Below, piece by piece: positions 1-62,665 of a DNA stretch of 62,665 nucleotides. How positions within the stretch are numbered: the stretch's first letter is position 1; each line of letters opens with the position of its first letter. This stretch comes from Bacteroidota bacterium (lineage in GTDB: Bacteria > Bacteroidota > Bacteroidia > Chitinophagales > Saprospiraceae): positions 1 to 62,665 of the forward strand of contig JACRAN010000113.1 in assembly GCA_016234735.1 (NCBI GenBank). Reading direction: 5' to 3'. Made by a program: the position numbers and the translations under genes. The notes beneath the pieces were generated by a model. That model ran no database searches and was not told the origin of the DNA. It saw only the letters and a list, made by a program, of their open reading frames with translations.

Positions 1-37
1 CGACTTCAGTCGCCGTAGCCCTCGGCGACTGAAGTCG
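1..37. repeat. Perfect inverted repeat at the window edge
   Basis: Positions 1-15 (CGACTTCAGTCGCCG) and 23-37 are exact reverse complements with a 7-nt spacer. Each arm is itself a near palindrome (GGCGACT/AGTCGCC), so the element has nested symmetry like REP-type repeats. It lies just past the porin stop codon. No U-tract is visible on the porin strand within the window, so a terminator role is not shown. The element may continue to the left. Confidence 0.7.
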
Positions 38-59
38 CCGGTACAATTTCAAGCATCAA

Positions 60-2204
60 TCAATCCACCAGCCGCCACGACACCCCGAACCGCACCCCGC
101 CGTTCTCGAATCCGAACGGCAACGGGTAGCTGGCCGTCTGGTAAAAATAGGTCTGCATCGGGTAGGCCAGCAGGTTTTCGATTTTGAAAAAGAAGCGGAA
201 CGTTTTCACTTTGAAACTCAGGAACGCATCGAGCAGGGGCGTGAACGGCAGCGCCTGTGCGGTTTGCAATTGGAACTGGCCGGTGAGCGGCTGGTACGTC
301 GGCGGCGTGTAGGCCGAGGCGAGCCGTGCATCCACCCCGATTTTCGTGAGCATCACTTTTTTGAAAATCTTGCCTTCGAGGTAGAGGCTGTGCTTCGAGT
401 ACAACTGCGGCAGGGGCAGCACATCGGAAGTCGTTTGCTGCAAGCCCGCCCAGTTTTCGAGGTGCAGCGGGCCGAGGTGGAAATCCTTGCGCACCGTCAG
501 TTGCAGGATGCTGAAAGCGCCGCTTTGTCGGGGCCGACCAGCGGAGTCGAAATAGACGAGGTTGCTCAAAAGATGGTACTGCCCGCCCGCGGAAAAATGG
601 ATTTGCGGCAGCGAGTAGGTGCCTGACAGGCTGGTTTCCAGCGTTTTATCAAAACTGTTTTTCCAAATTTCTTTTTGGGTCACGTAAAAACGGTTGTGCA
701 GCAGCGAGGTCGAGTAGAGTTGGTTGACCACGTCGAGGCGCAGGTTCCCGATTTTTTTCAAGTTCAAAAACAACTCCCCGCTCAGGCGGAAATCGCCCGC
801 ATTGGCCCCCACGCCGAGGTGTGCGTAGCTCTGGATGCGCAGCCGCTCGCCGGGCGAAAAGTTGAGCCGGGCGGTGAGGAACAGGTGGTGGATGGCCGAC
901 GTGTCCACTGGTTCCTGCTGCACGAAGTGGATGGAATGCACCAGCCCCACTTCCAGCAGGTCGCTCTCCGCCGACAGCGCCCGGCCCGTGGCATCGCTGG
1001 CGGTCTGCGGTTTCAGTTTGAAGGTTTGCAGCTTGAAGGTGTTCTCCAATTTTTTGGTTTCCAACAGGTGCCGCAGGCCCCGTCTGTCCACTAAGAAATC
1101 GCCGTAAAAAGCGGAGTCCGGCGAGGTGTCCGAAAACTTGTAACTCGCTGACTGCCAGGCGATTTGGTGGTAAACTGTGAAAGAACGGGAAGGGTTGAAG
1201 GATTGGGGGATTGAAGGATTGGGGGCTTGCGATTTCGGATTTCGGATTTCGGATTTCGGATTGGGGAGTGAATCAACTTGCGGGGGACTTGGAGATTGGA
1301 CACTCAATGAATCTTGTAAGTTGACTGGCCCCGACTGCCCACCCCGAAGGGGTAAACTGTCCACTGCCGAACTGCCAACTTTCTTCCGTCCGCCGTTCAG
1401 GTAAAAATACTGCGTGTACGCCAGCTCCCGGTTGGCGTAGCGGGTGTTGGCGCTGCTCAACTGCACGTCCACCTGGAAGGCCGGGATGAGGCCGAGGGTC
1501 AGGTCTTCGGCGGCACCGCCGTTGTTTTCCTGCTCTGCGGCGTTGCCCACGTAGCTGAAATAGCCGTCGTACCTGCCGTTTTTTTGGTGAAACCAAAGCC
1601 CCGCCGCCACAGCGGAGTTGGCGGCTTTTTGGAAATCGTAGGCCCCGGTGTTGCTGATTCGGCGGTGTTCGAGGGAGAGGTTCAGCCCATTGGCGAAGTT
1701 GCGGCTGAACTGGAGGTTGAAAAGCGCATCGCCCTGTGTCGGCCCCTGCGAGTAGCCCGCCTGCGTGTATGCCTGCGTGATTTTGTAGTAGCGCACGTCG
1801 GCGGTCGTGAGTTGGTAGAGGTCGAACTGGTGCAGCCCCACGTCGAAGCCACGCCGCCAGGCCGGTTGGAAAAACAGCGGGCGGCTGGCCGAGCCGAGGT
1901 TGCCGAGGCTGGCGAAATCGTACGCCTGCTGCCGGATGGGGTCGTACTGGTGCAGGTTGCCCAGCAGGCTGTCGCTGAACGGGAAAACCTGGTTAGGCTG
2001 GTCGGCGTAGAAAAAATAGATGTCAGAAGTGTCGAGGGTCAGGTTGCCGTTGCCACCACCACGGGCGCTGCCACTGCCGGGGAAACCGCCTGTGCCGCCT
2101 CCTGCACCGCCGCCGAACAGGCTTCCGCCGGGGCGCTGGGCGTAGGTTTTTTCAGCAGATAAAACACTGATAACCAGCAGTATGTAGCATAGAAACTGCC
2201 TCAT
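60..2204 (-). CDS. Putative outer-membrane porin, Bacteroidetes type
   Basis: This 714-residue exported protein starts at the ATG at 2204, because that start gives a clean signal peptide (MRQFLCYILLVISVLSAEKTYAQ); an upstream in-frame ATG would add 19 unconvincing residues. After a Gly-rich stretch, the chain is full of alternating aromatic and polar segments (FDVGLHQFDLYQL, LNLSLEHRRIS, GGYW-like turns) and ends in an aromatic strand (GGVRFGVSWRLVD), as expected of a beta barrel. It resembles the Bacteroidetes 'putative porin' family; the substrate is unknown. A low-complexity insert at about residues 275-335, rich in Pro, Ser and Asn, contains translated CCGAAAT array (positions 1231-1262) and presumably sits in a surface loop. 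The barrel class is inferred from pattern, not from a search. Confidence 0.75.
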   Translation of the reverse strand: MRQFLCYILLVISVLSAEKTYAQRPGGSLFGGGAGGGTGGFPGSGSARGGGNGNLTLDTSDIYFFYADQPNQVFPFSDSLLGNLHQYDPIRQQAYDFASLGNLGSASRPLFFQPAWRRGFDVGLHQFDLYQLTTADVRYYKITQAYTQAGYSQGPTQGDALFNLQFSRNFANGLNLSLEHRRISNTGAYDFQKAANSAVAAGLWFHQKNGRYDGYFSYVGNAAEQENNGGAAEDLTLGLIPAFQVDVQLSSANTRYANRELAYTQYFYLNGGRKKVGSSAVDSLPLRGGQSGPVNLQDSLSVQSPSPPQVDSLPNPKSEIRNPKSQAPNPSIPQSFNPSRSFTVYHQIAWQSASYKFSDTSPDSAFYGDFLVDRRGLRHLLETKKLENTFKLQTFKLKPQTASDATGRALSAESDLLEVGLVHSIHFVQQEPVDTSAIHHLFLTARLNFSPGERLRIQSYAHLGVGANAGDFRLSGELFLNLKKIGNLRLDVVNQLYSTSLLHNRFYVTQKEIWKNSFDKTLETSLSGTYSLPQIHFSAGGQYHLLSNLVYFDSAGRPRQSGAFSILQLTVRKDFHLGPLHLENWAGLQQTTSDVLPLPQLYSKHSLYLEGKIFKKVMLTKIGVDARLASAYTPPTYQPLTGQFQLQTAQALPFTPLLDAFLSFKVKTFRFFFKIENLLAYPMQTYFYQTASYPLPFGFENGGVRFGVSWRLVD
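1190..1262. repeat. Period-7 array inside the porin gene
   Basis: Positions 1231-1262 are four copies of GATTTCG plus GATT. They are preceded by a degenerate GGATTGA/GGATTGG stretch with the same 7-bp spacing (about 1195-1230). Read on the gene strand, it gives NPKSEIRNPKS followed by a Pro/Ser/Asn-rich stretch, in frame with the porin. Confidence 0.9.
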
Positions 2205-2314
2205 TGAAATGGTTTGTTTGCAGCAAAATAACGGTGTTGAAATGGGTTTTGCGGGAAGCATTTGCTAAAATTTAACCGATGCCATTTGTCCCGTGTCGGA
2301 ATGACCACTATTTT

Positions 2315-2755
2315 TCATTTTTTAATCTTCTGCCCATTTTTGCCTGCGGCTGTTATCAAAGCATCCAAGAATTTTGTTTTTAGGTCTGTCGGTACAGAAG
2401 TTGCCAATATTTTGTCGTAAATCTCTTGCAAATCAAAGCCGTCGTGAACTGGATTTTCAATTTCAGTGAAAAGAATCTTGTTGTCCACTTGTCGCTTTGC
2501 AATTACTTGAAAAAATATTGCCGGTGCTTTGTCGAGCACCTTGAAAAGTGTCTCGTTGCTCCATTCGGAATATTCCAAATTAGTATTGCAGGAACTGTCA
2601 AAGGTGCATAAAAAGTCGTCTACAATTTGAAAAGTCAGACTGTCCAAATGGTCGATAACTATTTTCACTTTGTCAATATCGCATTTGTCGCACGAAGTAT
2701 TGGCAAACGCTGTCGTGAAGGTTAAAAACGTAAATAAGGTTAAAAATTCTTTCAT
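2315..2755 (-). CDS. Small secreted protein of unknown function
   Basis: This is a 146-residue protein with an N-terminal signal peptide (MKEFLTLFTFLTFTTAFA, cleavage before NTSCDKC). The mature part has a CDKCD motif and two further cysteines (FLCTFDSSCN), which suggests disulfides in the periplasm or outside the cell. The rest is mostly helical and acidic/lysine-rich with no motif I recognise. The gene is clearly more AT-rich than the porin and methyltransferase on either side, which may mean recent acquisition. It lies alone, 53 bp from the upstream end of the porin gene. Confidence 0.6.
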   Translation of the reverse strand: MKEFLTLFTFLTFTTAFANTSCDKCDIDKVKIVIDHLDSLTFQIVDDFLCTFDSSCNTNLEYSEWSNETLFKVLDKAPAIFFQVIAKRQVDNKILFTEIENPVHDGFDLQEIYDKILATSVPTDLKTKFLDALITAAGKNGQKIKK

Positions 2756-2813
2756 AAATCTCTGTTCATCAATAGTTGTGAGTCATTTTTAGCATGACAT
2801 GCAACGTGAAATT

Positions 2814-3578
2814 TCACGTCATTTTTCCGAAAAAAACTTTGGTCAAATACCAAAAATCCACCTCGCCGCCCTCCGCATGGGCATCAAAAGTAGCGCTTAA
2901 AGATTGCATGGCGGCACCGTGGCGGGCATGTTTTTCATCGAAGGCGTAGGAGCAGGAGAGGTAGCGGCCCTTCACGCCCTCGAAACCGAATCGCTGGCGG
3001 TAGTCGAATTCCCGGCTGGCGAAGCCGTTTTTGCCAAAAAACGGGGCGAGTTGCGCCTCGCCGATGTGGCGGTGGTCGATTTTGTCGAGGTCAATGGAGA
3101 AGTCCCGAAGGGAAGCGTCGTAGTCCCGCATGAACGCCGAGCGGTCATCGTTGCGGTCGTTCCAGATGAGCAGCGCCCAGCCGCCGGGCCGGAGGATGCG
3201 CAAAAACTCCCGCCGTGCCGCCTCCCGGTCGAACCAGTGGAACGCCTGCGCCGCTACGACAAAATCGGCGCAGTGGCCGGGCAGGCTGATGGCTTCCGCC
3301 GTGCCATCCACGCTGTGCAGGTTGGGGTAGTGGCCGAACAGCCGCTCCGCCGCCGCCCGCATGTCGGGGTTTGGCTCAACGGCAAAGGTCGGGTTGCCGT
3401 TTTCCAGAAAAAGTTCGGTCAGCTTGCCCGTGCCGGAGCCGATGTCTGCCACGACGGAATTGGCCGTCAGGTCCAACTCGTTTTTCATAAAGTCCAGTAA
3501 ATCAGGCGGATAGCCGGGGCGGAAGCGGATATAATTTTCGACGGTGGAGGAGAAGCGGGTGAGAGAGTTGGAGGTCAT
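2814..3578 (-). CDS. Class I SAM-dependent methyltransferase
   Basis: This is a 254-residue cytoplasmic enzyme of the Methyltransf_11 type. The SAM-binding glycine loop is VVADIGSGTGKLTELF at about residues 41-56. The acidic residue that ends strand 2 is in FAVEPNPDM, and the post-II motif is in ADFVVAAQAFHWFD. The FHWFD segment and LRILRPGGWALLIWND match the family that includes the trans-aconitate and ubiquinone/menaquinone-like methyltransferases. The substrate cannot be told. The start codon overlaps the stop of the upstream gene by 4 bp (ATGA), so the two are translationally coupled and presumably share the promoter at 4364-4394. Confidence 0.85.
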   Translation of the reverse strand: MTSNSLTRFSSTVENYIRFRPGYPPDLLDFMKNELDLTANSVVADIGSGTGKLTELFLENGNPTFAVEPNPDMRAAAERLFGHYPNLHSVDGTAEAISLPGHCADFVVAAQAFHWFDREAARREFLRILRPGGWALLIWNDRNDDRSAFMRDYDASLRDFSIDLDKIDHRHIGEAQLAPFFGKNGFASREFDYRQRFGFEGVKGRYLSCSYAFDEKHARHGAAMQSLSATFDAHAEGGEVDFWYLTKVFFGKMT

Positions 3579-4348
3579 TGGCTTCGGTTTTCAAATGTGT
3601 GCATCAGTTTTTGGAGGTACTGGGCTGTCGTTTCCTTGAGGTAAACGCCGAGCGAGATGGCCGCTTTGTCCAGCAGGTTGATGTCGAAAAACGTGTAGTT
3701 GAACTGATGTTCGCTGCCGTCGGTGAGGCGCTCCCGGTTGCTGACCAGCAGCGAAAGTTCGGAGGTGGAGAGGTTGTTCACACCGCCTGCGTCCACGTAT
3801 TTTTTCATGCGGCGCTCACAGGCTTCGAGCGCTTTTTCGAGGATTTCGAGGTCGCCCGCCGCATCGGCCAGTATTTTCCGCTGGAGGTGGATGCTGTCCA
3901 CCACGTCAGCTTTTTCCGATTTGACTTCCCCGTCTTCTTTTTCGACGGAAAAATAGCTGTCGTCGATGTCGTTGTTGAATTGTTGCACGGTGTCTAAGTG
4001 CAGCGCCGCCAGTTCCCGCATGGGTTCGATGATGCGCCGAAACTTTTTGGTGAGCAACTCGTGGCAGGCTTTTTCGCCTGCGAGGCTGCCCTGGGCGTGG
4101 TTTTCGCCGAAGTCGATGAACATGGCCAGCAACTCGTTTGGCACCTCGTGGTCAACGGCCCTCGTCTGGCTCAGGAGCGTCGAAAATGCCTGCGCTTTCT
4201 GCTGGAACAGTGCGGTTTTTTTCAGAATTTCATCCAACGTCTCTGGCTGGTTTTCCAGATGGGCATCGGGTTCCGGCACTGGCGGCAGGTCAGAGCCGAA
4301 GGCTTGTGGCGGGTTGTTCCCGAAGAGGCTGTCGTATGGGTTGGGCAT
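3575..4348 (-). CDS. Hypothetical helical protein coupled to a methyltransferase
   Basis: This is a 257-residue protein without signal peptide or membrane segments. The start at 4348 (MPNPYDSLFG) is preferred because a consensus promoter -7 box lies 16 bp upstream; the longer ORF would begin inside it. The first 45 residues are Pro-rich. The rest is helical with heptad-like leucines (LKKTALFQQKAQAFSTLL, LEILEKALEACERRMKKY), so a coiled coil or helical bundle is likely. I do not recognise a family. The ATGA overlap with the methyltransferase suggests a shared job. Confidence 0.7.
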   Translation of the reverse strand: MPNPYDSLFGNNPPQAFGSDLPPVPEPDAHLENQPETLDEILKKTALFQQKAQAFSTLLSQTRAVDHEVPNELLAMFIDFGENHAQGSLAGEKACHELLTKKFRRIIEPMRELAALHLDTVQQFNNDIDDSYFSVEKEDGEVKSEKADVVDSIHLQRKILADAAGDLEILEKALEACERRMKKYVDAGGVNNLSTSELSLLVSNRERLTDGSEHQFNYTFFDINLLDKAAISLGVYLKETTAQYLQKLMHTFENRSQ

Positions 4349-4363
4349 GAGCGCTAATTTGAA

Positions 4364-4394
4364 CAAAGGTATTTTTTCCTGTAAAATTCTGCAA
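4364..4394 (-). promoter_or_regulatory. Bacteroidetes-type promoter
   Basis: On the minus strand, TTG (complement of 4392-4394) is followed after exactly 20 nt by TACCTTTG (complement of 4364-4371). This matches the Bacteroidota sigma-ABfr consensus TTG-N19-21-TAnnTTTG. It reads into the coiled-coil/methyltransferase pair, with the start codon 16 nt downstream. Confidence 0.75.
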
Positions 4395-4397
4395 TCA

Positions 4398-5093
4398 TTA
4401 TAGTTTAAGCCCTTTTTCGGCCTTCATTTTAAATAGAGAAACGCCAACTTTGATGCCAGCGTCGGCGTGAAGAAGTGACCACTCACCTTCACTCTGGTCT
4501 CTGGGAGGGAAAATTATCCACTCATGTTCAGGGATGTTATCTACTGCGGATTCATTGAAAAGCTCATGGTCAATTGACACCCACTTCAGACCGACACCGC
4601 AATAAAATTCGACAAAAAAATGGCGGGCAAACCATCCAGTCACTCCATAGTTGAAGCAGAAGCCTCGCGTATCCCGCTCGATGTCTGATTTTTCAAAACG
4701 ATATGCTTGCCTGTTTGCAAGACGCACGTAACCGTCCGTTTTATAGTATTGCTGGTCAACAGTGAAGACTTCGGCTTCGAAGTAATAACTGGCAGTTTCA
4801 CCAAGCGGAACATTGTATCGTACACCGCCTTTGATTTTATGGTAGTTCCAGTCTTTTTTATACCAATTCCATTCAGCCAGACCCAATTTCTCATATTGAA
4901 TCCCGTACTCAAATTCGACACTGATGTTCTGGTTGATTTTCACCTCTAACCCAGGCAAAATACATGCAACGTGTGGATTAAATAGGCTGGTAGGTGTAAT
5001 TTTGAAGGCTATTCGGTCAGTATTGTAAATTTTTTGTGCTGTACAGACCTGACTTAGCAGCCCTAAGATGATAGTTGCGAAGGTTATTTTCAT
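4398..5093 (-). CDS. Exported beta-rich protein, probably outer membrane
   Basis: This is a 231-residue protein. The start at 5093 is chosen because it opens a typical signal peptide (MKITFATIILGLLSQVCTAQ); the ORF extends 61 codons further upstream but only as read-through of the neighbouring GC-rich gene. The mature part alternates hydrophobic and polar residues (ISVEFEYGIQYEK, VRYNVPLG, ASYYFEAEVF, FFVEFYCGVGLKWVSI), which suggests a small beta barrel of the DUF3575-like kind common in Bacteroidetes. It starts 37 bp after the glycosyltransferase gene on the same strand. It is more AT-rich than that gene. Confidence 0.65.
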   Translation of the reverse strand: MKITFATIILGLLSQVCTAQKIYNTDRIAFKITPTSLFNPHVACILPGLEVKINQNISVEFEYGIQYEKLGLAEWNWYKKDWNYHKIKGGVRYNVPLGETASYYFEAEVFTVDQQYYKTDGYVRLANRQAYRFEKSDIERDTRGFCFNYGVTGWFARHFFVEFYCGVGLKWVSIDHELFNESAVDNIPEHEWIIFPPRDQSEGEWSLLHADAGIKVGVSLFKMKAEKGLKL

Positions 5094-5130
5094 CAGGAAT
5101 TTTTTTGAAGCGTTTTGAGGGAAACGTACC

Positions 5131-7227
5131 TCAAGCGCCTTTCGCAGCCTGTCGCCCCAGTTCCCGCCACCCCTTCCACACCACCTCCAAATCCCGCCCC
5201 GGTTCGTAATCTTTGGCATAGAAAAAATCGAGCCGCCGGGCGGTGGCCTCGTCGAGTTGCCTGCCGGGGAAGGCATCGGCGGGGGAGAGGATGCCGGGGC
5301 GGACGGGGGGGATTTCGGATTTCGGATTTCGGATTTCGGATTGAGTGCTGGAATAGCCGACCCACGATTTTTTTCCGATAAAAACCAGCACCAGGTTTCT
5401 CAAAAATCCCCCCGGTTTTTTCACCAAAAACAACAGCGGAACGGCCAACAACAAAAAGCCAACAGCCAACAGCAAATCCAGCAGCCGCTTGCTGCGCCGG
5501 GCCATCGGGCTGGCGATTTTGTAGCGGACTGAGGTGGTGTAAAGTTCTCCCGAAGCGTCCTTCGAACTGCTGCCGATGATGGTCTGGCTGCCCTCCGGCA
5601 CCGTTTTGAACTCGATGCGGGGGCCGAGCCGCTCCATCCAATGCATTGTCTGTGAGGCAGTTGCGTCTTTCAGGCAGAAGATGATTTCGTCCAGGTGGTA
5701 CAGCGCAGCGATTTCGTCCAGTGGCTGGATTTCGGATTTCGGATTTCGGATTTCGGAGCCAGGCCCGTCCGAAATCCGAAATCCGAAATCCGAAATCGGG
5801 ATGGCTGTTCCGATAAAATTTCGCTCCACTCCCGCCTTCGCCAGCAACTGCTGCACCCGCTCACTTTCAAGTTGCGACCCAACGATGGCGAGGTTGGCCG
5901 GGCGGGTGCGGCCCACGCTGAGGTTGCCCGTTTTAAAAAAATGAAAAACCAGCCGCAGCGCCGCCAGCGCCAACAGCGCCCAGGCCGTGCCGAGCAGGAT
6001 GACCGCCCTCGACGGGCGCAGGTCAAGCGGCAGGAAACCGTACACCGCCGAGATGACGACCGTGCCGAGCAGCAGCCCACGGGTGAGGCGGCGCAGGTTG
6101 AAAGGCTCGTCGTAGCCGCCGCTGAAGAACAGCGCCGCCAGCCACAGCAGCGTGTAAAACGGCGCATTGAAATACAAAAAAGTAGGCTTGAACCACGCAG
6201 GGTCGTGGTAAAAATAGTTGGCCCAAAAGGTCTTCGACAGCCACAGTCCGCTGAATATCAGCACCGCATCAAGCACAGGGAGTTGGCTTTTTTTGAAAAA
6301 ATTGCCGAGCAGCGTCAAGCCTGCCCGCAGCCAGATGGCCCCGTAGATCATGGCGACGAAGAGCGACGCCTGTCGCCCGGTGAAGTGCTTCCGGGCAAAG
6401 ATGATCATGGCCTGGTAAAACGTGCGGACGTAGTTGAGGCTCCCCTTTTTCGTGCTTACGCCATTGTAGTGGATGATGGTGGTGTCGGAGAAGTAGTAGT
6501 TTTTGTAGCCAGCCTGCACGATGCGGTAGCTCAGGTCAATGTCCTCGCCGTACATGAAAAACGCCTCGTCGAGCAGGCCGATTTTGTCCAAAACGGAGCG
6601 GCGCAGCAGCATGAACGCCCCGGCCAGCACGTCCACCTCGTGGGTCTCGTTTTTGTCGAGGTAGCCGAGGTGGTAGCGCCCGAAGGTTTTCGATTTGGGG
6701 AAAATAGCCGCCAGTCCAAATGTCTTGCAGAACGCCACCCACGGCGAGGGGAACCCCCGTTTGCTTTCGGGCAAGAACTGTCCGCTGCCGTCCATCATCT
6801 TCACGCCCAGCCCGCCCGCCTCCGGGTGCGTTTCCATGAACTCGACGCACTTGGTCAGCGTGTCCTCCCGCACGATGGTGTCTGGGTTCAGCAGCAGGAC
6901 GTAGGGATTTCGGATTTCGGATTTCGGATTTCGGATTTCGGGTTTCGGGTTTCGGATTTCGGGTTTCGGGTTTCGGATTTCGGATGCTCGGATTGCCTGA
7001 TTGTTCGCTACCGCAAAGCCTGTGTTTTGTTGGTTGGCGATGAGTTTTACTTCGGGGAAATGGGTGCGCACCATCTGTACGCTGTCGTCGGAGGAGGCGT
7101 TGTCCACAACCCAGACGGCCTCCCCCCAGCCCCCTCCCAAGGAGGGGGAGTAGGCACGTCGGACGCTCAGGAGGCATTGCTCCAGAAAGTGTCGGACGTT
7201 GTAGTTGACGATGATGGTGGTGAGCAT
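5131..7227 (-). CDS. Family 2 glycosyltransferase fused to a sugar-transferase-like membrane domain
   Basis: This is a 698-residue membrane protein. Residues 1-about 285 are a GT2 catalytic domain like rhamnosyltransferases: MLTTIIVNYNVRHFLEQCL, VVDNASSDDSV, NTGFAVANNQ, the donor/metal loop LLLNPDT, and EDIDLSYRI with the general-base region. A hydrophobic middle follows (about 290-430), then a Rossmann-like stretch (NLAIVGSQLESERVQQLL), and then a segment resembling the entry of polyprenyl-phosphate sugar transferases (MARRSKRLLDLLLAVGFLLLAVPLLFLV). The usual catalytic part of the latter is short or degenerate. Three period-7 arrays interrupt the frame, at residues 81-108, 477-500 and about 629-640; the first falls exactly between the helix and the LLLNPDT strand of the GT2 fold. 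It starts 6 bp after ptuB, so it may share that transcript. A role in surface polysaccharide or glycolipid synthesis is inferred. Confidence 0.8.
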   Translation of the reverse strand: MLTTIIVNYNVRHFLEQCLLSVRRAYSPSLGGGWGEAVWVVDNASSDDSVQMVRTHFPEVKLIANQQNTGFAVANNQAIRASEIRNPKPEIRNPKPEIRNPKSEIRNPYVLLLNPDTIVREDTLTKCVEFMETHPEAGGLGVKMMDGSGQFLPESKRGFPSPWVAFCKTFGLAAIFPKSKTFGRYHLGYLDKNETHEVDVLAGAFMLLRRSVLDKIGLLDEAFFMYGEDIDLSYRIVQAGYKNYYFSDTTIIHYNGVSTKKGSLNYVRTFYQAMIIFARKHFTGRQASLFVAMIYGAIWLRAGLTLLGNFFKKSQLPVLDAVLIFSGLWLSKTFWANYFYHDPAWFKPTFLYFNAPFYTLLWLAALFFSGGYDEPFNLRRLTRGLLLGTVVISAVYGFLPLDLRPSRAVILLGTAWALLALAALRLVFHFFKTGNLSVGRTRPANLAIVGSQLESERVQQLLAKAGVERNFIGTAIPISDFGFRISDGPGSEIRNPKSEIQPLDEIAALYHLDEIIFCLKDATASQTMHWMERLGPRIEFKTVPEGSQTIIGSSSKDASGELYTTSVRYKIASPMARRSKRLLDLLLAVGFLLLAVPLLFLVKKPGGFLRNLVLVFIGKKSWVGYSSTQSEIRNPKSEIPPVRPGILSPADAFPGRQLDEATARRLDFFYAKDYEPGRDLEVVWKGWRELGRQAAKGA
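5311..5342. repeat. Period-7 array (GATTTCG)n, third array of the glycosyltransferase gene
   Basis: Four perfect GATTTCG units are followed by GATT. It encodes SEIRNPKSEI near residue 630 of the glycosyltransferase. Confidence 0.9.
5728..5797. repeat. Perfect 29-bp inverted pair of period-7 arrays
   Basis: 5728-5756 is (GATTTCG)x4 plus G, and 5769-5797 is its exact reverse complement, with a 12-nt spacer (AGCCAGGCCCGT). The pair lies inside the glycosyltransferase reading frame and would form a 29-bp stem in both DNA and mRNA. Confidence 0.95.
6906..6985. repeat. 80-bp period-7 array with GATTTCG and GGTTTCG units
   Basis: About 11 units are seen: GATTTCG, with four units changed to GGTTTCG. 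It encodes repeated NPKSEIR/NPKPEIR peptides between the NNQ helix and the LLLNPDT strand of the glycosyltransferase. Confidence 0.95.
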
Positions 7228-7233
7228 GGGCGG

Positions 7234-7938
7234 TTACTTGGCGGGGTATCGGTTTCTCTTTTTGATATCTTTCAAGAACCAGATTGCCACTTGACAAAAT
7301 GGTCTAAACCGGAGATGCTCGCCCTTCTTATGCTTGACAGACCAAGCTTCAATTTCTTTTTGGATAATTTCTTTTGTCCAATCTTTGACAGGATATTGCT
7401 TAATAAGCAGTTCCCTCGCAATGTCCACCGCATCCCGACGAGCTTTTTTAAGGTTTTCATTATTCAGGTTAAGCAGTTTCAAATCATGTTCGACCTCATC
7501 TGTTTGCTTAGTTGGCACAATGCTTCCATCTGAGGCGTAAGTAATCAATATTTCTACTTCCTTATCATGCGGATTTAAAACTATTAATCTCGTCTCCAAC
7601 TTGCTTTTGTCACAATGAATATCGCCTTGTGAAAAACCATTGCACACACCGAGCATTTTAGTGTAGTCCAAATCTTTTTTGGGAAATTCATCTTGGGAAA
7701 GATAATGCTCAACTTCTATCATTGGCTTCGTTGCTTGTTCGTCACGCCCCAAACTGCTCCGTTTTAAGCTAATGCGTTTCATGCAATAGGCACAAAGATG
7801 GCCTTGCTCTTCCAGCAGGGCTTTTTTCAACGATTGTCCAGTATCTCCAAAACCTTTAAACGTGGCATTGGCGGTGGATTCCCGATAATTTTTAAGTGTC
7901 TGAGGCTCGTTTGAAACCTTCTTCTCAATGTATTTCAT
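7234..7938 (-). CDS. ptuB: Septu defence HNH endonuclease PtuB (TIGR02646-like)
   Basis: This 234-residue protein has the layout of the retron/Septu HNH nucleases. A zinc knuckle C49xxC52 (HLCAYCMKRI) is followed by IEVEH with E77/H78, a CNG motif near 99-101, and the distal HCDKSK motif at 108-113. It is the effector nuclease expected to act with the ATPase PtuA encoded 3 bp upstream. In known Septu systems, PtuA and PtuB form a complex that cleaves nucleic acid on phage infection. The gene is AT-rich relative to recR and the glycosyltransferase, which fits acquisition by transfer. The family is recognised from motifs and gene order, not from a search. Confidence 0.88.
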   Translation of the reverse strand: MKYIEKKVSNEPQTLKNYRESTANATFKGFGDTGQSLKKALLEEQGHLCAYCMKRISLKRSSLGRDEQATKPMIEVEHYLSQDEFPKKDLDYTKMLGVCNGFSQGDIHCDKSKLETRLIVLNPHDKEVEILITYASDGSIVPTKQTDEVEHDLKLLNLNNENLKKARRDAVDIARELLIKQYPVKDWTKEIIQKEIEAWSVKHKKGEHLRFRPFCQVAIWFLKDIKKRNRYPAK

Positions 7939-7941
7939 GGG

Positions 7942-9264
7942 TCATTCGTCCATTAGTTCAACATACATTTCAGCCCTGACCAATTCGGAATCAGTTGACC
8001 CGTATTTTTCCTTTAATTCCTCTAGTTTCTGTTCTGCGTTTTTGCGGTCGTTTTTATCAATGTAATCGTAAAGTGCTTTGAGGTCTTTTTGTCCATCTTC
8101 TGGCCTAGCTTCTACTTCAAATACTTCTTCAAGGATTGAATTGCTATCCCTGTCTTCGGTATGGTACGGCGGGAATTTCCTCAGTTTAAAATCCTTTAGC
8201 ACAAAAACGTTCTCCGTAGGTACGCTGCTCAACACCTGCGGCGAGTGCGTGGTGAGGATAAACTGGATGTTGGGGAAGGTGCGGCGGAGGTTTGGGATGA
8301 TGGTGCGCTGCCAAGCGGGGTGGAGGTGTTGTTCTATTTCGTCTATGAGGACAATGCCAGACTTCATTAACACATCTGTTGGGGTTATATATTCATCATA
8401 AGCAAAAGTTAAGAATATTCTTCTAATAATATCGCCAGCCAAAGTGAATAAAGATTTTTCACCATCGGACAACTTGATAAATGGAAGTTCTTTTCCTTCT
8501 TTTTCAATAGTCAATTCTTCTTTAGGTCGTCGCTTCACTCTTGGCTTTTCTATGCCGGGCAAAAGTGTTGAGGTCACCTTCCTTAAAGATTCAAGTGCTA
8601 AATACCTATATTCGGGATTTACATTAAGTCTCTGTTCATGCTCAAAGTCTTCTACGTTTCTAAACCACTTAAAAAAATCATTGAAATCTAGTCTATTCTC
8701 AAATGCAGATAATAAAATGTTGCCCCTATTATAAACAGAGTCATCAGCTTCAAGAGAAGGCTGTTGGCTTGCATATCTGCTTGTCGGATAGTATTTAAAA
8801 AATGGCGTTCTTGTAAGAAACTTTTCCTCAAGAAACTTTCCTTCCTCAAGTCCTTTCTCCTCCTTGTCTTCAATGCTGTCATCACTTAATCTAATATCCC
8901 CTGATTCTGGCCATGTTTGAAAGTAACCATTTTCAGACTGTTCATGCCGAAAGACTACAACACCTAAATCATCAAATCCGAAAGTAGTATTTAGTGTAAA
9001 TTCCTTTTTGTCAATGTTTATATCTTTTTTACCCAGAATTCTGTGGTAAAGTAATCGGGCAGCTTCTTCGTTTCTTGGAGACTGAAATCTGACTAAATGA
9101 TAAAAGTACAAATGAACCGCATTCAAAATACTATCCAACACACTCGTCTTCCCGCTTCCATTCACCCCTACGAACACCGCCAGCCCGCTCTCACCATCCG
9201 GGAAGTCAATGGTCAAGTCCTCGAAGCCACGGAAGTTTTTCAGTTCCAGTTTTTTGATTCTCAT
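7942..9264 (-). CDS. ptuA: Septu defence ATPase PtuA
   Basis: This is a 440-residue AAA/ABC-type ATPase of the OLD/RecF-like group. The N-terminus is MRIKKLELKNFRGFEDLTIDF, typical of SMC-like defence ATPases. The Walker A motif is GVNGSGKT (33-40), the signature loop is KLSDGEKSLF near residue 265, and the Walker B motif is GIVLIDEIEQHLHP near residue 305. The H-loop is ILTTHSPQVLSS near 340. The C-terminal 80 residues are charged and helical. Its start overlaps the HEPN gene by 4 bp (ATGA) and it ends 3 bp before ptuB. It presumably senses infection and controls the HNH partner. There is no reverse transcriptase gene next to it, so this is not a retron-type Septu. Confidence 0.9.
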   Translation of the reverse strand: MRIKKLELKNFRGFEDLTIDFPDGESGLAVFVGVNGSGKTSVLDSILNAVHLYFYHLVRFQSPRNEEAARLLYHRILGKKDINIDKKEFTLNTTFGFDDLGVVVFRHEQSENGYFQTWPESGDIRLSDDSIEDKEEKGLEEGKFLEEKFLTRTPFFKYYPTSRYASQQPSLEADDSVYNRGNILLSAFENRLDFNDFFKWFRNVEDFEHEQRLNVNPEYRYLALESLRKVTSTLLPGIEKPRVKRRPKEELTIEKEGKELPFIKLSDGEKSLFTLAGDIIRRIFLTFAYDEYITPTDVLMKSGIVLIDEIEQHLHPAWQRTIIPNLRRTFPNIQFILTTHSPQVLSSVPTENVFVLKDFKLRKFPPYHTEDRDSNSILEEVFEVEARPEDGQKDLKALYDYIDKNDRKNAEQKLEELKEKYGSTDSELVRAEMYVELMDE

Positions 9265-9650
9265 GCTGTCGTTGTTTTAATTAGAAGTTCCCTAACTGCG
9301 CCACAAAACTGTTTCGCAAAGTCAACGGCTTCAGTTGCCACTTCTTTGTCTTCCAATATTTCGATGTCATAATCTGCACCTGTGCGTAGTTCAAAAACTG
9401 CGGTGAGCATGTGATTGAATTCAATTGGGAGTAAGTTGCTTTTCAAGTAAAGCTCCCGGAATTTACCGTGTGCGCCCGAATGTGATTTGGTGAAAATCCC
9501 ATGCACGAACAAGGCAGCACAAATTGATGAAAACATGGCATAGTAGGCACGGTTGGCTGCACCGTTCAACATGCCCCTCTCAAGCATCAACTCTGCCTCT
9601 TCCAGTTGGGCAGATGCCTTTCGGAAATATTTTTCAAGTTCTTCTTTCAT
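9261..9650 (-). CDS. HEPN-domain protein (UPF0332-like), putative toxin
   Basis: This is a 129-residue all-helical protein. The family core is AANRAYYAMFSSICAALF (31-48), then SHSGAHGKFRELYLKSNLLP and AFELR-like FELRTGADYD. In HEPN/MNT pairs, the HEPN protein is an RNase toxin restrained by the nucleotidyltransferase. The catalytic motif is usually Arg followed 4-6 residues later by His. Here Arg34 is present but the position after AYYAMF is Ser41 instead of the His seen in many relatives, so RNase activity is uncertain. It overlaps the MNT gene and ptuA by 4 bp each, which places it inside the Septu operon. Confidence 0.85.
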   Translation of the reverse strand: MKEELEKYFRKASAQLEEAELMLERGMLNGAANRAYYAMFSSICAALFVHGIFTKSHSGAHGKFRELYLKSNLLPIEFNHMLTAVFELRTGADYDIEILEDKEVATEAVDFAKQFCGAVRELLIKTTTA

Positions 9651-9976
9651 ACTTCAAAGCCTTCTTTTCTCACCCAATGGAGCAAGGGCGATTTCTCGTA
9701 AAGAAATTGCGAAAGCGAATAGGGTTGAAATGAAATTTCAACGTTGTGCTTCAAAATCAATGGATGCACGACTTCGCTCATGCCCATAATTTCCCGGTAT
9801 TTTTTGATTTGTTCATCCTTCAGCACCACCAAAAAATCCACGTCCGACTCCTCGTGCGCATCGCCCCGGGCGTAGCTTCCGTACAGGATGACCTTCGCCA
9901 GCCGGTTGCCGTACAGCCCGGTCACCGCCGCCTTGAAATCGGCGATAAGTGCTTGTTGTTCAGCAGGTTGTAGCAT
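9647..9976 (-). CDS. Minimal nucleotidyltransferase (MNT), putative antitoxin
   Basis: This is a 109-residue nucleotidyltransferase of the MNT/KNTase group. The active site is GSYARGDAHEESDVDFLV (33-50), with the GS motif and the two metal-binding aspartates D45 and D47; a further acidic residue is in HNVEISF. In characterised HEPN/MNT systems, the MNT protein neutralises the HEPN toxin by adding AMP to it. The start codon overlaps the recR stop (TGATG), and its own stop overlaps the HEPN start. It is less AT-rich than the Septu genes downstream. Confidence 0.88.
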   Translation of the reverse strand: MLQPAEQQALIADFKAAVTGLYGNRLAKVILYGSYARGDAHEESDVDFLVVLKDEQIKKYREIMGMSEVVHPLILKHNVEISFQPYSLSQFLYEKSPLLHWVRKEGFEV

Positions 9977-10590
9977 CAGTCATTGTTTAGTTTATACGGC
10001 ACCCTCGCCACAATGCTCCGCCCCAGCGTCACCTCGTCGGCATACTCCAACTCACCGCCGAAGCTCACGCCACGGGCGATGCTGCTCACGCTCACCGGGC
10101 TGTCCTTCAGTTTTTTGGTGATGTAGAACATCGTGGTGTCGCCCTCAATGGTGGGGCTGATGGCGAGGATGATTTCCCGGATTTCGCCAGCGGCGACGCG
10201 GTGCAGCAGCGAATCAATCGTCAGCTCGCCGGGGCCGATGCCTTCCAGTGGGTTGATGAGGCCGCCGAGCACGTGGTACAGGCCCCGGTACTGCGAAGTG
10301 TCCTCGATGGCCATCACATCCCGGATGCTCTCCACCACGCAGACCAGCGAGCGGTCACGGCGCTTGTCGGCGCAGACTTGGCAGATGGGTTCGTCGCTCA
10401 GGTTGTGGCAAATGGTGCAGTGCTGGATGCGCCGCCGCATGTTGACGATGGCCTCGGCGAACTGCTCGGCGGCCTCCGGCGACTTGCCGACGAGGTGCAG
10501 CGTCAGGCGCAGCGCCGTCTTCCGCCCGATGCCGGGCAGGCTGGCGAAGGCTTCCACGGATTGTTCTATCAGTTTTGAAGAAAAATTCAT
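9976..10590 (-). CDS. recR: Recombination mediator protein RecR
   Basis: This is a 204-residue protein at normal length for RecR. The helix-hairpin-helix is SLPGIGRKTALRLTLHLV (17-34). The zinc finger has four cysteines (CTICHNLSDEPICQVC, about 57-72). The Toprim domain begins with LVCVVESIRDVMAIE and includes YHVLGGLINPLEGIGPG. RecR loads RecA on gapped DNA with RecO/RecF. It is the first gene of a minus-strand string that continues without gap into MNT, HEPN, PtuA and PtuB, so a housekeeping repair gene may drive the defence genes. Confidence 0.95.
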   Translation of the reverse strand: MNFSSKLIEQSVEAFASLPGIGRKTALRLTLHLVGKSPEAAEQFAEAIVNMRRRIQHCTICHNLSDEPICQVCADKRRDRSLVCVVESIRDVMAIEDTSQYRGLYHVLGGLINPLEGIGPGELTIDSLLHRVAAGEIREIILAISPTIEGDTTMFYITKKLKDSPVSVSSIARGVSFGGELEYADEVTLGRSIVARVPYKLNND

Positions 10591-10652
10591 GTTGTTTCAA
10601 TTGGCAGTGGTCGCCTCAAATCCTCAAACCCTCACAGTCTCAACCACTTCTT

Positions 10653-10783
10653 TAATTTTGCACCGCTTTTTAAAAACCAAAAACGGTGTATTCCATTTTG
10701 AGAAGCGAAATTATCTCATTTTTGCGAAGTTTAACCCCCGACCTCCGAAACTCACTAACTCGAAACTCGAAACTCAAAACTGA
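10653..10783. promoter_or_regulatory. recR/pdhC divergent region with a -7 box and an AACTCGA array
   Basis: TAATTTTG at 10653-10660 fits the Bacteroidota -7 element for the plus strand (pdhC), but no TTG lies at the right distance. 10745-10783 is a degenerate period-7 array (AACTCAC, TAACTCG, AACTCGA, AACTCAA) ending 4 bp before the pdhC start. Confidence 0.45.
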
Positions 10784-10786
10784 GTA

Positions 10787-12088
10787 ATGGCTGAAATTAT
10801 CAAAATGCCCCGCATGAGCGATACGATGACCGAAGGCAACATCGTGGCATGGCACAAAAAAGAAGGCGACAAAGTGTCGCCGGGCGACCTGCTCGCCGAA
10901 ATCGAAACCGACAAGGCGACGATGGATTTCGAGAGCCTGTGGGAAGGTCACCTGCTGCACATCGCCGTGAAGGATGGCGTGGTGCCGGTGGAGGGACTGA
11001 TTGCCGTCATCGGCAAGCCGGGCGAGGACTGGCAGTCGCAGGTGGGCAATGGCATCCCGATAGCTATCGGGACAACATCCAACGGGCAGGCGAAGGTCGC
11101 CGAAGCAGCCCCCAAATCTGCCGCTGCATCACCGGCGATGGAAGTTGCAGCACATTCCGAGGCAGTGCCCGGCGCAGCGGTCCCGATAGCTATCGGGAGG
11201 GTGAAAGCATCGCCGTTGGCGAAAAGCATTGCGAAGGAAGCGGGCCTCGACATCGCTGCGGTGCAAGGCTCCGGCGATGGTGGACGCATCGTGCGGCGCG
11301 ACGTGGAGGCCGTGCTGGAAGCCAAAAGCACCGCCCCGGCGGCGGTTCCGGCTGCCAAACCTGCGGCGGTTCCGACCGTGCCGTCGTTCAGTTTTGCCGA
11401 AGGCGAGGCTTACGAAGAAAAACCGGTCAGCCAGATGCGCAAGGCCATCGCCCGCCGCCTGAGCGAGAGCAAATTCACGTCCCCGCACTTCTACCTCACG
11501 ATGGAAGTGAACATGGACAAGGCGGTAGAACTGCGCCCGAAACTCAACGAACTGGCCGCCCCGGTCAAGATTTCGTTCAACGACATCCTGATAAAAGCGG
11601 CAGCGGCAGCCCTGCGCAGGCACCCAGCCGTGAACTCTTCGTGGCTCGGCGACAAAATCCGCTACAACCAGCACATCAACATCGGGGTGGCGGTGGCGGT
11701 GGAGGACGGGCTGCTCGTGCCGGTCATCCGTCATGCCGACCTGAAATCGCTGTCGCAGATCAACACGGAGGTGAAGTTGATGGCGGAAAAAGCGCGCAGC
11801 AAAAAGCTGCAACCGGACGAAATGAGCGGCAACACGTTCACCATCTCCAACCTCGGCATGTACGGCATCGAAGAGTTCACGGGCATCATCAACCCGCCGG
11901 ACGCCTGCATCCTGGCGGTGGGGGCCATCCTCCAGAAGCCCATCGTGAAGGACGGCCAAATCGTGGTGGGCAACATGATGAAACTGACGCTCTCCTGCGA
12001 CCACCGGGTGGTGGACGGTGCCACCGGGTCGGAGTTCCTGCAAACGCTGAAAAACATGCTCGAAGAGCCGGCGCGGATGTTGGTTTGA
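10787..12088 (+). CDS. pdhC: Pyruvate dehydrogenase complex dihydrolipoamide acetyltransferase (E2)
   Basis: This is a 433-residue E2 subunit. Residues 1-80 are a lipoyl domain with the lipoylated lysine in EIETDKATMDFES (K43). Residues about 138-175 are the peripheral subunit-binding domain (KASPLAKSIAKEAGLDIAAVQGSG...). Residues about 205-433 are the catalytic domain, with SCDHRVVDGATGSEF carrying the active-site His near 404. The enzyme transfers acetyl groups from E1 to CoA in the pyruvate dehydrogenase core. Two 18-bp palindromes (TCCCGATAGCTATCGGGA) are built into the coding sequence, one just after the lipoyl domain and one just before the subunit-binding domain, each read as PIAIG. 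Both fall in flexible linkers. Confidence 0.93.
   Translation: MAEIIKMPRMSDTMTEGNIVAWHKKEGDKVSPGDLLAEIETDKATMDFESLWEGHLLHIAVKDGVVPVEGLIAVIGKPGEDWQSQVGNGIPIAIGTTSNGQAKVAEAAPKSAAASPAMEVAAHSEAVPGAAVPIAIGRVKASPLAKSIAKEAGLDIAAVQGSGDGGRIVRRDVEAVLEAKSTAPAAVPAAKPAAVPTVPSFSFAEGEAYEEKPVSQMRKAIARRLSESKFTSPHFYLTMEVNMDKAVELRPKLNELAAPVKISFNDILIKAAAAALRRHPAVNSSWLGDKIRYNQHINIGVAVAVEDGLLVPVIRHADLKSLSQINTEVKLMAEKARSKKLQPDEMSGNTFTISNLGMYGIEEFTGIINPPDACILAVGAILQKPIVKDGQIVVGNMMKLTLSCDHRVVDGATGSEFLQTLKNMLEEPARMLV
11055..11072. repeat. HIP-like palindrome, copy 1
   Basis: Perfect 18-bp palindrome TCCCGATAGCTATCGGGA in the first linker of pdhC (about residues 90-96). The same 16-bp core recurs at 11182 and 41081. 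Confidence 0.95.
11181..11198. repeat. HIP-like palindrome, copy 2
   Basis: Identical 18-bp palindrome, 126 bp from copy 1, in the second linker of pdhC (about residues 132-138), in the same reading frame relative to the palindrome. Confidence 0.95.
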
Positions 12089-12111
12089 CGGCTCGGCAGC
12101 TAAGAGTTTTT

Positions 12112-12158
12112 GCGCCCCCAGGCACTTGAAATGGATGCCTGGGGGCGCTGTGTTTTTT
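12112..12158 (+). terminator. Intrinsic terminator after pdhC
   Basis: A perfect 13-bp stem (GCGCCCCCAGGCA at 12112-12124 with 12136-12148) has an 11-nt loop and is followed by TGTGTTTTTT. Confidence 0.85.
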
Positions 12159-12194
12159 AAACTTTAGCAAAACTCAATTTCCAGAAAAGCTGTT

Positions 12195-12202
12195 TATCTT
12201 TG
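12195..12202 (+). promoter_or_regulatory. -7 box for tRNA-Leu
   Basis: TATCTTTG fits TAnnTTTG and lies 50 bp before the tRNA. There is no TTG at the expected -33 spacing, so this is a partial match. Confidence 0.5.
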
Positions 12203-12251
12203 CCCCACTTTTGCCGAAAGGTGAATTTTAAGGATTGATAATCAGGGAGTT

Positions 12252-12333
12252 GCGGGTGTGGCGAAACTGGTAGACGCGCCAGACTTAGGATCTGGTGCCG
12301 CAAGGCTTGGGGGTTCGAGTCCCTTCACCCGCA
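12252..12333 (+). tRNA. tRNA-Leu (anticodon UAG)
   Basis: This is an 82-nt tRNA. The acceptor stem GCGGGTG (12252-12258) pairs with CACCCGC (12326-12332), with discriminator A. The anticodon stem is CCAGA/TCTGG around the loop CTTAGGA, which gives anticodon TAG and reads CUA and related Leu codons. The long variable arm (TGCCGCAAGGCTT) is typical of class II tRNA-Leu, and the T loop is GGTTCGAGTC. CCA is not encoded. A period-7 hairpin begins 20 bp downstream. Confidence 0.96.
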
Positions 12334-12352
12334 CGTTTTTTGGAGTTATGGG

Positions 12353-12428
12353 TTGAAAGTTATGAGTTATGAGTTGAACATCATCCAACGGTCTTTTCAA
12401 CTCATAACTCATAACTCATAACTTTCAA
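12353..12428. repeat. Inverted pair of GAGTTAT/ATAACTC period-7 arrays
   Basis: The left arm 12353-12378 and right arm 12396-12428 are reverse complements, except that the right arm carries exactly one extra 7-bp unit (33 versus 26 nt). It sits between tRNA-Leu and tig. Confidence 0.95.
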
Positions 12429-12471
12429 AGCCCTCCACGCCGATTTTTTCAAAAACTAAGCAAATTTCACC

Positions 12472-13905
12472 ATGCCTAAAGTAGTCAGAGAGGACATCGA
12501 TGCACTCAACGCCGTGCTCACCATCACCATCGAAAAGGAAGATTATGAGCCTGGTTTCAAAAAAGAACTCAGCAAACTCAAGGATAAGGCGGCCATCAGG
12601 GGCTTCCGGCGCGGCAAAACGCCGATGGGCTTTTTGAAAAAAATGTACGGCAAAGGGCTGCTGGGCGAAATCGTGTCGGACATGCTCCAAAAAGAACTGT
12701 CCGGCGTGATGAACAGCGACGAAATCTCCGTGCTGGGCCAACCGCTGCCGGTAGAAGGCCAGCAGCCGGTCAATTTTGACCAAAATAACTTGGACACGTA
12801 CTCCTTCAAATTTGAATTGGGCAAGGCACCGGATTTTGACGTGAAGGGCCTGGGTGCAGAAAACGTGTACCAAGTGTACAAGGTGGAAGTGCCTGCCGAG
12901 AAGGTGGAGGAGCGCCTCGACTTCATCCGCAAGCGCCGTGGCGAACGGGTGGAAACGGACGGACCCATCGAAGGGACCGACATGATTGCGTTCAGCGCGG
13001 TGGAACTGGACGGCGATGCTCCGAAAGACAACGGCTGGAAGACGACTTTTTCCATCCTGTTCAACCGGGTGGCGGAAGGGCCGGTGAAGGAGGAACTGAA
13101 AAACAAGAAAAAAGGCGATGCCATCCGTTTCAACATCTACGAACTGGAGGAAGGAATCGAGCGGGAGAACGTGAAAAAATACCTGCTCAATTTCACCAAA
13201 GCCGACCTCGAAGAAGGCACCGAAACCGGCGAAATGTACGAAGCGACCATCGAAAGCGTAACCCGCGTGGTGCCTGCCGAACTGACGCAGGAATTGTTCG
13301 ACCAGATGTTCGGCGAAGGTGAAGTGACCAGCGAAGCCGAGTTCAGGGACAAAATCGCCGAGAACCTGGCGACCGACCACCAGGGCCAGGTGGACTCGCT
13401 GCTGTACCGCGACCTGCGCAAACGGCTGACAAAGCTGAACCGCGATGCCATGCCCCTGCCCAACGATTTCATCAAGCGGTGGCTGAAAGCCAGCCAGGAA
13501 AAAGATGCCGACAAACTCATCAACGACTACGACAACTTCGCCGACGACATGCGGTGGACGTTGATAAAAAACAAGCTCTACAAGCAATACAACTTTGAGG
13601 TGAGCGAAGAGGAAATCAAGGATGTGGCGTACAACCGGGTGGCCGGGTACTTCGGCGGCTACTACGACCCGAAGATGCTGGAACCTGTCGTGAAGCGGAT
13701 GCTGGAAGATCCGGAAAGCGTGAACGGCCTCGCCAGCGATGTGCTCACCGACAAGCTGTTCCGCCAGCTGAAATCGGAAATCATGTTGATGGAGGTGCCT
13801 ATCTCCGAGGCCGATTTTAAGGAAAAACACGAAGCGGTAATGGACGAGGAGGAAGAGCGGGCCAAACTGCGCAAAGGCCCCGTTGCGTCGGACGAGGAGG
13901 AATAA
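12472..13905 (+). CDS. tig: Trigger factor, ribosome-associated chaperone and peptidyl-prolyl isomerase
   Basis: This is a 477-residue trigger factor, a usual length for Bacteroidota. The ribosome-binding domain contains the signature GFRRGKTPMGFLKKMYG (about 43-59), matching the GFRxGKxP motif. The middle FKBP-like part is strongly diverged, as is common in this phylum, so PPIase activity is uncertain. The C-terminal part is helical and charged and ends in acidic residues (SDEEE). It binds nascent chains at the tunnel exit. It is followed by clpP and clpX, the classic tig-clpP-clpX order. Confidence 0.93.
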   Translation: MPKVVREDIDALNAVLTITIEKEDYEPGFKKELSKLKDKAAIRGFRRGKTPMGFLKKMYGKGLLGEIVSDMLQKELSGVMNSDEISVLGQPLPVEGQQPVNFDQNNLDTYSFKFELGKAPDFDVKGLGAENVYQVYKVEVPAEKVEERLDFIRKRRGERVETDGPIEGTDMIAFSAVELDGDAPKDNGWKTTFSILFNRVAEGPVKEELKNKKKGDAIRFNIYELEEGIERENVKKYLLNFTKADLEEGTETGEMYEATIESVTRVVPAELTQELFDQMFGEGEVTSEAEFRDKIAENLATDHQGQVDSLLYRDLRKRLTKLNRDAMPLPNDFIKRWLKASQEKDADKLINDYDNFADDMRWTLIKNKLYKQYNFEVSEEEIKDVAYNRVAGYFGGYYDPKMLEPVVKRMLEDPESVNGLASDVLTDKLFRQLKSEIMLMEVPISEADFKEKHEAVMDEEEERAKLRKGPVASDEEE

Positions 13906-14051
13906 CTTTCAGCGCTGTTTCAACTACATTAACAAAAAGGCGTTTAATTGCATGTTGGTTAGCGTCTGAGCAAATTGGTTTTTTAAAAAATACGCTGCAC
14001 GCTAAAACTCCAACATGCCAACACGCCAACACGCAAAATAAAAATACACTC

Positions 14052-14756
14052 ATGTTTCACAAAGACGAATTCCTGAAGTATGCGACCAAGCACCTCGGCA
14101 TGAGCACCATGCACCTGGAGCAGTACGCAGAAAAAACCGCCCGGACCCTCCCGGATGTGGTCGGGTTCACCCCCAACGTCATTGAGGAGAGGCCGATGAA
14201 CGTCGTCGGGCTGGACGTTTTCTCCCGCCTGATGATGGACCGGATTATCTTCCTCGGTGTGCCCATCAACGATTACGTGGCCAACGTGGTGCAGGCGCAA
14301 CTGCTCTTCCTCGACTCCACCGACAACAAGCGGGACGTGCAGATGTACGTGAACAGCCCCGGCGGCTCCGTGACGGCTGGACTCGGCATCTACGACACCA
14401 TGCAGTACATCTCGCCGGACATCGGCACCATCTGCACCGGCCTGGCCGCTTCGATGGCCGCTGTGTTGCTGGCCGCCGGCACGAACGGCAAGCGCACCTG
14501 CCTCCAACACGCCAGGGTGATGATCCATCAGCCGCTGGGCGGGATGCAGGGACAGGTGACGGAAATGGAAATCACCTACCGCCTCATCAAGGCGATGCAG
14601 AAAGATTTGTACGAAATCCTGGTGATACACACTGGCCAGACTTACGAAATCATCGAAAAAGACTGCGACCGTGACAACTGGATGACGGCCATTGAAGCAA
14701 AAGAATACGGCCTCATCGATGAAGTGCTGGCGCGTCCGAAGTTGAAGAAAGCATGA
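14052..14756 (+). CDS. clpP: ATP-dependent Clp protease proteolytic subunit
   Basis: This is a 234-residue serine protease, slightly longer at the N-terminus than E. coli ClpP. The catalytic Ser134 is in GLAASMAAVLL, His159 is in RVMIHQPLGG, and the Asp is in KDCDRDNWM (about 206-208). MYVNSPGGSVTAGL forms the oxyanion region. It assembles into a tetradecamer that degrades substrates delivered by ClpX, encoded next. A short N-terminal extension (about 40 residues) precedes the ERPMNVVGLDVFSRL core. A degenerate array of CCAACACG-like units (13999-14035) precedes the gene. Confidence 0.95.
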   Translation: MFHKDEFLKYATKHLGMSTMHLEQYAEKTARTLPDVVGFTPNVIEERPMNVVGLDVFSRLMMDRIIFLGVPINDYVANVVQAQLLFLDSTDNKRDVQMYVNSPGGSVTAGLGIYDTMQYISPDIGTICTGLAASMAAVLLAAGTNGKRTCLQHARVMIHQPLGGMQGQVTEMEITYRLIKAMQKDLYEILVIHTGQTYEIIEKDCDRDNWMTAIEAKEYGLIDEVLARPKLKKA

Positions 14757-14766
14757 TTTTTGCCCT

Positions 14767-14804
14767 CAAAGTTTAGGGCCTGTCCGTTCGGCCCTTGAAC
14801 TTTG
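14767..14804 (+). promoter_or_regulatory. Hairpin between clpP and clpX
   Basis: CAAAGTTTAGGGCC pairs imperfectly with GGCCCTTGAACTTTG across a 9-nt loop. It is followed by a weak T-run (GTATTTTAAC), so it could be a leaky terminator or a processing site that lowers clpX relative to clpP. Confidence 0.5.
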
Positions 14805-14838
14805 AAGTATTTTAACCTTCGAATTTTTTTTTTAAAAA

Positions 14839-16095
14839 ATGCGGCGAAGCAAGCAAAACTACCGTTGTTCTTTTTGTGGGAAAGACAAATCCGAGGCACT
14901 CATCCTCATCGCAGGCGTGGAAGGCCACATCTGCGAGGTGTGCGTGGAGCAGGCTGTTGACATCATCGAGGAAGAACTGTACGGCAACAAAAAACAGCAG
15001 GCTCCGCCCCCGCCATCTTCCGAATTCAACCTGCCGGACAACCTGACCCCGATGGCCATCAAAAAACACCTCGACCTGTACGTCATCGGGCAGGACGAGG
15101 CGAAAAAAACGCTTTCTGTCGCCGTTTACAACCATTACAAACGACTGCGCCAGGCCAACCAGGACGATGTGGAGATTGAAAAATCCAACGTGCTTTTCGT
15201 CGGCGAAACCGGAACGGGCAAAACCCTGTTGGCCAAAACCATCGCCAAATTGCTCAACGTACCCTTCGCCATTGTCGATGCCACGGTTTTTACCGAGGCA
15301 GGTTACGTGGGCGAAGACGTGGAGAGCATCCTCTCCCGCCTGCTCCAGGTTTGCGATTTCAACGTGGCCGCTGCCGAGCGGGGCATCGTGTACATCGACG
15401 AGATTGACAAAATTGCCCGCAAAAGCGACAACCCCTCCATCACCCGCGACGTGTCGGGAGAGGGCGTGCAGCAGGGCATGTTGAAAATGCTGGAAGGCAC
15501 CGACGTGAACGTGCCACCGCAGGGCGGGCGCAAGCACCCGGAGCAAAAATTGGTGAAAGTCAACACCCAAAACATACTTTTCATTTGCGGCGGTGCCTTC
15601 GACGGCATCGAAAAGCACATCGCCCGCCGCATGAACACCCACGTGATTGGCTACAAAGCCGACGAAGTCAATAGCCTCATTGACCGCGACAACCTCATCC
15701 GGTACGTCAACCACATGGACTTGAAGCGGTTCGGCCTCATCCCCGAACTGGTGGGCCGCCTGCCGGTGGCCACCTACCTCGAACCGCTCGACCTCGACAC
15801 GCTGCGCCGTATCCTGACCGAGCCGAGGAACGCCCTGCTCAAGCAGTACACCAAACTGTTTGCCCTTGAAGGCATCCGCCTGAGTTTCTCGCCGGAGGCC
15901 ATTTATTTCATCGCCCAGAAGGCGCTCGATCTGCGGTTGGGTGCCAGGGGCCTGCGTTCCATTTGCGAGATTGTGATGAAAGATGCCATGTTCGAGTTGC
16001 CCTCGCAGAAGGACATCCGGGAGTTCAAAGTGACAGAGGCATACGTCATCGAAAAATTCGAGCGCTCCAAATTCGGCCTGTTGAAAGCAGCGTAA
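14839..16095 (+). CDS. clpX: ATP-dependent Clp protease ATP-binding subunit ClpX
   Basis: This is a 418-residue AAA+ unfoldase. The N-terminal zinc-binding domain has CSFC and CEVC (YRCSFCGK ... [10 protein letters not shown], 10-40). Walker A is [12 protein letters not shown], Walker B is [17 protein letters not shown], and the pore loop is GYVGED. Sensor residues lie in [11 protein letters not shown]. It unfolds tagged proteins for ClpP. The gene ends 17 bp before truA, so the two may be co-transcribed. Confidence 0.96.
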
Positions 16096-16112
16096 AACGG
16101 CTACCTTTCGCC

Positions 16113-16889
16113 ATGCGCTATTTTTCCGAACTCGCCTACCTCGGCACCAAGTACAACGGCTGGCAAAAACAGCCGTACTCGCCTTCCGTGCAGCAAACCA
16201 TCGAGCAGGCGTTCTCGACCATCCTCGGCACGGCCATCGAAGTGACCGGCTGTGGCCGCACCGACACCGGCGTACACGCCAGCCAATATTTCATGCACTT
16301 CGATTTTGAGGGAAAATTTCCGAAGGAATTTCTGCGCCGCATCAACAAACTGCTGCCTCCCGACGTGGCCATCCGCTCCGTTTTCGAGGTGGCCCCCGAT
16401 GCCCACGCCCGTTTCGATGCCGTGCGGCGCAGCTACGAGTACCGCATCGTTCTGGAGAAAAATCCTTTCCAGTCCGGCACGGCGTGGCATTTCCCTTTTT
16501 TTGAAAAATTGGATGTTGAAAAAACGCAGCAAGCGGCCGCCCTCCTGCTCCGCTACGAAGAATTTCAGCCCTTCTGCAAAAGCCACACCGATGCAAAAAC
16601 GATGAGTTGCGCCCTGACCCGCTCCGAGTGGGTGCTGGACGAAGCCGCCAAAAGCATGGTATTCCACATCTCTGCCGACCGCTTCCTGCGGGGCATGGTG
16701 CGCCTGATAGTCGGCATGTGCCTGAATGTCGGGTTGGGAAAAGTCGAACTTGACGAAGTACGGGAAGCCCTCGACCGTCAGATTTTACTGAAAAAAAGCT
16801 GGAGCGTACCGCCAGAGGGGCTGTTCCTGACTGAAGTAGTGTACCAGTTGGCAGTTGGCAGACGGCAAACGGCAGTCACCGAAATCTGA
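16113..16889 (+). CDS. truA: tRNA pseudouridine(38-40) synthase
   Basis: This is a 258-residue enzyme; the start at 16113 (MRYFSELAYLGTKYNGWQKQ) fits the family N-terminus. The catalytic Asp is in TGCGRTDTGVHASQ. RRINKLLPPDVAI and RFDAVRRSYEYRI are conserved RNA-binding stretches, and FLRGMVRLIVG is the C-terminal core. It isomerises uridines in the tRNA anticodon arm. The last dozen residues (QLAVGRRQTAVTEI) are encoded by a period-7 array and are not part of the family fold; the stop codon itself lies in the array. Confidence 0.94.
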   Translation: MRYFSELAYLGTKYNGWQKQPYSPSVQQTIEQAFSTILGTAIEVTGCGRTDTGVHASQYFMHFDFEGKFPKEFLRRINKLLPPDVAIRSVFEVAPDAHARFDAVRRSYEYRIVLEKNPFQSGTAWHFPFFEKLDVEKTQQAAALLLRYEEFQPFCKSHTDAKTMSCALTRSEWVLDEAAKSMVFHISADRFLRGMVRLIVGMCLNVGLGKVELDEVREALDRQILLKKSWSVPPEGLFLTEVVYQLAVGRRQTAVTEI

Positions 16890-16915
16890 CATCCGAAATC
16901 CGACATCGAGAATCA
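16845..16915. repeat. Mixed period-7 array at the truA 3' end
   Basis: Units CAGTTGG, CAGTTGG, CAGACGG, CAAACGG are followed by CGAAATC, TGACATC, CGAAATC, CGACATC, GAGAATC. The phase of 7 is kept although the unit changes from the GGCAGTT family to the CCGAAAT family. Confidence 0.85.
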
Positions 16916-17224
16916 TTTCCCAAACAGCCCGCCCATGCCTGGCGGCATCATCTGCTGGATCAATTTTTGGGCTTCGGCCTGCTCCTTCACCATCGCTTTT
17001 TCGAGGGCGCTGTTCACGGCGGCCAGCACGAGGTCCTGCACCTGCTCCACGTCGTTCCAGTCGAGTTTCGCCCGGTCGATGCTGATGTCGAGGATTTCCC
17101 GGTTGGCGTTGGCCGTCACTTTCACGGCACCATCGCCAGCTTCGGCTACCACCGTGATGGTGGCCAGCTTTTTCTTCATTTCCTCCTGTTGCTGCTGCAC
17201 ATTTCCAAAAAGGTCTCCAAACAT
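16913..17224 (-). CDS. ybaB: YbaB/EbfC family nucleoid-associated protein
   Basis: This is a 103-residue protein; the start at 17224 (MFGDLFGNVQQQQEEMKKKL) is the usual one, and the ORF upstream of it is array sequence. The family pattern is visible: an N-terminal helix, then ITVVAEAGDGAVKVTANANREILDISID, and a C-terminal helix ending in the Gly/Met/Pro-rich tail MMPPGMGGLFGK. It forms dimers that bind DNA and is often near recR, though here recR lies 6 kb away. TACTTTTG at 17265-17272 (minus) is a possible -7 box. Confidence 0.92.
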   Translation of the reverse strand: MFGDLFGNVQQQQEEMKKKLATITVVAEAGDGAVKVTANANREILDISIDRAKLDWNDVEQVQDLVLAAVNSALEKAMVKEQAEAQKLIQQMMPPGMGGLFGK

Positions 17225-17229
17225 GTTGA

Positions 17230-17312
17230 GTTTGTGATTGGTGATTAGTGATTTGAGATTGGGACAAAAGTAGCAATTCACGCCCCCAATCGTCCGTCGT
17301 AAATCGAAAATC
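17230..17312. repeat. GTGATTG / AATCGTC period-7 arrays upstream of ybaB
   Basis: 17234-17261 holds GTGATTG, GTGATTA, GTGATTT, GAGATTG. 17285-17312 holds AATCGTC, CGTCGTA, AATCGAA, AATCGTC. These are two facing degenerate arrays around the putative ybaB -7 box. Confidence 0.7.
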
Positions 17313-17313
17313 G

Positions 17314-18090
17314 TCAATAAAAAATGACCCAGGTGGCGAAGTCCTCCGTGAAGTCCTCGAAGCGGTGCTCGATGCCCGCTGGCACGAAAATCAGGCCGCC
17401 GGGGGCGAAGGGCCGCCGTTCGCCGTCGTTGAAAAACGTGCCCGTGCCGCTGATGACCACATAGATTTCGTCCTGGCTGTGCGGCGTTTGGCGGTCGGTT
17501 TTGTCGGGGCGGTACACCTCCACGAACATGTTTCCCCGCTCCAACAGCGTGATGAACGGCCTGCCGTCGGGATGCCGGGCGAGCAATTCCAGCGCCTGTT
17601 CCGGGCTGATTTGCCAGCGGTCGGGCAGGGTGGGAGCGGCTGTTTTTTCAGGGAAAATTTGCGCCAGATGATGCTCCAGATGCGCCAGGTAATCTTCGAT
17701 GAGGAACTGCAACGTGGCCGCCGTACCGTCCGGCAGCACGATGGGCTGGGGCAGTTTTTCCTTCGGTAAATTTTTCAAGACGGCCACAATTTGCGTGTTC
17801 AGGCTGGCCCAAAGCGCCACCACCTGCCCCGTCGGCTGGCCCTGCCAGTTGTTCTGGCGCACCAGCACATCTTGCTGATAACCAACAATTTGCAACGGTT
17901 CGGCTTGCTGCTGCGCCAGGTTGAAGCGCTGCCAGTTGTGCAGGGCCGAGTCGCACAGGTGGCCGAGGATTTCCCGCTTCGACCACTTGCCGGGGGCGGG
18001 GCGAAGTGCCGTTTCCTCGGCAGAAAACTGGTCGAGTTGTCGTGACACCTCCGCCACGAGTTGCTGGAGCCGGGTAATGATTTTTTCCAT
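17314..18090 (-). CDS. DinB-family protein fused to a C-terminal cupin
   Basis: This is a 258-residue protein. Residues 1-about 145 are a DinB/YfiT four-helix bundle: W in GKWSKREILGHLCDSALHNW, with the His/His pair of the metal site in GHLCDSALHN and LAHLEHHLAQIF. Residues about 165-258 are a cupin barrel: HSQDEIYVVISGTGTFFNDGERRPFAPGGLIFVPAGIEHRFEDF carries the H-x-E and the distal His of the metal site. DinB proteins act as thiol-dependent metalloenzymes (for example bacillithiol transferases); the reaction here is unknown. It overlaps the ORF region upstream of ybaB and is followed by a second DinB gene upstream. Confidence 0.82.
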   Translation of the reverse strand: MEKIITRLQQLVAEVSRQLDQFSAEETALRPAPGKWSKREILGHLCDSALHNWQRFNLAQQQAEPLQIVGYQQDVLVRQNNWQGQPTGQVVALWASLNTQIVAVLKNLPKEKLPQPIVLPDGTAATLQFLIEDYLAHLEHHLAQIFPEKTAAPTLPDRWQISPEQALELLARHPDGRPFITLLERGNMFVEVYRPDKTDRQTPHSQDEIYVVISGTGTFFNDGERRPFAPGGLIFVPAGIEHRFEDFTEDFATWVIFY

Positions 18091-18101
18091 GGAATGGTTG
18101 C

Positions 18102-18208
18102 AGATTTTAGATTTTAGACAAGAGACTTTAGAATGACAACTTTCGTAAAGCGTTGAAAGTCAGCAAGAAATGACGGTCTAACATCTAAAGTCTCTTGTCT
18201 AACATCTC
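18102..18208. repeat. Inverted pair of GATTTTA/GACTTTA period-7 arrays
   Basis: 18102-18132 and 18177-18208 are inverted copies over about 24 nt (core TTAGACAAGAGACTTTAGA), with about 45 nt between. They lie between the two DinB genes. Confidence 0.85.
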
Positions 18209-18211
18209 CTC

Positions 18212-18724
18212 TCACAGGTAGCGCTCCCTGATGATGCCCAGGTGGTGTTTTTCGTGCCCGGCGATGATGTAGCCGAGCGCCAGTGGCGAAGCGGGTTGGC
18301 CACTCGCTGTGCCGATTTGGCCGAGGTCGTCGTCGGTCAGGTGCCGGAACAGGTGAATGGTGGCGTTGCTCACCGCCTCGTACTCGGCCATGAGCGAGTC
18401 GGGGGTGCGGCTGTCGGCGTGGCAGTTGGCGGCCAGCAGGTTTTCATCGAAGCTCGCCAATGGCGTTTTGTCGCCCCGTGCGATGCGCAGTGCCCGGTAG
18501 GCAAACACCCGCTCGCCGTCGATGACGTGCAGCAGCACTTCCTTGATGCTCCACTTGCCCTCGGCGTAGCGGTAGTCCCACTTCGCTTCGGGGATTTTTT
18601 TCAAAAAACCGAGGGTGCTGTGCTGGCGTTCCGTCAGCAGTTGCACGATGTCGCCGGTTTCCACCTTGCTGATGTAGGTGTTGAAGTACGGGCCAAATTC
18701 GTTGGGTTGCGGGCGTCGGGTCAT
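18212..18724 (-). CDS. DinB-family protein
   Basis: This is a 170-residue helical protein. Typical DinB landmarks are WDYRYAEGKWSIKEVLLHVIDGERVFAYRAL, with the metal-site His in LLHVIDGE, and GYIIAGHEKHHLGIIRERYL with the second His pair. It is a putative metal-dependent hydrolase or thiol transferase of the cytoplasm. It is not closely similar to the DinB part of the neighbouring fusion gene, so it is probably not a recent duplicate. Confidence 0.85.
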   Translation of the reverse strand: MTRRPQPNEFGPYFNTYISKVETGDIVQLLTERQHSTLGFLKKIPEAKWDYRYAEGKWSIKEVLLHVIDGERVFAYRALRIARGDKTPLASFDENLLAANCHADSRTPDSLMAEYEAVSNATIHLFRHLTDDDLGQIGTASGQPASPLALGYIIAGHEKHHLGIIRERYL

Positions 18725-18777
18725 GTTTTTTTTAAATTATGTGAGTTGGAAAGACTTTTCCTTTTTCCTTTGTACTT

Positions 18778-18797
18778 CCTGTCTGCCGTCAGGCAGG
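18778..18797. repeat. Imperfect 20-bp palindrome upstream of crcB
   Basis: CCTGTCTGCCGTCAGGCAGG is nearly self-complementary (8 of 10 pairs). It lies 14 bp before the crcB start and could occlude translation initiation or be another dispersed palindrome. I see no fluoride riboswitch consensus here. Confidence 0.6.
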
Positions 18798-18810
18798 TTT
18801 CCTTGAAAAA

Positions 18811-19170
18811 ATGCAAAACTACCTCTTCGTTTTTCTCGGCGGCGGCCTCGGCAGCATCTGCCGGTTCGGCATCGGGCACTGGCTGACGGCCTACCGGCTG
18901 TCGTTCCCCTGGGCCACTTTTCTGGCCAACGTGCTGGCCTGCCTCGTGCTGGGGGCGCTCGTCAGCCTGAGCATGAAGGGCCGGCTCGGCGGCCCGGCCA
19001 GTGTTTTCCTGATGGCCGGTTTTTGCGGCGGGTTCAGCACATTTTCCACCTTCACCAACGAGACTTTCCAGATGCTCCTCGCCGGGCAGTGGTGGAAGGC
19101 CACCGCCTACATGGTAGCCAGCCTGCTCGTTTGCATCGGGTCGCTCTACGTCGGGATGAAAGCGGTTTGA
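18811..19170 (+). CDS. crcB: Fluoride ion channel CrcB/FluC
   Basis: This is a 119-residue membrane protein with four hydrophobic segments, the usual Fluc length. Signature elements are GGGLGSICRFGIGHW at the N-terminus, TFLANVLACLVLGAL with the conserved Asn, and GFCGGFSTFSTFTNET with the Phe/Thr/Ser pore residues. It forms a dual-topology dimer that exports fluoride. Its stop codon is the first base triplet of a period-7 hairpin. Confidence 0.93.
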   Translation: MQNYLFVFLGGGLGSICRFGIGHWLTAYRLSFPWATFLANVLACLVLGALVSLSMKGRLGGPASVFLMAGFCGGFSTFSTFTNETFQMLLAGQWWKATAYMVASLLVCIGSLYVGMKAV

Positions 19171-19244
19171 TTTACGATTTACGAGTGACGATTTACGATT
19201 GGGGAGTCTGCGGAATCGTAAATCGTCATTCGTAAATCGTAAAT
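19170..19244. repeat. ATTTACG period-7 inverted pair between crcB and the M4 protease
   Basis: 19170-19200 and 19214-19244 are reverse complements over 31 nt with one mismatch, separated by 13 nt. The arms touch the stop codons of the two convergent genes. The arm sequence is nearly identical to the arm at 36554-36584. Confidence 0.95.
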
Positions 19245-22200
19245 TATTTCTTCACAAACTTCAATGCCGCCTGCCCCTCTGCCATGCTGATGCGGAGGAA
19301 ATACTGCCCGCCGTTCAGCCCGTCGGTGGGGAAGCGGTGGTGGTTTTCACCTGCCCCGGCGCTGATTTTTTCGCTCAAAACCAGCCTGCCCACGAGGTCG
19401 AAGACCTGCACCTGTACATCCCCGGCTTTTTTGGTGGAGAAATCGAGGCTCAACTGCCCGCTGCCCACGGGGTTCGGGTAGAGCCGGATGTTGTTTTCCG
19501 AAATCAAATCCTGCGCACCGAGCACCCGGTCGCCGTTGGCGAACCACACCCCCCAACGGCCTGCATTGAGGTAAACCGAAGCGTTGCCGGTCGGGGTGAT
19601 TTTGTCGTTTTCGACCGAAGCAAACGCCAGCACAGGCATCCCGTTCGTGTCGTCCGCATCAAAAACGAGGCGGCTGTCGTCGGTGGAGTAGCTGGGCCAG
19701 GTGAGGTCGTTGCTCTGGAAAATGGTGCCCACATCGCCCGTTTCGATGTTGGCACCGAGCAGGTAGTATTCGTCATTGAACTCGTCGAAGTAGTCGAAAG
19801 CGATGATGTAGTCGGAGTTTTTGGAAAAAGTCGGGTCGCCCACGCTCACGTTTTCCGGCAGGCTGCTGAACAGTTTTTCGATGTAGCCGTCCCCAAAATC
19901 GTTGCCGCCCCAGACGTAAATGAAGCCGATGTCCCAGTATTCGATGTCCTGCCCGGTGGTGTTGATTTTGCTGAGGGCATCGTACATCACCCACTGGCCG
20001 GTGAAGTCCCATTCGAGCACGTCGGCGTACACCACGTTGTCGCTGGCCGGGCCGCCCTGTGCAGTGGTCGGGTTGAACAGTTCAAAGTCCTGCCAGGTTT
20101 GGATGCCGAAGTCATAAATCCAGATGCGGTTGTCGTTGTCGGTGGTGAGGGCGGCGAGGCGGCTGCCGTCTTTCGAGATGGCCACGTTCGTCCAGATGGC
20201 ATCGGGGTGGATGACCTGGTTGTTGGTGGTGCCGCTGCTCCAGTTGATGGTGATGGCCCTCATCCTGTTGCTGTCGTCGATGTACACGAGCAGGCTGCCG
20301 TTGTCGGTGACGCTGGGGCGGCTCAACGGCGCAATGGAAGTCAGCGGGTTGGAGATTTCCACCCCGTCCGGCGTGAAAATGTAGAGCGCCGAGTAGTCGG
20401 AGTCCGACAGCAGGATGTACTCGTCGCCGGGGTTGGTGTCGATGTCCGTCTGGTTGTTCGAGCCACTGCCGGCACCGATTCCCACGGCATCGAAGGCGGC
20501 TTTGGCAGCGTTCACCTCGGCGGAGTTGGCCCCGTGCAGGTCGGTAGCGGCCTGGATGACGGCGTTGCGGCAGTCCACGAAATTGGAGGACTTCGTCAGG
20601 TACAGGGTGAGGGCACGGTAGTAAACCTGCTCGGCTTTGTTCTTGCCCACGCTCCCGTTGTTTGCGAAGAGAAAAAACGCTTTGTTCGCAATGCCGCTGT
20701 TGATGTGTACGCCGCCGTTGTCCTCGCTGCCGAGGTAGCGCTCGGAGTAGTGGGCAGGCTGCCAGCCGTTGTCGTTGAGGCTGCCGCCTCCGTTGTGCGG
20801 GTTGCTGAGGTCGCGCAGGGCACCGGTCGGAAAAAAAGCGGAATTGGTCACGTCTTCGCCCATTTGCCAGTCGTCCCGGTCTATCATCGCCCCGAAAACG
20901 TCGGCGAAACTCTCGTTCAGCGCACCGCTCTCGCCGAGGTATTCGAGGTTGGCAGTTTCCTGGATCACGCCATGCGACATCTCGTGCCCGGACACATCGA
21001 GCGCCTTTTGGAGCGGGGCCGTGAACCCCTGGTTGCCGTTGCCGTAGAACATGGCCGCCCCGTTCCAGAAGGCATTGTCCATTTGGCTGTTGTCGCTCTC
21101 CACCACGTTGATGAGCGACACGATGTTGCCGCCCTGCCCGTTGATGCTGTTGCGGTTGAAGGTGTTTTTAAAATAATCGAACGCCTTCTCGGCGTGGTAA
21201 TGGGCGCTCACGGCCTTCGGGTTGTTCCAGACGTTGTTGCCGGAAGTGACGTGGACGGCCCCGAAGTCGGTGTTTTCAGGAGAGGTATTCTGTGCGTCGA
21301 TGGTCCAGATGGTGCCCACCGGCTCGTCAGGAAAGGTTGACTGGGCGTTGTTGAACATCGTTTGCGAAGCGTCAATCAGGAAATAATTGCTCCCCACTTG
21401 GTACGTGTTGATGAGCCTCGATTGCCCGAACAGGTCGTTGGCGGTGGCGGTGGCGGGACCGTCGGGGGGCGGCGGTGGCATTTCGGATTTCGGATTTCGG
21501 ATTTCGGAAAAAGCAGGCTCTTCCGCAATCCGCAATCCGCAATCCGAAATATGAACGTGCCCTGCAATCTGGCAAAGTTCGCTGTGGTGGTTGAGGATTT
21601 CGCCGGTTTTCGCATCCACGAAATAGCTGTACCGGGCAGTGATGTTCGGCACTACCGTCACGTGCCAGGCGAGGTGCGGTTTGTTTTTTTCGGGGTAAAA
21701 AATGACCGGCTCGGCCTGCGTCTGGGGTGCGTTGCTGACCAATTTCAACTCCGCCGGGGTCAGGTTTTTGACGGTTTCAAAACCGCCCACGTGCGTGAGG
21801 GCGATTTGACCTGCCGCCTCCGGCGAAACGGTCGGCACCACGTCCGCCAGTTTCGGCGAGGGGAAAAACCGCCCGTTGAACAGGTAAAATTCGCCGTCTT
21901 TTTTATGCAAAACGGCCTCCGCACCATGCACCGGCACACCCTGCCACTGCTGTTGCAGGCGGATGTGCGAGCAGCCGAGTTCGTCGTTTTCGATTTCTGA
22001 AACGACGAATTCCCCCGCCGGGTCATCCAATTTCAGCACGGATTGCACGGCAGCGAGGTAGTCCTGCAACTGCCCATCAAGGGACTTGGCGGCGTCCGCC
22101 GGGAGCTTGCCTTCGATGAGGTAGGGCGTTCCGGTTTCCGGCGAAATGCGCGCCCGGAGCGAGGGCTGGCCGCTCACCGGCTTAGGCAGGCTGGCGATGG

Positions 22201-22390
22201 GCTGGAAGTTTTGCTGCCCAAAAAACTGCGGCGACGCAGCCGGGATTTCAGGGGCAAGCGGCAGCACCGGAGCCAGGTTCTCCCGCTTCAACGGTGTGGC
22301 GCTTTCATTTTTTGGGCGGTGGGGTTTCATCTGCCCGAATGCCGGGGCAGCCAGTAGGATGGTGAGCGCAATCAGGTAAAATCGGTGCAT
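19244..22390 (-). CDS. Secreted M4 (thermolysin-like) metalloprotease with T9SS sorting tail
   Basis: This is a 1048-residue exported protease. A signal peptide (MHRFYLIALTILLAAPAFGQ) is followed by a propeptide with FTP/PepSY-like parts (about 60-280). The catalytic domain has the zinc motif HEMSH at 469-473 (GHEMSHGVIQE) and the downstream ligand Glu in GALNESFADVFG. A WD/TolB-like beta region (DGSRLAALTTDNDNRIWIYDF, about 690-960) follows. The chain ends with a type A sorting tail (RLYPNPVGSGQLSLDFS ... GGQYFLRISMAEGQAALKFVKK). Export by T9SS is thus expected. A period-7 hairpin (21480-21550) encodes residues about 281-304, precisely between propeptide and protease. Confidence 0.93.
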   Translation of the reverse strand: MHRFYLIALTILLAAPAFGQMKPHRPKNESATPLKRENLAPVLPLAPEIPAASPQFFGQQNFQPIASLPKPVSGQPSLRARISPETGTPYLIEGKLPADAAKSLDGQLQDYLAAVQSVLKLDDPAGEFVVSEIENDELGCSHIRLQQQWQGVPVHGAEAVLHKKDGEFYLFNGRFFPSPKLADVVPTVSPEAAGQIALTHVGGFETVKNLTPAELKLVSNAPQTQAEPVIFYPEKNKPHLAWHVTVVPNITARYSYFVDAKTGEILNHHSELCQIAGHVHISDCGLRIAEEPAFSEIRNPKSEMPPPPPDGPATATANDLFGQSRLINTYQVGSNYFLIDASQTMFNNAQSTFPDEPVGTIWTIDAQNTSPENTDFGAVHVTSGNNVWNNPKAVSAHYHAEKAFDYFKNTFNRNSINGQGGNIVSLINVVESDNSQMDNAFWNGAAMFYGNGNQGFTAPLQKALDVSGHEMSHGVIQETANLEYLGESGALNESFADVFGAMIDRDDWQMGEDVTNSAFFPTGALRDLSNPHNGGGSLNDNGWQPAHYSERYLGSEDNGGVHINSGIANKAFFLFANNGSVGKNKAEQVYYRALTLYLTKSSNFVDCRNAVIQAATDLHGANSAEVNAAKAAFDAVGIGAGSGSNNQTDIDTNPGDEYILLSDSDYSALYIFTPDGVEISNPLTSIAPLSRPSVTDNGSLLVYIDDSNRMRAITINWSSGTTNNQVIHPDAIWTNVAISKDGSRLAALTTDNDNRIWIYDFGIQTWQDFELFNPTTAQGGPASDNVVYADVLEWDFTGQWVMYDALSKINTTGQDIEYWDIGFIYVWGGNDFGDGYIEKLFSSLPENVSVGDPTFSKNSDYIIAFDYFDEFNDEYYLLGANIETGDVGTIFQSNDLTWPSYSTDDSRLVFDADDTNGMPVLAFASVENDKITPTGNASVYLNAGRWGVWFANGDRVLGAQDLISENNIRLYPNPVGSGQLSLDFSTKKAGDVQVQVFDLVGRLVLSEKISAGAGENHHRFPTDGLNGGQYFLRISMAEGQAALKFVKK
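21480..21550. repeat. Inverted pair of period-7 arrays inside the M4 protease gene
   Basis: 21480-21507 is (ATTTCGG)x4 and 21523-21550 is (CCGCAAT)x3 plus CCGAAAT, with a 15-nt spacer. Three identical unit changes (A to C) distinguish the right arm, so the arms still pair with three mismatches. Confidence 0.95.
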
Positions 22391-22470
22391 AATGCGTTGA
22401 TTTAGAGTTGATTAAAAAATAACGGACAACCGGGTGCCGGTTGGCTGCGAAGTTGTCAGGCAGGATTTTA

Positions 22471-22560
22471 GTTGGCGAGTGGGGGAGTTTTGAAGGATGG
22501 GTTTTGAGTTGGCGAGTGGTCTGAAACTCAATAACTCAAAACTCAATAACTCGAAACTTT
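22471..22560. repeat. AACTCAA/TAACTCG period-7 array region
   Basis: 22526-22560 holds units AACTCAA, TAACTCA, AAACTCA, ATAACTC. 22471-22520 has facing GAGTTGG/CGAGTGG units. It fills the gap between the protease and the lipoprotein gene. Confidence 0.75.
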
Positions 22561-22562
22561 AT

Positions 22563-23072
22563 CTACCACTTGGAATTTTCCTCTTCGGTTTTCTTGGGGT
22601 CGGCAGTGGTTTTCGGGGTTTTCGAGGTTTTGGAATTTGCACTTTGCCGGTCTTTCACGATGGTTTTCAATTCCTTGTAAACCGCCACCAAGCCCTGTGG
22701 CGGGAAGTAGTCGCCTGCGCCCCATGTTACCCGGCTGTCCAAATTGTCGGTGACTTGCCGCAGGAAGTAGTACAGGTTGCCCGGCTTGTCGATGTCGAGC
22801 TTGAAGAGTTGCAGGGAGTTCACTTTTTCGAAGAGCGCTTTGGCCGCTTTCGGCTTGATGGATTTCAGTTCTTCAAAACTGCCTTCCACTCCCACCTGTC
22901 TGAAAATCTGGCCGTTTTCCAGCAAGGTGTAGGAGGTTTCGATGCCAGCGAAACCGCCGCCGTCGCCGAACACCAACTGGCGGATGGGCAGCTTTTCAGG
23001 CGTGTATTTGGTGACTTTGCAGGCTGGCAGAAACAGCAAAAGCGAGGCAAAAACGGGTAAGAGTTTTTTCAT
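22563..23072 (-). CDS. Hypothetical lipoprotein
   Basis: This is a 169-residue protein with a lipoprotein signal (MKKLLPVFASLLLFLPAC, lipobox LPAC with Cys18). The mature part begins with a beta-rich segment (LVFGDGGGFAGIETSYTLLENGQIF) and ends in a Lys/Ser/Thr-rich tail that is probably disordered. I recognise no named family; similar lipoproteins with the GDGGGFAG stretch occur in Bacteroidota. A -7 box TATCTTTG lies 67 bp upstream on its strand (23139-23146). Confidence 0.75.
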   Translation of the reverse strand: MKKLLPVFASLLLFLPACKVTKYTPEKLPIRQLVFGDGGGFAGIETSYTLLENGQIFRQVGVEGSFEELKSIKPKAAKALFEKVNSLQLFKLDIDKPGNLYYFLRQVTDNLDSRVTWGAGDYFPPQGLVAVYKELKTIVKDRQSANSKTSKTPKTTADPKKTEEENSKW

Positions 23073-23138
23073 GCGATGAAAATTTTATCGGGGAAAGAAG
23101 TCAGCGAAGGTGCAGTTTTTTTCGCCGGTTTAACCTGC

Positions 23139-23146
23139 CAAAGATA
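23139..23146 (-). promoter_or_regulatory. -7 box for the lipoprotein gene
   Basis: TATCTTTG on the minus strand fits TAnnTTTG; no TTG is visible at the expected distance. Confidence 0.4.
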
Positions 23147-23349
23147 GGAAAAAATTGTTTTGCCGGAAAAGCATAACTTCGCCTCGCTGCCCTCGGAATT
23201 TGCTTTAACAAAAGGTTAAAGAATTGCTAAAGGGAAAAATCAAATTGTGCGGGAAGGCCGATGCTTTTATTTTTGGCATTGTCTTTCGAGGACAATGTCA
23301 GATTCAAAACCTGATTTCAATCATTTCATCCAGTAAAATACATTCCACA

Positions 23350-23808
23350 ATGAAAAAATTATTTTTCCTGTTTGCGTTCATGGGCTTGCTCGCCTTCACG
23401 GCAGATGCCCAAAAGAAATCCTGTTGTGCCGCCAAAGGTGCTTCCGCTGACAAAGTTTCCTGCATGGTTTCCACTTCTGCCGATGCAGAAAAAGCTGCTT
23501 CCGAAGATGCCAGCATCGTGAAACAGGTTTCCAACACCGGCGAAGTTTCCTGGACCCGCAAAGAAGTTTCCCCGACTACCGGCAAAGTTTCTTTCACCAG
23601 CGTTGAGTACTGCACCAAATCCGGCAAATTCATGAACGTGTCCCCGTCCGAAAAGGCCGCTTGCACGAAGAACGCCTCGGCCACGAAAGTTTCTTCTTCG
23701 GAGAAAAAAGCCGGTTGCTGTGCCAAGAAAGGCGAAAAAACTTCCACCACCAGCACTTCCACGGATGCCAAAGTGAAATTGGTCAACGACAAAGGGGGGA
23801 GCAACTAA
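23350..23808 (+). CDS. Small secreted Cys/Lys/Ser-rich protein
   Basis: This is a 152-residue protein; the start at 23350 gives a clean signal peptide (MKKLFFLFAFMGLLAFTADAQ). The mature part has CC pairs near both ends (KKSCCAAKG, KKAGCCAKKG) and repeated short Ser/Thr/Lys stretches with the recurring phrase KVS. The middle (YCTKSGKFMNVSPSEKAACTK) has two more cysteines. Metal binding or disulfide cross-linking is possible. I do not recognise a family. Confidence 0.7.
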   Translation: MKKLFFLFAFMGLLAFTADAQKKSCCAAKGASADKVSCMVSTSADAEKAASEDASIVKQVSNTGEVSWTRKEVSPTTGKVSFTSVEYCTKSGKFMNVSPSEKAACTKNASATKVSSSEKKAGCCAKKGEKTSTTSTSTDAKVKLVNDKGGSN

Positions 23809-23825
23809 TTCCCTTCGGTTTCAAA

Positions 23826-23866
23826 TAAAAAAAGCCGCCGGATACTTTCCGGCGGCTTTTTTATTT
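23826..23866. terminator. Bidirectional intrinsic terminator
   Basis: AAAAAAAGCCGCCGGA pairs with TCCGGCGGCTTTTTT around a 5-nt loop, with A- and T-runs on both sides. It serves the convergent secreted-protein and Nudix genes. Confidence 0.9.
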
Positions 23867-23870
23867 TCGG

Positions 23871-24293
23871 TCAATTCCTGAACTCCGAGTACATGCGCCC
23901 TTCCCGATATTCCTTCAATACGTGCCGGACGGTTTCGGAGAGGTTCGGCGGCAGGCTTTCCAGCGAAAACCAGGCGACACCTTTGAATTTGTTGGGTTCG
24001 CCAGTGGTGATTTTGCCGTCCCATTTGCTGGCCTTGAAGTAAAGCGTGATGCGGTGCCCGTTGTTGTTGGTGCACTTGTGCAGCACGTGTACGAGTTGGA
24101 GGTCTTTGGGTTTCAACATCAGGCCCGCCTCTTCCCCGGCCTCCCGGATGAGCGCTTCTAGGGCGTATTCTGTGCTCTCAATCGTGCCGCCGACCAGCGT
24201 GAAGTTGCCGCCGAGGTTTTTCTTTTGGCGGAGCAACAGGATACTGCCTTTGTTGTAAAGAATGAGCCGGACTTTAAGGTTGGTATTGGCCAT
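23871..24293 (-). CDS. Nudix hydrolase
   Basis: This is a 140-residue protein; the start at 24293 (MANTNLKVRLILYNKGSILLL) is preferred because it begins right at the Nudix fold. The Nudix box GGTIESTEYALEALIREAGEEAGL matches G-x5-E-x7-REUxEExGU completely, so it should bind Mg2+ and cleave a nucleoside diphosphate linked to another group. The substrate is not evident. It is followed downstream by a shared terminator. Confidence 0.9.
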   Translation of the reverse strand: MANTNLKVRLILYNKGSILLLRQKKNLGGNFTLVGGTIESTEYALEALIREAGEEAGLMLKPKDLQLVHVLHKCTNNNGHRITLYFKASKWDGKITTGEPNKFKGVAWFSLESLPPNLSETVRHVLKEYREGRMYSEFRN

Positions 24294-24379
24294 GATGTTT
24301 GATAAATGTACGGGCGGGCCAAATATAAAACGCCTGGAATATTTTATGGTCAAATTTCACGCACGGCGTTCGATAGCCG

Positions 24380-25195
24380 TCACAACCGGCAACGAAAAAC
24401 AAACACTGGCGCCCCGTTCACCATCGTTGACGAGACCCTGAACTTGCGCCGGGCGCTTCGGTCCACTTTGTGGAAATGCGGCACGAAGTAACCCACCAGT
24501 GCCCCCACGGCGTACCCGGCAGCCACATCGGTGAAATAGTGCTTCCCTGCCTTGAAACGAAGATAGCCGGTGATGGCGGGCACGGTTGCCGCGGCCGTCC
24601 AGACCACAGGTTTCCACTTGCTGTCCGGGTGGTAGTCCGACCAGACTTTGGCGGTGAAAAACGACATCGCCGCCGACATGGAGGTGTGACCTGAGAAAAA
24701 CGAAAGCCGGGATTCGACGGAAAGTTTTTCCTCCAATGACACCCCAGGGTTGAAAACGTAGGGCCGGTCACGCAGTACGATGCGTTTGGTGGCGAGGGTC
24801 AGGCCGTTGGTAATCAGTACCGTCTCGGAAAGCAGGACGGAAATTTTTGCAGCCTCGTCCCGGATGTTTTTATCGGCCATGAGCGTGAGGGGCAGTAGCA
24901 TGGAGCCGCCCGCCGTCCAGTTGCTGGCATCAGCGGCAAAGGCGGAATGGTTGTCGATGGCTTTTTTATCCAATCCAATCAGATGCTCCATGGAAAGCCC
25001 GGCCAGGTCTGCCTCGCTCCGGGAACCTAAGTTGCGGATGGACAAAAAACTCACCGCATTGAGGCCAGCACTGGCTACCAGCACCGGCACGTCGGTTTTG
25101 CGGCTGATTTGATAAACAGAATCAGGTATTGTTTGCGAAGAGAGGGAAACAGCCCCAATCAACAACGCCAACAGGCAACAGCATAATTTATTCAT
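24380..25195 (-). CDS. PAP2-family phosphatase (lipid phosphatase)
   Basis: This is a 271-residue exported membrane-associated protein with an N-terminal signal (MNKLCCCLLALLIGAVSLSSQ). The three PAP2 motifs are in order: KRIVLRDRPYVF (K-x6-RP), FFSGHTSMSAAM (SGH) and RFKAGKHYFTDVAAGYAVG (S/R-x5-H-x3-D). The His and Asp needed for phosphate transfer are present. It probably acts on a phospholipid or undecaprenyl pyrophosphate at the periplasmic side. A -7 box TACTTTTG lies at 25240-25247 on its strand, 45 bp upstream. Confidence 0.9.
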   Translation of the reverse strand: MNKLCCCLLALLIGAVSLSSQTIPDSVYQISRKTDVPVLVASAGLNAVSFLSIRNLGSRSEADLAGLSMEHLIGLDKKAIDNHSAFAADASNWTAGGSMLLPLTLMADKNIRDEAAKISVLLSETVLITNGLTLATKRIVLRDRPYVFNPGVSLEEKLSVESRLSFFSGHTSMSAAMSFFTAKVWSDYHPDSKWKPVVWTAAATVPAITGYLRFKAGKHYFTDVAAGYAVGALVGYFVPHFHKVDRSARRKFRVSSTMVNGAPVFVFRCRL

Positions 25196-25239
25196 AAAAT
25201 ATTCCGGTATCGTGGGCCGGTTTTTTTTGAAAAAGACGG

Positions 25240-25247
25240 CAAAAGTA
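25240..25247 (-). promoter_or_regulatory. -7 box for the PAP2 gene
   Basis: TACTTTTG on the minus strand matches TAnnTTTG, 45 bp before the start; no matching -33 TTG. Confidence 0.4.
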
Positions 25248-25490
25248 AATGCCTGGCAGATTTGCCACCTTGAACGATGCGGTTTTTTAGAAAATTTTAA
25301 GCGCTATCCAGAACTCTCAGCCAAGTCCTTTGGCTTCCGGGTGAAATGTCGCCAACTTGCACTTCTTCAAATAAAAAGATGTAACTACAACTAAAATTTT
25401 CGATTTTTGGGCCATTCCAATCAAAATGACAGACCTCGCCCGAATTTCCAGTTAAGCATCCACGCAAAATCGTTCATCAAATCACCCAGT

Positions 25491-28400
25491 ATGAAGAAGA
25501 AACTCAACTCAGTTTACGTATTGTTTTTTACGGCAGTGGCAGGCTATTTTTTTCTGTCGTACTCCGGCAACCCACCGAATGGCCACACAGGTGCGCCTCC
25601 TACCATGAACACCTGTGCCAGTTCGCAGGGGGGCTGCCATTCCGGTGGCACGGGCACGGGCAATATTTCGATTGCCGGTATGCCTTCCACCATTACCCCA
25701 AGCACTCTGTATCCTATTACCGTGACGGTTACCCGGACGAATGGTGTGCCGCAATTGGCTGGTTTTCAATTAGTTGTCCAGGATGCTTCCAACTCCAATT
25801 CCGGTATACTTGACAACCCAGGCCCTGGCTCCGACGTGGAGTTTGCCGGAGGGAAATACTGGTTCGAGCACTCCCCGGCACAGCCTTACACCGGGGATAT
25901 GGCCACCTTCACGGCATTCTGGACGTCACCTGCCTCCGGCTCCGGCAACATCACCATGTACGCAGCGGGCAACCTCGCCAACGGCAATGGCAACAACAGT
26001 GGTGATGCCATCGTAACCACCACGGCGGTCGGCTCGTTCAGCGGCGGCCCCGGCCCCATCACGGTCAACGTCAGCGGCACCAATGTCAGTTGTTTCGGCG
26101 GAAACAACGGCACCGCTACGGCCAGCGGCTCCGGCGGCGGCGGCGGGCCGTACACTTACAACTGGTCGAATGGCGGTTCAGGTCCAATGATTATCAACCT
26201 GACGACAGGCACCTACACCGTCTCCGTAACGAACGGAGCGGGGGGCAGTGGCACCGGCTCCATCACCATTACCCAGCCACCACAACTTACGGTGACGATT
26301 GTCAACCAAACCAACGTGACCTGCGCCGTCCCCCTCGGTTCGGCTACCGCCCAGGGCAGCGGCGGCACCGGCACCTTGACCTACTCCTGGTCAACCGGAG
26401 CTTCGGGCCCGACGGCCAGCCTGCCTGCCGGAACGCACACCGTCTCGGTGACCGATGCCAATTCGTGTGTGGCCACTACTTCCGTGACGATTTTATCCAA
26501 CACCACCCCGCCCACCGCCGAGGCCGGCCCGACCGCCCAAATCACCTGCACCACTCCCACGCCCACCTTGAACGGCACCGGTTCCTCTACCGGCGGGAAT
26601 TTTACTTACAACTGGACAACGGTCAATGGTGTGATTTTGAGCGGGGCCACCACCCTGATGCCCGTGGTAGCTGCCGCCGGTACCTACACCCTGACCGTGA
26701 CGAACCTCAATAACGGTTGCACTGCCTCCGACGCCACCACCGTCACCAACAACCTGACGGCCCCCACCTCCAACGCCGGGGCGGACATGGGGCTTACCTG
26801 CACCATCACATCGCTTCTGTTGAACGGGTCGTCCTCCTCCAGCGGGCCGAATTTTACCTACCTCTGGACGACCACTGACGGCCATATCGTCAGCGGGGCC
26901 ACCACGCTCATGCCAACCGTGGACGAGCCGGGCACTTATTGCCTCAAGGTTACAAATACCACCAATGGCTGCACCGCTACCGACTGTGCGGGTGTCACTG
27001 AAAACGTCACGCCCCCGGTTTCCAATGCCGGGACGGACGGTGTGCTGACATGTGCCAATACCTCCATCCAACTGAACGGGTCGTCCTCTTCCAGCGGGCC
27101 GAATTTCACCTACCTCTGGACCACCGCCGACGGCAACATTGTCAGCGGAGCCACCACGCCCATGCCAACAGTGGATGAACCCGGCACCTACTGTCTGAAA
27201 GTGACCAACACCACGAATGGCTGCACCGCTACCGATTGTGCGGGTGTCACTGAGAACGTCACACCCCCGCTTGCCAATGCCGGCAGTGCGCCGCCGCTGA
27301 CCTGTACCACCACCAGCGTTACGCTCAATGGTTCGGCTTCGTCGCAAGGCCCCAATTTCACCTACCTCTGGACGACCGTCAACGGGAACATCGTCAGTGG
27401 TGCCACCACGACGATGCCGGTGGTCAATGTGGCTGCCGTTTATACCCTCACCGTCACCAATGCCACCAACGGCTGCACGGCATCTTCGAGCGTCACCGTG
27501 ACTTCCAACACCACGCCGCCTGCCGCAGATGCAGGCCCCGGCATGGCGCTCAACTGCAACAATACATCCGTGGTGCTGGACGGCTCCGGCTCCTCGCAGG
27601 GGCCGAATTTCACCTACCTGTGGAACGGCCCAGGCATCCAGTCGGGCGGAGACACCCCCAACCCGACCGTGAACGAGGCAGGTACGTACACGATTTTGGT
27701 AACGAACACCGGCAACGGCTGCACTGGCACTGACAACACCATCGTCACGCAGACGCCTGTGCTCAACGCCACCATTTCACCGTTTCAAAATGTAACCTGC
27801 AACGGTGGCAATGATGGAAGTGCGACCGCAGTTGGCAGCGGCGGCACTGGGCCGTACAGTTTTTCATGGTCAAATGGCGGGAACACTGCCCAAATCAACA
27901 ACCTCTCCGCAGGCACTTACACCCTGACCCTCACGGACGAAGATGACTGCACGGCCACAGCCAGCGTGGACATCACACAGCCGCCCATCCTCAACGCCAA
28001 TGCTTCTGCCACTGGCGAAACCTCTGTTGGGGCAGGGGATGGCACTGCGACTGCCAACCCGTCCGGTGGAGTGCCCGGCTACACCTACGCCTGGAGCAAC
28101 GGAGAAACCACCCAAACCATCACCGGCCTCACCGCCGGGAACTACACCGTCGTCGTCACCGATGCCAACGGCTGCACTTCGGCGCAGACCGTCACGGTCA
28201 CCAGTTTCAATTGTGTTGGTTTTGGTGTGAGCATGGCTTCCACGAACCCAAGTTGCAACGGCAGCTCCGACGGAACAGCGACGGCAACAGTCGCAGGCGG
28301 CACCGGACCGTACACGTTCCTTTGGTCAAATGGCCAGACCACAGCCACCGCTACCGGCCTTGCCGCAGGCAGCTACACCGTCAGCGCCACCGACGACAAC

Positions 28401-30335
28401 GGCTGCGAAGCCACTGGCAACGTCACACTGACAGCCCCGGCGGCGCTGAACCTCACCGTTCAGCAAACGAACGTTGCCTGCCACGGCGAAGCAACCGGCA
28501 CAGCGTCTGTTGACGTGACCGGCGGTACGGCAGGTTACGATTTCGACTGGTCGAACGGTGCTTCCGGTGCTTCGCAAACCGACCTTGCCGCTGGCAGCTA
28601 CACCGTCTCCGTGACGGATGCCAACGGCTGCACGGCTTCCGTGCAGGTCAATATTTCCGAACCTCCTGCCCTCACGGGCAATGTCACGGCGGCGGGCGAA
28701 TCTGCCGTCGGGGCCAATGACGGCACGGCCACGGCGGCCATGTCGGGCGGCGTGGCACCTTACAGTTTCGAGTGGAGCAACGGGGCCACCACCTCCACCA
28801 TCAACGGCCTCGCCCCCGGACAGTACTGCGCCTCCGTGACGGATGCCAACGGCTGCACGTTCACAGGCTGCGCAACCGTTGCACAGTTTGGTTGTGTTGG
28901 TATTAGCACCTCGATTTCCGGTGAAAATGTTACCTGCTTCGGTAGCAATGATGGTGCTGCGCAATTGACGGTTTCCGGCTTCTCCGACCCGCTCACGGTC
29001 GAGTGGTCGAACGGCGCAACGGGCACTTCGGTGGGCAGCCTCACGGCTGGTGTTTACTCGGTGAGCGTCACAGATGCCAACAGCTGCACGGCGGTGGATG
29101 AAACTGAAATCACCCAACCAACGGAGTTGGCGGTTGAATTTTTGACCCAAACCAACGTCGATTGCCCCGGTACGAACACCGGCTCAATTTCAGTGGACGG
29201 TTCCGGCGGTACGCCCGGCTACGCTTTCTCGTGGTCGAACGGTGCCACAACCCCGACCATCGGCAACCTCGCAGCGGGCACTTACGAAGTGTCCATCAGC
29301 GACGAAAACGACTGCACGGCTTCGATGGGTTTTGAAATCGAAGTGCTGCCCGACAACGAGGCCCCGGTTGCGCTGGCCGCCAACCTGACCGTCACGCTCG
29401 ATGCCACCGGCTCGGCGACGATTACCCCGGCGATGGTGGACGGCGGCAGCACCGACAACTGCGGCATCGCCTCGATGACGCTGGATGTCAGCGATTTTAC
29501 CTGTGCCGATGTGGGCGAAAACACTGTGACTCTGACCGTGCAGGACGCTGCCGGAAACACTTCGACGGCCACTGCCACCGTGACGGTGGTGAGCAACCTT
29601 TCGGCTATCATCGCCCAGATGCCAGCGGTCTGCCACGGTGAGGCGACCGGCTCTGCCACAGCCCTCCCGACCGGCGGCACTCCACCGTACAGCTACCAGT
29701 GGGACGACCCGGCCAGCCAGACCACGCAGACTGCCGTCAACCTCGCAGCGGGCACGTACAGCGTGCTCGTCACCGATGCGGCGGGCTGCACGACCACCGA
29801 AATGGCGCTCATTACTGAACCCGCCACTGCCCTGACCATCAACGTTGACGATGTGACGCATACCATTGCCGGGCAACCGGACGGTGCCATCTCCGTGACC
29901 GCCGGCGGCGGTGCCGGGGGGTACTCGTACCAGTGGTTTTACAACGGTGCATTTTTTTCCGACCAGGAGGACATCTCCGACCTGCTGGATGGGGAGTACG
30001 TGCTGCAAGTGACCGACCAGGCAGGCTGCGTGACCGAAGTGACAGTGGAAGTGTTGGGCGAAGATGCCACCGTGGAGAAGGAGTTGGAGCGCAACATCAC
30101 GTTGGCCCCGAACCCCACGTCCGGGCGGCTTTTCCTGCGCTTCGACCTGTCGCAGCCCGCCGCCGTCCGCTACCAGGTTTTCGACCTCACGGGCCGCCCG
30201 GCACTGCCGGAGCAGTCCGGTACTTCCGCCAAAACAACGGAACTCGACCTGGCAGGCATTGCGCCCGGCGTTTATTTGCTCCGGGTCATCGTGGGCGAGG
30301 CGGTGGTGGTGAAGCGGTTTGTGGTGGGGAGGTGA
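25491..30335 (+). CDS. Giant SprB-repeat surface protein with T9SS sorting tail
   Basis: This is a 1614-residue protein; the start at 25491 gives a signal (MKKKLNSVYVLFFTAVAGYFFLSYS). The N-terminus (GNPPNGHTGAPP..., CASSQGGCHSGG) matches the Reeler-like 'choice-of-anchor V' domain. The body is a string of Ig-like repeats. About ten are SprB repeats of the form NVxCxGxNDGxA ... GGTGPYxFxWSNG ... LxAGxYTVxVTDANGCT. Five in the middle are PKD-like (SNAGxDxxLTC ... GPNFTYLWTT), two of them nearly identical in tandem. One is HYR-like (about 1280-1370). The last 80 residues are a sorting tail (LAPNPTSGRLFLRFDL). SprB repeats occur in gliding adhesins of flavobacteria. A role in adhesion or gliding is inference. 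Confidence 0.9.
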   Translation: MKKKLNSVYVLFFTAVAGYFFLSYSGNPPNGHTGAPPTMNTCASSQGGCHSGGTGTGNISIAGMPSTITPSTLYPITVTVTRTNGVPQLAGFQLVVQDASNSNSGILDNPGPGSDVEFAGGKYWFEHSPAQPYTGDMATFTAFWTSPASGSGNITMYAAGNLANGNGNNSGDAIVTTTAVGSFSGGPGPITVNVSGTNVSCFGGNNGTATASGSGGGGGPYTYNWSNGGSGPMIINLTTGTYTVSVTNGAGGSGTGSITITQPPQLTVTIVNQTNVTCAVPLGSATAQGSGGTGTLTYSWSTGASGPTASLPAGTHTVSVTDANSCVATTSVTILSNTTPPTAEAGPTAQITCTTPTPTLNGTGSSTGGNFTYNWTTVNGVILSGATTLMPVVAAAGTYTLTVTNLNNGCTASDATTVTNNLTAPTSNAGADMGLTCTITSLLLNGSSSSSGPNFTYLWTTTDGHIVSGATTLMPTVDEPGTYCLKVTNTTNGCTATDCAGVTENVTPPVSNAGTDGVLTCANTSIQLNGSSSSSGPNFTYLWTTADGNIVSGATTPMPTVDEPGTYCLKVTNTTNGCTATDCAGVTENVTPPLANAGSAPPLTCTTTSVTLNGSASSQGPNFTYLWTTVNGNIVSGATTTMPVVNVAAVYTLTVTNATNGCTASSSVTVTSNTTPPAADAGPGMALNCNNTSVVLDGSGSSQGPNFTYLWNGPGIQSGGDTPNPTVNEAGTYTILVTNTGNGCTGTDNTIVTQTPVLNATISPFQNVTCNGGNDGSATAVGSGGTGPYSFSWSNGGNTAQINNLSAGTYTLTLTDEDDCTATASVDITQPPILNANASATGETSVGAGDGTATANPSGGVPGYTYAWSNGETTQTITGLTAGNYTVVVTDANGCTSAQTVTVTSFNCVGFGVSMASTNPSCNGSSDGTATATVAGGTGPYTFLWSNGQTTATATGLAAGSYTVSATDDNGCEATGNVTLTAPAALNLTVQQTNVACHGEATGTASVDVTGGTAGYDFDWSNGASGASQTDLAAGSYTVSVTDANGCTASVQVNISEPPALTGNVTAAGESAVGANDGTATAAMSGGVAPYSFEWSNGATTSTINGLAPGQYCASVTDANGCTFTGCATVAQFGCVGISTSISGENVTCFGSNDGAAQLTVSGFSDPLTVEWSNGATGTSVGSLTAGVYSVSVTDANSCTAVDETEITQPTELAVEFLTQTNVDCPGTNTGSISVDGSGGTPGYAFSWSNGATTPTIGNLAAGTYEVSISDENDCTASMGFEIEVLPDNEAPVALAANLTVTLDATGSATITPAMVDGGSTDNCGIASMTLDVSDFTCADVGENTVTLTVQDAAGNTSTATATVTVVSNLSAIIAQMPAVCHGEATGSATALPTGGTPPYSYQWDDPASQTTQTAVNLAAGTYSVLVTDAAGCTTTEMALITEPATALTINVDDVTHTIAGQPDGAISVTAGGGAGGYSYQWFYNGAFFSDQEDISDLLDGEYVLQVTDQAGCVTEVTVEVLGEDATVEKELERNITLAPNPTSGRLFLRFDLSQPAAVRYQVFDLTGRPALPEQSGTSAKTTELDLAGIAPGVYLLRVIVGEAVVVKRFVVGR

Positions 30336-30417
30336 GCGAGCGAGCGGGTGAGAAATTGAGAGGTGAGAAAGTGAGATTGAATTTCAGCGTTTTAAATTCA
30401 AATCACTTTCTCAAAAC
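30332..30417. repeat. GTGAGAA-type hairpin, copy without palindrome
   Basis: The left arm 30365-30384 (GAGAAAGTGAGATTGAATTT) and right arm 30394-30412 are inverted repeats. The core from 30365 to 30412 is nearly identical to 41066-41132, except that it lacks the 19-bp palindrome-containing insert found there. Confidence 0.9.
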
Positions 30418-30450
30418 AAGGCTCGGCTCAATGGTGCCGGTGGTTTTCAA

Positions 30451-30493
30451 CCAAAAAAGCCGGAGCATCTTTTTGGTGCTCCGGCTTTTTTGG
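30451..30493. terminator. Bidirectional intrinsic terminator
   Basis: A perfect 17-bp stem (CCAAAAAAGCCGGAGCA with its complement at 30477-30493) has a 9-nt loop and A/T runs at both ends. It lies between convergent sprB-like and wecA genes. Confidence 0.92.
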
Positions 30494-30509
30494 TTCAGAA
30501 AAAAATAAC

Positions 30510-31577
30510 TTACGTCAACTTCATGCGCCGGTGCAGCGAGTAATACAGCCCGCCGACCATGAGTGAGGCGATACTCAGCAGCAGCAGGATGATGAGCAGG
30601 GCGTTGCTGGTGTGGCGTTGGAGCAGGAACACGAGCATGATGAAAAAAACGTTCACGGCGACGAGCACTGCCGTGGCCTGCGTGTGGCTCAGGCCGGAGT
30701 CGAGCAGCAGGTGGTGGATGTGGGTGCGGTCGGGTTGCAGGGGGTGCCTGCCCCGCAGGATGCGGGTGCCGAAAACCCGCAGCGTGTCGAACAGCGGGAG
30801 TATCAAAATGCCGATGGCCACACCGGGTGCTGCGTTGATTTTGAAGGGGTGCAGGTCTTCCAGTCCGCTGTTGAACTCGATGAAATTGATGGTGAGGATG
30901 GAGCAGATCAGCCCCAGCAGCAGCGCCCCGGTGTCGCCCATGAAAATCTGGGCGGGGGAGTAGTTGTATTTCAAAAAGGCCGCAGTGGCACCGGCGGCAG
31001 AGAGGGCCATGATGGCGTAGTCGTAGCGTTTTATCAGCAAAAACCACACGCCGAGGGTGCCGGTGATGAGGATGGTCAGGCTGCCGGACAGCCCGTTGAT
31101 GCCGTCGATGAGGTTGAGGGCGTTGATGATGACGATGATGGTGAAAATCGTGAGCACGGCGCTCCAGAACAGGCCGATGCTTTCGATGCCCATGATGCCG
31201 TACAGGCTCGAGATTTTCACCCCGGCCTTGAAAAAAAGGATGAACGCTGCCAGTATTTCCACCATCAGCTTTTTGGTGGGCGAAATGGAGGCGATGTCGT
31301 CTTTGACCCCCACCAGAAAAATGAGGATGAAGGCGCAGAGCACGTACTGGAGGTCGCCGCCGTACTGGGCGAAGGGCGTCCAGAGCATGATGGAAAAAAT
31401 GGAGCCGGCAAAAATCGCCACGCCGCCCAGCCGGGGCGTTCTGACCGCATGGCTGCGGCGCTCGTCCGGCTCGTCGTACAGTCTTTTTTTAATGGCCACC
31501 CGGATGATGGGCGGGATGACGAAGTAGGTCAGCGTGAACGCTGTGATGAAGCTGATGATGACATCGTAATCGTACAT
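30510..31577 (-). CDS. wecA: Undecaprenyl-phosphate N-acetylhexosaminyl-1-phosphate transferase (WecA/MraY family)
   Basis: This is a 355-residue polytopic membrane protein (about ten hydrophobic segments). The start at 31577 (MYDYDVIISFITAF) is used; the longer upstream ORF is the shadow of uppS. Family motifs are in order: PDERRSHAVRTPRLGGVAIF, VGVKDDIASISPTKKL (Asp pair), NALNLIDGINGLSGS, QIFMGDTGALLLG, and RTHIHHLLLDSGLSH (HIHH). It links a sugar phosphate to undecaprenyl phosphate to start an O-antigen or other surface glycan. It is divergent from uppS, which makes that lipid carrier. Confidence 0.9.
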   Translation of the reverse strand: MYDYDVIISFITAFTLTYFVIPPIIRVAIKKRLYDEPDERRSHAVRTPRLGGVAIFAGSIFSIMLWTPFAQYGGDLQYVLCAFILIFLVGVKDDIASISPTKKLMVEILAAFILFFKAGVKISSLYGIMGIESIGLFWSAVLTIFTIIVIINALNLIDGINGLSGSLTILITGTLGVWFLLIKRYDYAIMALSAAGATAAFLKYNYSPAQIFMGDTGALLLGLICSILTINFIEFNSGLEDLHPFKINAAPGVAIGILILPLFDTLRVFGTRILRGRHPLQPDRTHIHHLLLDSGLSHTQATAVLVAVNVFFIMLVFLLQRHTSNALLIILLLLSIASLMVGGLYYSLHRRMKLT

Positions 31578-31610
31578 GGGTGCTGCGGGGTTTGAGTGAG
31601 AAGTATATCG

Positions 31611-31692
31611 CAAAATTAGAATAAAAAACATTTGTTCGGCCTGTGCAGCGAAAATAAAGCGGGAGCGCAAGTGGCGGCTTTTCTTAATTTTG
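31611..31692. promoter_or_regulatory. Divergent wecA / uppS promoter region
   Basis: TAATTTTG occurs on the minus strand at 31611-31618 (34 bp before wecA) and again on the plus strand at 31685-31692 (33 bp before uppS). Both fit TAnnTTTG; neither has a clear TTG at 19-21 bp. Confidence 0.6.
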
Positions 31693-31724
31693 CGCTCGCC
31701 GAAGTCAGCAGGCACCTTCCGAGC

Positions 31725-32468
31725 ATGGATTTGAAGTCGAAAATCAATCTGGAAAAACTGCCCCGCCACATCGCCGTCATCATGGACGGCAACGGGCGCT
31801 GGGCCAAGGAACACGGGATGCCCCGTGTGTTCGGGCACCGCAACGGGGTGAAGGCCGTGCGGGAAACAACGGAAGCCTGCACCGAACTGGGCGTGCAGTA
31901 CCTCACGCTCTACGCTTTTTCCACCGAAAACTGGAACCGCCCCCAGACCGAAGTGGCCGCCCTGATGACGCTGCTCGTGGAGACCATCAAAAAAGAAATC
32001 AAGACGCTGAACGAAAACGGGGTGCGCCTGCAAGCCATCGGGGACATCAGCCGGTTGCCCGAAAAAAGCTACAAAACGTTGAAGCAGGCCATCGAGGGCA
32101 CGAAAAACAACACCCGTATGACGCTGGTGCTGGCGCTGAATTACAGCGCCAGGTGGGAAATCCTCGAAGCGGCCCGCAAACTGGCCCGGCAGGCACAGGC
32201 TGGTGAACTCCGACCGGAAGACATCGACGAGGCGGCGTTTTCCAATGCCCTGGCCACCAGCGGAATGCCCGACCCGGAATTGCTCATCCGCACGAGCGGC
32301 GAGTCGAGGGTCAGCAATTTTTTGCTGTGGCAAATCGCCTACGCCGAGCTGCACTTCACCCCCACGCTCTGGCCGGATTTCCGAAGGGAACACCTGTACC
32401 AGGCCATCATCGACTTCCAGCACCGGGAGCGGCGGTTTGGGAAAACGAGCGAGCAGTTGGCGGTTTAG
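31725..32468 (+). CDS. uppS: Undecaprenyl pyrophosphate synthase
   Basis: This is a 247-residue cis-prenyltransferase; the start at 31725 (MDLKSKINLEKLPRHIAVIMDGNGRWA) puts the catalytic Asp at the usual place. Motifs: IMDGNGRWAKEHGMPRVFGHRNG, TLYAFSTENWNRP, LLIRTSGESRVSNFLLWQIAYAELHF. It condenses isopentenyl units into the C55 lipid carrier for peptidoglycan and surface glycans. The bamA gene follows after a 168-bp gap that carries a period-7 array; the uppS-bamA order is common in Bacteroidota. Confidence 0.95.
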   Translation: MDLKSKINLEKLPRHIAVIMDGNGRWAKEHGMPRVFGHRNGVKAVRETTEACTELGVQYLTLYAFSTENWNRPQTEVAALMTLLVETIKKEIKTLNENGVRLQAIGDISRLPEKSYKTLKQAIEGTKNNTRMTLVLALNYSARWEILEAARKLARQAQAGELRPEDIDEAAFSNALATSGMPDPELLIRTSGESRVSNFLLWQIAYAELHFTPTLWPDFRREHLYQAIIDFQHRERRFGKTSEQLAV

Positions 32469-32481
32469 GCATGACCTGAAC

Positions 32482-32515
32482 AAATCCGAAATCCGAAATC
32501 CCCAATCCGAAATCA
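32482..32515. repeat. Short CCGAAAT array between uppS and bamA
   Basis: Units AAATCCG, AAATCCG, AAATCCC, CAATCCG, AAATC with one slip. Single orientation. Confidence 0.85.
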
Positions 32516-32636
32516 TACAACCCCCAGCCGTTTCGGGCACACCTTTGAATCACACCGGACATTTTTCCACCACATCTGCAAGAGTTTTGGCAAAGCTGCG
32601 TTTCTTTGCAATCCTTTTGAAAAAACTGGATTTTGC

Positions 32637-35216
32637 ATGAAAAGAATTTTTGGGTTTATACTTCTCCTGGCAAGTGTTTTCATTTTTACTGGCCAACTGT
32701 CCGCCCAAAGCGGCACGGACACCCTCCCCCCGGTCATTGACTACACCAAAGCCCTTGACTACGAAATCGGAGGTGTGAAGGTGACGGGCGCTACTTTCAG
32801 CGACCCCGGTGCCATCATTTCCATTGCCGGTTTCCGGGTCGGCGACCGCATCCGCATCCCCGGCGGCGAGATTCCGAGGGCGCTGAAAGCATTGTGGAAA
32901 CTCAGCCTGTTCACCGATGTGCAGATTTACAAGGAAAAAACCATCGGCGATGTGATTTTCCTCGAAATCGCCGTGGTGGAGCGGCCCCGCCTCACCACCC
33001 ACTCCTACAAGGGCGTGAAAAAAGGCTCCCACGACGACCTCAACGAAGAGGTGAACAAGTACCTCATCAAAGGCGGCATCGTCACCGAATCCGTCAAGGC
33101 CAGTGCGGCTTTTGGAATCAAAAAATACTTCATCGACAAAGGCTTCTACGATGTGGAAGTGAAGGTGGAGGAAGTGCCCGACAGTTCCAGGGTCAACTCC
33201 GTGCAGCTTGTCTTCAACGTGGACCGGGGCACCAAAATCAAAATCGGGGACATCACTTTCAAAGGGAACACCAACATCAAAGACCGCAAACTGCGCGGTC
33301 TGATGAAAGAAACCCGCCGCAAAAAACGCATCTTCGCCGGCTCCAAACTCATCCGCACGGAGTACGAGGGCGACAAGAAAAAAATCATCGAGCATTACAA
33401 CAAAAACGGTTTCCGGGATGCCCGCATCGTGAGCGACAGCATCTGGCGGGAGGCCGGGAAGAAAGGCAAAAAAGGTGACCTGCTCATCCACATCACCCTC
33501 AACGAGGGCAACCGCTACTACTTCCGCAACATCGTCTGGAAGGGCAATTCCATTTACACCACGAAGGATTTGGACAACATCCTCGGCATCAAAAAAGGCG
33601 ATGTTTACAACTCCGAACTGCTCGAAACACGCCTCCGGTTCAGCCAGGACGGGCGCGACGTGAGTTCGCTCTACATGGACAATGGCTACCTGTTTTTCAA
33701 CGTGGACCCCATCGAAGTGGCAGTGGCCTCCGACTCCATCGACCTGCAACTGCGCATTTTTGAAGGCCCGCAGGCCACCATCGACAAGGTCATCATCAAG
33801 GGCAACGACCGCACCCACGAGCACGTTGTGCGGCGGGAACTGTTCACCGTGCCGGGCGAAAAATTCAGCCGCTCCGACATCATCCGCTCGCAGCGCCAAA
33901 TCATCAACCTCGGCTATTTCAACCCGGAAAACCTCGGCATCAACACCCCCGTGAACCCGCAGCGCGGCACGGTGGACATCGAGTACACGCTGGAGGAAAA
34001 ACCGTCCGACCAGTTGGAACTTTCGGCAGGCTGGGGCGGCCGGGGACGGGGTGTCATCGGCACGTTGGGCGTGTCGTTCAACAACTTTTCCGCCCGCAAT
34101 ATTTTCCACCGGGAAACCTGGAGCCCGCTGCCGCAGGGCGACGGCCAACGCCTCTCGCTGCGGGCGCAGACCAACGGGCGCTTTTACCAATCGTACAATA
34201 TTTCCTTCACCGAACCCTGGCTCGGTGGCAAAAAACCCAACTCGCTCACCGTGGCCGGGTTCATGTCGGTGCTGTCGAACGGCTACAACCGCAGCAGTGA
34301 ATTTTATGGAAAACTCACCAACGGCGGCGTGACCGTGAGCCTCGGCACCCGCCTGAAAGTGCCGGACGACAACTTCATTTCGTCCACCGCCCTCAACCTC
34401 CAGGTGATTTCGTTGAAAAACTACGTGTTCAGCAGCCGGGGCCTGTTCCGCACCGACGATGGCGAGACGGTGTCGGAGGGCAATTTCCGCAATTTCAGCA
34501 TCACGCAGACCTTCGCCCGCACTACCATCAACAACCCGATTTTCCCCGACGAAGGCTCACGGGTGCAGCTTTCCGTGCAACTCACGCCGCCATATTCGTT
34601 GTTCAGCAACAAAGATTACAGCGACCTGCCCCCGTCCGAGCGTTTCAAATATCTGGAATACCACAAGTGGAAAATCAACGCCGAGTGGTACCAGACGCTG
34701 GTGGGCAAATTGGTCATCAAAGCCGAGGCGAAATTCGGCTTCCTCTGCACCTACAACAAGGACATCGGCATTGCGCCTTTCGAGCGCTTCCAGTTGGGCG
34801 GCGACGGCCTGAACAACCAACAGTTCGGCTATTTCACCGGCACGGAAATCATCTCCAGCAGGGGCTACCAGCCGGGCGAATACGAAAACAACCAGTGGAA
34901 GGGCAACCCCAGCGACATCAACGCCACGCCACTCTACCAGAAAGTGACACTGGAACTGCGCTACCCGCTGTCGCTGAACCCAAGTTCTACCATCTACGTA
35001 CATACATTCGCCCAGGCCAGCAATGCCTGGCGGTCGGCCCGTGACTACAATCCGTTCGACCTGAAACGCTCCGTCGGGGCGGGCCTGCGGGTGTTCCTGC
35101 CGATGTTCGGGGTGTTGGGTTTCGACTACGGGATTGGTTTCGACAAAACCGGCACGAGCGGGAAAATCTCGGATTTGGCGAGGTTCAACATCGTGCTGGG
35201 CTTCGAGCCGGAGTAA
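32637..35216 (+). CDS. bamA: Outer-membrane protein assembly factor BamA
   Basis: This is an 859-residue outer-membrane protein. A signal peptide (MKRIFGFILLLASVFIFTGQLSAQ) is followed by about five POTRA domains (residues 40-450; for example VKVTGATFSDPGAIISIAGFRVGDRI, and IKIGDITFKGNTNIKDRKLRGLMKETRRKK) and the C-terminal 16-strand barrel from about residue 460 (LELSAGWGGRGRGVIGTLGVSFNNFSARNIF). The chain ends MFGVLGFDYGIGFD ... FNIVLGFEPE, not in the usual aromatic residue. It inserts barrel proteins into the outer membrane. Sits downstream of uppS and is closed by a strong terminator. Confidence 0.94.
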   Translation: MKRIFGFILLLASVFIFTGQLSAQSGTDTLPPVIDYTKALDYEIGGVKVTGATFSDPGAIISIAGFRVGDRIRIPGGEIPRALKALWKLSLFTDVQIYKEKTIGDVIFLEIAVVERPRLTTHSYKGVKKGSHDDLNEEVNKYLIKGGIVTESVKASAAFGIKKYFIDKGFYDVEVKVEEVPDSSRVNSVQLVFNVDRGTKIKIGDITFKGNTNIKDRKLRGLMKETRRKKRIFAGSKLIRTEYEGDKKKIIEHYNKNGFRDARIVSDSIWREAGKKGKKGDLLIHITLNEGNRYYFRNIVWKGNSIYTTKDLDNILGIKKGDVYNSELLETRLRFSQDGRDVSSLYMDNGYLFFNVDPIEVAVASDSIDLQLRIFEGPQATIDKVIIKGNDRTHEHVVRRELFTVPGEKFSRSDIIRSQRQIINLGYFNPENLGINTPVNPQRGTVDIEYTLEEKPSDQLELSAGWGGRGRGVIGTLGVSFNNFSARNIFHRETWSPLPQGDGQRLSLRAQTNGRFYQSYNISFTEPWLGGKKPNSLTVAGFMSVLSNGYNRSSEFYGKLTNGGVTVSLGTRLKVPDDNFISSTALNLQVISLKNYVFSSRGLFRTDDGETVSEGNFRNFSITQTFARTTINNPIFPDEGSRVQLSVQLTPPYSLFSNKDYSDLPPSERFKYLEYHKWKINAEWYQTLVGKLVIKAEAKFGFLCTYNKDIGIAPFERFQLGGDGLNNQQFGYFTGTEIISSRGYQPGEYENNQWKGNPSDINATPLYQKVTLELRYPLSLNPSSTIYVHTFAQASNAWRSARDYNPFDLKRSVGAGLRVFLPMFGVLGFDYGIGFDKTGTSGKISDLARFNIVLGFEPE

Positions 35217-35235
35217 AAACTTTTGATTTGCAATG

Positions 35236-35273
35236 AAAACGGGGAAGTGGCTGTGCCGCTTCCCCGTTTTTTT
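35236..35273 (+). terminator. Intrinsic terminator after bamA
   Basis: AAAACGGGGAAGTGGC pairs with GCCGCTTCCCCGTTTT around a 3-nt loop (one G/T wobble) and is followed by a T7 run. Confidence 0.9.
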
Positions 35274-35305
35274 ATCTTCGCTGCGCAAAAAATGGAAGAA
35301 CAAAC

Positions 35306-36550
35306 ATGAAAAAAACCGCAGTCTGCATCGTTGGGGCTGGCCCCGGCGGGGCCGCCACGGCCCTGAAACTCCATCACCTCGGCATCCCCTGCGTGTTGGT
35401 GGACAAGGCGGTGTTCCCCCGCGACAAAGTCTGCGGGGATGCCATCAGCGGCAAGGTGGCGCTGGTGCTGCGCCGCATCGACCCGGCCATCATGGAGCGG
35501 TTCGAGGCGGCTGACACCGAGCAGACGAGCGTGTGGGGCATCCGGTTCGTGGCCCCCAACAAAAAAGAAATCGAGGTGCCGTTCCGCATCGGCTACGACC
35601 CCAACATCGACCCCAAGCAGGGTTATGTTTCAAAAAGAACGGACTTCGACCTGCGCCTCGTGGAGGAGGTGAAACGTTGCGACAGCATTGATTTTCACGA
35701 AGGTATTTCCATTGAAAAATATGAAAAAACGCCCGATGGCTACCGGGTTTCCAATGCCGACGGCAGTTTCCAGGTGGAGGCCCCGCTGCTCGTGGTGGCC
35801 AATGGTGCGAACTCGGCCTTCTCCCGCCACCACGCCGGGCTGGAAAAAGACGAAAAACACCATGCCGGGGCGGTACGGGCCTACTACCGCAACGTGACCG
35901 GGATGCACCCCGACGGCTTCATCGAACTGCATTTTTTGAAGGAAATCAACCCCGGCTACCTGTGGATTTTCCCGCTGCCGGGCGGCCATGCCAACGTGGG
36001 GCTGGGTATGCGGAGCGATTTCATCAGCAAGCGGCGCTACAACCTGACCAAAGGTTTGCAGGGGCTTCTCGAATCGCACGCCGACTTGCGGGAGCGGTTT
36101 AAAAATGCGGAGCAAATGGGCAAATTCACCGGCTACGGCCTGCCGCTCGGCTCGAAAAAACGGCATATTTCCGGCGACCACTTCATGCTGGTGGGAGATG
36201 CCGGGCACCTCATCGACCCCCTGAGCGGGGAGGGCATCGGCAATGCGGTTTACAGCGGGTTCATCGCTGCCGAGCAGGCGCAGAAGTGTCTGGAAACCAA
36301 CGATTTCTCCCCAAAAACGATGGAAGCCTACGACGTGCGGGTAGCCAGGGTGCTGCGCAAGGAAATGGAAATGAGCTACCGCCTCCAGCAGATGATGGCC
36401 CGCCCGTGGCTTGTCAACCTGATGGCCAACTGGGTGTCACGCGACCGGAGACTTATCTACCTGATAGCGCAAATGTACTCCGATATGGATGTGAGGAAAA
36501 AAGCTTTCAACCCGTTGTTTTGGGTCAAATTACTGATGGGAAAGGTTTGA
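35306..36550 (+). CDS. FAD-dependent oxidoreductase of the geranylgeranyl reductase family
   Basis: This is a 414-residue flavoprotein. The FAD-binding GxGxxG is AVCIVGAGPGGAATALKL at the N-terminus. The characteristic DKVCGDAISGKV follows near residue 44, and the C-terminal FAD motif is LVGDAGHLIDPLSGEGIGNAV (about 290-310). Family members saturate prenyl chains of lipids or quinones, or hydroxylate small molecules; the substrate is not evident. A hydrophobic C-terminal segment suggests peripheral membrane attachment. Convergent with the DksA-like gene across a period-7 hairpin. Confidence 0.88.
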   Translation: MKKTAVCIVGAGPGGAATALKLHHLGIPCVLVDKAVFPRDKVCGDAISGKVALVLRRIDPAIMERFEAADTEQTSVWGIRFVAPNKKEIEVPFRIGYDPNIDPKQGYVSKRTDFDLRLVEEVKRCDSIDFHEGISIEKYEKTPDGYRVSNADGSFQVEAPLLVVANGANSAFSRHHAGLEKDEKHHAGAVRAYYRNVTGMHPDGFIELHFLKEINPGYLWIFPLPGGHANVGLGMRSDFISKRRYNLTKGLQGLLESHADLRERFKNAEQMGKFTGYGLPLGSKKRHISGDHFMLVGDAGHLIDPLSGEGIGNAVYSGFIAAEQAQKCLETNDFSPKTMEAYDVRVARVLRKEMEMSYRLQQMMARPWLVNLMANWVSRDRRLIYLIAQMYSDMDVRKKAFNPLFWVKLLMGKV

Positions 36551-36553
36551 CGG

Positions 36554-36661
36554 ATTTACGATTTACGAATGACGATTTACGATTGGTTGGTTCGGAAAAA
36601 ATTGGTTGTAAATTCTTTGAGAATTCCAGCACTCGTAAATCGTCATTCGTAAATCGTAAAT
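36554..36661. repeat. ATTTACG period-7 inverted pair, second copy
   Basis: 36554-36584 and 36633-36661 are perfect reverse complements over 29 nt with a 48-nt spacer. The arm is the same as at 19170-19200 apart from one base, whereas the spacer is unrelated. Confidence 0.95.
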
Positions 36662-36663
36662 GG

Positions 36664-37374
36664 CTAATAGTCATCGTCCCTGCCGCCGCCGCCGCTGTCG
36701 TCACTGTAGCTGCCGCCATCGTCGAATACATCAGGCTGCTCTTCCGTACCGCCTTTGTCGTAGTCATCGGAAGCGGACTCCTCCTCGGCGGCGCCGCCAT
36801 CGTAGGCGTATTCCTTGTCGAAATCGAAGTCGAGGTCGTCGTCTTCTTCGATTTTGACAGGTTTGGTGGGCGACTTGGGTTTGCGGATAACTTTCGTGAT
36901 GATCTTCGGCGTGGAAGACACCACTTTTTCTTTCTTTTCAATCACCTCCGGTACGGGTATTTTCTTTTCAATCTTTTTGGGCGCTTCCAGCGCCTCGGCG
37001 GTTTTGGCTTCCACGCTTTTGGTGGCGGTGGGTACCGCCAGCAGGCGGGCTTTGCTGATAAGCTGGCCCGTGACCAAGCAGATACCGTAGGTTTTGTTGC
37101 GGATACGGATGAGCGCATTTTCCATGTCCTGGATGTATTTGCGCTGCCGGATGGCCATGTTGTTCAAAAACTCGATATCGTTGTTGGTGCTGCTGTCGTC
37201 CATCCAGTCGCCGCCGTGGTCGTCACCGCTGTTCTCAGTAATTTCGAGAATCTGCTCCTGAAGATAACCAAGTTCTGCTGTCGCGGTCTCCAATTTTTTT
37301 TCGACAAGCTCCCTGAATTCCTCCAGATCGGCATCGGAATAGCGGGCTGTCGTGCTTAAATTTTGTTCTTGCAT
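36664..37374 (-). CDS. TraR/DksA-family protein with a degenerate zinc finger and acidic tail
   Basis: This is a 236-residue protein. The N-terminal half is the DksA coiled coil (LEEFRELVEKKLETATAELGYLQEQIL ... MAIRQRKYIQDMENALIRI). The zinc finger region YGICLVTGQLISKARLLAVPTATKSVEAK keeps the fold's spacing but has one of the four cysteines, so it cannot bind zinc in the usual way. This form is common in Bacteroidota. It is followed by a basic linker and a tail of about 55 residues full of Asp/Glu and Gly (EEDDDLDFDFDKEY ... RDDDY). The role, presumably at the secondary channel of RNA polymerase, is inferred from family. Confidence 0.85.
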   Translation of the reverse strand: MQEQNLSTTARYSDADLEEFRELVEKKLETATAELGYLQEQILEITENSGDDHGGDWMDDSSTNNDIEFLNNMAIRQRKYIQDMENALIRIRNKTYGICLVTGQLISKARLLAVPTATKSVEAKTAEALEAPKKIEKKIPVPEVIEKKEKVVSSTPKIITKVIRKPKSPTKPVKIEEDDDLDFDFDKEYAYDGGAAEEESASDDYDKGGTEEQPDVFDDGGSYSDDSGGGGRDDDY

Positions 37375-37565
37375 GGTCTACAAATTTCGTTTTTGGTTAA
37401 TAGGGGTGCAAAATAAATGCAAAACTCTGAATTGGTTTCAAAAAAAATTGCGTCTGCGCAAGAAGGTAGCAATTTCATTTATTTTCAAAAAACAAAGGTC
37501 GCCAACCGTAAAGTCATTGATGTAATTTTTGTTCAAAATCTTGCTAAAAAAGTTGCCCGAAAGAT

Positions 37566-38588
37566 CTACCAGTGCAGGTAATGGAATTTGGCTTTCCCGA
37601 GTGTGTTCATTTCAAAAGCCGGTGCCGGGAATTTCAGGAAATTGAACAGGCCGAGCGTGAATTTCAGCCACTTGTGCCGGGTGGGGATCTTCGACCAGTC
37701 CACATCGGGCGAAAGGTAAAACTGTCGGTACCGGGGGTATCGGTCAGGGTCAGGCTCAAAAACGGTGCCGTCCGCCGCTGTCCATTTGTTTTCAAAACCC
37801 CCGTAGATATTGCCTGCGCCGTAGCCCACGGCCACGTTGAGCCAGGCCGGGAATTTGGAGGACTCCCTGTTTTTCAAAAACGAATGCACGTTGACCGAAC
37901 ACCACTCCGTGATAGCATTGTAATCCTTGATGAGTAGGTTAAAAAAATTGGTCCCGTACAGCCCCGCTGCCCGCTTGTCGAGGGTCGTTGAACGGCTGCC
38001 ATCGACAGAGTACAACGGCTCTTCGGGGTAGCCTGGCCGCACACACGATATTTTCATCTGGATTCGCTGCTCCTGCCACAGCACCTCCTGCGAAACGAAA
38101 AGGGCGACCCCCAGCGTGTTGAACCCGATATCGCCCCACGAAAACCCGTACTGCTCCGAGAAGCCGTCCATCACCTCCATGGTGGCCATGATGCCCATGC
38201 CTACCCCTGCCGCCGTCCACATGGCGCTGCGGCGGCCCATCCCGGTCCAGCGGGCACCCCGGAAGGCGTAGTGGCACCCGGTCCAGGCAGAAAACAGGTG
38301 GCCGGCTTTGTCCATGTCGTTCCATTCGCCCCAGTCGTTGAACGTGTGGAAACCAGTGAGCGGGTAGTCCTTGTACCAGGCATTCCAGAGGGCGACCGAG
38401 AGGCCGCCGTACACCGCCGTGCCTGTGCCCGCCGTCGCCCAAAAACGCTGCCGGTGAAACGTCGGAGCGGGTTGAAGGGAGAGGAATTTTACCTGCGGCA
38501 CCAATGTGTCGGGGGCTGCCGTTTGGCCACTGCCCTCGGCAGTGAGGCCGCACGCAAACAGTAAAAAGAGCAAACGCCACGCCGTCAT
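37566..38588 (-). CDS. DUF2279 exported protein
   Basis: This is a 340-residue protein with a signal peptide (MTAWRLLFLLFACGLTAEGSGQ). The landmark region is WNAWYKDYPLTGFHTFNDWGEWNDMDKAGHLFSAWTG, followed by MEVMDGFSEQYGFSWGDIGFNTLGVALF, a pattern I associate with DUF2279, an uncharacterised family of the Bacteroidota envelope with invariant Asp, Lys, Gly and His residues. The C-terminal third (WLNVAVGYGAGNIYGGF) is beta-rich. Function unknown. Confidence 0.82.
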   Translation of the reverse strand: MTAWRLLFLLFACGLTAEGSGQTAAPDTLVPQVKFLSLQPAPTFHRQRFWATAGTGTAVYGGLSVALWNAWYKDYPLTGFHTFNDWGEWNDMDKAGHLFSAWTGCHYAFRGARWTGMGRRSAMWTAAGVGMGIMATMEVMDGFSEQYGFSWGDIGFNTLGVALFVSQEVLWQEQRIQMKISCVRPGYPEEPLYSVDGSRSTTLDKRAAGLYGTNFFNLLIKDYNAITEWCSVNVHSFLKNRESSKFPAWLNVAVGYGAGNIYGGFENKWTAADGTVFEPDPDRYPRYRQFYLSPDVDWSKIPTRHKWLKFTLGLFNFLKFPAPAFEMNTLGKAKFHYLHW

Positions 38589-38655
38589 CCGGTTTGAGTT
38601 TGATAAAAAAAATGTGATTGCTGGTTGGTTGCAACCAATTGATTTTCAAAATATT

Positions 38656-38722
38656 AACTGCCAACTGCCAACTGCCAACTGCCAACTGCCAACTGCCAAC
38701 TGCCAACCGCCAACCGCCAACC
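38656..38722. repeat. AACTGCC period-7 array next to the hexosaminidase stop
   Basis: Seven perfect AACTGCC units, two AACCGCC units and AACC follow one another, ending directly before the stop codon of the hexosaminidase gene. The unit is free of stop codons in all six frames. Confidence 0.95.
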
Positions 38723-38723
38723 C

Positions 38724-41039
38724 TCACTCCACCACAATCTCGTCCACGAACAACCACGCCTCGTTCCCCGCCCCCTGTGCCCCTTCGGGAATGAGGCCGT
38801 AGCGGGCCGCAAAAACTTTCAGGTAGCGGGTCTTGACCTGTGTGAGTGGAAACTGCACCTCCACAAGCTTGCTTTCGCCCGCAGCGATGGAGGCCATTTT
38901 TCCCAACGATTGGAACTGGCTGCCATCGGATGACGTAGCTACTTCCAACTCCTTCGGCGGGTACACCCACTGGCCGGGACCATTGAAAAAACGCATGGTC
39001 AGCGTGTTCAAATCCGTCTCGGCGCCGAGGTCGATGATGGCGATGAAATCCTTGCCCTCGAAGCCCAGCCACTCGGAGCCGCCGTAGCGTTCCGTCGGGC
39101 CGGCCACGCCGTTGATGACGCTGCCTGGCCCCGCCCCGCTGTATTTTTCCGCCGGAAAATTGGTCAGGCTGATGGTTTTCCCGGCGGCTTTGTGCAGCTT
39201 GAACGGAGCCTCGGCACCCCGCCCCACAGGTTTCCCGTTTTGAAAAGGGACGGCTTTCAGCGTCCCGCTTTTTTCCATTAAAATCGACTTTTCGTACAGG
39301 GCGCTGGCAGTCGTCGGTTCGCTGCCGTCGGTCGTGTAACGGATTTCGATGCCCTCCATTTTCGGCGAGAGGCCAACCAGGATTCCCTTGCCGTCGCCCG
39401 CCGAAATCGTCGCTTTCACGTCGTACAGATTCGTGGCGACGTTCACGGCTAGCGCCTGCAAGCGCTTGAGGTGGTGCGCCAGGCGGCCTGTGAAGTTGTC
39501 GTAATTTCTCGCCTCCTTCGCCGACCAGGCGACCTCCGCCAGCGCACAGGCACGGGGGTAGGCCATGTACTCCACCTTGGCAAAATCGGCCATGTACTCC
39601 GTCCAGACGTTGGCCTGCACGCCGAGGATGTGACCAGCTTCCTCCGGCGTCAGTTCGGCAGGGGTCGGTTCGTAGCCGTACACTTTGTCGAGGGGCAGGT
39701 AGCCGCCGATGGCCAGCGGTTCGGCGGGGTCTTGCGACTGGTAGTAATCGAGGTAGCAAAAATCGGTGGGTGTCATAATCACGTCGTGGCGCTGTTTTGC
39801 TGCCGCAATGCCGCCCTCCGTGCCCCGCCAACTCATCACGGTAGCGTTGGGGGCGAGGCCGCCTTCCAGAATTTCGTCCCAGCCGATGATGCTGCGGCCC
39901 TTCGAGTTCAGGAATTTTTCCATCCGCTGGATGAAATAACTCTGCAAGCCGTGCTCGTCCTTGAGGCTGTTTTTTTTGATTAAACCCTGGCAAAAACCGC
40001 TGTTTTCCCACGCCGTTTTCGGGCACTCGTCGCCGCCGATGTGGATGTATTTGGATGGGAAAATGTCCATCACCTCCGTCATCACGTCTTCCAGAAATTT
40101 AAAAGTTACCTCGTTCGGGCAAAAAACATTGTCGTAAATGCCCCATTTGGTGCCTACCTCGGCGGGCTGGCCGGTGCAGCCCAGTTCGGGGTAAGCGGCG
40201 ATGGCGGCCAATCCGTGCCCCGGCATTTCGATTTCCGGGATGACGGTGACGAAGCGCTCGGCGGCGTAGCGCACGATTTCACGGGCCTCCTCCTGCGTGT
40301 AGTAGCCGCAGTATTTTTTGCCGTCGTACTTCTGCGGGGTGTCGTTGTAGTGGCCGATCAGCGTTTCGTTGCGGCAGGCAGCGACGGTTTGCAGCTTCGG
40401 GTATTTTTTGATTTCGAGCCGCCAGCCCTGGTCTTCCGTCAGGTGCCAGTGGAAGCGGTTGAACTTGTGCAGTGCCAGCAGGTCGATGTATTTTTTCACG
40501 TCATCCACCCCGAAAAAATGCCTGCCCACGTCGAGGTGCATCCCCCGGTAGCCGTACCTGGGCGCATCGGTGATTTCGACGCAAGGAATTGACAATGAGG
40601 CGGTTTTGCCTGCTTCCGCTTCCACGGGCATCAATTGGCGGAGCGTCTGAATGGCGTAAAAAGCGCCTGCCCCGGTCTTGGATTTCACCGTCACTTCGTA
40701 GGGTGTGACGCTCAGTGTGTAGCCCTCGTCGTTGGCGATGGACGGGTCGAGGCTGAACAGGATGGCGTCTTTTTGCGCCGAGCCTTCCACCGGGGCAACG
40801 GTCGTCCCGGTCGCTTTTATCAGCAGCGAGGCGAGGTGGGCGGCAGCGGTTTTCAACCCCTCGTCGGCGGAGGCGAGCAGGATTTTCGTGTCGCCGGTGA
40901 TTTTGAACTGCCCGGTTTTCGCCGTCAGGCTCACAGGCTGTGGGATGATGTTGTACTGGTTGGCGCTGGCTTGTTTTTTATCTTGCTGGCAGGCAGCAAT
41001 GACCAGGGCGAAGAGGAGGAGTAAAATTGGTTGTTTCAT
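38724..41039 (-). CDS. GH20 beta-N-acetylhexosaminidase, lipoprotein
   Basis: This is a 771-residue enzyme with a lipoprotein signal (MKQPILLLLFALVIAACQQ; lipobox IAAC). An N-terminal GH20b domain (about 30-150) leads into the catalytic TIM barrel (GYRGMHLDVGRHFFGVDDVKKYIDLLALHKFNRFHWHLTEDQGWRLE). The catalytic Asp-Glu pair is in HIGGDECPKTAW near residue 335. The C-terminus has a chitobiase-like domain (IEIRYTTDGSEPT) and a discoidin-like domain (FIAIIDLGAETDLNTLTMRFFNG). It should release terminal GlcNAc or GalNAc from chitin oligomers, peptidoglycan or glycoproteins at the cell surface. Confidence 0.93.
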   Translation of the reverse strand: MKQPILLLLFALVIAACQQDKKQASANQYNIIPQPVSLTAKTGQFKITGDTKILLASADEGLKTAAAHLASLLIKATGTTVAPVEGSAQKDAILFSLDPSIANDEGYTLSVTPYEVTVKSKTGAGAFYAIQTLRQLMPVEAEAGKTASLSIPCVEITDAPRYGYRGMHLDVGRHFFGVDDVKKYIDLLALHKFNRFHWHLTEDQGWRLEIKKYPKLQTVAACRNETLIGHYNDTPQKYDGKKYCGYYTQEEAREIVRYAAERFVTVIPEIEMPGHGLAAIAAYPELGCTGQPAEVGTKWGIYDNVFCPNEVTFKFLEDVMTEVMDIFPSKYIHIGGDECPKTAWENSGFCQGLIKKNSLKDEHGLQSYFIQRMEKFLNSKGRSIIGWDEILEGGLAPNATVMSWRGTEGGIAAAKQRHDVIMTPTDFCYLDYYQSQDPAEPLAIGGYLPLDKVYGYEPTPAELTPEEAGHILGVQANVWTEYMADFAKVEYMAYPRACALAEVAWSAKEARNYDNFTGRLAHHLKRLQALAVNVATNLYDVKATISAGDGKGILVGLSPKMEGIEIRYTTDGSEPTTASALYEKSILMEKSGTLKAVPFQNGKPVGRGAEAPFKLHKAAGKTISLTNFPAEKYSGAGPGSVINGVAGPTERYGGSEWLGFEGKDFIAIIDLGAETDLNTLTMRFFNGPGQWVYPPKELEVATSSDGSQFQSLGKMASIAAGESKLVEVQFPLTQVKTRYLKVFAARYGLIPEGAQGAGNEAWLFVDEIVVE

Positions 41040-41040
41040 T

Positions 41041-41140
41041 TTATAGATGTGAGAAGTGAGAGGATGAGAAAGTGAGATTGCCCGATAGCTATCGGGATGA
41101 ATTTCAGTATTTTAAATTCAAATCACTTTCTCAAAGCAAC
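41041..41140. repeat. GTGAGAA-type hairpin, copy carrying the palindrome
   Basis: The same element as at 30332-30417: left arm from 41066, right arm AAATTCAAATCACTTTCTC at 41114-41132. Positions 41081-41099 are extra and contain CCCGATAGCTATCGGG (41081-41096), flanked by a TG dinucleotide on both sides. Confidence 0.93.
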
Positions 41141-41154
41141 TCAGGTTTCAATAA

Positions 41155-41463
41155 TCAATTGATAATCAATATCTCATTCAGGTTCACCACATTTTTTCTC
41201 AGAACGAAAGATTTCGGGTCAATGGGTTTTGGTTTGATGCCGAGTTCGTGGCGCGTGGCGAGCATGGCAAAAAAGCGTTCCAGCCGTTGCCCCGGTGTCA
41301 GGCTGGCGAACAGCGTTTCGCTGTGGGCCTCCACTTCTTCAAAAGTGGCAAATGCTTTCCAAATCAATTTTTTTTCATGTAAGATGCTGGCGTTGAATTT
41401 CAGCCCGCAATTTACGACAACCCGCCGCAATTTTACGCCCTTCGGAAACCCTCTGCCATCCAT
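41155..41463 (-). CDS. Small hypothetical protein
   Basis: This is a 102-residue soluble protein. The stretch LHEKKLIWKAFATFEEVEAHSETLFASLTPGQRLERFFAMLATR resembles small Bacteroidota proteins with a 'LSPEQRL' signature that accompany nucleotidyltransferases; no nucleotidyltransferase lies next to it here. Start and coding status are moderately supported: codon use is normal and there is no better frame in the region. Function unknown. Confidence 0.55.
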   Translation of the reverse strand: MDGRGFPKGVKLRRVVVNCGLKFNASILHEKKLIWKAFATFEEVEAHSETLFASLTPGQRLERFFAMLATRHELGIKPKPIDPKSFVLRKNVVNLNEILIIN

Positions 41464-41543
41464 TCAAAAACAAAATGCTTCACCTTTTGCGCCCGGTTTT
41501 CTAACTTACGCCATCAATCGATTTCAAACGAAAACCACATCGC

Positions 41544-42902
41544 ATGAACCCGCACATCGTCGCCATTTTCGGGGGCGCAGTTTCCGGTGCCGAAGCTGCC
41601 CACCAACTCGCTCAACGAGGCATCCGCTCCATCGTGTTTGAACAAAATGCACTGCCCTACGGCAAAATCGAAGACGGCCTGCCCAAGTGGCACGCCAAGC
41701 TACGGGACAAGGAGGAAGCCAACATCAGCGAAAAATTGAGCAACCCGCTCGTCACCTTCGTACCGATGGTGCGGCTGGGGCAAGAGCTTGATTTTCAGGA
41801 TGTTGCGAACAACTGGGGCTTCTCTGCCGTCTTCCTGGCGACGGGTGCCTGGCGCGACCGACCGCTCGGAATAGAGGGCATTGACGGTTACGTCGGCAAG
41901 GGCCTGTACTACCAAAACCCCTTCATCAACTGGTACAACCACTACCACGAACCGGGTTTTTCGGGGGAGAAAAATGAAGTGGCGGACGGTGCGCTCGTGG
42001 TGGGCGGCGGGCTGGCCTCCATCGACGTCGCCAAGGCGCTGATGATGGAAACCGTGCAAAAAGCACTCGCCGAACGGGGCATTGCAACCAACATGTTCGA
42101 CCTGGAGCGGGGCATCGGGAAGGTGCTGGAAACGCATGGCCTCACCCTCGCCGGCCTCGGCCTCAAGGGTTGTACGCTCGTGTACCGCCGCCGGGTGAAG
42201 GACATGCCGCTCTTCCCCGGCGAAACCGACACGCCGGAAAAACTCGCCAAGGCCGAAACCGTGCGGGAAAAAGTGCTGCTCAACGCCCAGTCCAAGTTCC
42301 TGTTCAACATGCTGCCCTGCCGGGTGCCGGTGGACAAAATCGTGGAAAACGGCAGGCTGGCCGGGCTGGTTTTAAGAGAAACAAGATACGATGGCGGGCG
42401 GCTCATCGAGGTTCCTGGCACGGAGGGGGAATTTCGGTCGCCACTCGTCATTTCTTCCATCGGCAGTGTGCCGGAGCCGGTGCCGGGCATCCCGATGAAG
42501 GGCCAGACATTTGAGGTGGAGAGCGATCAGTGCTGCCGCCTGAAGGGGTTTGACCATGTGTTTGCCGTTGGCAATGCGGTGACCGGGCGGGGCAACATCA
42601 AGGAAAGCATGGAGCATGGCAAAACCATCGCCGAGGCCATCGCCGAGCATTACCTGACCGACCCGGAGGGCAGGGTAAGTGGTCAGTTCCGGGGGCAGGA
42701 GAACAAGATTTCGGAGAATGTTGCCGCCCTGATTGCGCAAATTGCGCAACTGAAACCGCCGTCACCGGAGCAGGCCGCTGTCATTTTTCAGAAAACGGCG
42801 AGGCTGCACGAACGGTCGGGCTACGGCGGTGATTACCGGGCCTGGATTGCAGCGCACCTGCCGGCCCGGTTGGAGCAGTTGCTGGGGCTGGAAGGGCACT
42901 GA
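41544..42902 (+). CDS. FAD/NADP-dependent oxidoreductase, adrenodoxin-reductase-like
   Basis: This is a 452-residue flavoprotein of the group that includes ferredoxin-NADP reductase FprA and the glutamate synthase small subunit. The N-terminal dinucleotide site reads IFGGAVSGAEAAHQL (GGxxSG instead of the usual GxGxxG). The NADP site is ALVVGGGLASIDVAKAL (about residue 155), and the C-terminal FAD motif is HVFAVGNAVTGRGNIKESMEHG. It should move electrons between NADPH and an iron-sulfur partner, which is not encoded nearby. The last 60 residues are an added helical part. Confidence 0.85.
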   Translation: MNPHIVAIFGGAVSGAEAAHQLAQRGIRSIVFEQNALPYGKIEDGLPKWHAKLRDKEEANISEKLSNPLVTFVPMVRLGQELDFQDVANNWGFSAVFLATGAWRDRPLGIEGIDGYVGKGLYYQNPFINWYNHYHEPGFSGEKNEVADGALVVGGGLASIDVAKALMMETVQKALAERGIATNMFDLERGIGKVLETHGLTLAGLGLKGCTLVYRRRVKDMPLFPGETDTPEKLAKAETVREKVLLNAQSKFLFNMLPCRVPVDKIVENGRLAGLVLRETRYDGGRLIEVPGTEGEFRSPLVISSIGSVPEPVPGIPMKGQTFEVESDQCCRLKGFDHVFAVGNAVTGRGNIKESMEHGKTIAEAIAEHYLTDPEGRVSGQFRGQENKISENVAALIAQIAQLKPPSPEQAAVIFQKTARLHERSGYGGDYRAWIAAHLPARLEQLLGLEGH

Positions 42903-43602
42903 GTCGGCGATTTCGGGGTTAGTTGCCTGATTTTCAATTGCTTGTGTTGTCTTTTTGACAAAGAGCGGGATTAGTTGAGATAAAGTTTTTTTAAAAAAAA
43001 CGCCTCAACTTGCCCTGGCAACGTACAATTGGCACAATTTTTTAAATTAAAGAAAACAGAATTCAATGCGACCTTAATTTCCTGCACAACACTTGAAAAG
43101 CACTTGCATACTATGAGAAAAGTCCGGAAACCGAGCTTACTAAGCTTCTAATCTTTCCACTTCTTTTTCCAGGAATCCTGGCCTTTCTCAACCAACACAT
43201 TTCAAAGAAAAGATTTTAACTGGCGGACCCGACGAAGTCCGTCATAGCGGGCATTTTTTGTGCCCCGTGCTGCCAAACGAGGCGGAACGATACTTACATT
43301 CTTTTTTCAGCAAAACCTTACACACCATTTTGGACCGTCTTCCGGTTCGCCCGTCCATGCTATGCGATGGCGAAAACAGAAGGCATTTTTGAGATTTTCC
43401 GGCAGTGATGTCGGCTGGTATTGGTACGTCCCTGCCCAAAAAACCCGGACTGCCAGTGGCCAACCGAAAGCCCGCAGGGGCAAACTGCCCAAAGCGCGTA
43501 TCCACTATTAACATTTATAATCTCATGGTAAAAGGTAACGGTTTTGCTCCGCACAGGCTGACATGCGAATCCCCCATAGCCCCCCGGCATTCAGGAAGGT
43601 TC
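42903..43602 (+). other. 700-bp intergenic region upstream of the first HYR gene
   Basis: No convincing gene. It holds a 12-codon ORF (43113-43151, MRKVRKPSLLSF) whose start context ATACTATGAGAAAA recurs upstream of the second HYR gene. The last 200 bp are GC-rich and contain GGGGCAAACTGCCC (43478-43491), a small hairpin. Frames of 60-90 codons on both strands here lack coding character. No -7/-33 pair matches the consensus exactly. Confidence 0.5.
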
Positions 43603-46600
43603 ATGTTCATGATTAGGACGGTACTATTAACAGCACTGTTTTTCCTGTGTGGGCAAACCGTTTTTTGCCAGTGTGCCTTAGTTTGCAATAACAGCATCAC
43701 GGTGGCCCTTGACGCCAATGGCACCGCCACCATTTACCCCCCGATGCTGCTCCAATCCTCCGTTGGTTGCTCCAACAATTTCACCATCACCGTGGAGGAC
43801 ACGCTGGGCAACCAGTACGGCCAGCCGCTCGGAGCCTCGTTGCTCGGCCAGCCGCTCACCGCCACGCTGCTGCATCCTGCCAGCGGAAATTCCTGCGACG
43901 TTCAGGTTACTTTGATTGACAACCTTCCACCCGACATGGACTGCGGGGAGGACTCGCTCTTCGTGTGGTGCAACCAGCCACTCGACAGCCTGGGCTGGCC
44001 CGACGTGAGCGACAACGTGAGCGATTCGGCGGACATTGAAGTGGATTTCACCGACATTTTTACCGACCTGCCCTGTTATGATTCCATCGAAAACGTGCCC
44101 GTCACAGCGTACGTGGAGCGGTACTGGACGGCGACGGACGAGAGCGGCAACAGTTCAACCTGTGTGCAGCACATTTTTCTGAAACGTGCCACACTTGACC
44201 TCGTGGAGTTCCCGAAACACCGGGACGGTGTCGTGCTGCCCGCCCTTCAGTGCAATGTGAACGACCCCACCGACCTCGGCATCACCGGCCAGCCGATGAT
44301 TGACAGCATGTTGCTCAACAACGAAACGAGCTGCGAGCTGGTGGTCTCGTTCAGCGACCAGCAGGTGCCCATTTGCGGCGGTGCCCGCAAAATCATCCGC
44401 ACCTGGTCGGTGTTCGACCTCTGCACCGAAGATTTCAGGGTGTTCTCCCAAATCATCCGGGTCATTGACACCACCCCGCCTGCCATCACGTGCCCGCCGG
44501 GCGTGAGTTTCACCACCTACCCGAACTCCTGCACCGCACAGGTTTATTTGCCGCAGGCAACGGCTACGGACGGTTGCTCCGGCGCAACGGTGACGCCAAG
44601 CTGGCAGTTTGGCAATGGAAATGGCCCGTTCAACAACGTGCCGGTGGGCAGCTACACCGTCACCTACACGGCGAAGGACGGCTGTGCCAACAGTTCCAAC
44701 TGCCAGATCACCGTGAAGGTGAAAGACGAAAAAAAGCCGGTGGCGCTCTGCGAAAACTCGGTGCAGGCGAACCTGCTCGACGACGGCACGACGCTCATTT
44801 TTGCGGAAACATTTGACAACGGCAGCTATGACAACTGCGGCATCGAGCACTACGAAGTCAGTTGGGGCGCACAGCCTTTCGACACTTATGTTTCTTTCGA
44901 ATGTGCCAACATCGGCCAGTCGATACCTGTGACGCTGCGGGTGGTGGACGCTGGCGGCCTGAGCAGCACCTGCACCAGCACGGCAATTGTCAAAGATTTA
45001 ATCAAACCTGAAATCCTCTGCCCCGCCCCGGAGACCATCAGTTGCGGCCAGAACTACAACAACCCCGCAATGACCGGCCTGCCCTTCGCTACCGACAACT
45101 GCACGGTGACCGCCACCAACTACTCGAACCAAATCAACCTGAACTCCTGCGGAAACGGCACCGTGTTGCGCACCTGGACGGCTACCGACCAGAGCGGCAA
45201 CTCGGCTTCCTGCCAACAGATGTTGACGGTGGCCGACAATACGCCGATTACCGTGACTTTCCCCGACGATATTCTGACGTACGAATGTGAACCCGATACC
45301 GACCTTTCCGCAACCGGTGAGCCGGTGGTGACGGGCAAGGATTGCGAGCAGTTGCAGATTACGCACACCGATTACTACTTCTACACGGCGCAGCCTGCCT
45401 GCTTCAAGGTCATCCGCAACTGGGCCGTCATCGACTGGTGCGCTTACCAGCCGAACGACCCGGACGGCGTGGGTTTTTGGGAAAAAACGCAGGTCATCGA
45501 AGTGCGGGACAGCGTGGCCCCCGTGCTGATTTGCCCGGAAAATTTTACCGCAGACATCGAAGTGAATGCCTGCCAGACTTTTGTGCTGATGCCGGTGCCG
45601 ATTGTGGAGGATTGCAGCGACCAGGTGGCCATCACCAACAGCTCCCCGTTTGCCAACAACAGCATCGGTGCCGCCAGTGGCGTGTTTCCGAAGGGCACCC
45701 ACACCGTGACGTACACGGCGGCTGACGGCTGCGGCAACACTTCCTCCTGCACCATGCAGGTAACGGTGGTGGATGCCCAGGCACCGAACCCGATTTGCAA
45801 CAATGGCGTGAGCGTGACCATCCAGCAGTTCGGGTCGGTGACGGTGACACCGGCGATGATCAACTACGGCAGCAGCGACAATTGTACACCGGTGCAAAAC
45901 TTAGTGCTTCAGGTCAGCCCGAACACCTTCGACTGCCAGAGCCTCGGGAGCAAAACCGTGATGCTCACGGTGACCGATGAGGCCGGCAACAGCGCCTTCT
46001 GCCAGACCACCGTGGTGGTGCAGGACAATTTCAACATCTGCTCGACGCAGACGACGGCTACCATCGCCGGGAAGTTAGCGAGGGAAAACGGCGACCCGCT
46101 CTCCCAAAAACTCGTCGGCCTCAGCGGTGGCATCAGCATCGCCGTACACACAGACGTGGATGGGACTTATGACTTTCCGAGCCTGCCTTTGGGGCAAGAC
46201 TACACACTCACGCCAAGCTACAACACCAAACCGCTGAACGGCGTGACGACCTACGACATCGTGCTGGTGCGCCGCCACATCCTGGGCATCGATTATTTTG
46301 ACTCGCCGTACACCATCATCGCTGCAGACGTGAACCGCTCCGGCACTGTGACGACACTCGACCTGGTGGACATGCAGAAGCTGATTTTGAACATCGCCAC
46401 TGAGTTTCCCAACGGCAACCCGTCGTGGCGCTTCGTACCTGCGGACTACGAGTTCCCGAACCCCGCCGTTCCGTTTTCACCGGCCTTCCCCGAAAATATT
46501 TCGATGGACAACATCGAGACGAACCAGTGGGACCGGGATTTTGTCGGGATAAAAATCGGCGATGTGAACAACAGCGCCAACCCTTCCACCTTCGGCGAGG

Positions 46601-47331
46601 GCGAGGGCGATGAGCGCAGCGATTTCGATAATGCCCTGATTTTCAGCACCAAAGACATCGAACTGGTTGCCGGTCACGTGTATGCCATCCCCTTCGTGGC
46701 GCACCCGGAACGCGACGTGGCCGGTTTCCAGTTCACACTCGATTTTGACGAAAACGCCCTCGAATTCGTGGCGGTGGATGCCGAAACGCCGGGCTTGCTC
46801 AAGGCCAGCAACTTCGGCCTGCCAACGGCCATCGGCACCAGCGCCCTGACGGTGAGTTGGGCGAACGCAGGCAGCCAGCGGTTGACGGAAGACGGGGCGG
46901 TTTTCGCCTTGAAGTTTTCGTCAAAAATAAATGGACGGCTCTCGGAAGTGCTGGCCATCAATTCGTTGCGCACGGCAGCCGAGGCTTACGCCGGTGATTT
47001 TTCTTCCAAAAACGGAGGCTTTGAAACCTGGGGCGTACAGCTTGAATTTGAAAAAACGGTGGCCGATGCGCCCATGCTTTTCCAGAATTCGCCCAACCCC
47101 TTCCACGACAAAACAACTCTCCAATTCTATCTGCCCGAAGCTGCACAAGTCAGCTTCCGCCTCCACGACGCCTACGGCAGGCTGCTGAAAACCTGGAACG
47201 GGGCCTACGCCGAAGGCCACCACGAACTCCCGCTCGACTTGACCGGGCTTCATTACGCCACCGGCATTTTGTTCCTCGAAATGGACGACGGCAGTGCCCG
47301 GAGCACAGCAATCAGACTGATGAAAGTATAA
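43603..47331 (+). CDS. Secreted HYR-repeat protein with dockerin-like, cohesin-like and T9SS modules
   Basis: This is a 1242-residue exported protein. The start at 43603 gives the signal MFMIRTVLLTALFFLCGQTVFCQ and lies 6 bp after AGGAAGG. Several cysteine-rich HYR-type Ig repeats follow (DTTPPAITCPPGVSFTTYPNSC ... VPVGSYTVTYTAKDGCAN). A CNA-B/carboxypeptidase-regulatory-like domain follows near 825-875. A dockerin-like pair of Ca-binding helices (GVTTYDIVLVRRHIL, and AADVNRSGTVTTLDLVDMQKLIL near 906) is followed by GDVNNSA. A cohesin-like beta domain is at about 1017-1147 (VAGFQFTLDFDENALEF). The tail is FQNSPNPFHDKTTLQF ... It is a paralogue of the next gene (shared QCALVCN start and the same C-terminal order). 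Function in surface assembly is inferred. Confidence 0.88.
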   Translation: MFMIRTVLLTALFFLCGQTVFCQCALVCNNSITVALDANGTATIYPPMLLQSSVGCSNNFTITVEDTLGNQYGQPLGASLLGQPLTATLLHPASGNSCDVQVTLIDNLPPDMDCGEDSLFVWCNQPLDSLGWPDVSDNVSDSADIEVDFTDIFTDLPCYDSIENVPVTAYVERYWTATDESGNSSTCVQHIFLKRATLDLVEFPKHRDGVVLPALQCNVNDPTDLGITGQPMIDSMLLNNETSCELVVSFSDQQVPICGGARKIIRTWSVFDLCTEDFRVFSQIIRVIDTTPPAITCPPGVSFTTYPNSCTAQVYLPQATATDGCSGATVTPSWQFGNGNGPFNNVPVGSYTVTYTAKDGCANSSNCQITVKVKDEKKPVALCENSVQANLLDDGTTLIFAETFDNGSYDNCGIEHYEVSWGAQPFDTYVSFECANIGQSIPVTLRVVDAGGLSSTCTSTAIVKDLIKPEILCPAPETISCGQNYNNPAMTGLPFATDNCTVTATNYSNQINLNSCGNGTVLRTWTATDQSGNSASCQQMLTVADNTPITVTFPDDILTYECEPDTDLSATGEPVVTGKDCEQLQITHTDYYFYTAQPACFKVIRNWAVIDWCAYQPNDPDGVGFWEKTQVIEVRDSVAPVLICPENFTADIEVNACQTFVLMPVPIVEDCSDQVAITNSSPFANNSIGAASGVFPKGTHTVTYTAADGCGNTSSCTMQVTVVDAQAPNPICNNGVSVTIQQFGSVTVTPAMINYGSSDNCTPVQNLVLQVSPNTFDCQSLGSKTVMLTVTDEAGNSAFCQTTVVVQDNFNICSTQTTATIAGKLARENGDPLSQKLVGLSGGISIAVHTDVDGTYDFPSLPLGQDYTLTPSYNTKPLNGVTTYDIVLVRRHILGIDYFDSPYTIIAADVNRSGTVTTLDLVDMQKLILNIATEFPNGNPSWRFVPADYEFPNPAVPFSPAFPENISMDNIETNQWDRDFVGIKIGDVNNSANPSTFGEGEGDERSDFDNALIFSTKDIELVAGHVYAIPFVAHPERDVAGFQFTLDFDENALEFVAVDAETPGLLKASNFGLPTAIGTSALTVSWANAGSQRLTEDGAVFALKFSSKINGRLSEVLAINSLRTAAEAYAGDFSSKNGGFETWGVQLEFEKTVADAPMLFQNSPNPFHDKTTLQFYLPEAAQVSFRLHDAYGRLLKTWNGAYAEGHHELPLDLTGLHYATGILFLEMDDGSARSTAIRLMKV

Positions 47332-47409
47332 TTGAGAATTGAAAATTGAGAATTGAGAATGACCGTGGCGAGTACAATTCTCTATTGTCCATTTTTCATT
47401 CTCCATTGG
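47331..47409. repeat. ATTGAGA period-7 array with inverted partner
   Basis: 47331-47360 holds ATTGAGA, ATTGAAA, ATTGAGA, ATTGAGA. 47374-47409 holds facing units (AATTCTC, TATTGTC, CATTTTT, CATTCTC, CATTGG). The first array starts on the last base of the upstream stop codon. Confidence 0.85.
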
Positions 47410-47794
47410 AAAAAATACCCATGTTCATATCGACACGTCCGGTAGTGAATCTGCGATTCTATAGCCAGTTCGACATTCACTTTGACCATTTTACACACAC
47501 ACACATTTTTTAACCGGGCTGTTGCAAATCCGGTAACCATCAAAAGGTCTGATACTATGAGAAAACGTCCCATGAACTTTTGAAAGGTACCAACAACCTT
47601 GGACCTGGCGGAGGGGAGACAGCTACCAACCTGCGTAGCACCCCCTTCGCCCGGGTTCGGTTGAAATGCAGAAAATTAGAAACTAAAATACTGATAATCA
47701 AATGTTTAAAAAGAGCAAGCGACAAAAAGGAAGCACTGAACAATCAACTATCGACCATTCACAATCAATCTATCATTCACAATTTTAGTATCCC
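47332..47794 (+). other. 463-bp intergenic region between the two HYR genes
   Basis: It begins with a period-7 inverted pair (47331-47409), then a 9-codon ORF at 47557-47583 (MRKRPMNF) with the same ATACTATGAGAAAA context as upstream of the first HYR gene, then a hairpin GCTACCAACCTGCGTAGC (47620-47637). It ends in a degenerate array of CAATCAA/CTATCGA/CCATTCA units (47738-47790). No gene supported. Confidence 0.5.
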
Positions 47795-50700
47795 ATGAGA
47801 AAATTCGAGTTTACTAAACAACCCAAGCACATCCCAGACAAAAGTTGGGGTGGAACTACAAGCGGGCAACATGGAGCGGGGCGCTTTTTACGGGCGTTCG
47901 GTTTGATGTGCCTGCTGCTGCTCGCAGGCTGGAGCAACCGTGCTTCGGCCCAGTGCGCCCTGGTTTGCAACGACGCACTGAACGTTTCGCTGCCCGGACC
48001 CAGCGCTGGCTGCGAGCTGGAAGTGACAGTGGATATGGTACTGGAAGACCCGACGGCCTGTCAGTTGCCGATGGTGGTGACCCTGATGACCTTGCAGGGA
48101 CTGCCATTGCCCACCAGCCCGGTCGTGAACGCCAGCCACATCGGCATGACGTTCATCTACTCGGTGGAAGAGACGAACTCCGGCAACTCCTGCTGGGGCA
48201 CGCTCAAAGTGGAGGACAAGCTGGGCCCGGAAATTACCGGCTGCAACGACATTGTGTTGACCTGCCTTGCCAATTACAAGCCCACCATCGACGGTGGCAA
48301 CGCACCGACCCCCAATGTGGACGACTGCTCGACCGTGCTGAACTTCAGCTACACGGACATCATCGACCACGGCAACTGTACCTCAGGCTACGTGGCATTC
48401 ATATTCCGTACCTGGGTGGCCACCGACTCGAAAGGAAATAGCAGCACCTGTTCGCAGTACGTTACCGTTCAACGGGTGTCGCTGACGAACTTCACGCCCG
48501 TTTGCCCGGCAAACGTTGAAATGCAGTGCGGTGTCGGCAACCCGAACACCAACCCGACGGCAACCGGCTACCCCACCATCACCGTTGGCGGCATCGTTTA
48601 CCCGGTGATACCAGGTGCCAACAATTTTTGCGAAATCGCTGCTTCGTACAACGACGAGGTGTTCACCATCTGCGGAGGCGGCAAGAAAATACTGCGCACC
48701 TGGACGATTTACGACTGGTGCCTGCCCACCACGCCCGGCAGCGGCAACCCCTGGTCCTGCATCCAGGTCATCAAAATCCACGACACGGTACCGCCGGTAA
48801 TCGTTTGCCCTGCCCCCATCGTGCAAGGCAGTGCCCAGGGCGGTTGCTCCGCTTCGCTGATTTTGCCTCCGGCAAACGTAACCGATGCCTGCTCAGGGTT
48901 CACGGTGAAAGTGCTGACACCGTTTGGCATCGTGAACGGCAACGGCGGCCCGTTGCTCGATGTGCCGGTAGGTGTACACACCATCACCTACGTGGCAACG
49001 GATGCCTGCGGCAATGTGAGCAGTTGCACGACGACCCTCACGGTCAATGACGTGACGCCGCCGGTGGCGGTTTGCGACGAGCACACGGCGGTGTCGCTGA
49101 CGAACGACGGCACGGCCATCGTGTCGGCCACCGTTTTTGACGACGGAAGTACCGACAACTGCGCCATCAAATATTTTCATGTGAGCCGGATGCCCTCGGA
49201 CTGCGATGTTGACGGTACGCCGTTCGATGTTTACACGACTTTTTATTGCTGCGATATTGGCGAGACCATCATGGTAGCGATGCGGGTTTATGACTATGCC
49301 GGTAACTTCAACACGTGCATGGTGGAAGTGGAGGTGCAGGACAAAATCGATCCGACGATTATCTGCCCGCCGGACAAAACCATCGAATGCTCCGACCCCG
49401 TACCGCCCGTGACGCCGCCGACTTACAGCGACAACTGCCCCGGTGTTACCTGGGCGCACACAGAGACCGACAACATCAGCAACTGCGGCGTCGGCTACAT
49501 CTGGCGCATCTACACCGCAACGGACGCTTCCGGCAGGACGGCTTCCTGTACGCAGACGATTACCGTGGTAAATTCCTACCCGTTCAATGAATACGACATT
49601 ACCTGGCCATACGATTTCACGACCGATGAGTGTGGCGCAAGCATAGAGCCGGTCGACCTGCCGCCGGGCTACGATTATCCTGAAATCACGGAAGATGGCT
49701 GCGACCTGGTGGCCGTGGCGCACATTGATCAACTGTTGCCAACGAACCCACCGGCTTGTTTCAAAATTCTGAGGAAATGGATTGTCATCGACTGGTGCAT
49801 CTACAACCCCAACCTGCCCGGCAGCCCCGGCTACTGGGAGCATGTGCAGGTTATCAAAGTGCATGACAACGACGCCCCCGTGATTGTTTGCCCCGGCGAC
49901 GTGACGGTGGAGAGCCTCGATGCCAACTGCGGCTATGGTGCAGTGGCCGTACCGCCCCTCAGTGCCACCGATTGCAGTACCATCCTGAATTGGACGACGA
50001 CCATCGACTTCAACTCCAACGGCACGATTGACCAGGCCGGTACCAGCCCGAACCTCAGCGGCAACTACCCGTTCGGCACCCATGCCGTTTCGGTGAAAGT
50101 CGAAGATTACTGCGGTAATTTCTCCACCTGCTACTTCAACATCACGGTGGTGGACGGCAAGAAACCGACGCCGGTTTGCGTCAACGGCCTCGCCGTGGAG
50201 CTGATGAACGACCCTGCGGGCAACGGCGGCATGATTCAGTTGACTCCCCAGATGTTCAACTCGGGAAGTTTCGACAACTGTACCGCTGCGCAGAACCTGA
50301 TACTGGAAATCATCCCGTCGTTCTTCACTTGCGATGACGTGGGCACCAACATCGTGACCATGTGGGCAACGGACCTGGCAGGCAACGCCGACTACTGCGA
50401 AACCTACGTCATCATCCAGGACAACATGGTGGTTTGCCCCTCACCACTCACGGCTGACGTATCCGGTGGCGTTGCCGACGCAAGCGGCGGAGGCATGGGG
50501 AACGTGGCCATCAACGTGAGCGGCAACGGCCCGCTGACAGCACCTTACACCACCACGCAGAACGGGAACTTCATGTTCTCGGACCTGGATTTGGGATACG
50601 ACTACACCTTCACGCCGGGCTACAACATGGAGCCGCTCAACGGCGTGACGACCTACGACCTCGTGCTGATGACCCGGCACATCCTGAACGTGCAGCCGTT

Positions 50701-51706
50701 GGACACGCCGCTGAAAATCATCGCTGCCGATGTCAACAAATCGGGCACGGTGACGACTGCCGACGTGGTGGAACTGCGGAAATTAGTGCTCCAGATTATT
50801 CCGAATTTCACCAACAACACCTCCTGGCGGTTTGTGGACAAAGACTTCGTGTTCGCAAACCCGGTGAACCCGTTCACCCCGCCGTTCCCGGAATATTTCA
50901 ACATCAACAACCTCGCTGCCGACCAGTCGGGCGTGGACTTTGTGGCGGTGAAAGTCGGCGACGTGAACGGCTCGGCAGTGACCAACTTCAATGGAACGGC
51001 GGACAACCGCAGCTTTGATGGCGAACTCAATTTTGTAGTGGACGAACAGTCCCTCGAACCTGGCCAAACCTATCGGGTAGCGTTCAAAGCCAGCAATTTT
51101 GTCAACCTCACGGGCTACCAGTTTGCCTTGCGCTTCGACCCCGGAGCGTTGAGCCTGGAAGACATCGAAGCAGGCGAATTGGCAGGTTTATCGGAAGCAA
51201 ATTTTGGCTTGACAATGCTCGAAGAAGGTATCATCACGACCAGCTGGGACAATTCAAAAAACACACTACACGACAACAACACGGTTCTTTTCACACTTAT
51301 TTTCAAGGCAAACACCAAAGCGGCATTGAGCGAAATGCTCCAGATTTCAAGCTCCGCAATCCCGGCGGAAGCCTACCAGACGGGAGGGCAAAACGTTGGT
51401 TTGCTCGACGTGAACCTGCAATTCAACAACCCCTCCGAGGTGGCTGCCGACTTCGAGTTGCTGCAAAACAACCCGAACCCCTTCCGGGAAACGACGGCCA
51501 TCGGGTTCCGTTTGCCAGAGGCCGGTAAGGCCACACTGACCGTGTACGACTTGTCGGGGAATGTGTTGAAAGTGATTTCCGGCGACTACGCCAAGGGTTT
51601 CAACGAAATCATCCTGAGCGAAAAAGAGTTGGGCACTTCGGGAATCCTGTTCTACCAATTAGAAACCCCTGCCCACACTGCCACCCGCAGGATGGTGAGG
51701 ATTTAA
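47795..51706 (+). CDS. Second secreted HYR-repeat protein with dockerin-like, cohesin-like and T9SS modules
   Basis: This is a 1303-residue paralogue of the preceding gene. It has a long signal region (hydrophobic core MCLLLLAGWSNRASAQ near residues 38-53). A set of HYR repeats follows (DTVPPVIVCPAPIVQGSAQGGCSASL, HDNDAPVIVCPGDVTVESLDANCGYG). The dockerin-like helices are at about 949 (GVTTYDLVLMTRHIL) and 976 (AADVNKSGTVTTADVVELRKLVL), with GDVNGSAV after. The cohesin-like domain is at about 1083-1205 (LTGYQFALRFDPGALSLEDIEAG). The sorting tail is LLQNNPNPFRETTAIGFRL. It is closed by a terminator at 51771-51816. The two genes likely arose by duplication. Confidence 0.88.
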   Translation: MRKFEFTKQPKHIPDKSWGGTTSGQHGAGRFLRAFGLMCLLLLAGWSNRASAQCALVCNDALNVSLPGPSAGCELEVTVDMVLEDPTACQLPMVVTLMTLQGLPLPTSPVVNASHIGMTFIYSVEETNSGNSCWGTLKVEDKLGPEITGCNDIVLTCLANYKPTIDGGNAPTPNVDDCSTVLNFSYTDIIDHGNCTSGYVAFIFRTWVATDSKGNSSTCSQYVTVQRVSLTNFTPVCPANVEMQCGVGNPNTNPTATGYPTITVGGIVYPVIPGANNFCEIAASYNDEVFTICGGGKKILRTWTIYDWCLPTTPGSGNPWSCIQVIKIHDTVPPVIVCPAPIVQGSAQGGCSASLILPPANVTDACSGFTVKVLTPFGIVNGNGGPLLDVPVGVHTITYVATDACGNVSSCTTTLTVNDVTPPVAVCDEHTAVSLTNDGTAIVSATVFDDGSTDNCAIKYFHVSRMPSDCDVDGTPFDVYTTFYCCDIGETIMVAMRVYDYAGNFNTCMVEVEVQDKIDPTIICPPDKTIECSDPVPPVTPPTYSDNCPGVTWAHTETDNISNCGVGYIWRIYTATDASGRTASCTQTITVVNSYPFNEYDITWPYDFTTDECGASIEPVDLPPGYDYPEITEDGCDLVAVAHIDQLLPTNPPACFKILRKWIVIDWCIYNPNLPGSPGYWEHVQVIKVHDNDAPVIVCPGDVTVESLDANCGYGAVAVPPLSATDCSTILNWTTTIDFNSNGTIDQAGTSPNLSGNYPFGTHAVSVKVEDYCGNFSTCYFNITVVDGKKPTPVCVNGLAVELMNDPAGNGGMIQLTPQMFNSGSFDNCTAAQNLILEIIPSFFTCDDVGTNIVTMWATDLAGNADYCETYVIIQDNMVVCPSPLTADVSGGVADASGGGMGNVAINVSGNGPLTAPYTTTQNGNFMFSDLDLGYDYTFTPGYNMEPLNGVTTYDLVLMTRHILNVQPLDTPLKIIAADVNKSGTVTTADVVELRKLVLQIIPNFTNNTSWRFVDKDFVFANPVNPFTPPFPEYFNINNLAADQSGVDFVAVKVGDVNGSAVTNFNGTADNRSFDGELNFVVDEQSLEPGQTYRVAFKASNFVNLTGYQFALRFDPGALSLEDIEAGELAGLSEANFGLTMLEEGIITTSWDNSKNTLHDNNTVLFTLIFKANTKAALSEMLQISSSAIPAEAYQTGGQNVGLLDVNLQFNNPSEVAADFELLQNNPNPFRETTAIGFRLPEAGKATLTVYDLSGNVLKVISGDYAKGFNEIILSEKELGTSGILFYQLETPAHTATRRMVRI

Positions 51707-51770
51707 GTTAGCGGATTGGAGTGAGTGGGTTGGGGGACAACCTGCCCAACTTCAATCCGATATTTTTTAT

Positions 51771-51816
51771 CACAAAAAAGCTTCGACCGGCTTCGGCTGG
51801 CCGGGGCTTTTTTGTG
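51771..51816. terminator. Bidirectional terminator
   Basis: CACAAAAAAGC (51771-51781) pairs with GCTTTTTTGTG (51806-51816); the inner part CGACCGGC/GGCCGGGG extends it imperfectly. It serves convergent genes. Confidence 0.85.
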
Positions 51817-51841
51817 GAAAGTGCATCTAAAGTGTTGAAAA

Positions 51842-53713
51842 TCAATCTTGTCGAACCTTTGCCAATGCCTTTTGAAGCCTGGGGTCGTCCGGTGCCAACG
51901 CAGCGGCTTTTTCCAACCATTCCAACGACGAATCGAATTGCTTCAAGGTGAAGTAATCCTCAGCGATACGCGTGGCAGTGGCAGTATCCGGCTGTATTTC
52001 CCAGGCTTCGGTGAGGATGGGAATTGCAGTGGCCGCATCGCCCTTTTTGCTCAAGTCATCACCCTGGCCCCGCAGCGCGTACAACAGGCCTGTTCGGGCT
52101 TTTACATCTTGCGGGGAGATTTGGCCGGCAGTGCGGTATGCCATGACCGATTGCCCGAATTCCTGCAAGTAAAAGGCGCAGGCACCGTAGGCGAGGTAAG
52201 CGTCGAAATAAGTTTTGTGGAGGTCTTTGGCCGCTTTCAGGTGGGCAAAGGCTTCGTCTAATAATTTTCGCTGTTCGGCAGGGTCCTGGGTTTGCTGGGC
52301 TTCCTCCAGCAGGGCGGTGCCGAGGCTGTTGTGCAACTTTGCGCTGTTGGGCGAGTGGGCAATGTCGGTGCGGAACAGCGTTTCGTTGTCTGCCCAGGCC
52401 GGGTTGCGCAACACCGTGACGATGGCGAGCGGTACCGTCAGGCCGAGGAACACGGGAAGCACGAGACGAGGCTGGTTTTTGGTAAAAAAATGCACGGTGC
52501 AGGCGGCTACAGCGAGGCAAAATCCTGCCGAGGGCAAAAAGAGGAAACGCTCTGCCATGAAAGTACCTACGGGGAAAACGACATTGGAAGTGATGCCGAG
52601 CGTCAGCATGAAAAACAAGATGCCGAAACCGGCGATCTGCCGACGTTGGAGGCCCCAGGCCCCGTAGCCTGCCATTGCCAGCCATAAACAGAGGCTCAAC
52701 CATACTGCGGGGCTGCCGAAGTCCTGTAATTCAATTTGAAACGGGTAATAATCGTGGGTCAATGGGTGTGGAAAAACCATGAGCCGGACGTATTGGCCCA
52801 GTGTGAACAATATCGTGGCGGCCTTGGCACCCTGCGTACAAGCGACCCAATTTTGCCCACTCCACTCCAAAAACGGGTTGTTGAGGGGGTCGTGCATGGC
52901 CTGCCCTTCAATGTGCCAGCCTATCGCCATGCCGCGCAACAACAGGAACAATACCAATGAAAACCAAAGCGGCCAGGAGGTACGCAAAGCGGGAATGACG
53001 GCAGTTTTCCTGAAACCCCAAATCGCCAGGGGAGTGGTGATGGCCAGCATCACAGCATTTTCTTTTGCCAGGCAAGCTGCCAAAAACAGGCTGCCCGCCA
53101 GTACAGCCCACTTATTCCGGGCTGAATCATGGTACCTGAAAATGCTGTACACAGCAGCCAGTCCCAGCAGCATGGCCAATTGTTCATCACAACCTTTTAT
53201 ATTCGCCACTACCTCTGTATGTACCGGGTGCGCAATAAACAACAAGGCTGCACCAAACGCTATTATTTTCCCATTCTGGCTTTTATTCAACAAATAAGCC
53301 AATAGCCTGTATAATATTAATCCGCAGAAGGCATACAGCAATATGGAAAAGCCATGAAATACAAATTCGTTAGGGCCGAAAAACTGATAAAAAAAAGCAA
53401 AAAACACCAGGGATAGTGGCCTGTATCGTCCGCCATATACGAGGGTCATTTGTTCGCCTATCCGCTCGTAACCAGCAAAACTATCGTGTGAAAAAATAGC
53501 TGGAATGCCAGCTATACCTTGCCGTACATAGTTATTCTTTGTAATGACGGCCTCGTCGTCTAAAACAAATCCATTTTTCAGGGAGTTGGCATACAGCAGG
53601 AATGCCACTGAGAGTAAAATAGCGGCGACAATCGTCTCATTCATCCACCATGTTTGCAATGGCCGGGATTTTTTTTTGCCGGAGGCAGGCGGTTGTTTGA
53701 TGCTGTTCGCCAT
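51842..53713 (-). CDS. GT-C type membrane glycosyltransferase with C-terminal TPRs (TMTC-like)
   Basis: This is a 623-residue protein. After a basic, Pro-rich start come about ten membrane segments (ETIVAAILLSVAFLLYANSL onward). The first loop after TM1 has the GT-C acidic pair in NGFVLDDEAVITKNNYV, and AHPVHTEVVANIKGCDEQLAML is typical of TMTC/DUF1736 proteins. The C-terminal third is soluble TPR repeats (AKLHNSLGTALLEEAQ, AKDLHKTYFDAYLAYGACAFYL, PQDVKARTGLLYALRGQG). Relatives O-mannosylate exported proteins from a lipid-linked sugar; this activity is inferred. It sits next to exported giants that could be its substrates. Confidence 0.8.
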   Translation of the reverse strand: MANSIKQPPASGKKKSRPLQTWWMNETIVAAILLSVAFLLYANSLKNGFVLDDEAVITKNNYVRQGIAGIPAIFSHDSFAGYERIGEQMTLVYGGRYRPLSLVFFAFFYQFFGPNEFVFHGFSILLYAFCGLILYRLLAYLLNKSQNGKIIAFGAALLFIAHPVHTEVVANIKGCDEQLAMLLGLAAVYSIFRYHDSARNKWAVLAGSLFLAACLAKENAVMLAITTPLAIWGFRKTAVIPALRTSWPLWFSLVLFLLLRGMAIGWHIEGQAMHDPLNNPFLEWSGQNWVACTQGAKAATILFTLGQYVRLMVFPHPLTHDYYPFQIELQDFGSPAVWLSLCLWLAMAGYGAWGLQRRQIAGFGILFFMLTLGITSNVVFPVGTFMAERFLFLPSAGFCLAVAACTVHFFTKNQPRLVLPVFLGLTVPLAIVTVLRNPAWADNETLFRTDIAHSPNSAKLHNSLGTALLEEAQQTQDPAEQRKLLDEAFAHLKAAKDLHKTYFDAYLAYGACAFYLQEFGQSVMAYRTAGQISPQDVKARTGLLYALRGQGDDLSKKGDAATAIPILTEAWEIQPDTATATRIAEDYFTLKQFDSSLEWLEKAAALAPDDPRLQKALAKVRQD

Positions 53714-53809
53714 GGATGTTCGTTTGGCAAGCTGGTTTTTCCAACGATAAACTCAATGGAGGATTTTCTGGCCGCCAGGAAATCCTCCGTTGAGTTAAAC
53801 TGCCATTCA

Positions 53810-54376
53810 TTACTTCCTTTTCTCAATATCTTCTTTGACAGCTTTTTGGGTAATTTCCCAGTAGGGCTTGTATTCGGCGAGCAGTTCCACTGTTGGCCGG
53901 GCATTTTCGACAAAAGGTTCTTCCCTGAACGAACCTAATTGGTCGCCTTCTTTCAGTATCCTAAACCTTTCTTTCGAATAAAATATGTTGCCTTTTTCCA
54001 GGTAGCTAATGGCTTCCTTGACGGTTTGGCGGGCCATATTGAACTGCCTGAACCGCACCAAAACCAACTCGTTGTTGACTTGGTGGAAGGTAGTCCAAGT
54101 GGCAGTGGTGTCCGTGTATAACTTAGAAGATATGCGTTGCGCCTCGCCGTTTAGCTCAATATATTCGACGGAATCGCGGTCGTTGAGCATGACTTTATGG
54201 AAGTTGGTCCCCGGCTTCCATTCCTTGTCTATATGGTTTGTGAGCGTGTCAATGGCGGCTATCTTAACAGTGTCTTTGACAAGCGCCTGCACATCGTTTG
54301 TTCCGGCATTATTGGTTTTGGAGCAGGCATTTAAAATGAAATAAAATGCGGTCAGGATAATTAGAACTCGTTTCAT
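53810..54376 (-). CDS. Hypothetical lipoprotein
   Basis: This is a 188-residue protein with a lipoprotein signal (MKRVLIILTAFYFILNACSK; lipobox LNAC, Cys18). The mature part is mostly helical and charged, with QFNMARQTVKEAISYLEKGNIFY in the middle and a Lys-rich end. No family recognised. It is transcribed in the same direction as the TMTC-like gene and 96 bp from it. Confidence 0.7.
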   Translation of the reverse strand: MKRVLIILTAFYFILNACSKTNNAGTNDVQALVKDTVKIAAIDTLTNHIDKEWKPGTNFHKVMLNDRDSVEYIELNGEAQRISSKLYTDTTATWTTFHQVNNELVLVRFRQFNMARQTVKEAISYLEKGNIFYSKERFRILKEGDQLGSFREEPFVENARPTVELLAEYKPYWEITQKAVKEDIEKRK

Positions 54377-54522
54377 TTTTTAATCAATTTTAAGAATTAT
54401 AGTTGTCTGATTTAATAGTTTTGCTGGTGATGAAAAATGGCGCATTTTATTTAATAATCTGGCTTTGTTTTTACAGACACAAAGCAGCTATTGGTAAATA
54501 AATATATCGCCATGTAAGCAGG

Positions 54523-57500
54523 TCAGTTGCCATACACCTGAACCTTGTCGTGATTGTTGGAAACCACGACTTTTACCTTGCCATTGGGAGCTTGCAACAG
54601 TGCCAGGTCCCGCACTTCTTTCATGGCCCAAAAGCCCGATTGCAGGTTGTTTGCCCAGGTGAAATTGCCCTTGCCATCGCCTGCCAGCAGAGTGCCGTTC
54701 CCGGCATCGCAACGGTTGGTTTCAACCTCCATGCCGTATTTGTTGCCGGCCATCAGCAAGTCGGGGTTCCCGTCGCCGTTGAAATCGCCGACGAGGATGC
54801 CAAACACCGGGGAGACCTGTGCCTGCGTGGGCAACGACCGGCGGACGAATTTGCCGCCCTGGTTTTCCCACCAGCAGGTTTCGAGCGTGAATGCTCTCAA
54901 CGTAAGCCCTGCATCGAGGTCTTTTTTGGGGAAAATGTCGGGAATGGTGGCTTTGGCGAAGTCCTTTGCGTAGATGAACCGCTTTTTAAGAAATGGCATT
55001 TGCTTAATCAGCACGTCTCTTTGCACCAAAGGATAGATTTTGTCCTTTTCATAAACCGCCATGACCGGGTCGATGCTGCCGTTTTTGTCAAAATCGTTGG
55101 CATAGCAGAGCATCGGTGCCTCCGCCGAAGCGGTAAACCGGGAATTCAGGCCGAAGTTGCCAGTCACCAGGTCGAGGTCGCCGTCCTTGTCGAGGTCGGC
55201 GATGGCGAGGCGGTTCCACAGGCCGTTTGATTTGTCAAAACCCAGGGCTGCCGCGTCCATTTTCTGGAGCTTGCCGCCGGTGAGTTTGAAAACGGTCAGG
55301 GGCATCCATTCCCCCGTTACAATCAGCTCCGGGGCAGGGTCGCTGTCGATGTTTGCCCAGGCGAGGTCGGTGACCATGCCCACCTGCCCGAATTCGGGGC
55401 CTACCTCGTTGGTGACTTCGGCGAAACGGTTGCGGTCGTTGCGGAGGATGTGGCTCTGCGGTATGGTCGGGTACTTGCCCGGCGCGATGCGGCCACCGAT
55501 GAAAAGGTCGTTGTCGCCATCGGCATCAAAATCAAAAGAGCAGGCCCGCAAACCCACGTCCTGCATGTCGGGAATGGCATTGGGGGCATGGACAAAGTTG
55601 CCCTTCCCCATGTTGATGTACAGCCTGCATTGCCAGGGGGAAGGGCTGTTTGGTGGGGCAACGGCTTCTGCGCCGCCACTAATCACGAAGAGGTCGGGGT
55701 CGCCATCGATGTCGGCATCGAAAAAATGTGCGCCATGGTCTTCGTATTGCTTGGTCGCTTCCCAGGCAGCATTGGAAGTGGCGCTGAATTTCCCGTTTGG
55801 ATTTTGGAGATAAAGCCGGGCAGGTTTCTCGAAGGAGTTGCCAATGAAAACATCGGTCAGGCCATCGCCGTTGACATCGGCAGCAGCCATCAGGGGGCCT
55901 TGCTCGCTTATTTTCCAGGGCAGAAGAAAGTACGACTCAAAGTCGATGTACTCATTTTCCTCGTGCAGGAAATCCAGCCCGGAGGCAGCGGTTTGGTCTT
56001 TGAACAGGGTAGGGGAACCGAGGGTGGCAGCACCCTGCCGGGGAGTACCTTTTTCCTTTGCGTCGGAATATCGCAGCGTAATGTGCTGGTTGACAGGCAC
56101 ATCGGTGAGCGTTTGGGCCATGCCATCGGGCCATCGGATGAGCACTTTTTCTACTTTTTGCACCTTGCCCAGGCCAAAGTGCAGCAGGTGTTCCACCGAG
56201 GAAAAAATGCCCTGCGTCGGGTTCATTTTGGCGTATTGTTGCTGCCCTTCGTAAAAAAGCGAGACAGAAGCACCAACGCCCATCGGGTTTTGCGGGCTGC
56301 CTGCGAGTTTGAATTGAAGGAAATTGTTGCCCGTTTGTTGCCGTGCGAGGTTTTCATAGACAAAAGCATCGTCGTCGATGTTGTTCACCACGTAGTCGAG
56401 GTCGCCGTCTGCGTCGAGGTCGGCGTAGGCGGCGCCATTCGACCAGGAGGCCGGTACGGTCATCCACTTGCCGCTCATATTCTCAAATTTCCAGTCTCCT
56501 TTGTTCTGAAAAAAGAAGTTGCGGATTTTGTAGGTCGGTATGAGTTTGAGAAAATCATTGATGTCTTTGAACTGGACGTTGATGGGGGTATTCTTGTTCT
56601 TGATTTCTGAAAACTCAAAGTTGATGAAATCAATGTCGGTCAACTCCCGTCGGTAGCCGTTGGTCACGGAGAGGTCTTTCAGGCCGTCGTTATCGAGGTC
56701 GGCAAACAGGCCGCTCCAGCTCCAGTCAGTATTGAAAACGCTGGCAAGGCAACCGATGTCGCTGAAAGTGCCGTTGCCGTTGTTGCGTTGCAGTACGTTT
56801 CTTACCACCGGCTCGAAGTAGCCGTAGTTTATCAAACTGGTGTATTTGCTTTGCGGGTTGGTGGCCGGAAGGGTCTTGTTCCGATAGTGGCTGTGGCTCA
56901 ACATATCCACAGCGAACAAGTCAAAAAGCCCGTCGTTGTCAAAATCGGCCAGTTCTGTGCCCATCGTGTGTTGGGAGATGTGGCGAAAGTACTGCCTGAG
57001 TTGGTCGGTAAAGGTTCCGTTGCCATTGTTGATGTAGAGAAAGTCGGGCTGTAGGAAATCGTTGCCCACATAAACGTCGGGCCACCCGTCCCCGTTGAAG
57101 TCTTCCACGGACACACTCAGCCCGTAGGCAAAGTTCCAGATGCCCGCTTCCTTTGACACATCTTTGAACCCGCCCTTCCCATTTTGTAGCGGGCCGTCGT
57201 TGCGGTAAAGGCGGTCTGTGTCATGCGGGCTTTTTGGGGCGAGGTTTGGCTCCACGGTCTTTTTGTCAGCCGTTGGCCTCACATCGATTTTGTTGGTAAA
57301 ACTGAAATCGGCCGGGTAGTTGAGCAGGTAGAGGTCCAGGTCGCCGTCGCCGTCGTAGTCGAAGAAGTTGGCACCGGTGGAAGCGGAAATGTCGTCAAGG
57401 CCGTACTCCTTCGCCCGTTCCGTAAAAGTCAGGTCGCCATTATTGACGAAGAGGCGGTTCCGGCGTTCGTCGTTCTCAATAGGCCCGGCGCGGCAAACAT

Positions 57501-57966
57501 AGAAATCAAGGTAGCCATCGGCGTTGATGTCAACTACGGTACCATTGATTTCAAAGCCACCTTCAGACCCCACACCGGCGGCATCGGTAATGTCCTTGAA
57601 TTTCATGCCGCCCATATTTTGGAAAAGTTTATTTTTGCCGGTGCTGGAAATGAAGTAAACATCGGGCAGGCCGTCGTTATTGATGTCGGCTATCGCAACG
57701 CCCCCTCCATTGGAAATATTGATGTTGGTGGTGATGTTGTTTTCAAAAGTCTCGGCGATGTTGTTTTGAAAATCGATGCCGGTTTCCTTTGCCGAAAGCA
57801 GTTTCAGCAGTGGTTCGGAAGCCGTCAGGGTTTCTTCCCCTGGCGAAGGAACACCGTTGGTGTTTCCCGCATCTTTTTTACAGGAGAAGATGCCGGACAG
57901 TAGGATTACAAGCCCGGCGAGCAACAACCCGCAAGGTTTTGCGGGTTGGAAAAATCGATTTGTCAT
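54523..57966 (-). CDS. FG-GAP/VCBS-repeat lipoprotein with ASPIC/UnbV domain (CRTAC1-like)
   Basis: This is an 1147-residue lipoprotein; the start at 57966 is preferred over an ATG 6 bp upstream because it gives the shorter standard signal (lipobox SGIFSC). The chain has about 13 Ca-binding repeats of the DxNxDGxxD type (DINNDGLPDVYF, DYDGDGDLDLYL, DFNGDGWPDVYV, DVNGDGLTDVFI, DFDADGDNDLFI, DLDKDGDLDLVT). These form two beta propellers with an ASPIC/UnbV domain between them (about 540-650; SSVEHLLHFGLGKVQKVEKVLIRWPDG). Such proteins are often encoded next to nutrient-uptake or surface genes; no SusCD pair is present here. A surface binding role is inferred. Confidence 0.9.
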   Translation of the reverse strand: MTNRFFQPAKPCGLLLAGLVILLSGIFSCKKDAGNTNGVPSPGEETLTASEPLLKLLSAKETGIDFQNNIAETFENNITTNINISNGGGVAIADINNDGLPDVYFISSTGKNKLFQNMGGMKFKDITDAAGVGSEGGFEINGTVVDINADGYLDFYVCRAGPIENDERRNRLFVNNGDLTFTERAKEYGLDDISASTGANFFDYDGDGDLDLYLLNYPADFSFTNKIDVRPTADKKTVEPNLAPKSPHDTDRLYRNDGPLQNGKGGFKDVSKEAGIWNFAYGLSVSVEDFNGDGWPDVYVGNDFLQPDFLYINNGNGTFTDQLRQYFRHISQHTMGTELADFDNDGLFDLFAVDMLSHSHYRNKTLPATNPQSKYTSLINYGYFEPVVRNVLQRNNGNGTFSDIGCLASVFNTDWSWSGLFADLDNDGLKDLSVTNGYRRELTDIDFINFEFSEIKNKNTPINVQFKDINDFLKLIPTYKIRNFFFQNKGDWKFENMSGKWMTVPASWSNGAAYADLDADGDLDYVVNNIDDDAFVYENLARQQTGNNFLQFKLAGSPQNPMGVGASVSLFYEGQQQYAKMNPTQGIFSSVEHLLHFGLGKVQKVEKVLIRWPDGMAQTLTDVPVNQHITLRYSDAKEKGTPRQGAATLGSPTLFKDQTAASGLDFLHEENEYIDFESYFLLPWKISEQGPLMAAADVNGDGLTDVFIGNSFEKPARLYLQNPNGKFSATSNAAWEATKQYEDHGAHFFDADIDGDPDLFVISGGAEAVAPPNSPSPWQCRLYINMGKGNFVHAPNAIPDMQDVGLRACSFDFDADGDNDLFIGGRIAPGKYPTIPQSHILRNDRNRFAEVTNEVGPEFGQVGMVTDLAWANIDSDPAPELIVTGEWMPLTVFKLTGGKLQKMDAAALGFDKSNGLWNRLAIADLDKDGDLDLVTGNFGLNSRFTASAEAPMLCYANDFDKNGSIDPVMAVYEKDKIYPLVQRDVLIKQMPFLKKRFIYAKDFAKATIPDIFPKKDLDAGLTLRAFTLETCWWENQGGKFVRRSLPTQAQVSPVFGILVGDFNGDGNPDLLMAGNKYGMEVETNRCDAGNGTLLAGDGKGNFTWANNLQSGFWAMKEVRDLALLQAPNGKVKVVVSNNHDKVQVYGN

Positions 57967-58000
57967 GGGCATAGTTCGGTCATTTTTAAAATTGAAGCGT

Positions 58001-58008
58001 CAAAAGTA
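58001..58008 (-). promoter_or_regulatory. -7 box for the FG-GAP lipoprotein
   Basis: TACTTTTG on the minus strand, 35 bp upstream of the start; no TTG at the expected distance. Confidence 0.4.
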
Positions 58009-58103
58009 GTAATTTCTGATACGTAGTTATGGCAGGTTTGTTGGGGAATTACCACCAAAGGTGAGCGATTGGGAGTAAGCCTCAGCCCTTTTAGCTAGTT
58101 TTC

Positions 58104-59447
58104 ATGGCACTCAAAGAAAAGTTTCAAAAATACCTTCAAACGCCTGTGGACGGATACATCCTGGGCCTGTTCCGGCTGATTTTCGGCTTGTTCATGGTGT
58201 ACGAAATGGCGCACTATTTTCAGATTGACCTGGTGAAAAATGCCTTCATTCTGCCACAAGTACACCTTACTTATGTTGACTTTCTTCAACCCCTGCCTGA
58301 GCCGGTGTTGAAAATCATGCTCGGTATCATGCTGGTTTGTGCGGTGCTGATAACGCTTGGGCTTTTGTTTCGTCCTGCCTGTTTCCTGTTCGGTGCGTTC
58401 TATTCCTATTTTTTCTTGCTCGAAAAAAGCATTTTCAACAACCACATCTATCTTTTTATACTGCTTTCCTTCCTGTTAGGTTTCACCCATGCCGACCGTT
58501 TTTTTTCGCTGCGAAGTCTTTTGGGTGCCGGAAAAAAGGAAGTATTTCAAATTCCCCGTTGGCAGGTTTTTATTTTTCAACTACAGTTTGCCATTGTCTA
58601 TTTTTATGGTGGTTTGGCAAAGATCAACCCCGACTGGCTCTTCCGAATGGAGCCGATGAAATCCATGATAGCAGAGTTCCCCGCTGACCACCCGATGGCG
58701 GTTGTTTTGAAACACGATTTCCAGGTTCCTTTCCTGACCTACGCAGGTCTGATTTTCGACCTCGCCATTCCTTTTTTGTTGTGGTACAAACCCACCCGCA
58801 AATGGTCTTTGATTCCCCTCTTGTTTTTTCACGGGTCCAATTCCCAGATTTTTTCGGACATCGGCATTTTTCCTTTTACGATGATTTTTGCCACGGTTCT
58901 TTTTTTCGACACGTCGGAAATTCCTTTTTTGAAAAAATTAGTAACCCGCAGGGCGGGGAAGAGCAAAAAAAATTCCCGCCTGCTTGCGGCTTCTCCCTGG
59001 GTGTCCAAATTTCTGGTCGGGTTTTTTATCTTCCAGTTGTTGTTCCCCTTCCGTTGGTGGTTCCTGCCAAACCCGGTGGATTGGACGTTTGTTGCCAATC
59101 GCTTTTCCTGGCGCATGAAAAGCCAGTCCCGCTTTGTCGATGAATTTGCCTACACCATTCAGGATGGCCCCGGAGGCGGCCAATTTTCCGTGGAAATCAA
59201 CAAATTCATCAATCCCATGCAGATCAATACCGCTGCACACGACCCACTTGCAGCCGCAGCGGTTGCCAGGATGTTGGCACGGCAAGGCAGGGAAGGAGGG
59301 ATGGCCGACCCCATCGTTCGTGCCAAAATCAGGGTGCGCTGGAACGGGCACCCATCAGCTTTTACCGTCAACCCCGAAGCGGATTTGTCGAAAGTCACTT
59401 TCGGCCCCTTTCGAAAAATGGAATGGGTAATGCCAAAGCCCGAATGA
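58104..59447 (+). CDS. HTTM-domain membrane protein (vitamin K-dependent gamma-carboxylase-like)
   Basis: This is a 447-residue protein with at least seven membrane segments. Landmarks: GYILGLFRLIFGLFMVYEMAHYF at the start, FQLQFAIVYFYGGLAKINPDWL with the catalytic-type Lys, and FHGSNSQIFSDIGIFPFTMI, a variant of the HxMNxxLFxIGxFPY motif of the family. A C-terminal soluble part of about 120 residues follows. The gamma-carboxylase reaction is known for animal relatives; for bacterial HTTM proteins the substrate is generally unknown. It is divergent from the FG-GAP lipoprotein gene. Confidence 0.85.
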   Translation: MALKEKFQKYLQTPVDGYILGLFRLIFGLFMVYEMAHYFQIDLVKNAFILPQVHLTYVDFLQPLPEPVLKIMLGIMLVCAVLITLGLLFRPACFLFGAFYSYFFLLEKSIFNNHIYLFILLSFLLGFTHADRFFSLRSLLGAGKKEVFQIPRWQVFIFQLQFAIVYFYGGLAKINPDWLFRMEPMKSMIAEFPADHPMAVVLKHDFQVPFLTYAGLIFDLAIPFLLWYKPTRKWSLIPLLFFHGSNSQIFSDIGIFPFTMIFATVLFFDTSEIPFLKKLVTRRAGKSKKNSRLLAASPWVSKFLVGFFIFQLLFPFRWWFLPNPVDWTFVANRFSWRMKSQSRFVDEFAYTIQDGPGGGQFSVEINKFINPMQINTAAHDPLAAAAVARMLARQGREGGMADPIVRAKIRVRWNGHPSAFTVNPEADLSKVTFGPFRKMEWVMPKPE

Positions 59448-59458
59448 AAGCAAGCCGG

Positions 59459-59516
59459 GCAGGGCGGATTTCTCAATCCGCCCGTGTTTGAAGGCGGATT
59501 GAGCAATCTGCCCTGC
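59459..59516. repeat. Nested palindromic hairpin downstream of the HTTM gene
   Basis: 59459-59482 and 59493-59516 are inverted copies over 24 nt with two mismatches and a 10-nt loop. Each arm is itself a palindrome (GGCGGATT...AATCCGCC). No T-run follows, so it is not a standard terminator. Confidence 0.85.
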
Positions 59517-59587
59517 GGTAAGTGCGGCAATTCAGGGGCAGTTCAAATGGGCCTGAAACCCCAAAAAGAATTTTTTTCAAAAATACT

Positions 59588-59618
59588 TTGTGTTTCCACT
59601 ACGCTTTCAGTACCTTTG
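59588..59618 (+). promoter_or_regulatory. Strong Bacteroidetes-type promoter with no gene downstream
   Basis: TTG (59588-59590) and TACCTTTG (59611-59618) with a 20-bp spacer match the consensus exactly. No plus-strand reading frame of meaningful length follows until 60337. Confidence 0.7.
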
Positions 59619-60223
59619 TAACTGCTTTTCAAGCGGCCCTTTAATGAAGAGCGAAAACAGATGCAAATTTTCACTTTATTAAATACTGTTCTTTGGGTAT
59701 GTCTTAATGACGAGCGTGGAACTAAATTTGCATCACCTTTTTAAGAATGTGAAAATCGAAAGGTTTTTCAGATAGCGTAGAATCAGATTATAATCCAAAT
59801 CCGTGAACATTTTATGAATACAGCTTACACTCTTTCCAGGAACCGATTCCATTTCCATTTTCCCTCTGACCGATCTAAGGTTTTTCTTAAAGACATCTTT
59901 TCCAACACTCCGCCAGGTTCCGGCGGCAACTTTCCGGATAGCGATTTTTTCTGATTTTAGTTTTCGAAGCCAAGCGTTAAAGGTCTGACATCTGTTCGTT
60001 GCGGTATCTGAACGCTTGAACAACCGTCCCCGGCATCGGCCGGGACCAAAAAGCAAGCACAAAAACACGCAGGCACTTAAGACTTTAGTATTTTCTTTGA
60101 CCATTACACAATTGCTTCAACGTGTGCTTTCGCATTCGCTATTGGCAAATTATAATCCAGGGCAAGTTATAATCTCGTGAAGAAAACGAATCTTACACAC
60201 CATACTTTTTTTAACTGTAGGCA
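59619..60223 (+). other. Long gap without a supported gene; candidate noncoding transcript
   Basis: The sequence lies between the promoter at 59588 and the terminator at 60224. The only longer frame is a 123-codon minus-strand ORF (59733-60104), which lacks coding character. The octamer TTATAATC occurs three times (about 59787, 60150 and 60168). Content otherwise unremarkable. Confidence 0.45.
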
Positions 60224-60269
60224 AGGCATTAGTCTGCGCTTCAAGCGCGGCTAATGCCTGTTTTTTTTT
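60224..60269 (+). terminator. Intrinsic terminator upstream of a secreted-protein gene
   Basis: AGGCATTAG (60224-60232) pairs with CTAATGCCT (60251-60259). An inner GCGC/GCGC and a TTCAA loop complete the hairpin, and nine T follow. It would stop plus-strand transcription 67 bp before the next gene. Confidence 0.85.
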
Positions 60270-60336
60270 GACGTAAGGCTTTCTTAATCAGGCAATTAGT
60301 TCTTAAAATAATTTTTTAACTTAAAACTTTAATCTT

Positions 60337-60792
60337 ATGAAAAAAGTGATTTTCGTGAATGGCTTGAAGGCTTTTTGGGCCGCTGCCCTCCTCCTGGTTT
60401 TGGGGGTTGTCAGTGTCCAGGCTCAGGCCAGTCTTACGACGGTTGCAACCGTTCCCGGCGTAAGCAACCCGCCGACTTCCAGTTCTGGAGTCTATGCTAT
60501 TCCGCAAGGAACCTTTGTAAGCACTAACGTGGCGCAAACCAGGTTGGATGATGCATTGCTGGCCTTGAAGGACCAGATGACAACATTGCAACAAGGCGAC
60601 CCTGTTTTCAACGCTTTACTTGTCAAGTACAGGTACTTCGGAAGGATTCAGGAAAGCCTTAAAGCAGGTGCCAACACCGCTAACGCTATCGCAGTTGGCT
60701 TGTGGATGTTCCTGGAGAGCATGGAGTTCTACTACGTGACTCCTGCGGTTCAGGAGCAACTCAAGCAGGAGGCCATTGCCCTGTTGTCCTGA
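60337..60792 (+). CDS. Small secreted protein of unknown function
   Basis: This is a 151-residue protein with a signal peptide (MKKVIFVNGLKAFWAAALLLVLGVVSVQAQ). The mature part is helical, with LDDALLALKDQMTTLQQGDPVFNALLVKYRYFGRIQESLKAG, and the C-terminal half contains a hydrophobic stretch (NAIAVGLWMFLESMEFYYV). I do not recognise it. It lies 116 bp before the CUB/HYR gene on the same strand and may be its partner. The start lies shortly after the terminator at 60224-60269. Confidence 0.75.
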   Translation: MKKVIFVNGLKAFWAAALLLVLGVVSVQAQASLTTVATVPGVSNPPTSSSGVYAIPQGTFVSTNVAQTRLDDALLALKDQMTTLQQGDPVFNALLVKYRYFGRIQESLKAGANTANAIAVGLWMFLESMEFYYVTPAVQEQLKQEAIALLS

Positions 60793-60908
60793 TGAACACA
60801 GGTTGCGGTTCTGAGAAATGAATCTTCAATTCCGGAATGGCAAGATGTGAATTCTTGATGACAATGGAATCCAATCATTCTTTAACACTAACACAAATTT
60901 AGATCTCA

Positions 60909-62665
60909 TGAAAAAAAGAATTTTGACATACTTAGGTATGGTCTTTCTGGCATGGATCACTGCGGCACCGCTTTTTGCCCAGTTGAACTTTAACATGCCA
61001 TACAACAACGGCCCTGTGACCCAGACCGTCGGAAATGCCGGGAACAACCCCGTCAACTTCTTCGACAACGGTGGCGCAGGGGGCAACTATTCCAACAGCT
61101 CCGGAGCTAACTCCGTAGTGACGTTTGCTCCTGCTACGGCAGGCAACCGCATCCGCGTGAATTTCCTTACTTTTCAAACGGAAGCAGCCTGGGATGCCAT
61201 GTACATCTATAACGGGGCGAACACAAGTGCACCGTTAATCTCGGTTGCTACCTGTAACATGTCGCCCAACACGGCCATTCCAGGAACGCCTCATGGAACT
61301 ACCATCGGTGGTTTCCAGGGTGGTGGTTTCTGGGGCACGGACCTCGCTGGCCGTCAGGTGTTCAGTACCGGTGCAGGTGGAAACCTGACCCTCCGGTTCC
61401 TTTCCGACGCATCTGTGACTTTTTTCGGCTGGACTGCTACGGTTACACAGGAGCCAATTCCTTGTGCCATGCCCCAGCCGGCTAACGTGGTTACGAACGT
61501 CGGCCCGAACTGCGGCCCGGCTGCTGTGACGCTCAACATTCCGGCAGTGCCGGGTTGCGCGGCAGGTGGCTCGTACCAGATCAGTATCGACGGCGGCCCT
61601 TTCGCAGCCGTAACAGCGGGTGGTACATTTACGACTGCTCCGCTTGCTGCTGGTATCCATACCGTTACGTGGGTATTGTTTGATGCCAACGGTTGCCAGG
61701 TTTCTGGCACTACCAGCACCATCAACATTCAGGACACAGAGCCGCCGGTCATCACTTGCCCGGCCAGCATTTCCCAGACATTGCTGCCTGGTGAATGTAG
61801 CCTGATTGTAACCTGGCCGGCTCCGACGGTTTCTGACAACTGTCCGTTCTTCCCGCCGGCAGCTCCGGTGCAGATCCCGGCATCGTTTTCTAACCACGGT
61901 AGTGGCTTGGCCTTTACGCTGTCTGGCAACCTTCAACCGGGCGGTCTTTTCTTCAACATTACTAACACCACAGGTACCACACGTACCATCACCGGATTTG
62001 GTGTCCGCGTGGGTAACCCGGCCTTCGGCAACGTAACGCCTCCACGCACACTCAACATGTGGCAAGCTCCTACTTACGTTGGTAACCAAACCAACGCAGG
62101 TGCATGGACCAGCCTCGGCAACGCCATCCTCAACCCGATACCACCGTACTTTGCAACGGGTACCGGTGCTTTGGCTCAGGCAGTTATGACGACGCAAGTT
62201 GTGCTGGCTCCTGGTGCAACCAGGGGTTTCCACATCTTTGGCCCGAACTGGTGCCCGGTGTTCAACTACACTTTCGCACCACAACCTGCTATGGTTAATG
62301 GTGGTTTCTCGTTGATTGCCGGTGAAGTTTCTTTCGGTCAGTTCGGCCCGCTGTTCCAGGCTGGTTCAGGCAACAGTGCCGTCCCGAACATCCAGATCAA
62401 CTACACGGCTCCGGTTCTTCCGCCGCCAGCGGTTCAAACGTCCGGTCTGCCTTCCGGCAGCCAGTTCCCGATAGGCACGACGCAAAACTGCTTCTCCATC
62501 ACGGATTTGGCAGGCAACACGTCGTCGTGCTGTTTCAACGTGACGGTGAACGAGTTCCCGAACGCGACGCAGACGTTGGTCTGCAACGACAACGTACAGG
62601 TTTCCCTTGACCAGGACTGCATCAGCCCGATAGGTGCCGACGCCATTTTGGAAGGCGGCCCTTAC
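60909..62665 (+). CDS. Large secreted CUB + HYR protein, cut by the window end
   Basis: The frame is open from the ATG at 60909 to the last base, giving 585 residues without stop. A signal peptide (MKKRILTYLGMVFLAWITAAPLFAQ) precedes a CUB-like domain (about 27-180; PVTQTVGNAGNNPVNFFDNG, GNRIRVNFLTFQTE, WDAMYIYNGANTSAPLI). An Ig-like part (PANVVTNVGPNCGPAAVTL) leads to a HYR repeat (DTEPPVITCPASISQTLLPGEC) that is interrupted by about 190 residues (ASFSNHGSGLAFTLSGNLQP...) and resumes at PIGTTQNCFSITDLAG. The visible end (LVCNDNVQVSLDQDC) resembles the N-terminal domain of the two HYR genes at 43.6 and 47.8 kb. Its C-terminus, presumably with a sorting tail, lies outside the window. Confidence 0.88.

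Follow-up and report, generated by a model that had tools for sequence, protein, structure and literature searches.

The contig analysed here (the window, 62,665 nucleotides) comes from a Saprospiraceae genome, G000 (4.88 Mb in 359 contigs, 99% complete, examined as sampled stretches), in which arrays of many different 7-bp units stand side by side. We propose that these arrays derive, as copies, from a DNA element that disperses through the genome and has two inverted arms, an architecture like that of REPINs, and a putative mover acting in trans, a reading to which we assign a probability of about 0.5. The commonest units in G000 are AAATCCG, AAATCGT, and AACTCAT.

Arrays in the window were checked with Tandem Repeats Finder and against the raw sequence. 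A first-pass annotation of this DNA had listed 7-bp arrays at many places, and the periodicity is present at every one of them, weakly at 18102 and 16845 and as a mixture of 7- and 8-bp steps at 22526, 30332, and 41041. The arrays are as follows (coordinates, strand where one was assigned, description).

1231..1262, plus strand: GATTTCG array of four units and a further GATT, located within a porin gene (minus strand, 60-2261) and in its frame
5310..5342, plus strand: GATTTCG array at site 3 of the glycosyltransferase gene
5727..5797: GATTTCG arms as an inverted pair with a 10-nt loop, at site 2 of the glycosyltransferase gene
6905..6994, plus strand: long mosaic array of GATTTCG and GGTTTCG at site 1 of the glycosyltransferase gene, a site that is empty in seven sister species
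10757..10781, plus strand: AACTCGA array immediately ahead of an E2 acyltransferase gene; the position is exact here and was earlier given as 10745
12343..12423: inverted pair of GAGTTAT arms ahead of the trigger factor gene; AAAACTC-type stems in sister species
16845..16907: short CAGTTGG array (2.4 copies), then an AAATCCG/ACATCCG array
17226..17262, plus strand: imperfect GTGATTG array
18102..18118, plus strand: GATTTTA array, weak at 2.4 copies
19169..19244: inverted pair of GATTTAC arms between convergent genes; the sister species G001 has a period-8 hairpin at that place
21480..21550: inverted pair of a GATTTCG arm and a GATTGCG arm, located in frame within an M4 peptidase gene
22524..22558, plus strand: AACTCAA array in which 7- and 8-bp steps alternate
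30347..30376, plus strand: GTGAGAA array in which 7- and 8-bp steps alternate
32482..32514, minus strand: AAATCCG array
36553..36661: inverted pair that includes the mosaic arm GATTTACGATTTACGAATGACGATTTACGA, located between convergent genes
38656..38722, plus strand: AACTGCC array, 9.4 copies
41049..41077, plus strand: GTGAGAA array in which 7- and 8-bp steps alternate
47330..47407: AATTGAG array and an imperfect inverted partner, past a gene end

A tRNA gene (window positions 12252-12333) directly adjoins the GAGTTAT hairpin, and an Rfam search of the window returned tRNA only. Positions 25491-30335 of the window hold a large gene for an SprB-repeat surface protein, whose internal repeats are 252 bp long and which has a type 9 secretion tail.

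Among exact runs of at least 12 matches in the window, 14 had period 7 and every other period from 3 to 13 had 0-1 each, whereas order-3 Markov controls of the window (n = 20) gave 0.0 period-7 runs. Similarly, 122 kb of G000 taken without array-based choice (the window together with L003-L011, the source of our unbiased figures for this genome) contained 25 arrays of period 7, 3 of period 8, 2 of period 6, and 0-1 for each remaining period within 4-12. Note that L012-L022 and L073-L092 were chosen by AAATCCG matches, so that unit shares and densities are inflated there. The view that seven is the common period thus stands for G000, where no other period is as frequent; in some sister species (G004, G008, and G010) periods 7 and 8 are about equally common among the arrays, and period 8 is a real second class. 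Nor are the arrays confined to the segment first inspected, since GATTTCG has 100 exact 21-mer matches across G000 and its reversed control has 0.

When we counted periods across phyla at loci from a ClpX scan of named genomes, the period-7 excess was clear in Cyanobacteria (25 arrays in 97 kb, compared with at most 2 for any other period), slight at the Bacteroidota loci of this set, and absent from 988 kb from other phyla. By ClpX, the nearest relatives fall in Saprospiraceae. The likeness to cyanobacterial heptanucleotide repeats suggested by the first-pass annotation was therefore a fair one. A degenerate core pattern at 7-bp steps, run over 248 Bacteroidota genomes with the reversed pattern as control, matched at tens of places in many of them, most clearly in G332 (152 matches to 0 for the control), G401 (127 to 0), and G217 (55 to 5); in some genomes the reversed control was equally high, and the core-pattern count there is uninformative. 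Period-7 arrays are genome-wide and genus-wide, and they recur in many Bacteroidota and in Cyanobacteria.

The arrays of G000 are limited in size. Their lengths form a hump at 27-33 bp with no decay, and their core counts are 63 arrays with 4 cores, 39 with 5, and 4 with 6. In most of the sister species that carry other units the median array length is likewise near 30 bp, and in G217 counts derived from whole-genome window counts were about 28 arrays of 4 cores, 37 of 5, and 7 of at least 6. Some other genomes have long arrays of more than 6 cores, so the core cap is not universal. Moreover, the arrays have a fixed phase: in 64 of 70 AAATCCG arrays the start lies at GATTTCG or is shifted from it by one base (p = 1.5e-20).

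To compare adjacent units, the phase was set from the consensus unit alone. The mismatch rate between neighbours was 25% for the last spacer base and 17% for the first base, against 8-9% for the A, third, and T positions, and this variation is position-specific both in G000 (p = 2.7e-26) and in its genus (p = 2.0e-12). Spacer positions are thus about three times more variable than core positions, which is not what tandem copying of identical units would give; a core, [AC]A[ACT]T(C), is retained every 7 bp and the spacer varies. (Most units had earlier been written as AA[A/C/T]T plus three bases, which comes close to this rule.) In G217 and G347, which belong to other families, arrays frequently do not consist of tandem copies at all, as in AAATCCG AAATCAG AAATCTT AAATCTC AAAT. 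Note that the search in G217 and G347 itself demanded the core, and that the mismatch statistics free of such selection are those of G000 and its genus.

Close neighbouring arrays are inverted in 40 cases and direct in 2. The claim that the arrays occur mostly as inverted pairs therefore holds for close neighbours but not for the arrays at large, of which the paired ones are a large minority (24 close inverted pairs among 111 arrays of at least 4 cores). The polarity of the pairs is uniform in 34 of 34 neighbouring pairs of arrays of at least 4 cores (G000, its genus, G217, and G347): the C-rich strand cores face outward, the 5' arm is G-rich and the 3' arm C-rich, gaps are mostly below 45 nt, and the G-rich strand of each pair reads 5' to 3' toward the junction. 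This law is established for three families only; among Cyanobacteria and the array-rich genomes G259 to G421, neighbours are of mixed polarity. The predicted stems of the pairs are strong (fold z-scores of -4 to -9), and between copies the arms are nearly identical and the loops close to unrelated. That size, core rule, and polarity are alike for different units supports a shared underlying process, as the first-pass annotation had suspected. Arm similarity to the own partner was no greater than to arms at other loci; with partners barely more alike than the arms of other loci, copying of one arm from the other by fold-back was rejected as the general origin of pairs, and in G217 and G347 it is also countered by spacers that differ between the arms of one pair.

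Many of the arrays lie inside genes. In the unselected 122 kb, 15 of 25 arrays are in frame inside genes, and in 624 kb of G000 (a sample partly chosen for arrays) 87 of 163 are inside predicted genes. Array density per kb is several times lower inside genes than between them, and is highest between convergent and lowest between divergent genes; the low densities in genes and between divergent genes are as expected from indiscriminate insertion followed by selection. At tandem genes array orientation is unbiased (22 versus 22). A single 9.7-kb open reading frame of G000 (L013, G000:C16, 1-9700) stays intact with about 17 heptad arrays, built of several units, inside it.

Comparison of the same loci in relatives, which the first-pass annotation had called for, revealed that sites filled in G000 hold different units, or no array, in sister species, so that units turn over at orthologous positions. 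Arrays occupy three in-frame sites of the glycosyltransferase gene (5131-7227) and translate as SEIRNPK or ISDFGFR repeats. Site 1 is uninterrupted in seven sister species, carries AATCCGC in two, and holds CAGTCCN and CAGTTGG in one each, and each species' unit resembles the codons just upstream; sites 2 and 3 also differ between species. The M4 peptidase site holds an inverted heptad pair of AGTTGGC type in several sister species, a pair of AAATCCG type in G000, and nothing in four species. Likewise, the hairpin ahead of the trigger factor gene has GAGTTAT stems in G000 and GAGTTTT-type stems in two sister species. (Filled and empty sites were compared across species at about 60-80% protein identity, and yielded no clean single insertion event.) A protein tree makes G000 the sister to its six nearest species; this placement is compatible with either direction of change between such states, and the idea that the peptidase hairpin was rewritten in G000 was dropped for that reason. 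In G006, the M4 peptidase gene (L056, G006:C644, near 6711-6825) has an apparent frameshift at the array site, where both arms contain the same extra inserted sequence, either real or an assembly error. The glycosyltransferase gene has another variable site, a GC-rich palindromic insert, CTACTCCCCCTCCTTGGGAGGGGGCTGGGGGGAGG, in frame at about 7104-7155 of the window (minus strand); similar inserts in G009 and G002 make this a second family of in-frame palindromes.

One arm has been copied as a block. The 30-bp mosaic arm GATTTACGATTTACGAATGACGATTTACGA is present on 13 contigs of G000, which we counted as 12 unlinked sites because two matches have one common flank at contig ends. The flanks are unrelated, the sites lie both within and between genes, and the arm is absent from 149 other genomes of the family. 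No target-site duplication was seen by eye in array flanks, and when G000 was compared with itself, no clean pair of a filled and an empty paralogous copy emerged.

These observations bear on replication slippage with a 7-nt preference (attributed to Mrazek 2007), by which an array would grow locally from a chance seed. Long pure arrays (e.g., AACTGCC x9), the likeness of each species' unit at glycosyltransferase site 1 to the preceding codons, as if from a local seed, and the 7-nt-step indels reported between two Cyanothece strains (PMC4679880) are all consistent with slippage. However, under slippage whole units should be copied, lengths should decay, phase should be random, and mosaics should not recur. 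As the sole cause, slippage is contradicted by the length hump, the fixed phase, the restriction of variation to spacers, and the polarity, and most decisively by the identical mosaic at twelve sites, which independent slippage does not produce. We therefore consider slippage on a 7-bp ruler, one of the processes offered in the first-pass annotation, an improbable origin of the arrays. It is probably a secondary force, given the long pure arrays and the 7-nt steps between the Cyanothece strains.

The arrays might instead be fixed binding sites, that is, phased cores for an abundant DNA- or RNA-binding protein (in nucleoid structure, termination, or decay) that are kept by selection at each site without dispersal. 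Conserved cores with free spacers do resemble a binding array, and arrays are enriched between convergent genes, where hairpins would serve as two-way terminators. Nevertheless, in-frame copies within enzymes, the recurrence of the mosaic, spacers included, unchanged at 12 sites, and the lack of an orientation bias at tandem genes make this account unlikely.

The pairs share with REPINs (Bertels and Rainey 2011, PMC3116915) the hairpin of inverted doublets (here with one polarity in 34 of 34), the poorly conserved loops or spacers, the many copies dispersed within one genome, and the strong fold. REPINs proper are mobilised by a RAYT tyrosine transposase, and about 380 bp beyond the end of one RAYT-like gene of G000 lies an inverted heptad pair, a proximity within what array density predicts. 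In the flanks of RAYT-like genes of sister species, by contrast, there were 0 arrays in 38.8 kb where about 5 were expected. In another genus (25 species), Y1 genes are present in 6 of 6 array-rich species but also in 11 of 19 array-free ones. Thus, in the search for a co-occurring protein that the first-pass annotation had recommended, Y1 genes follow array content weakly, and mobilisation by RAYT/IS200 functions was rejected after Y1 genes had been considered in the genome, the genus, and the 25 species elsewhere. Moreover, unlike a REPIN, each G000 arm is an array of phased period-7 cores in place of a single palindrome, many copies lie in genes, and the GTAG/CGTC tag at the foot of the REPIN palindrome is absent, by eye, at the listed AAATCCG arm ends and the mosaic arm ends. 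That the arrays are REPINs in the strict sense is accordingly quite unlikely. Telomerase-like addition of terminal repeats at DNA breaks, with both ends joined later, would explain why the G-rich strand runs toward the junction in every pair, as after two end-additions, but is very improbable given that many different units coexist in one genome and that G000, although 99% complete, has no match to the reverse transcriptase family RVT_1 (PF00078), a result that also counts against the reverse-transcriptase-templated addition suggested earlier.

Heptamers are the commonest repeat class in many bacteria, for which a polymerase-based explanation of the 7-nt length has been offered (Mrazek 2007, as cited in PMC4679880), and TAACTGA arrays have been described in Beggiatoaceae, Cyanobacteria, and Bacteroidetes (MacGregor 2015, PMC4679880). 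The G000 arrays resemble these repeats, and cyanobacterial STRRs, in their period of 7, mostly intergenic place, phyla, and core AACT. Whereas TAACTGA- and STRR-type repeats are described as tandem fixed units, the G000 units are free except for the core, and the arms are capped, paired with fixed polarity, and copied as blocks. Measured against STRRs/LSSRs, the G000 arrays have the 7-bp period raised above other periods but not the open-ended copy number with decaying lengths, in view of the hump at 27-33 bp and the few arrays of more than 5 cores. The GGGNATC heptads of Xanthomonas and Nostoc, explained by G-quadruplexes (Rehm 2015, PMC4692102), also have period 7, a preference for four units, and few copies between divergent genes. 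A quadruplex takes four G-tracts of at least 3, however, and most G000 units have no GGG run (AAATCCG, AAATCGT, and AACTCAT have none on either strand); the cap holds regardless. Rickettsia palindromic elements are palindromic and stand in frame in conserved genes, are longer, have family-specific sequences, and are not known to have a 7-bp periodicity; as these elements are generally described, the G000 arrays are like them in their in-frame insertion in conserved genes. The heptamer excess is already published, whereas the core rule, the cap across units, the polarity, and the in-frame spread appear new in relation to open-access papers, in which we found no earlier statement of these features or of the spacing rule.

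Taken together, block copying, a rule at the level of the motif, and the fixed polarity suggest a dispersing element that is recognised through its phased cores. An arm of such an element would be a run of usually four or five cores, [AC]A[ACT]T(C), one per 7 bp and about 25-32 bp in all. The complete element would probably consist of two inverted arms that enclose a short loop and have their C-rich strand cores facing outward, and single arms would be partial copies or remnants. Arms would spread blockwise to unrelated sites of one genome, genic and intergenic alike, after which copies that break reading frames or promoters would be purged by selection. Spread would need machinery that recognises the phased cores or their hairpin, and we infer that a single trans-acting system may be the mover, with the cores as its recognition signal. 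More tentatively, the arrays could represent an unrecognised class of mobile DNA defined by spacing and not by sequence, with usually four or five weak cores per arm, two arms of fixed polarity, free spacers, and a putative protein machine that would read the cores and either copy or write arms at new sites.

Bacterial heptamer repeats have been reported piecemeal for years, with the mechanism taken no further than slippage. The spacing rule, the size cap, and the fixed polarity make them one testable object, and species of one genus with many or no arrays offer a direct route to the responsible gene. The arrays also indicate that many in-frame insertions in conserved proteins are tolerable for a bacterium. 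If the broader proposal is true, Bacteroidota would share with Cyanobacteria a spacing-defined class of mobile DNA, and heptamer repeats now known from separate reports would be unified under it.

Follow-up and report, generated by a model that had tools for sequence, protein, structure and literature searches.

A perfect palindrome dispersed in Bacteroidia genomes, probably the core of an 18-bp non-autonomous mobile unit

Palindrome copies and the hairpin pair in the window

The window, that is, the whole analysed stretch of 62,665 nucleotides, contains three exact copies of the perfect palindrome CCCGATAGCTATCGGG (11056-11071, 11182-11197 and 41081-41096), where shuffled sequences are expected to contain none. 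The features relevant to this work are the following:

10787..12088, + strand: gene for a 2-oxoacid dehydrogenase E2 component (pdhC-type), host of both in-frame palindromes
11056..11071: in-frame palindrome in the E2 gene, read as IPIAIG, in the linker from the lipoyl to the E3-binding domain
11182..11197: second in-frame palindrome in the E2 gene, read as VPIAIG, just before the E3-binding domain
30365..30412, + strand: palindrome-free hairpin of the dispersed GTGAGA...CACTTTCTC family, just downstream of a gene for an SprB-repeat / Por-secretion-tail protein
35732..35747: CCCGATGGCTACCGGG, with two mismatches to the palindrome, inside an ORF of 414 aa
41066..41132, + strand: palindrome-containing member of this hairpin family, located upstream of a gene for a GH20 beta-hexosaminidase (- strand)
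41080..41097: 18-bp palindrome unit with its core CCCGATAGCTATCGGG at 41081-41096 and an outer pair G/A

The two copies in pdhC, already pointed out in the earlier note, are exact and in frame; the PIAIG peptide is absent from the E2 linker positions in 12 of 12 congeners, and from this comparison of sequences both copies look like true additions. The match at 35732..35747 may be a decayed copy or a chance match.

By direct reading, the hairpin at 41066-41132 is GAGAAAGTGAGATTG[CCCGATAGCTATCGGGATG]AATTTCAGTATTTTAAATTCAAATCACTTTCTC and that at 30365-30412 is GAGAAAGTGAGATTGAATTTCAGCGTTTTAAATTCAAATCACTTTCTC, both folding far better than shuffled sequences (z -6.4 and -4.6). The former holds 19 extra bases at 41081-41099, including the palindrome, and otherwise the two hairpins differ at two loop bases only, in agreement with the earlier note, which took the pair as direct evidence of insertion and the TG on both sides as a possible target duplication. 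Neither interpretation held once the rest of the family was considered. A search of the genome with the 30365 hairpin as query gave 36 matches; in 13 of the 29 alignable copies the palindrome occupies the same position, in exact, slightly changed or strongly decayed form (the last in three copies, L202, L219 and L223), and the palindrome-free copies display assorted loop deletions, with loops of many lengths, so that the pair constitutes weak evidence for insertion. Furthermore, the TG is unique to the 41066 copy, the other exact filled copies carrying AT to the left of CCC; therefore, it is not a target duplication, and the 41066 hairpin corresponds to a member of the filled subfamily with a local change, the 30365 hairpin being possibly a deletion product. 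The palindrome at 41066 was probably inherited along with its host hairpin, as in many members of the family, and the sequences of the pair would be accounted for by loss as well as by gain. We thus somewhat favour, for this pair only, a palindrome ancestral to the hairpin family that the 30365 copy lost by deletion (slippage across the palindrome), as suggested by the single position shared by intact and decayed copies and by the widely varying loop lengths of palindrome-free copies, several of which also lack the TTTCAG segment; against it, some palindrome-free copies with longer loops (L200, L204, L209 and L218) could represent true empty states.

Copy number, anatomy and distribution of the unit

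A search of the whole 4.88-Mb draft genome, as suggested in the earlier note, recovered 37 exact copies of the palindrome and none of a reversed control pattern, also a palindrome and of the same composition; with a free centre and one mismatch allowed, 55 places were found. Flank statistics were obtained from 182 non-redundant palindrome sites. The positions immediately outside the 16-mer (-1/+1) are complementary in 170 of them (122.9 expected, z 12.7), the pairs being TA in 142, CG in 23, AT in 4 and GC in 1, and complementarity at -2/+2 falls below expectation (32 against 54.4, z -3.8), with no signal further out at these sites. The identity of the outer pair depends on the genome, most having T-A and one C-G: T/A in 31 of the 37 copies of the genome studied here, C/G in 18 of the 22 copies of another (G019). 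As the two outer bases change jointly between lineages, the unit is of 18 bp and its pairing matters; the unit at 41080..41097, with its non-complementary G/A, departs from most copies in this respect. Folded as single-stranded DNA, the unit forms a stem of 7 bp capped by a tip of 4 nt.

A scan of GTDB species genomes yielded at least 118 stretches with the palindrome. Among the matches listed, the record titles name Bacteroidota groups in every case but one ('uncultured bacterium'), no cyanobacterial record is present, and isolates of Flavobacterium, Algoriphagus, Mucilaginibacter, Pedobacter, Aequorivita and Neolewinella are included. Of 198 genomes sampled from the phylum, 19 are positive, all of them from the class of the window, which to judge by the record titles is Bacteroidia, and none from the other classes of the phylum. 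Draft genomes and metagenome assemblies make up most of the material. The presence of the palindrome in genomes of isolates (Flavobacterium, Mucilaginibacter, Algoriphagus) rules out an assembly artefact. The uniformity of the palindrome is overstated, since an exact-match search enriches intact copies. The number of copies ranges from 0 to 33 among 13 congeneric genomes (0 to 37 counting the genome of the window), and these patchy within-genus counts are compatible with repeated gain and loss.

Filled and empty sites

The earlier note had proposed that the palindrome moves, or is added, as a unit, and the addition itself is borne out by duplicated tRNA genes, a dispersed element, tandem repeats, an RNase P RNA gene and protein genes, the part that fails being the use of the window pair as its proof. 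In Algoriphagus, a dispersed element occurs both empty, as CCGAGCG-GAG-TCGAGG (L324, L328, L329), and filled, as CCGAGCG-TCCCGATAGCTATCGGGA-TCGAGG (L099, L320, L322), with 18 bases in place of 3. In the genome of the window, an intact tRNA-Asn gene adjoins a copy with two palindromes, one in the D-loop, where AGA is replaced, and one in the variable loop, where GGTCC is replaced. Three tandem tRNA-Met copies of another genome (G003, L053 1180-1620) are intact, palindrome-bearing and bearing a palindrome within a palindrome, respectively, the single unit substituting for GAGCGC(G). A palindrome-bearing tRNA-Arg likewise adjoins an intact copy in a Bacteroidales genome. In G033, tRNA-Gly with a palindrome was found twice; an intact tRNA-Gly was looked for in this genome and not found, so this case comes without an empty site from the same genome.

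Tandem-repeat arrays with a period of 6-12 are interrupted by the unit at 16 of the 182 sites, compared with 0.1 upon swapping of flanks, and in 7 of these 16, belonging to arrays of periods 6, 7 and 8, exactly 3 nt are skipped. In heptamer arrays alone, a 3-nt loss is indistinguishable from a 4-nt duplication; arrays with periods of 8 and 6 speak for base loss, as do the tRNAs and the Algoriphagus element, and target duplications of 2 bp or 4 bp were consequently rejected. In addition, no direct repeat at a fixed offset was found around the palindrome at the 182 sites. The 17-bp insert with a 2-bp duplication envisaged in the earlier note thus gives way to an 18-bp unit with a covarying outer pair that replaces about 3 target bases, these being 3 in the cleanest cases and up to 7 in others; insertion boundaries are uncertain by 1-2 nt, since the outer bases may partly belong to the target. 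Among the genome pairs compared within a species, none showed a recent event: the two A. aquimarinus genomes are only 83-90% alike, with unalignable intergenic regions, and F. pectinovorum was similar. The window also contains perfect or near-perfect heptamer hairpins (GATTTCG, GATTTAC) at 5728-5797, 19170-19244 and 36554-36661, with loops of 10, 13 and 44 nt, and further heptamer arrays at 1231, 6906, 21480 and 38642-38728 (AACTGCC); at other places in the genome, the same heptamers carry the palindrome.

Protein genes and a structured RNA also carry the unit. A histidine kinase with an in-frame palindrome has four extra residues relative to 4u7n; in a MurF-alanine racemase fusion, the alignment to solved MurF stops at the site; and in an RNase HII (L083 6966-7730), a stretch of about 28 residues is missing from solved enzymes. 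This last stretch includes the palindrome and a second hairpin-like sequence (CCCCCTCACCCCCTTCAAAGGGGG). Further in-frame hosts include HPPD, a penicillin-binding protein, DnaG primase and a polyketide synthase linker, among others. In a Cyclobacteriaceae genome (L107 4440-4846), an otherwise normal rnpB (246 bits) has a helix near its 3' end extended by the palindrome, the gene being intact and functional-looking. The exchange of 18 bases for 3 adds 15 bases, and the reading frame is therefore kept, which may help to explain the abundance of in-frame copies; selection against frameshifts would contribute as well.

Taking these sites together, the alignments display one and the same unit in unrelated flanks, replacing few target bases, with a covarying outer pair and nesting in other copies. 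We consider it probable that a non-autonomous mobile unit of 18 bp, perfectly self-complementary (NCCCGATAGCTATCGGGN) and with CCCGATAGCTATCGGG as its core, has inserted repeatedly in Bacteroidia genomes. The acting form would be a folded single-stranded hairpin, DNA or RNA, with a 7-8 bp stem and an AGCT tip, which an enzyme of the host or of a phage would supply in trans. The putative enzyme would find its targets in hairpin loops, slipped tandem repeats or breaks, and insertion would be accompanied by the trimming of a few target bases. Around the sites there is a modest excess of 5-bp closing stems (20 against 7.3), and flanking direct repeats are also enriched; the folding of the flanks shows no excess over random positions and is marginal against swapped flanks (p 0.06). 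A general preference for hairpin loops was thus discarded, and the impression that the palindrome always lies in hairpins is not general, as only short closing stems are enriched. A stronger version, that the class-wide fixed-sequence 18-nt hairpin itself transposes, being spliced in by a conserved Bacteroidia enzyme with a loss of about 3 bases and a net gain of 15 that keeps frames, is put forward tentatively, as less likely than not; such an enzyme would possibly act via an RNA or single-stranded DNA hairpin.

Alternative explanations and relation to known repeats

The candidate mover named in the earlier note was a RAYT-like transposase, and mobilisation of the palindrome as a REP-like hairpin by a Y1 (IS200-like HUH) transposase would suit its small size, the two Y1_Tnp matches in the genome, and the fact that REPs too enter genes in frame and palindromes (PMC3733652). 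The evidence gathered here makes it improbable. The RAYT-type Y1 gene of the genome (C218, L054 421-1080) is intact and flanked by REP-like hairpins of its own (GCAACGGGTTTTATACCCGTTGC), and the flanking hairpin (GCAACGGGT..ACCCGTTGC) differs from the palindrome. None of the 31 Y1 transposase loci from this genome and its relatives carries an exact palindrome, and only one of them (L055) has even a copy with two mismatches, about 1.5 kb away. Nor does the palindrome copy number follow the number of Y1 genes (Spearman 0.09, p 0.48): 33 palindromes coexist with no detected Y1 gene in G002, and 8 Y1 genes with no palindrome in G010. Because of the different hairpins, the 31 loci and the unlinked copy numbers, a Y1 transposase is not the mover on current evidence. 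An autonomous element bounded by two palindromes was also rejected, as no common transposase was recognized by eye among the ORFs between neighbouring copies. Two loci deserve mention as observations: an in-frame palindrome lies beside an MPNHLHVLI motif, Y1/HUH transposase-like, at L146 7608-8000, for which neither Pfam nor a PDB search with the Y1-like fragment gave a match, and at L127 the palindrome is inside a Y2_Tnp gene.

Passive spread, in which the palindrome travels only within longer repeats (heptamer arrays, hairpin families) via recombination, gene conversion or microhomology template switching, draws on the many sites located within tandem repeats and on two genera in which families of longer elements have both filled and empty members, and part of the copies is indeed explained by spread with longer repeats. 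As an account of the whole phenomenon it seems unlikely, given that the copies in tRNA-Asn, -Met, -Arg and -Gly, in rnpB and in unrelated protein genes have no common flank past 18 bp. Far less credible is a selected functional site (terminator tip, protein-binding or methylation site) arising independently by mutation: although one sequence prevails across the class and some copies sit at the tip of hairpins resembling terminators (L158, L185), several congeners have zero copies, in-frame copies occur in unrelated genes and others in degenerate tRNAs, and 16 identical bases produced by mutation are not credible at such copy numbers. Deletion sizes at the insertion sites of the proposed mobile unit vary.

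The palindrome sequence had no match in the literature searched, and its best reading is that of a very small mobile hairpin, non-autonomous and resembling the SDRs of cyanobacteria and REP-like repeats. The SDRs of Nostoc punctiforme, the subject of work by Elhai et al. in 2008, are reportedly dispersed hairpin-forming repeats of 21-27 nt; they are said to lie often within tandem heptamers or minitransposons, to be nested and to have covarying paired bases, and we know of no autonomous partner for them. Likewise, the unit described here is a tiny dispersed hairpin (18-20 nt) whose contexts are unrelated and comprise, among others, heptamer arrays and elements resembling minitransposons, and its covarying outer pair (complementary in 170 of 182 sites, T-A or C-G by genome) supports the hairpin. 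It differs in occurring in another phylum, with a sequence unrelated as far as known; moreover, it is of 18 bp, fully self-complementary, with one sequence class-wide, and replaces about 3 bases, whereas SDR5 is described as having inserted precisely, between two nucleotides of HIP1 (PMC4390886).

REPs of the GTAG and CGTC super-families are short palindromes, some of them internal to genes in frame or inside other palindromes, and those of the CGTC type lack a transposase and have been reported in Bacteroidetes (PMC3733652). Our palindrome shares these traits, being short, in frame within genes, sometimes inside palindromes and, like the CGTC type, transposase-less. The CGTC super-family carries an unpaired CGTC tag (or TGTC/CCTC) and a CCA tail, with a stem of 8-9 bp whose first and second pairs are A-T and a loop of 4-5 nt (PMC3733652). 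The 4-nt loop of the palindrome agrees with this description; in contrast, among the 182 sites, CGT precedes CCC in 29, CGT/TGT/CCT in 60 and a CCA tail is found in 5, and the stem is of 7-8 bp with a first pair T-A or C-G and an anti-complementary second position. The palindrome thus lacks a conserved unpaired CGTC/GTAG tag, the CCA tail, the outer AT/AT pairs and the RAYT association; in GTAG-type REPs, the cognate RAYT is flanked by the same palindrome, as opposed to 0 of 31 Y1 loci here for exact copies.

Rickettsia palindromic elements (RPE) of about 150 bp enter unrelated protein genes without loss of frame (PMC10969869), and so does the palindrome (pdhC, histidine kinase, MurF, RNase HII, HPPD, penicillin-binding protein, DnaG); however, with 18 bp it is about 8 times shorter than RPE of 100-150 bp, is unrelated in sequence, and is also present in tRNA copies and rnpB. 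With MITEs it shares a non-autonomous, dispersed, inverted-repeat nature, yet it has no internal region or target duplication, no related transposon was found, and its filled and empty pairs lose target bases.

If unit insertion is true, an 18-bp palindrome would be close in size to the lower limit for mobile DNA, and the class-wide fixed sequence would offer a direct handle on the enzyme, i.e., a hairpin-binding protein conserved in Bacteroidia; if the 18-nt hairpin itself transposes class-wide, it would count among the smallest mobile DNAs. The palindrome would further represent a route for bringing short peptides (PIAIG, PDSYR) in frame into essential proteins and for adding hairpins to structured RNAs, as well as a marker of genome change across a large bacterial class. 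The mobility question, posed by the SDRs of cyanobacteria and by REPs without a transposase, can be put to the test in Flavobacterium and Algoriphagus, which are cultivable.

Two additional observations concern the surroundings of the palindrome in other genomes. In a Flavobacterium genome (G258, L338), several intergenic repeats composed of gccact, the palindrome and ataaaggattaaaaggatt constitute a third host hairpin family. Sister palindromes recur at the collected loci, namely CCCGAAAGCTTTCGGG in three contexts and TCCCGAAGCTTCGGGA in two, and are perhaps members of a wider TCCCGA..TCGGGA family.
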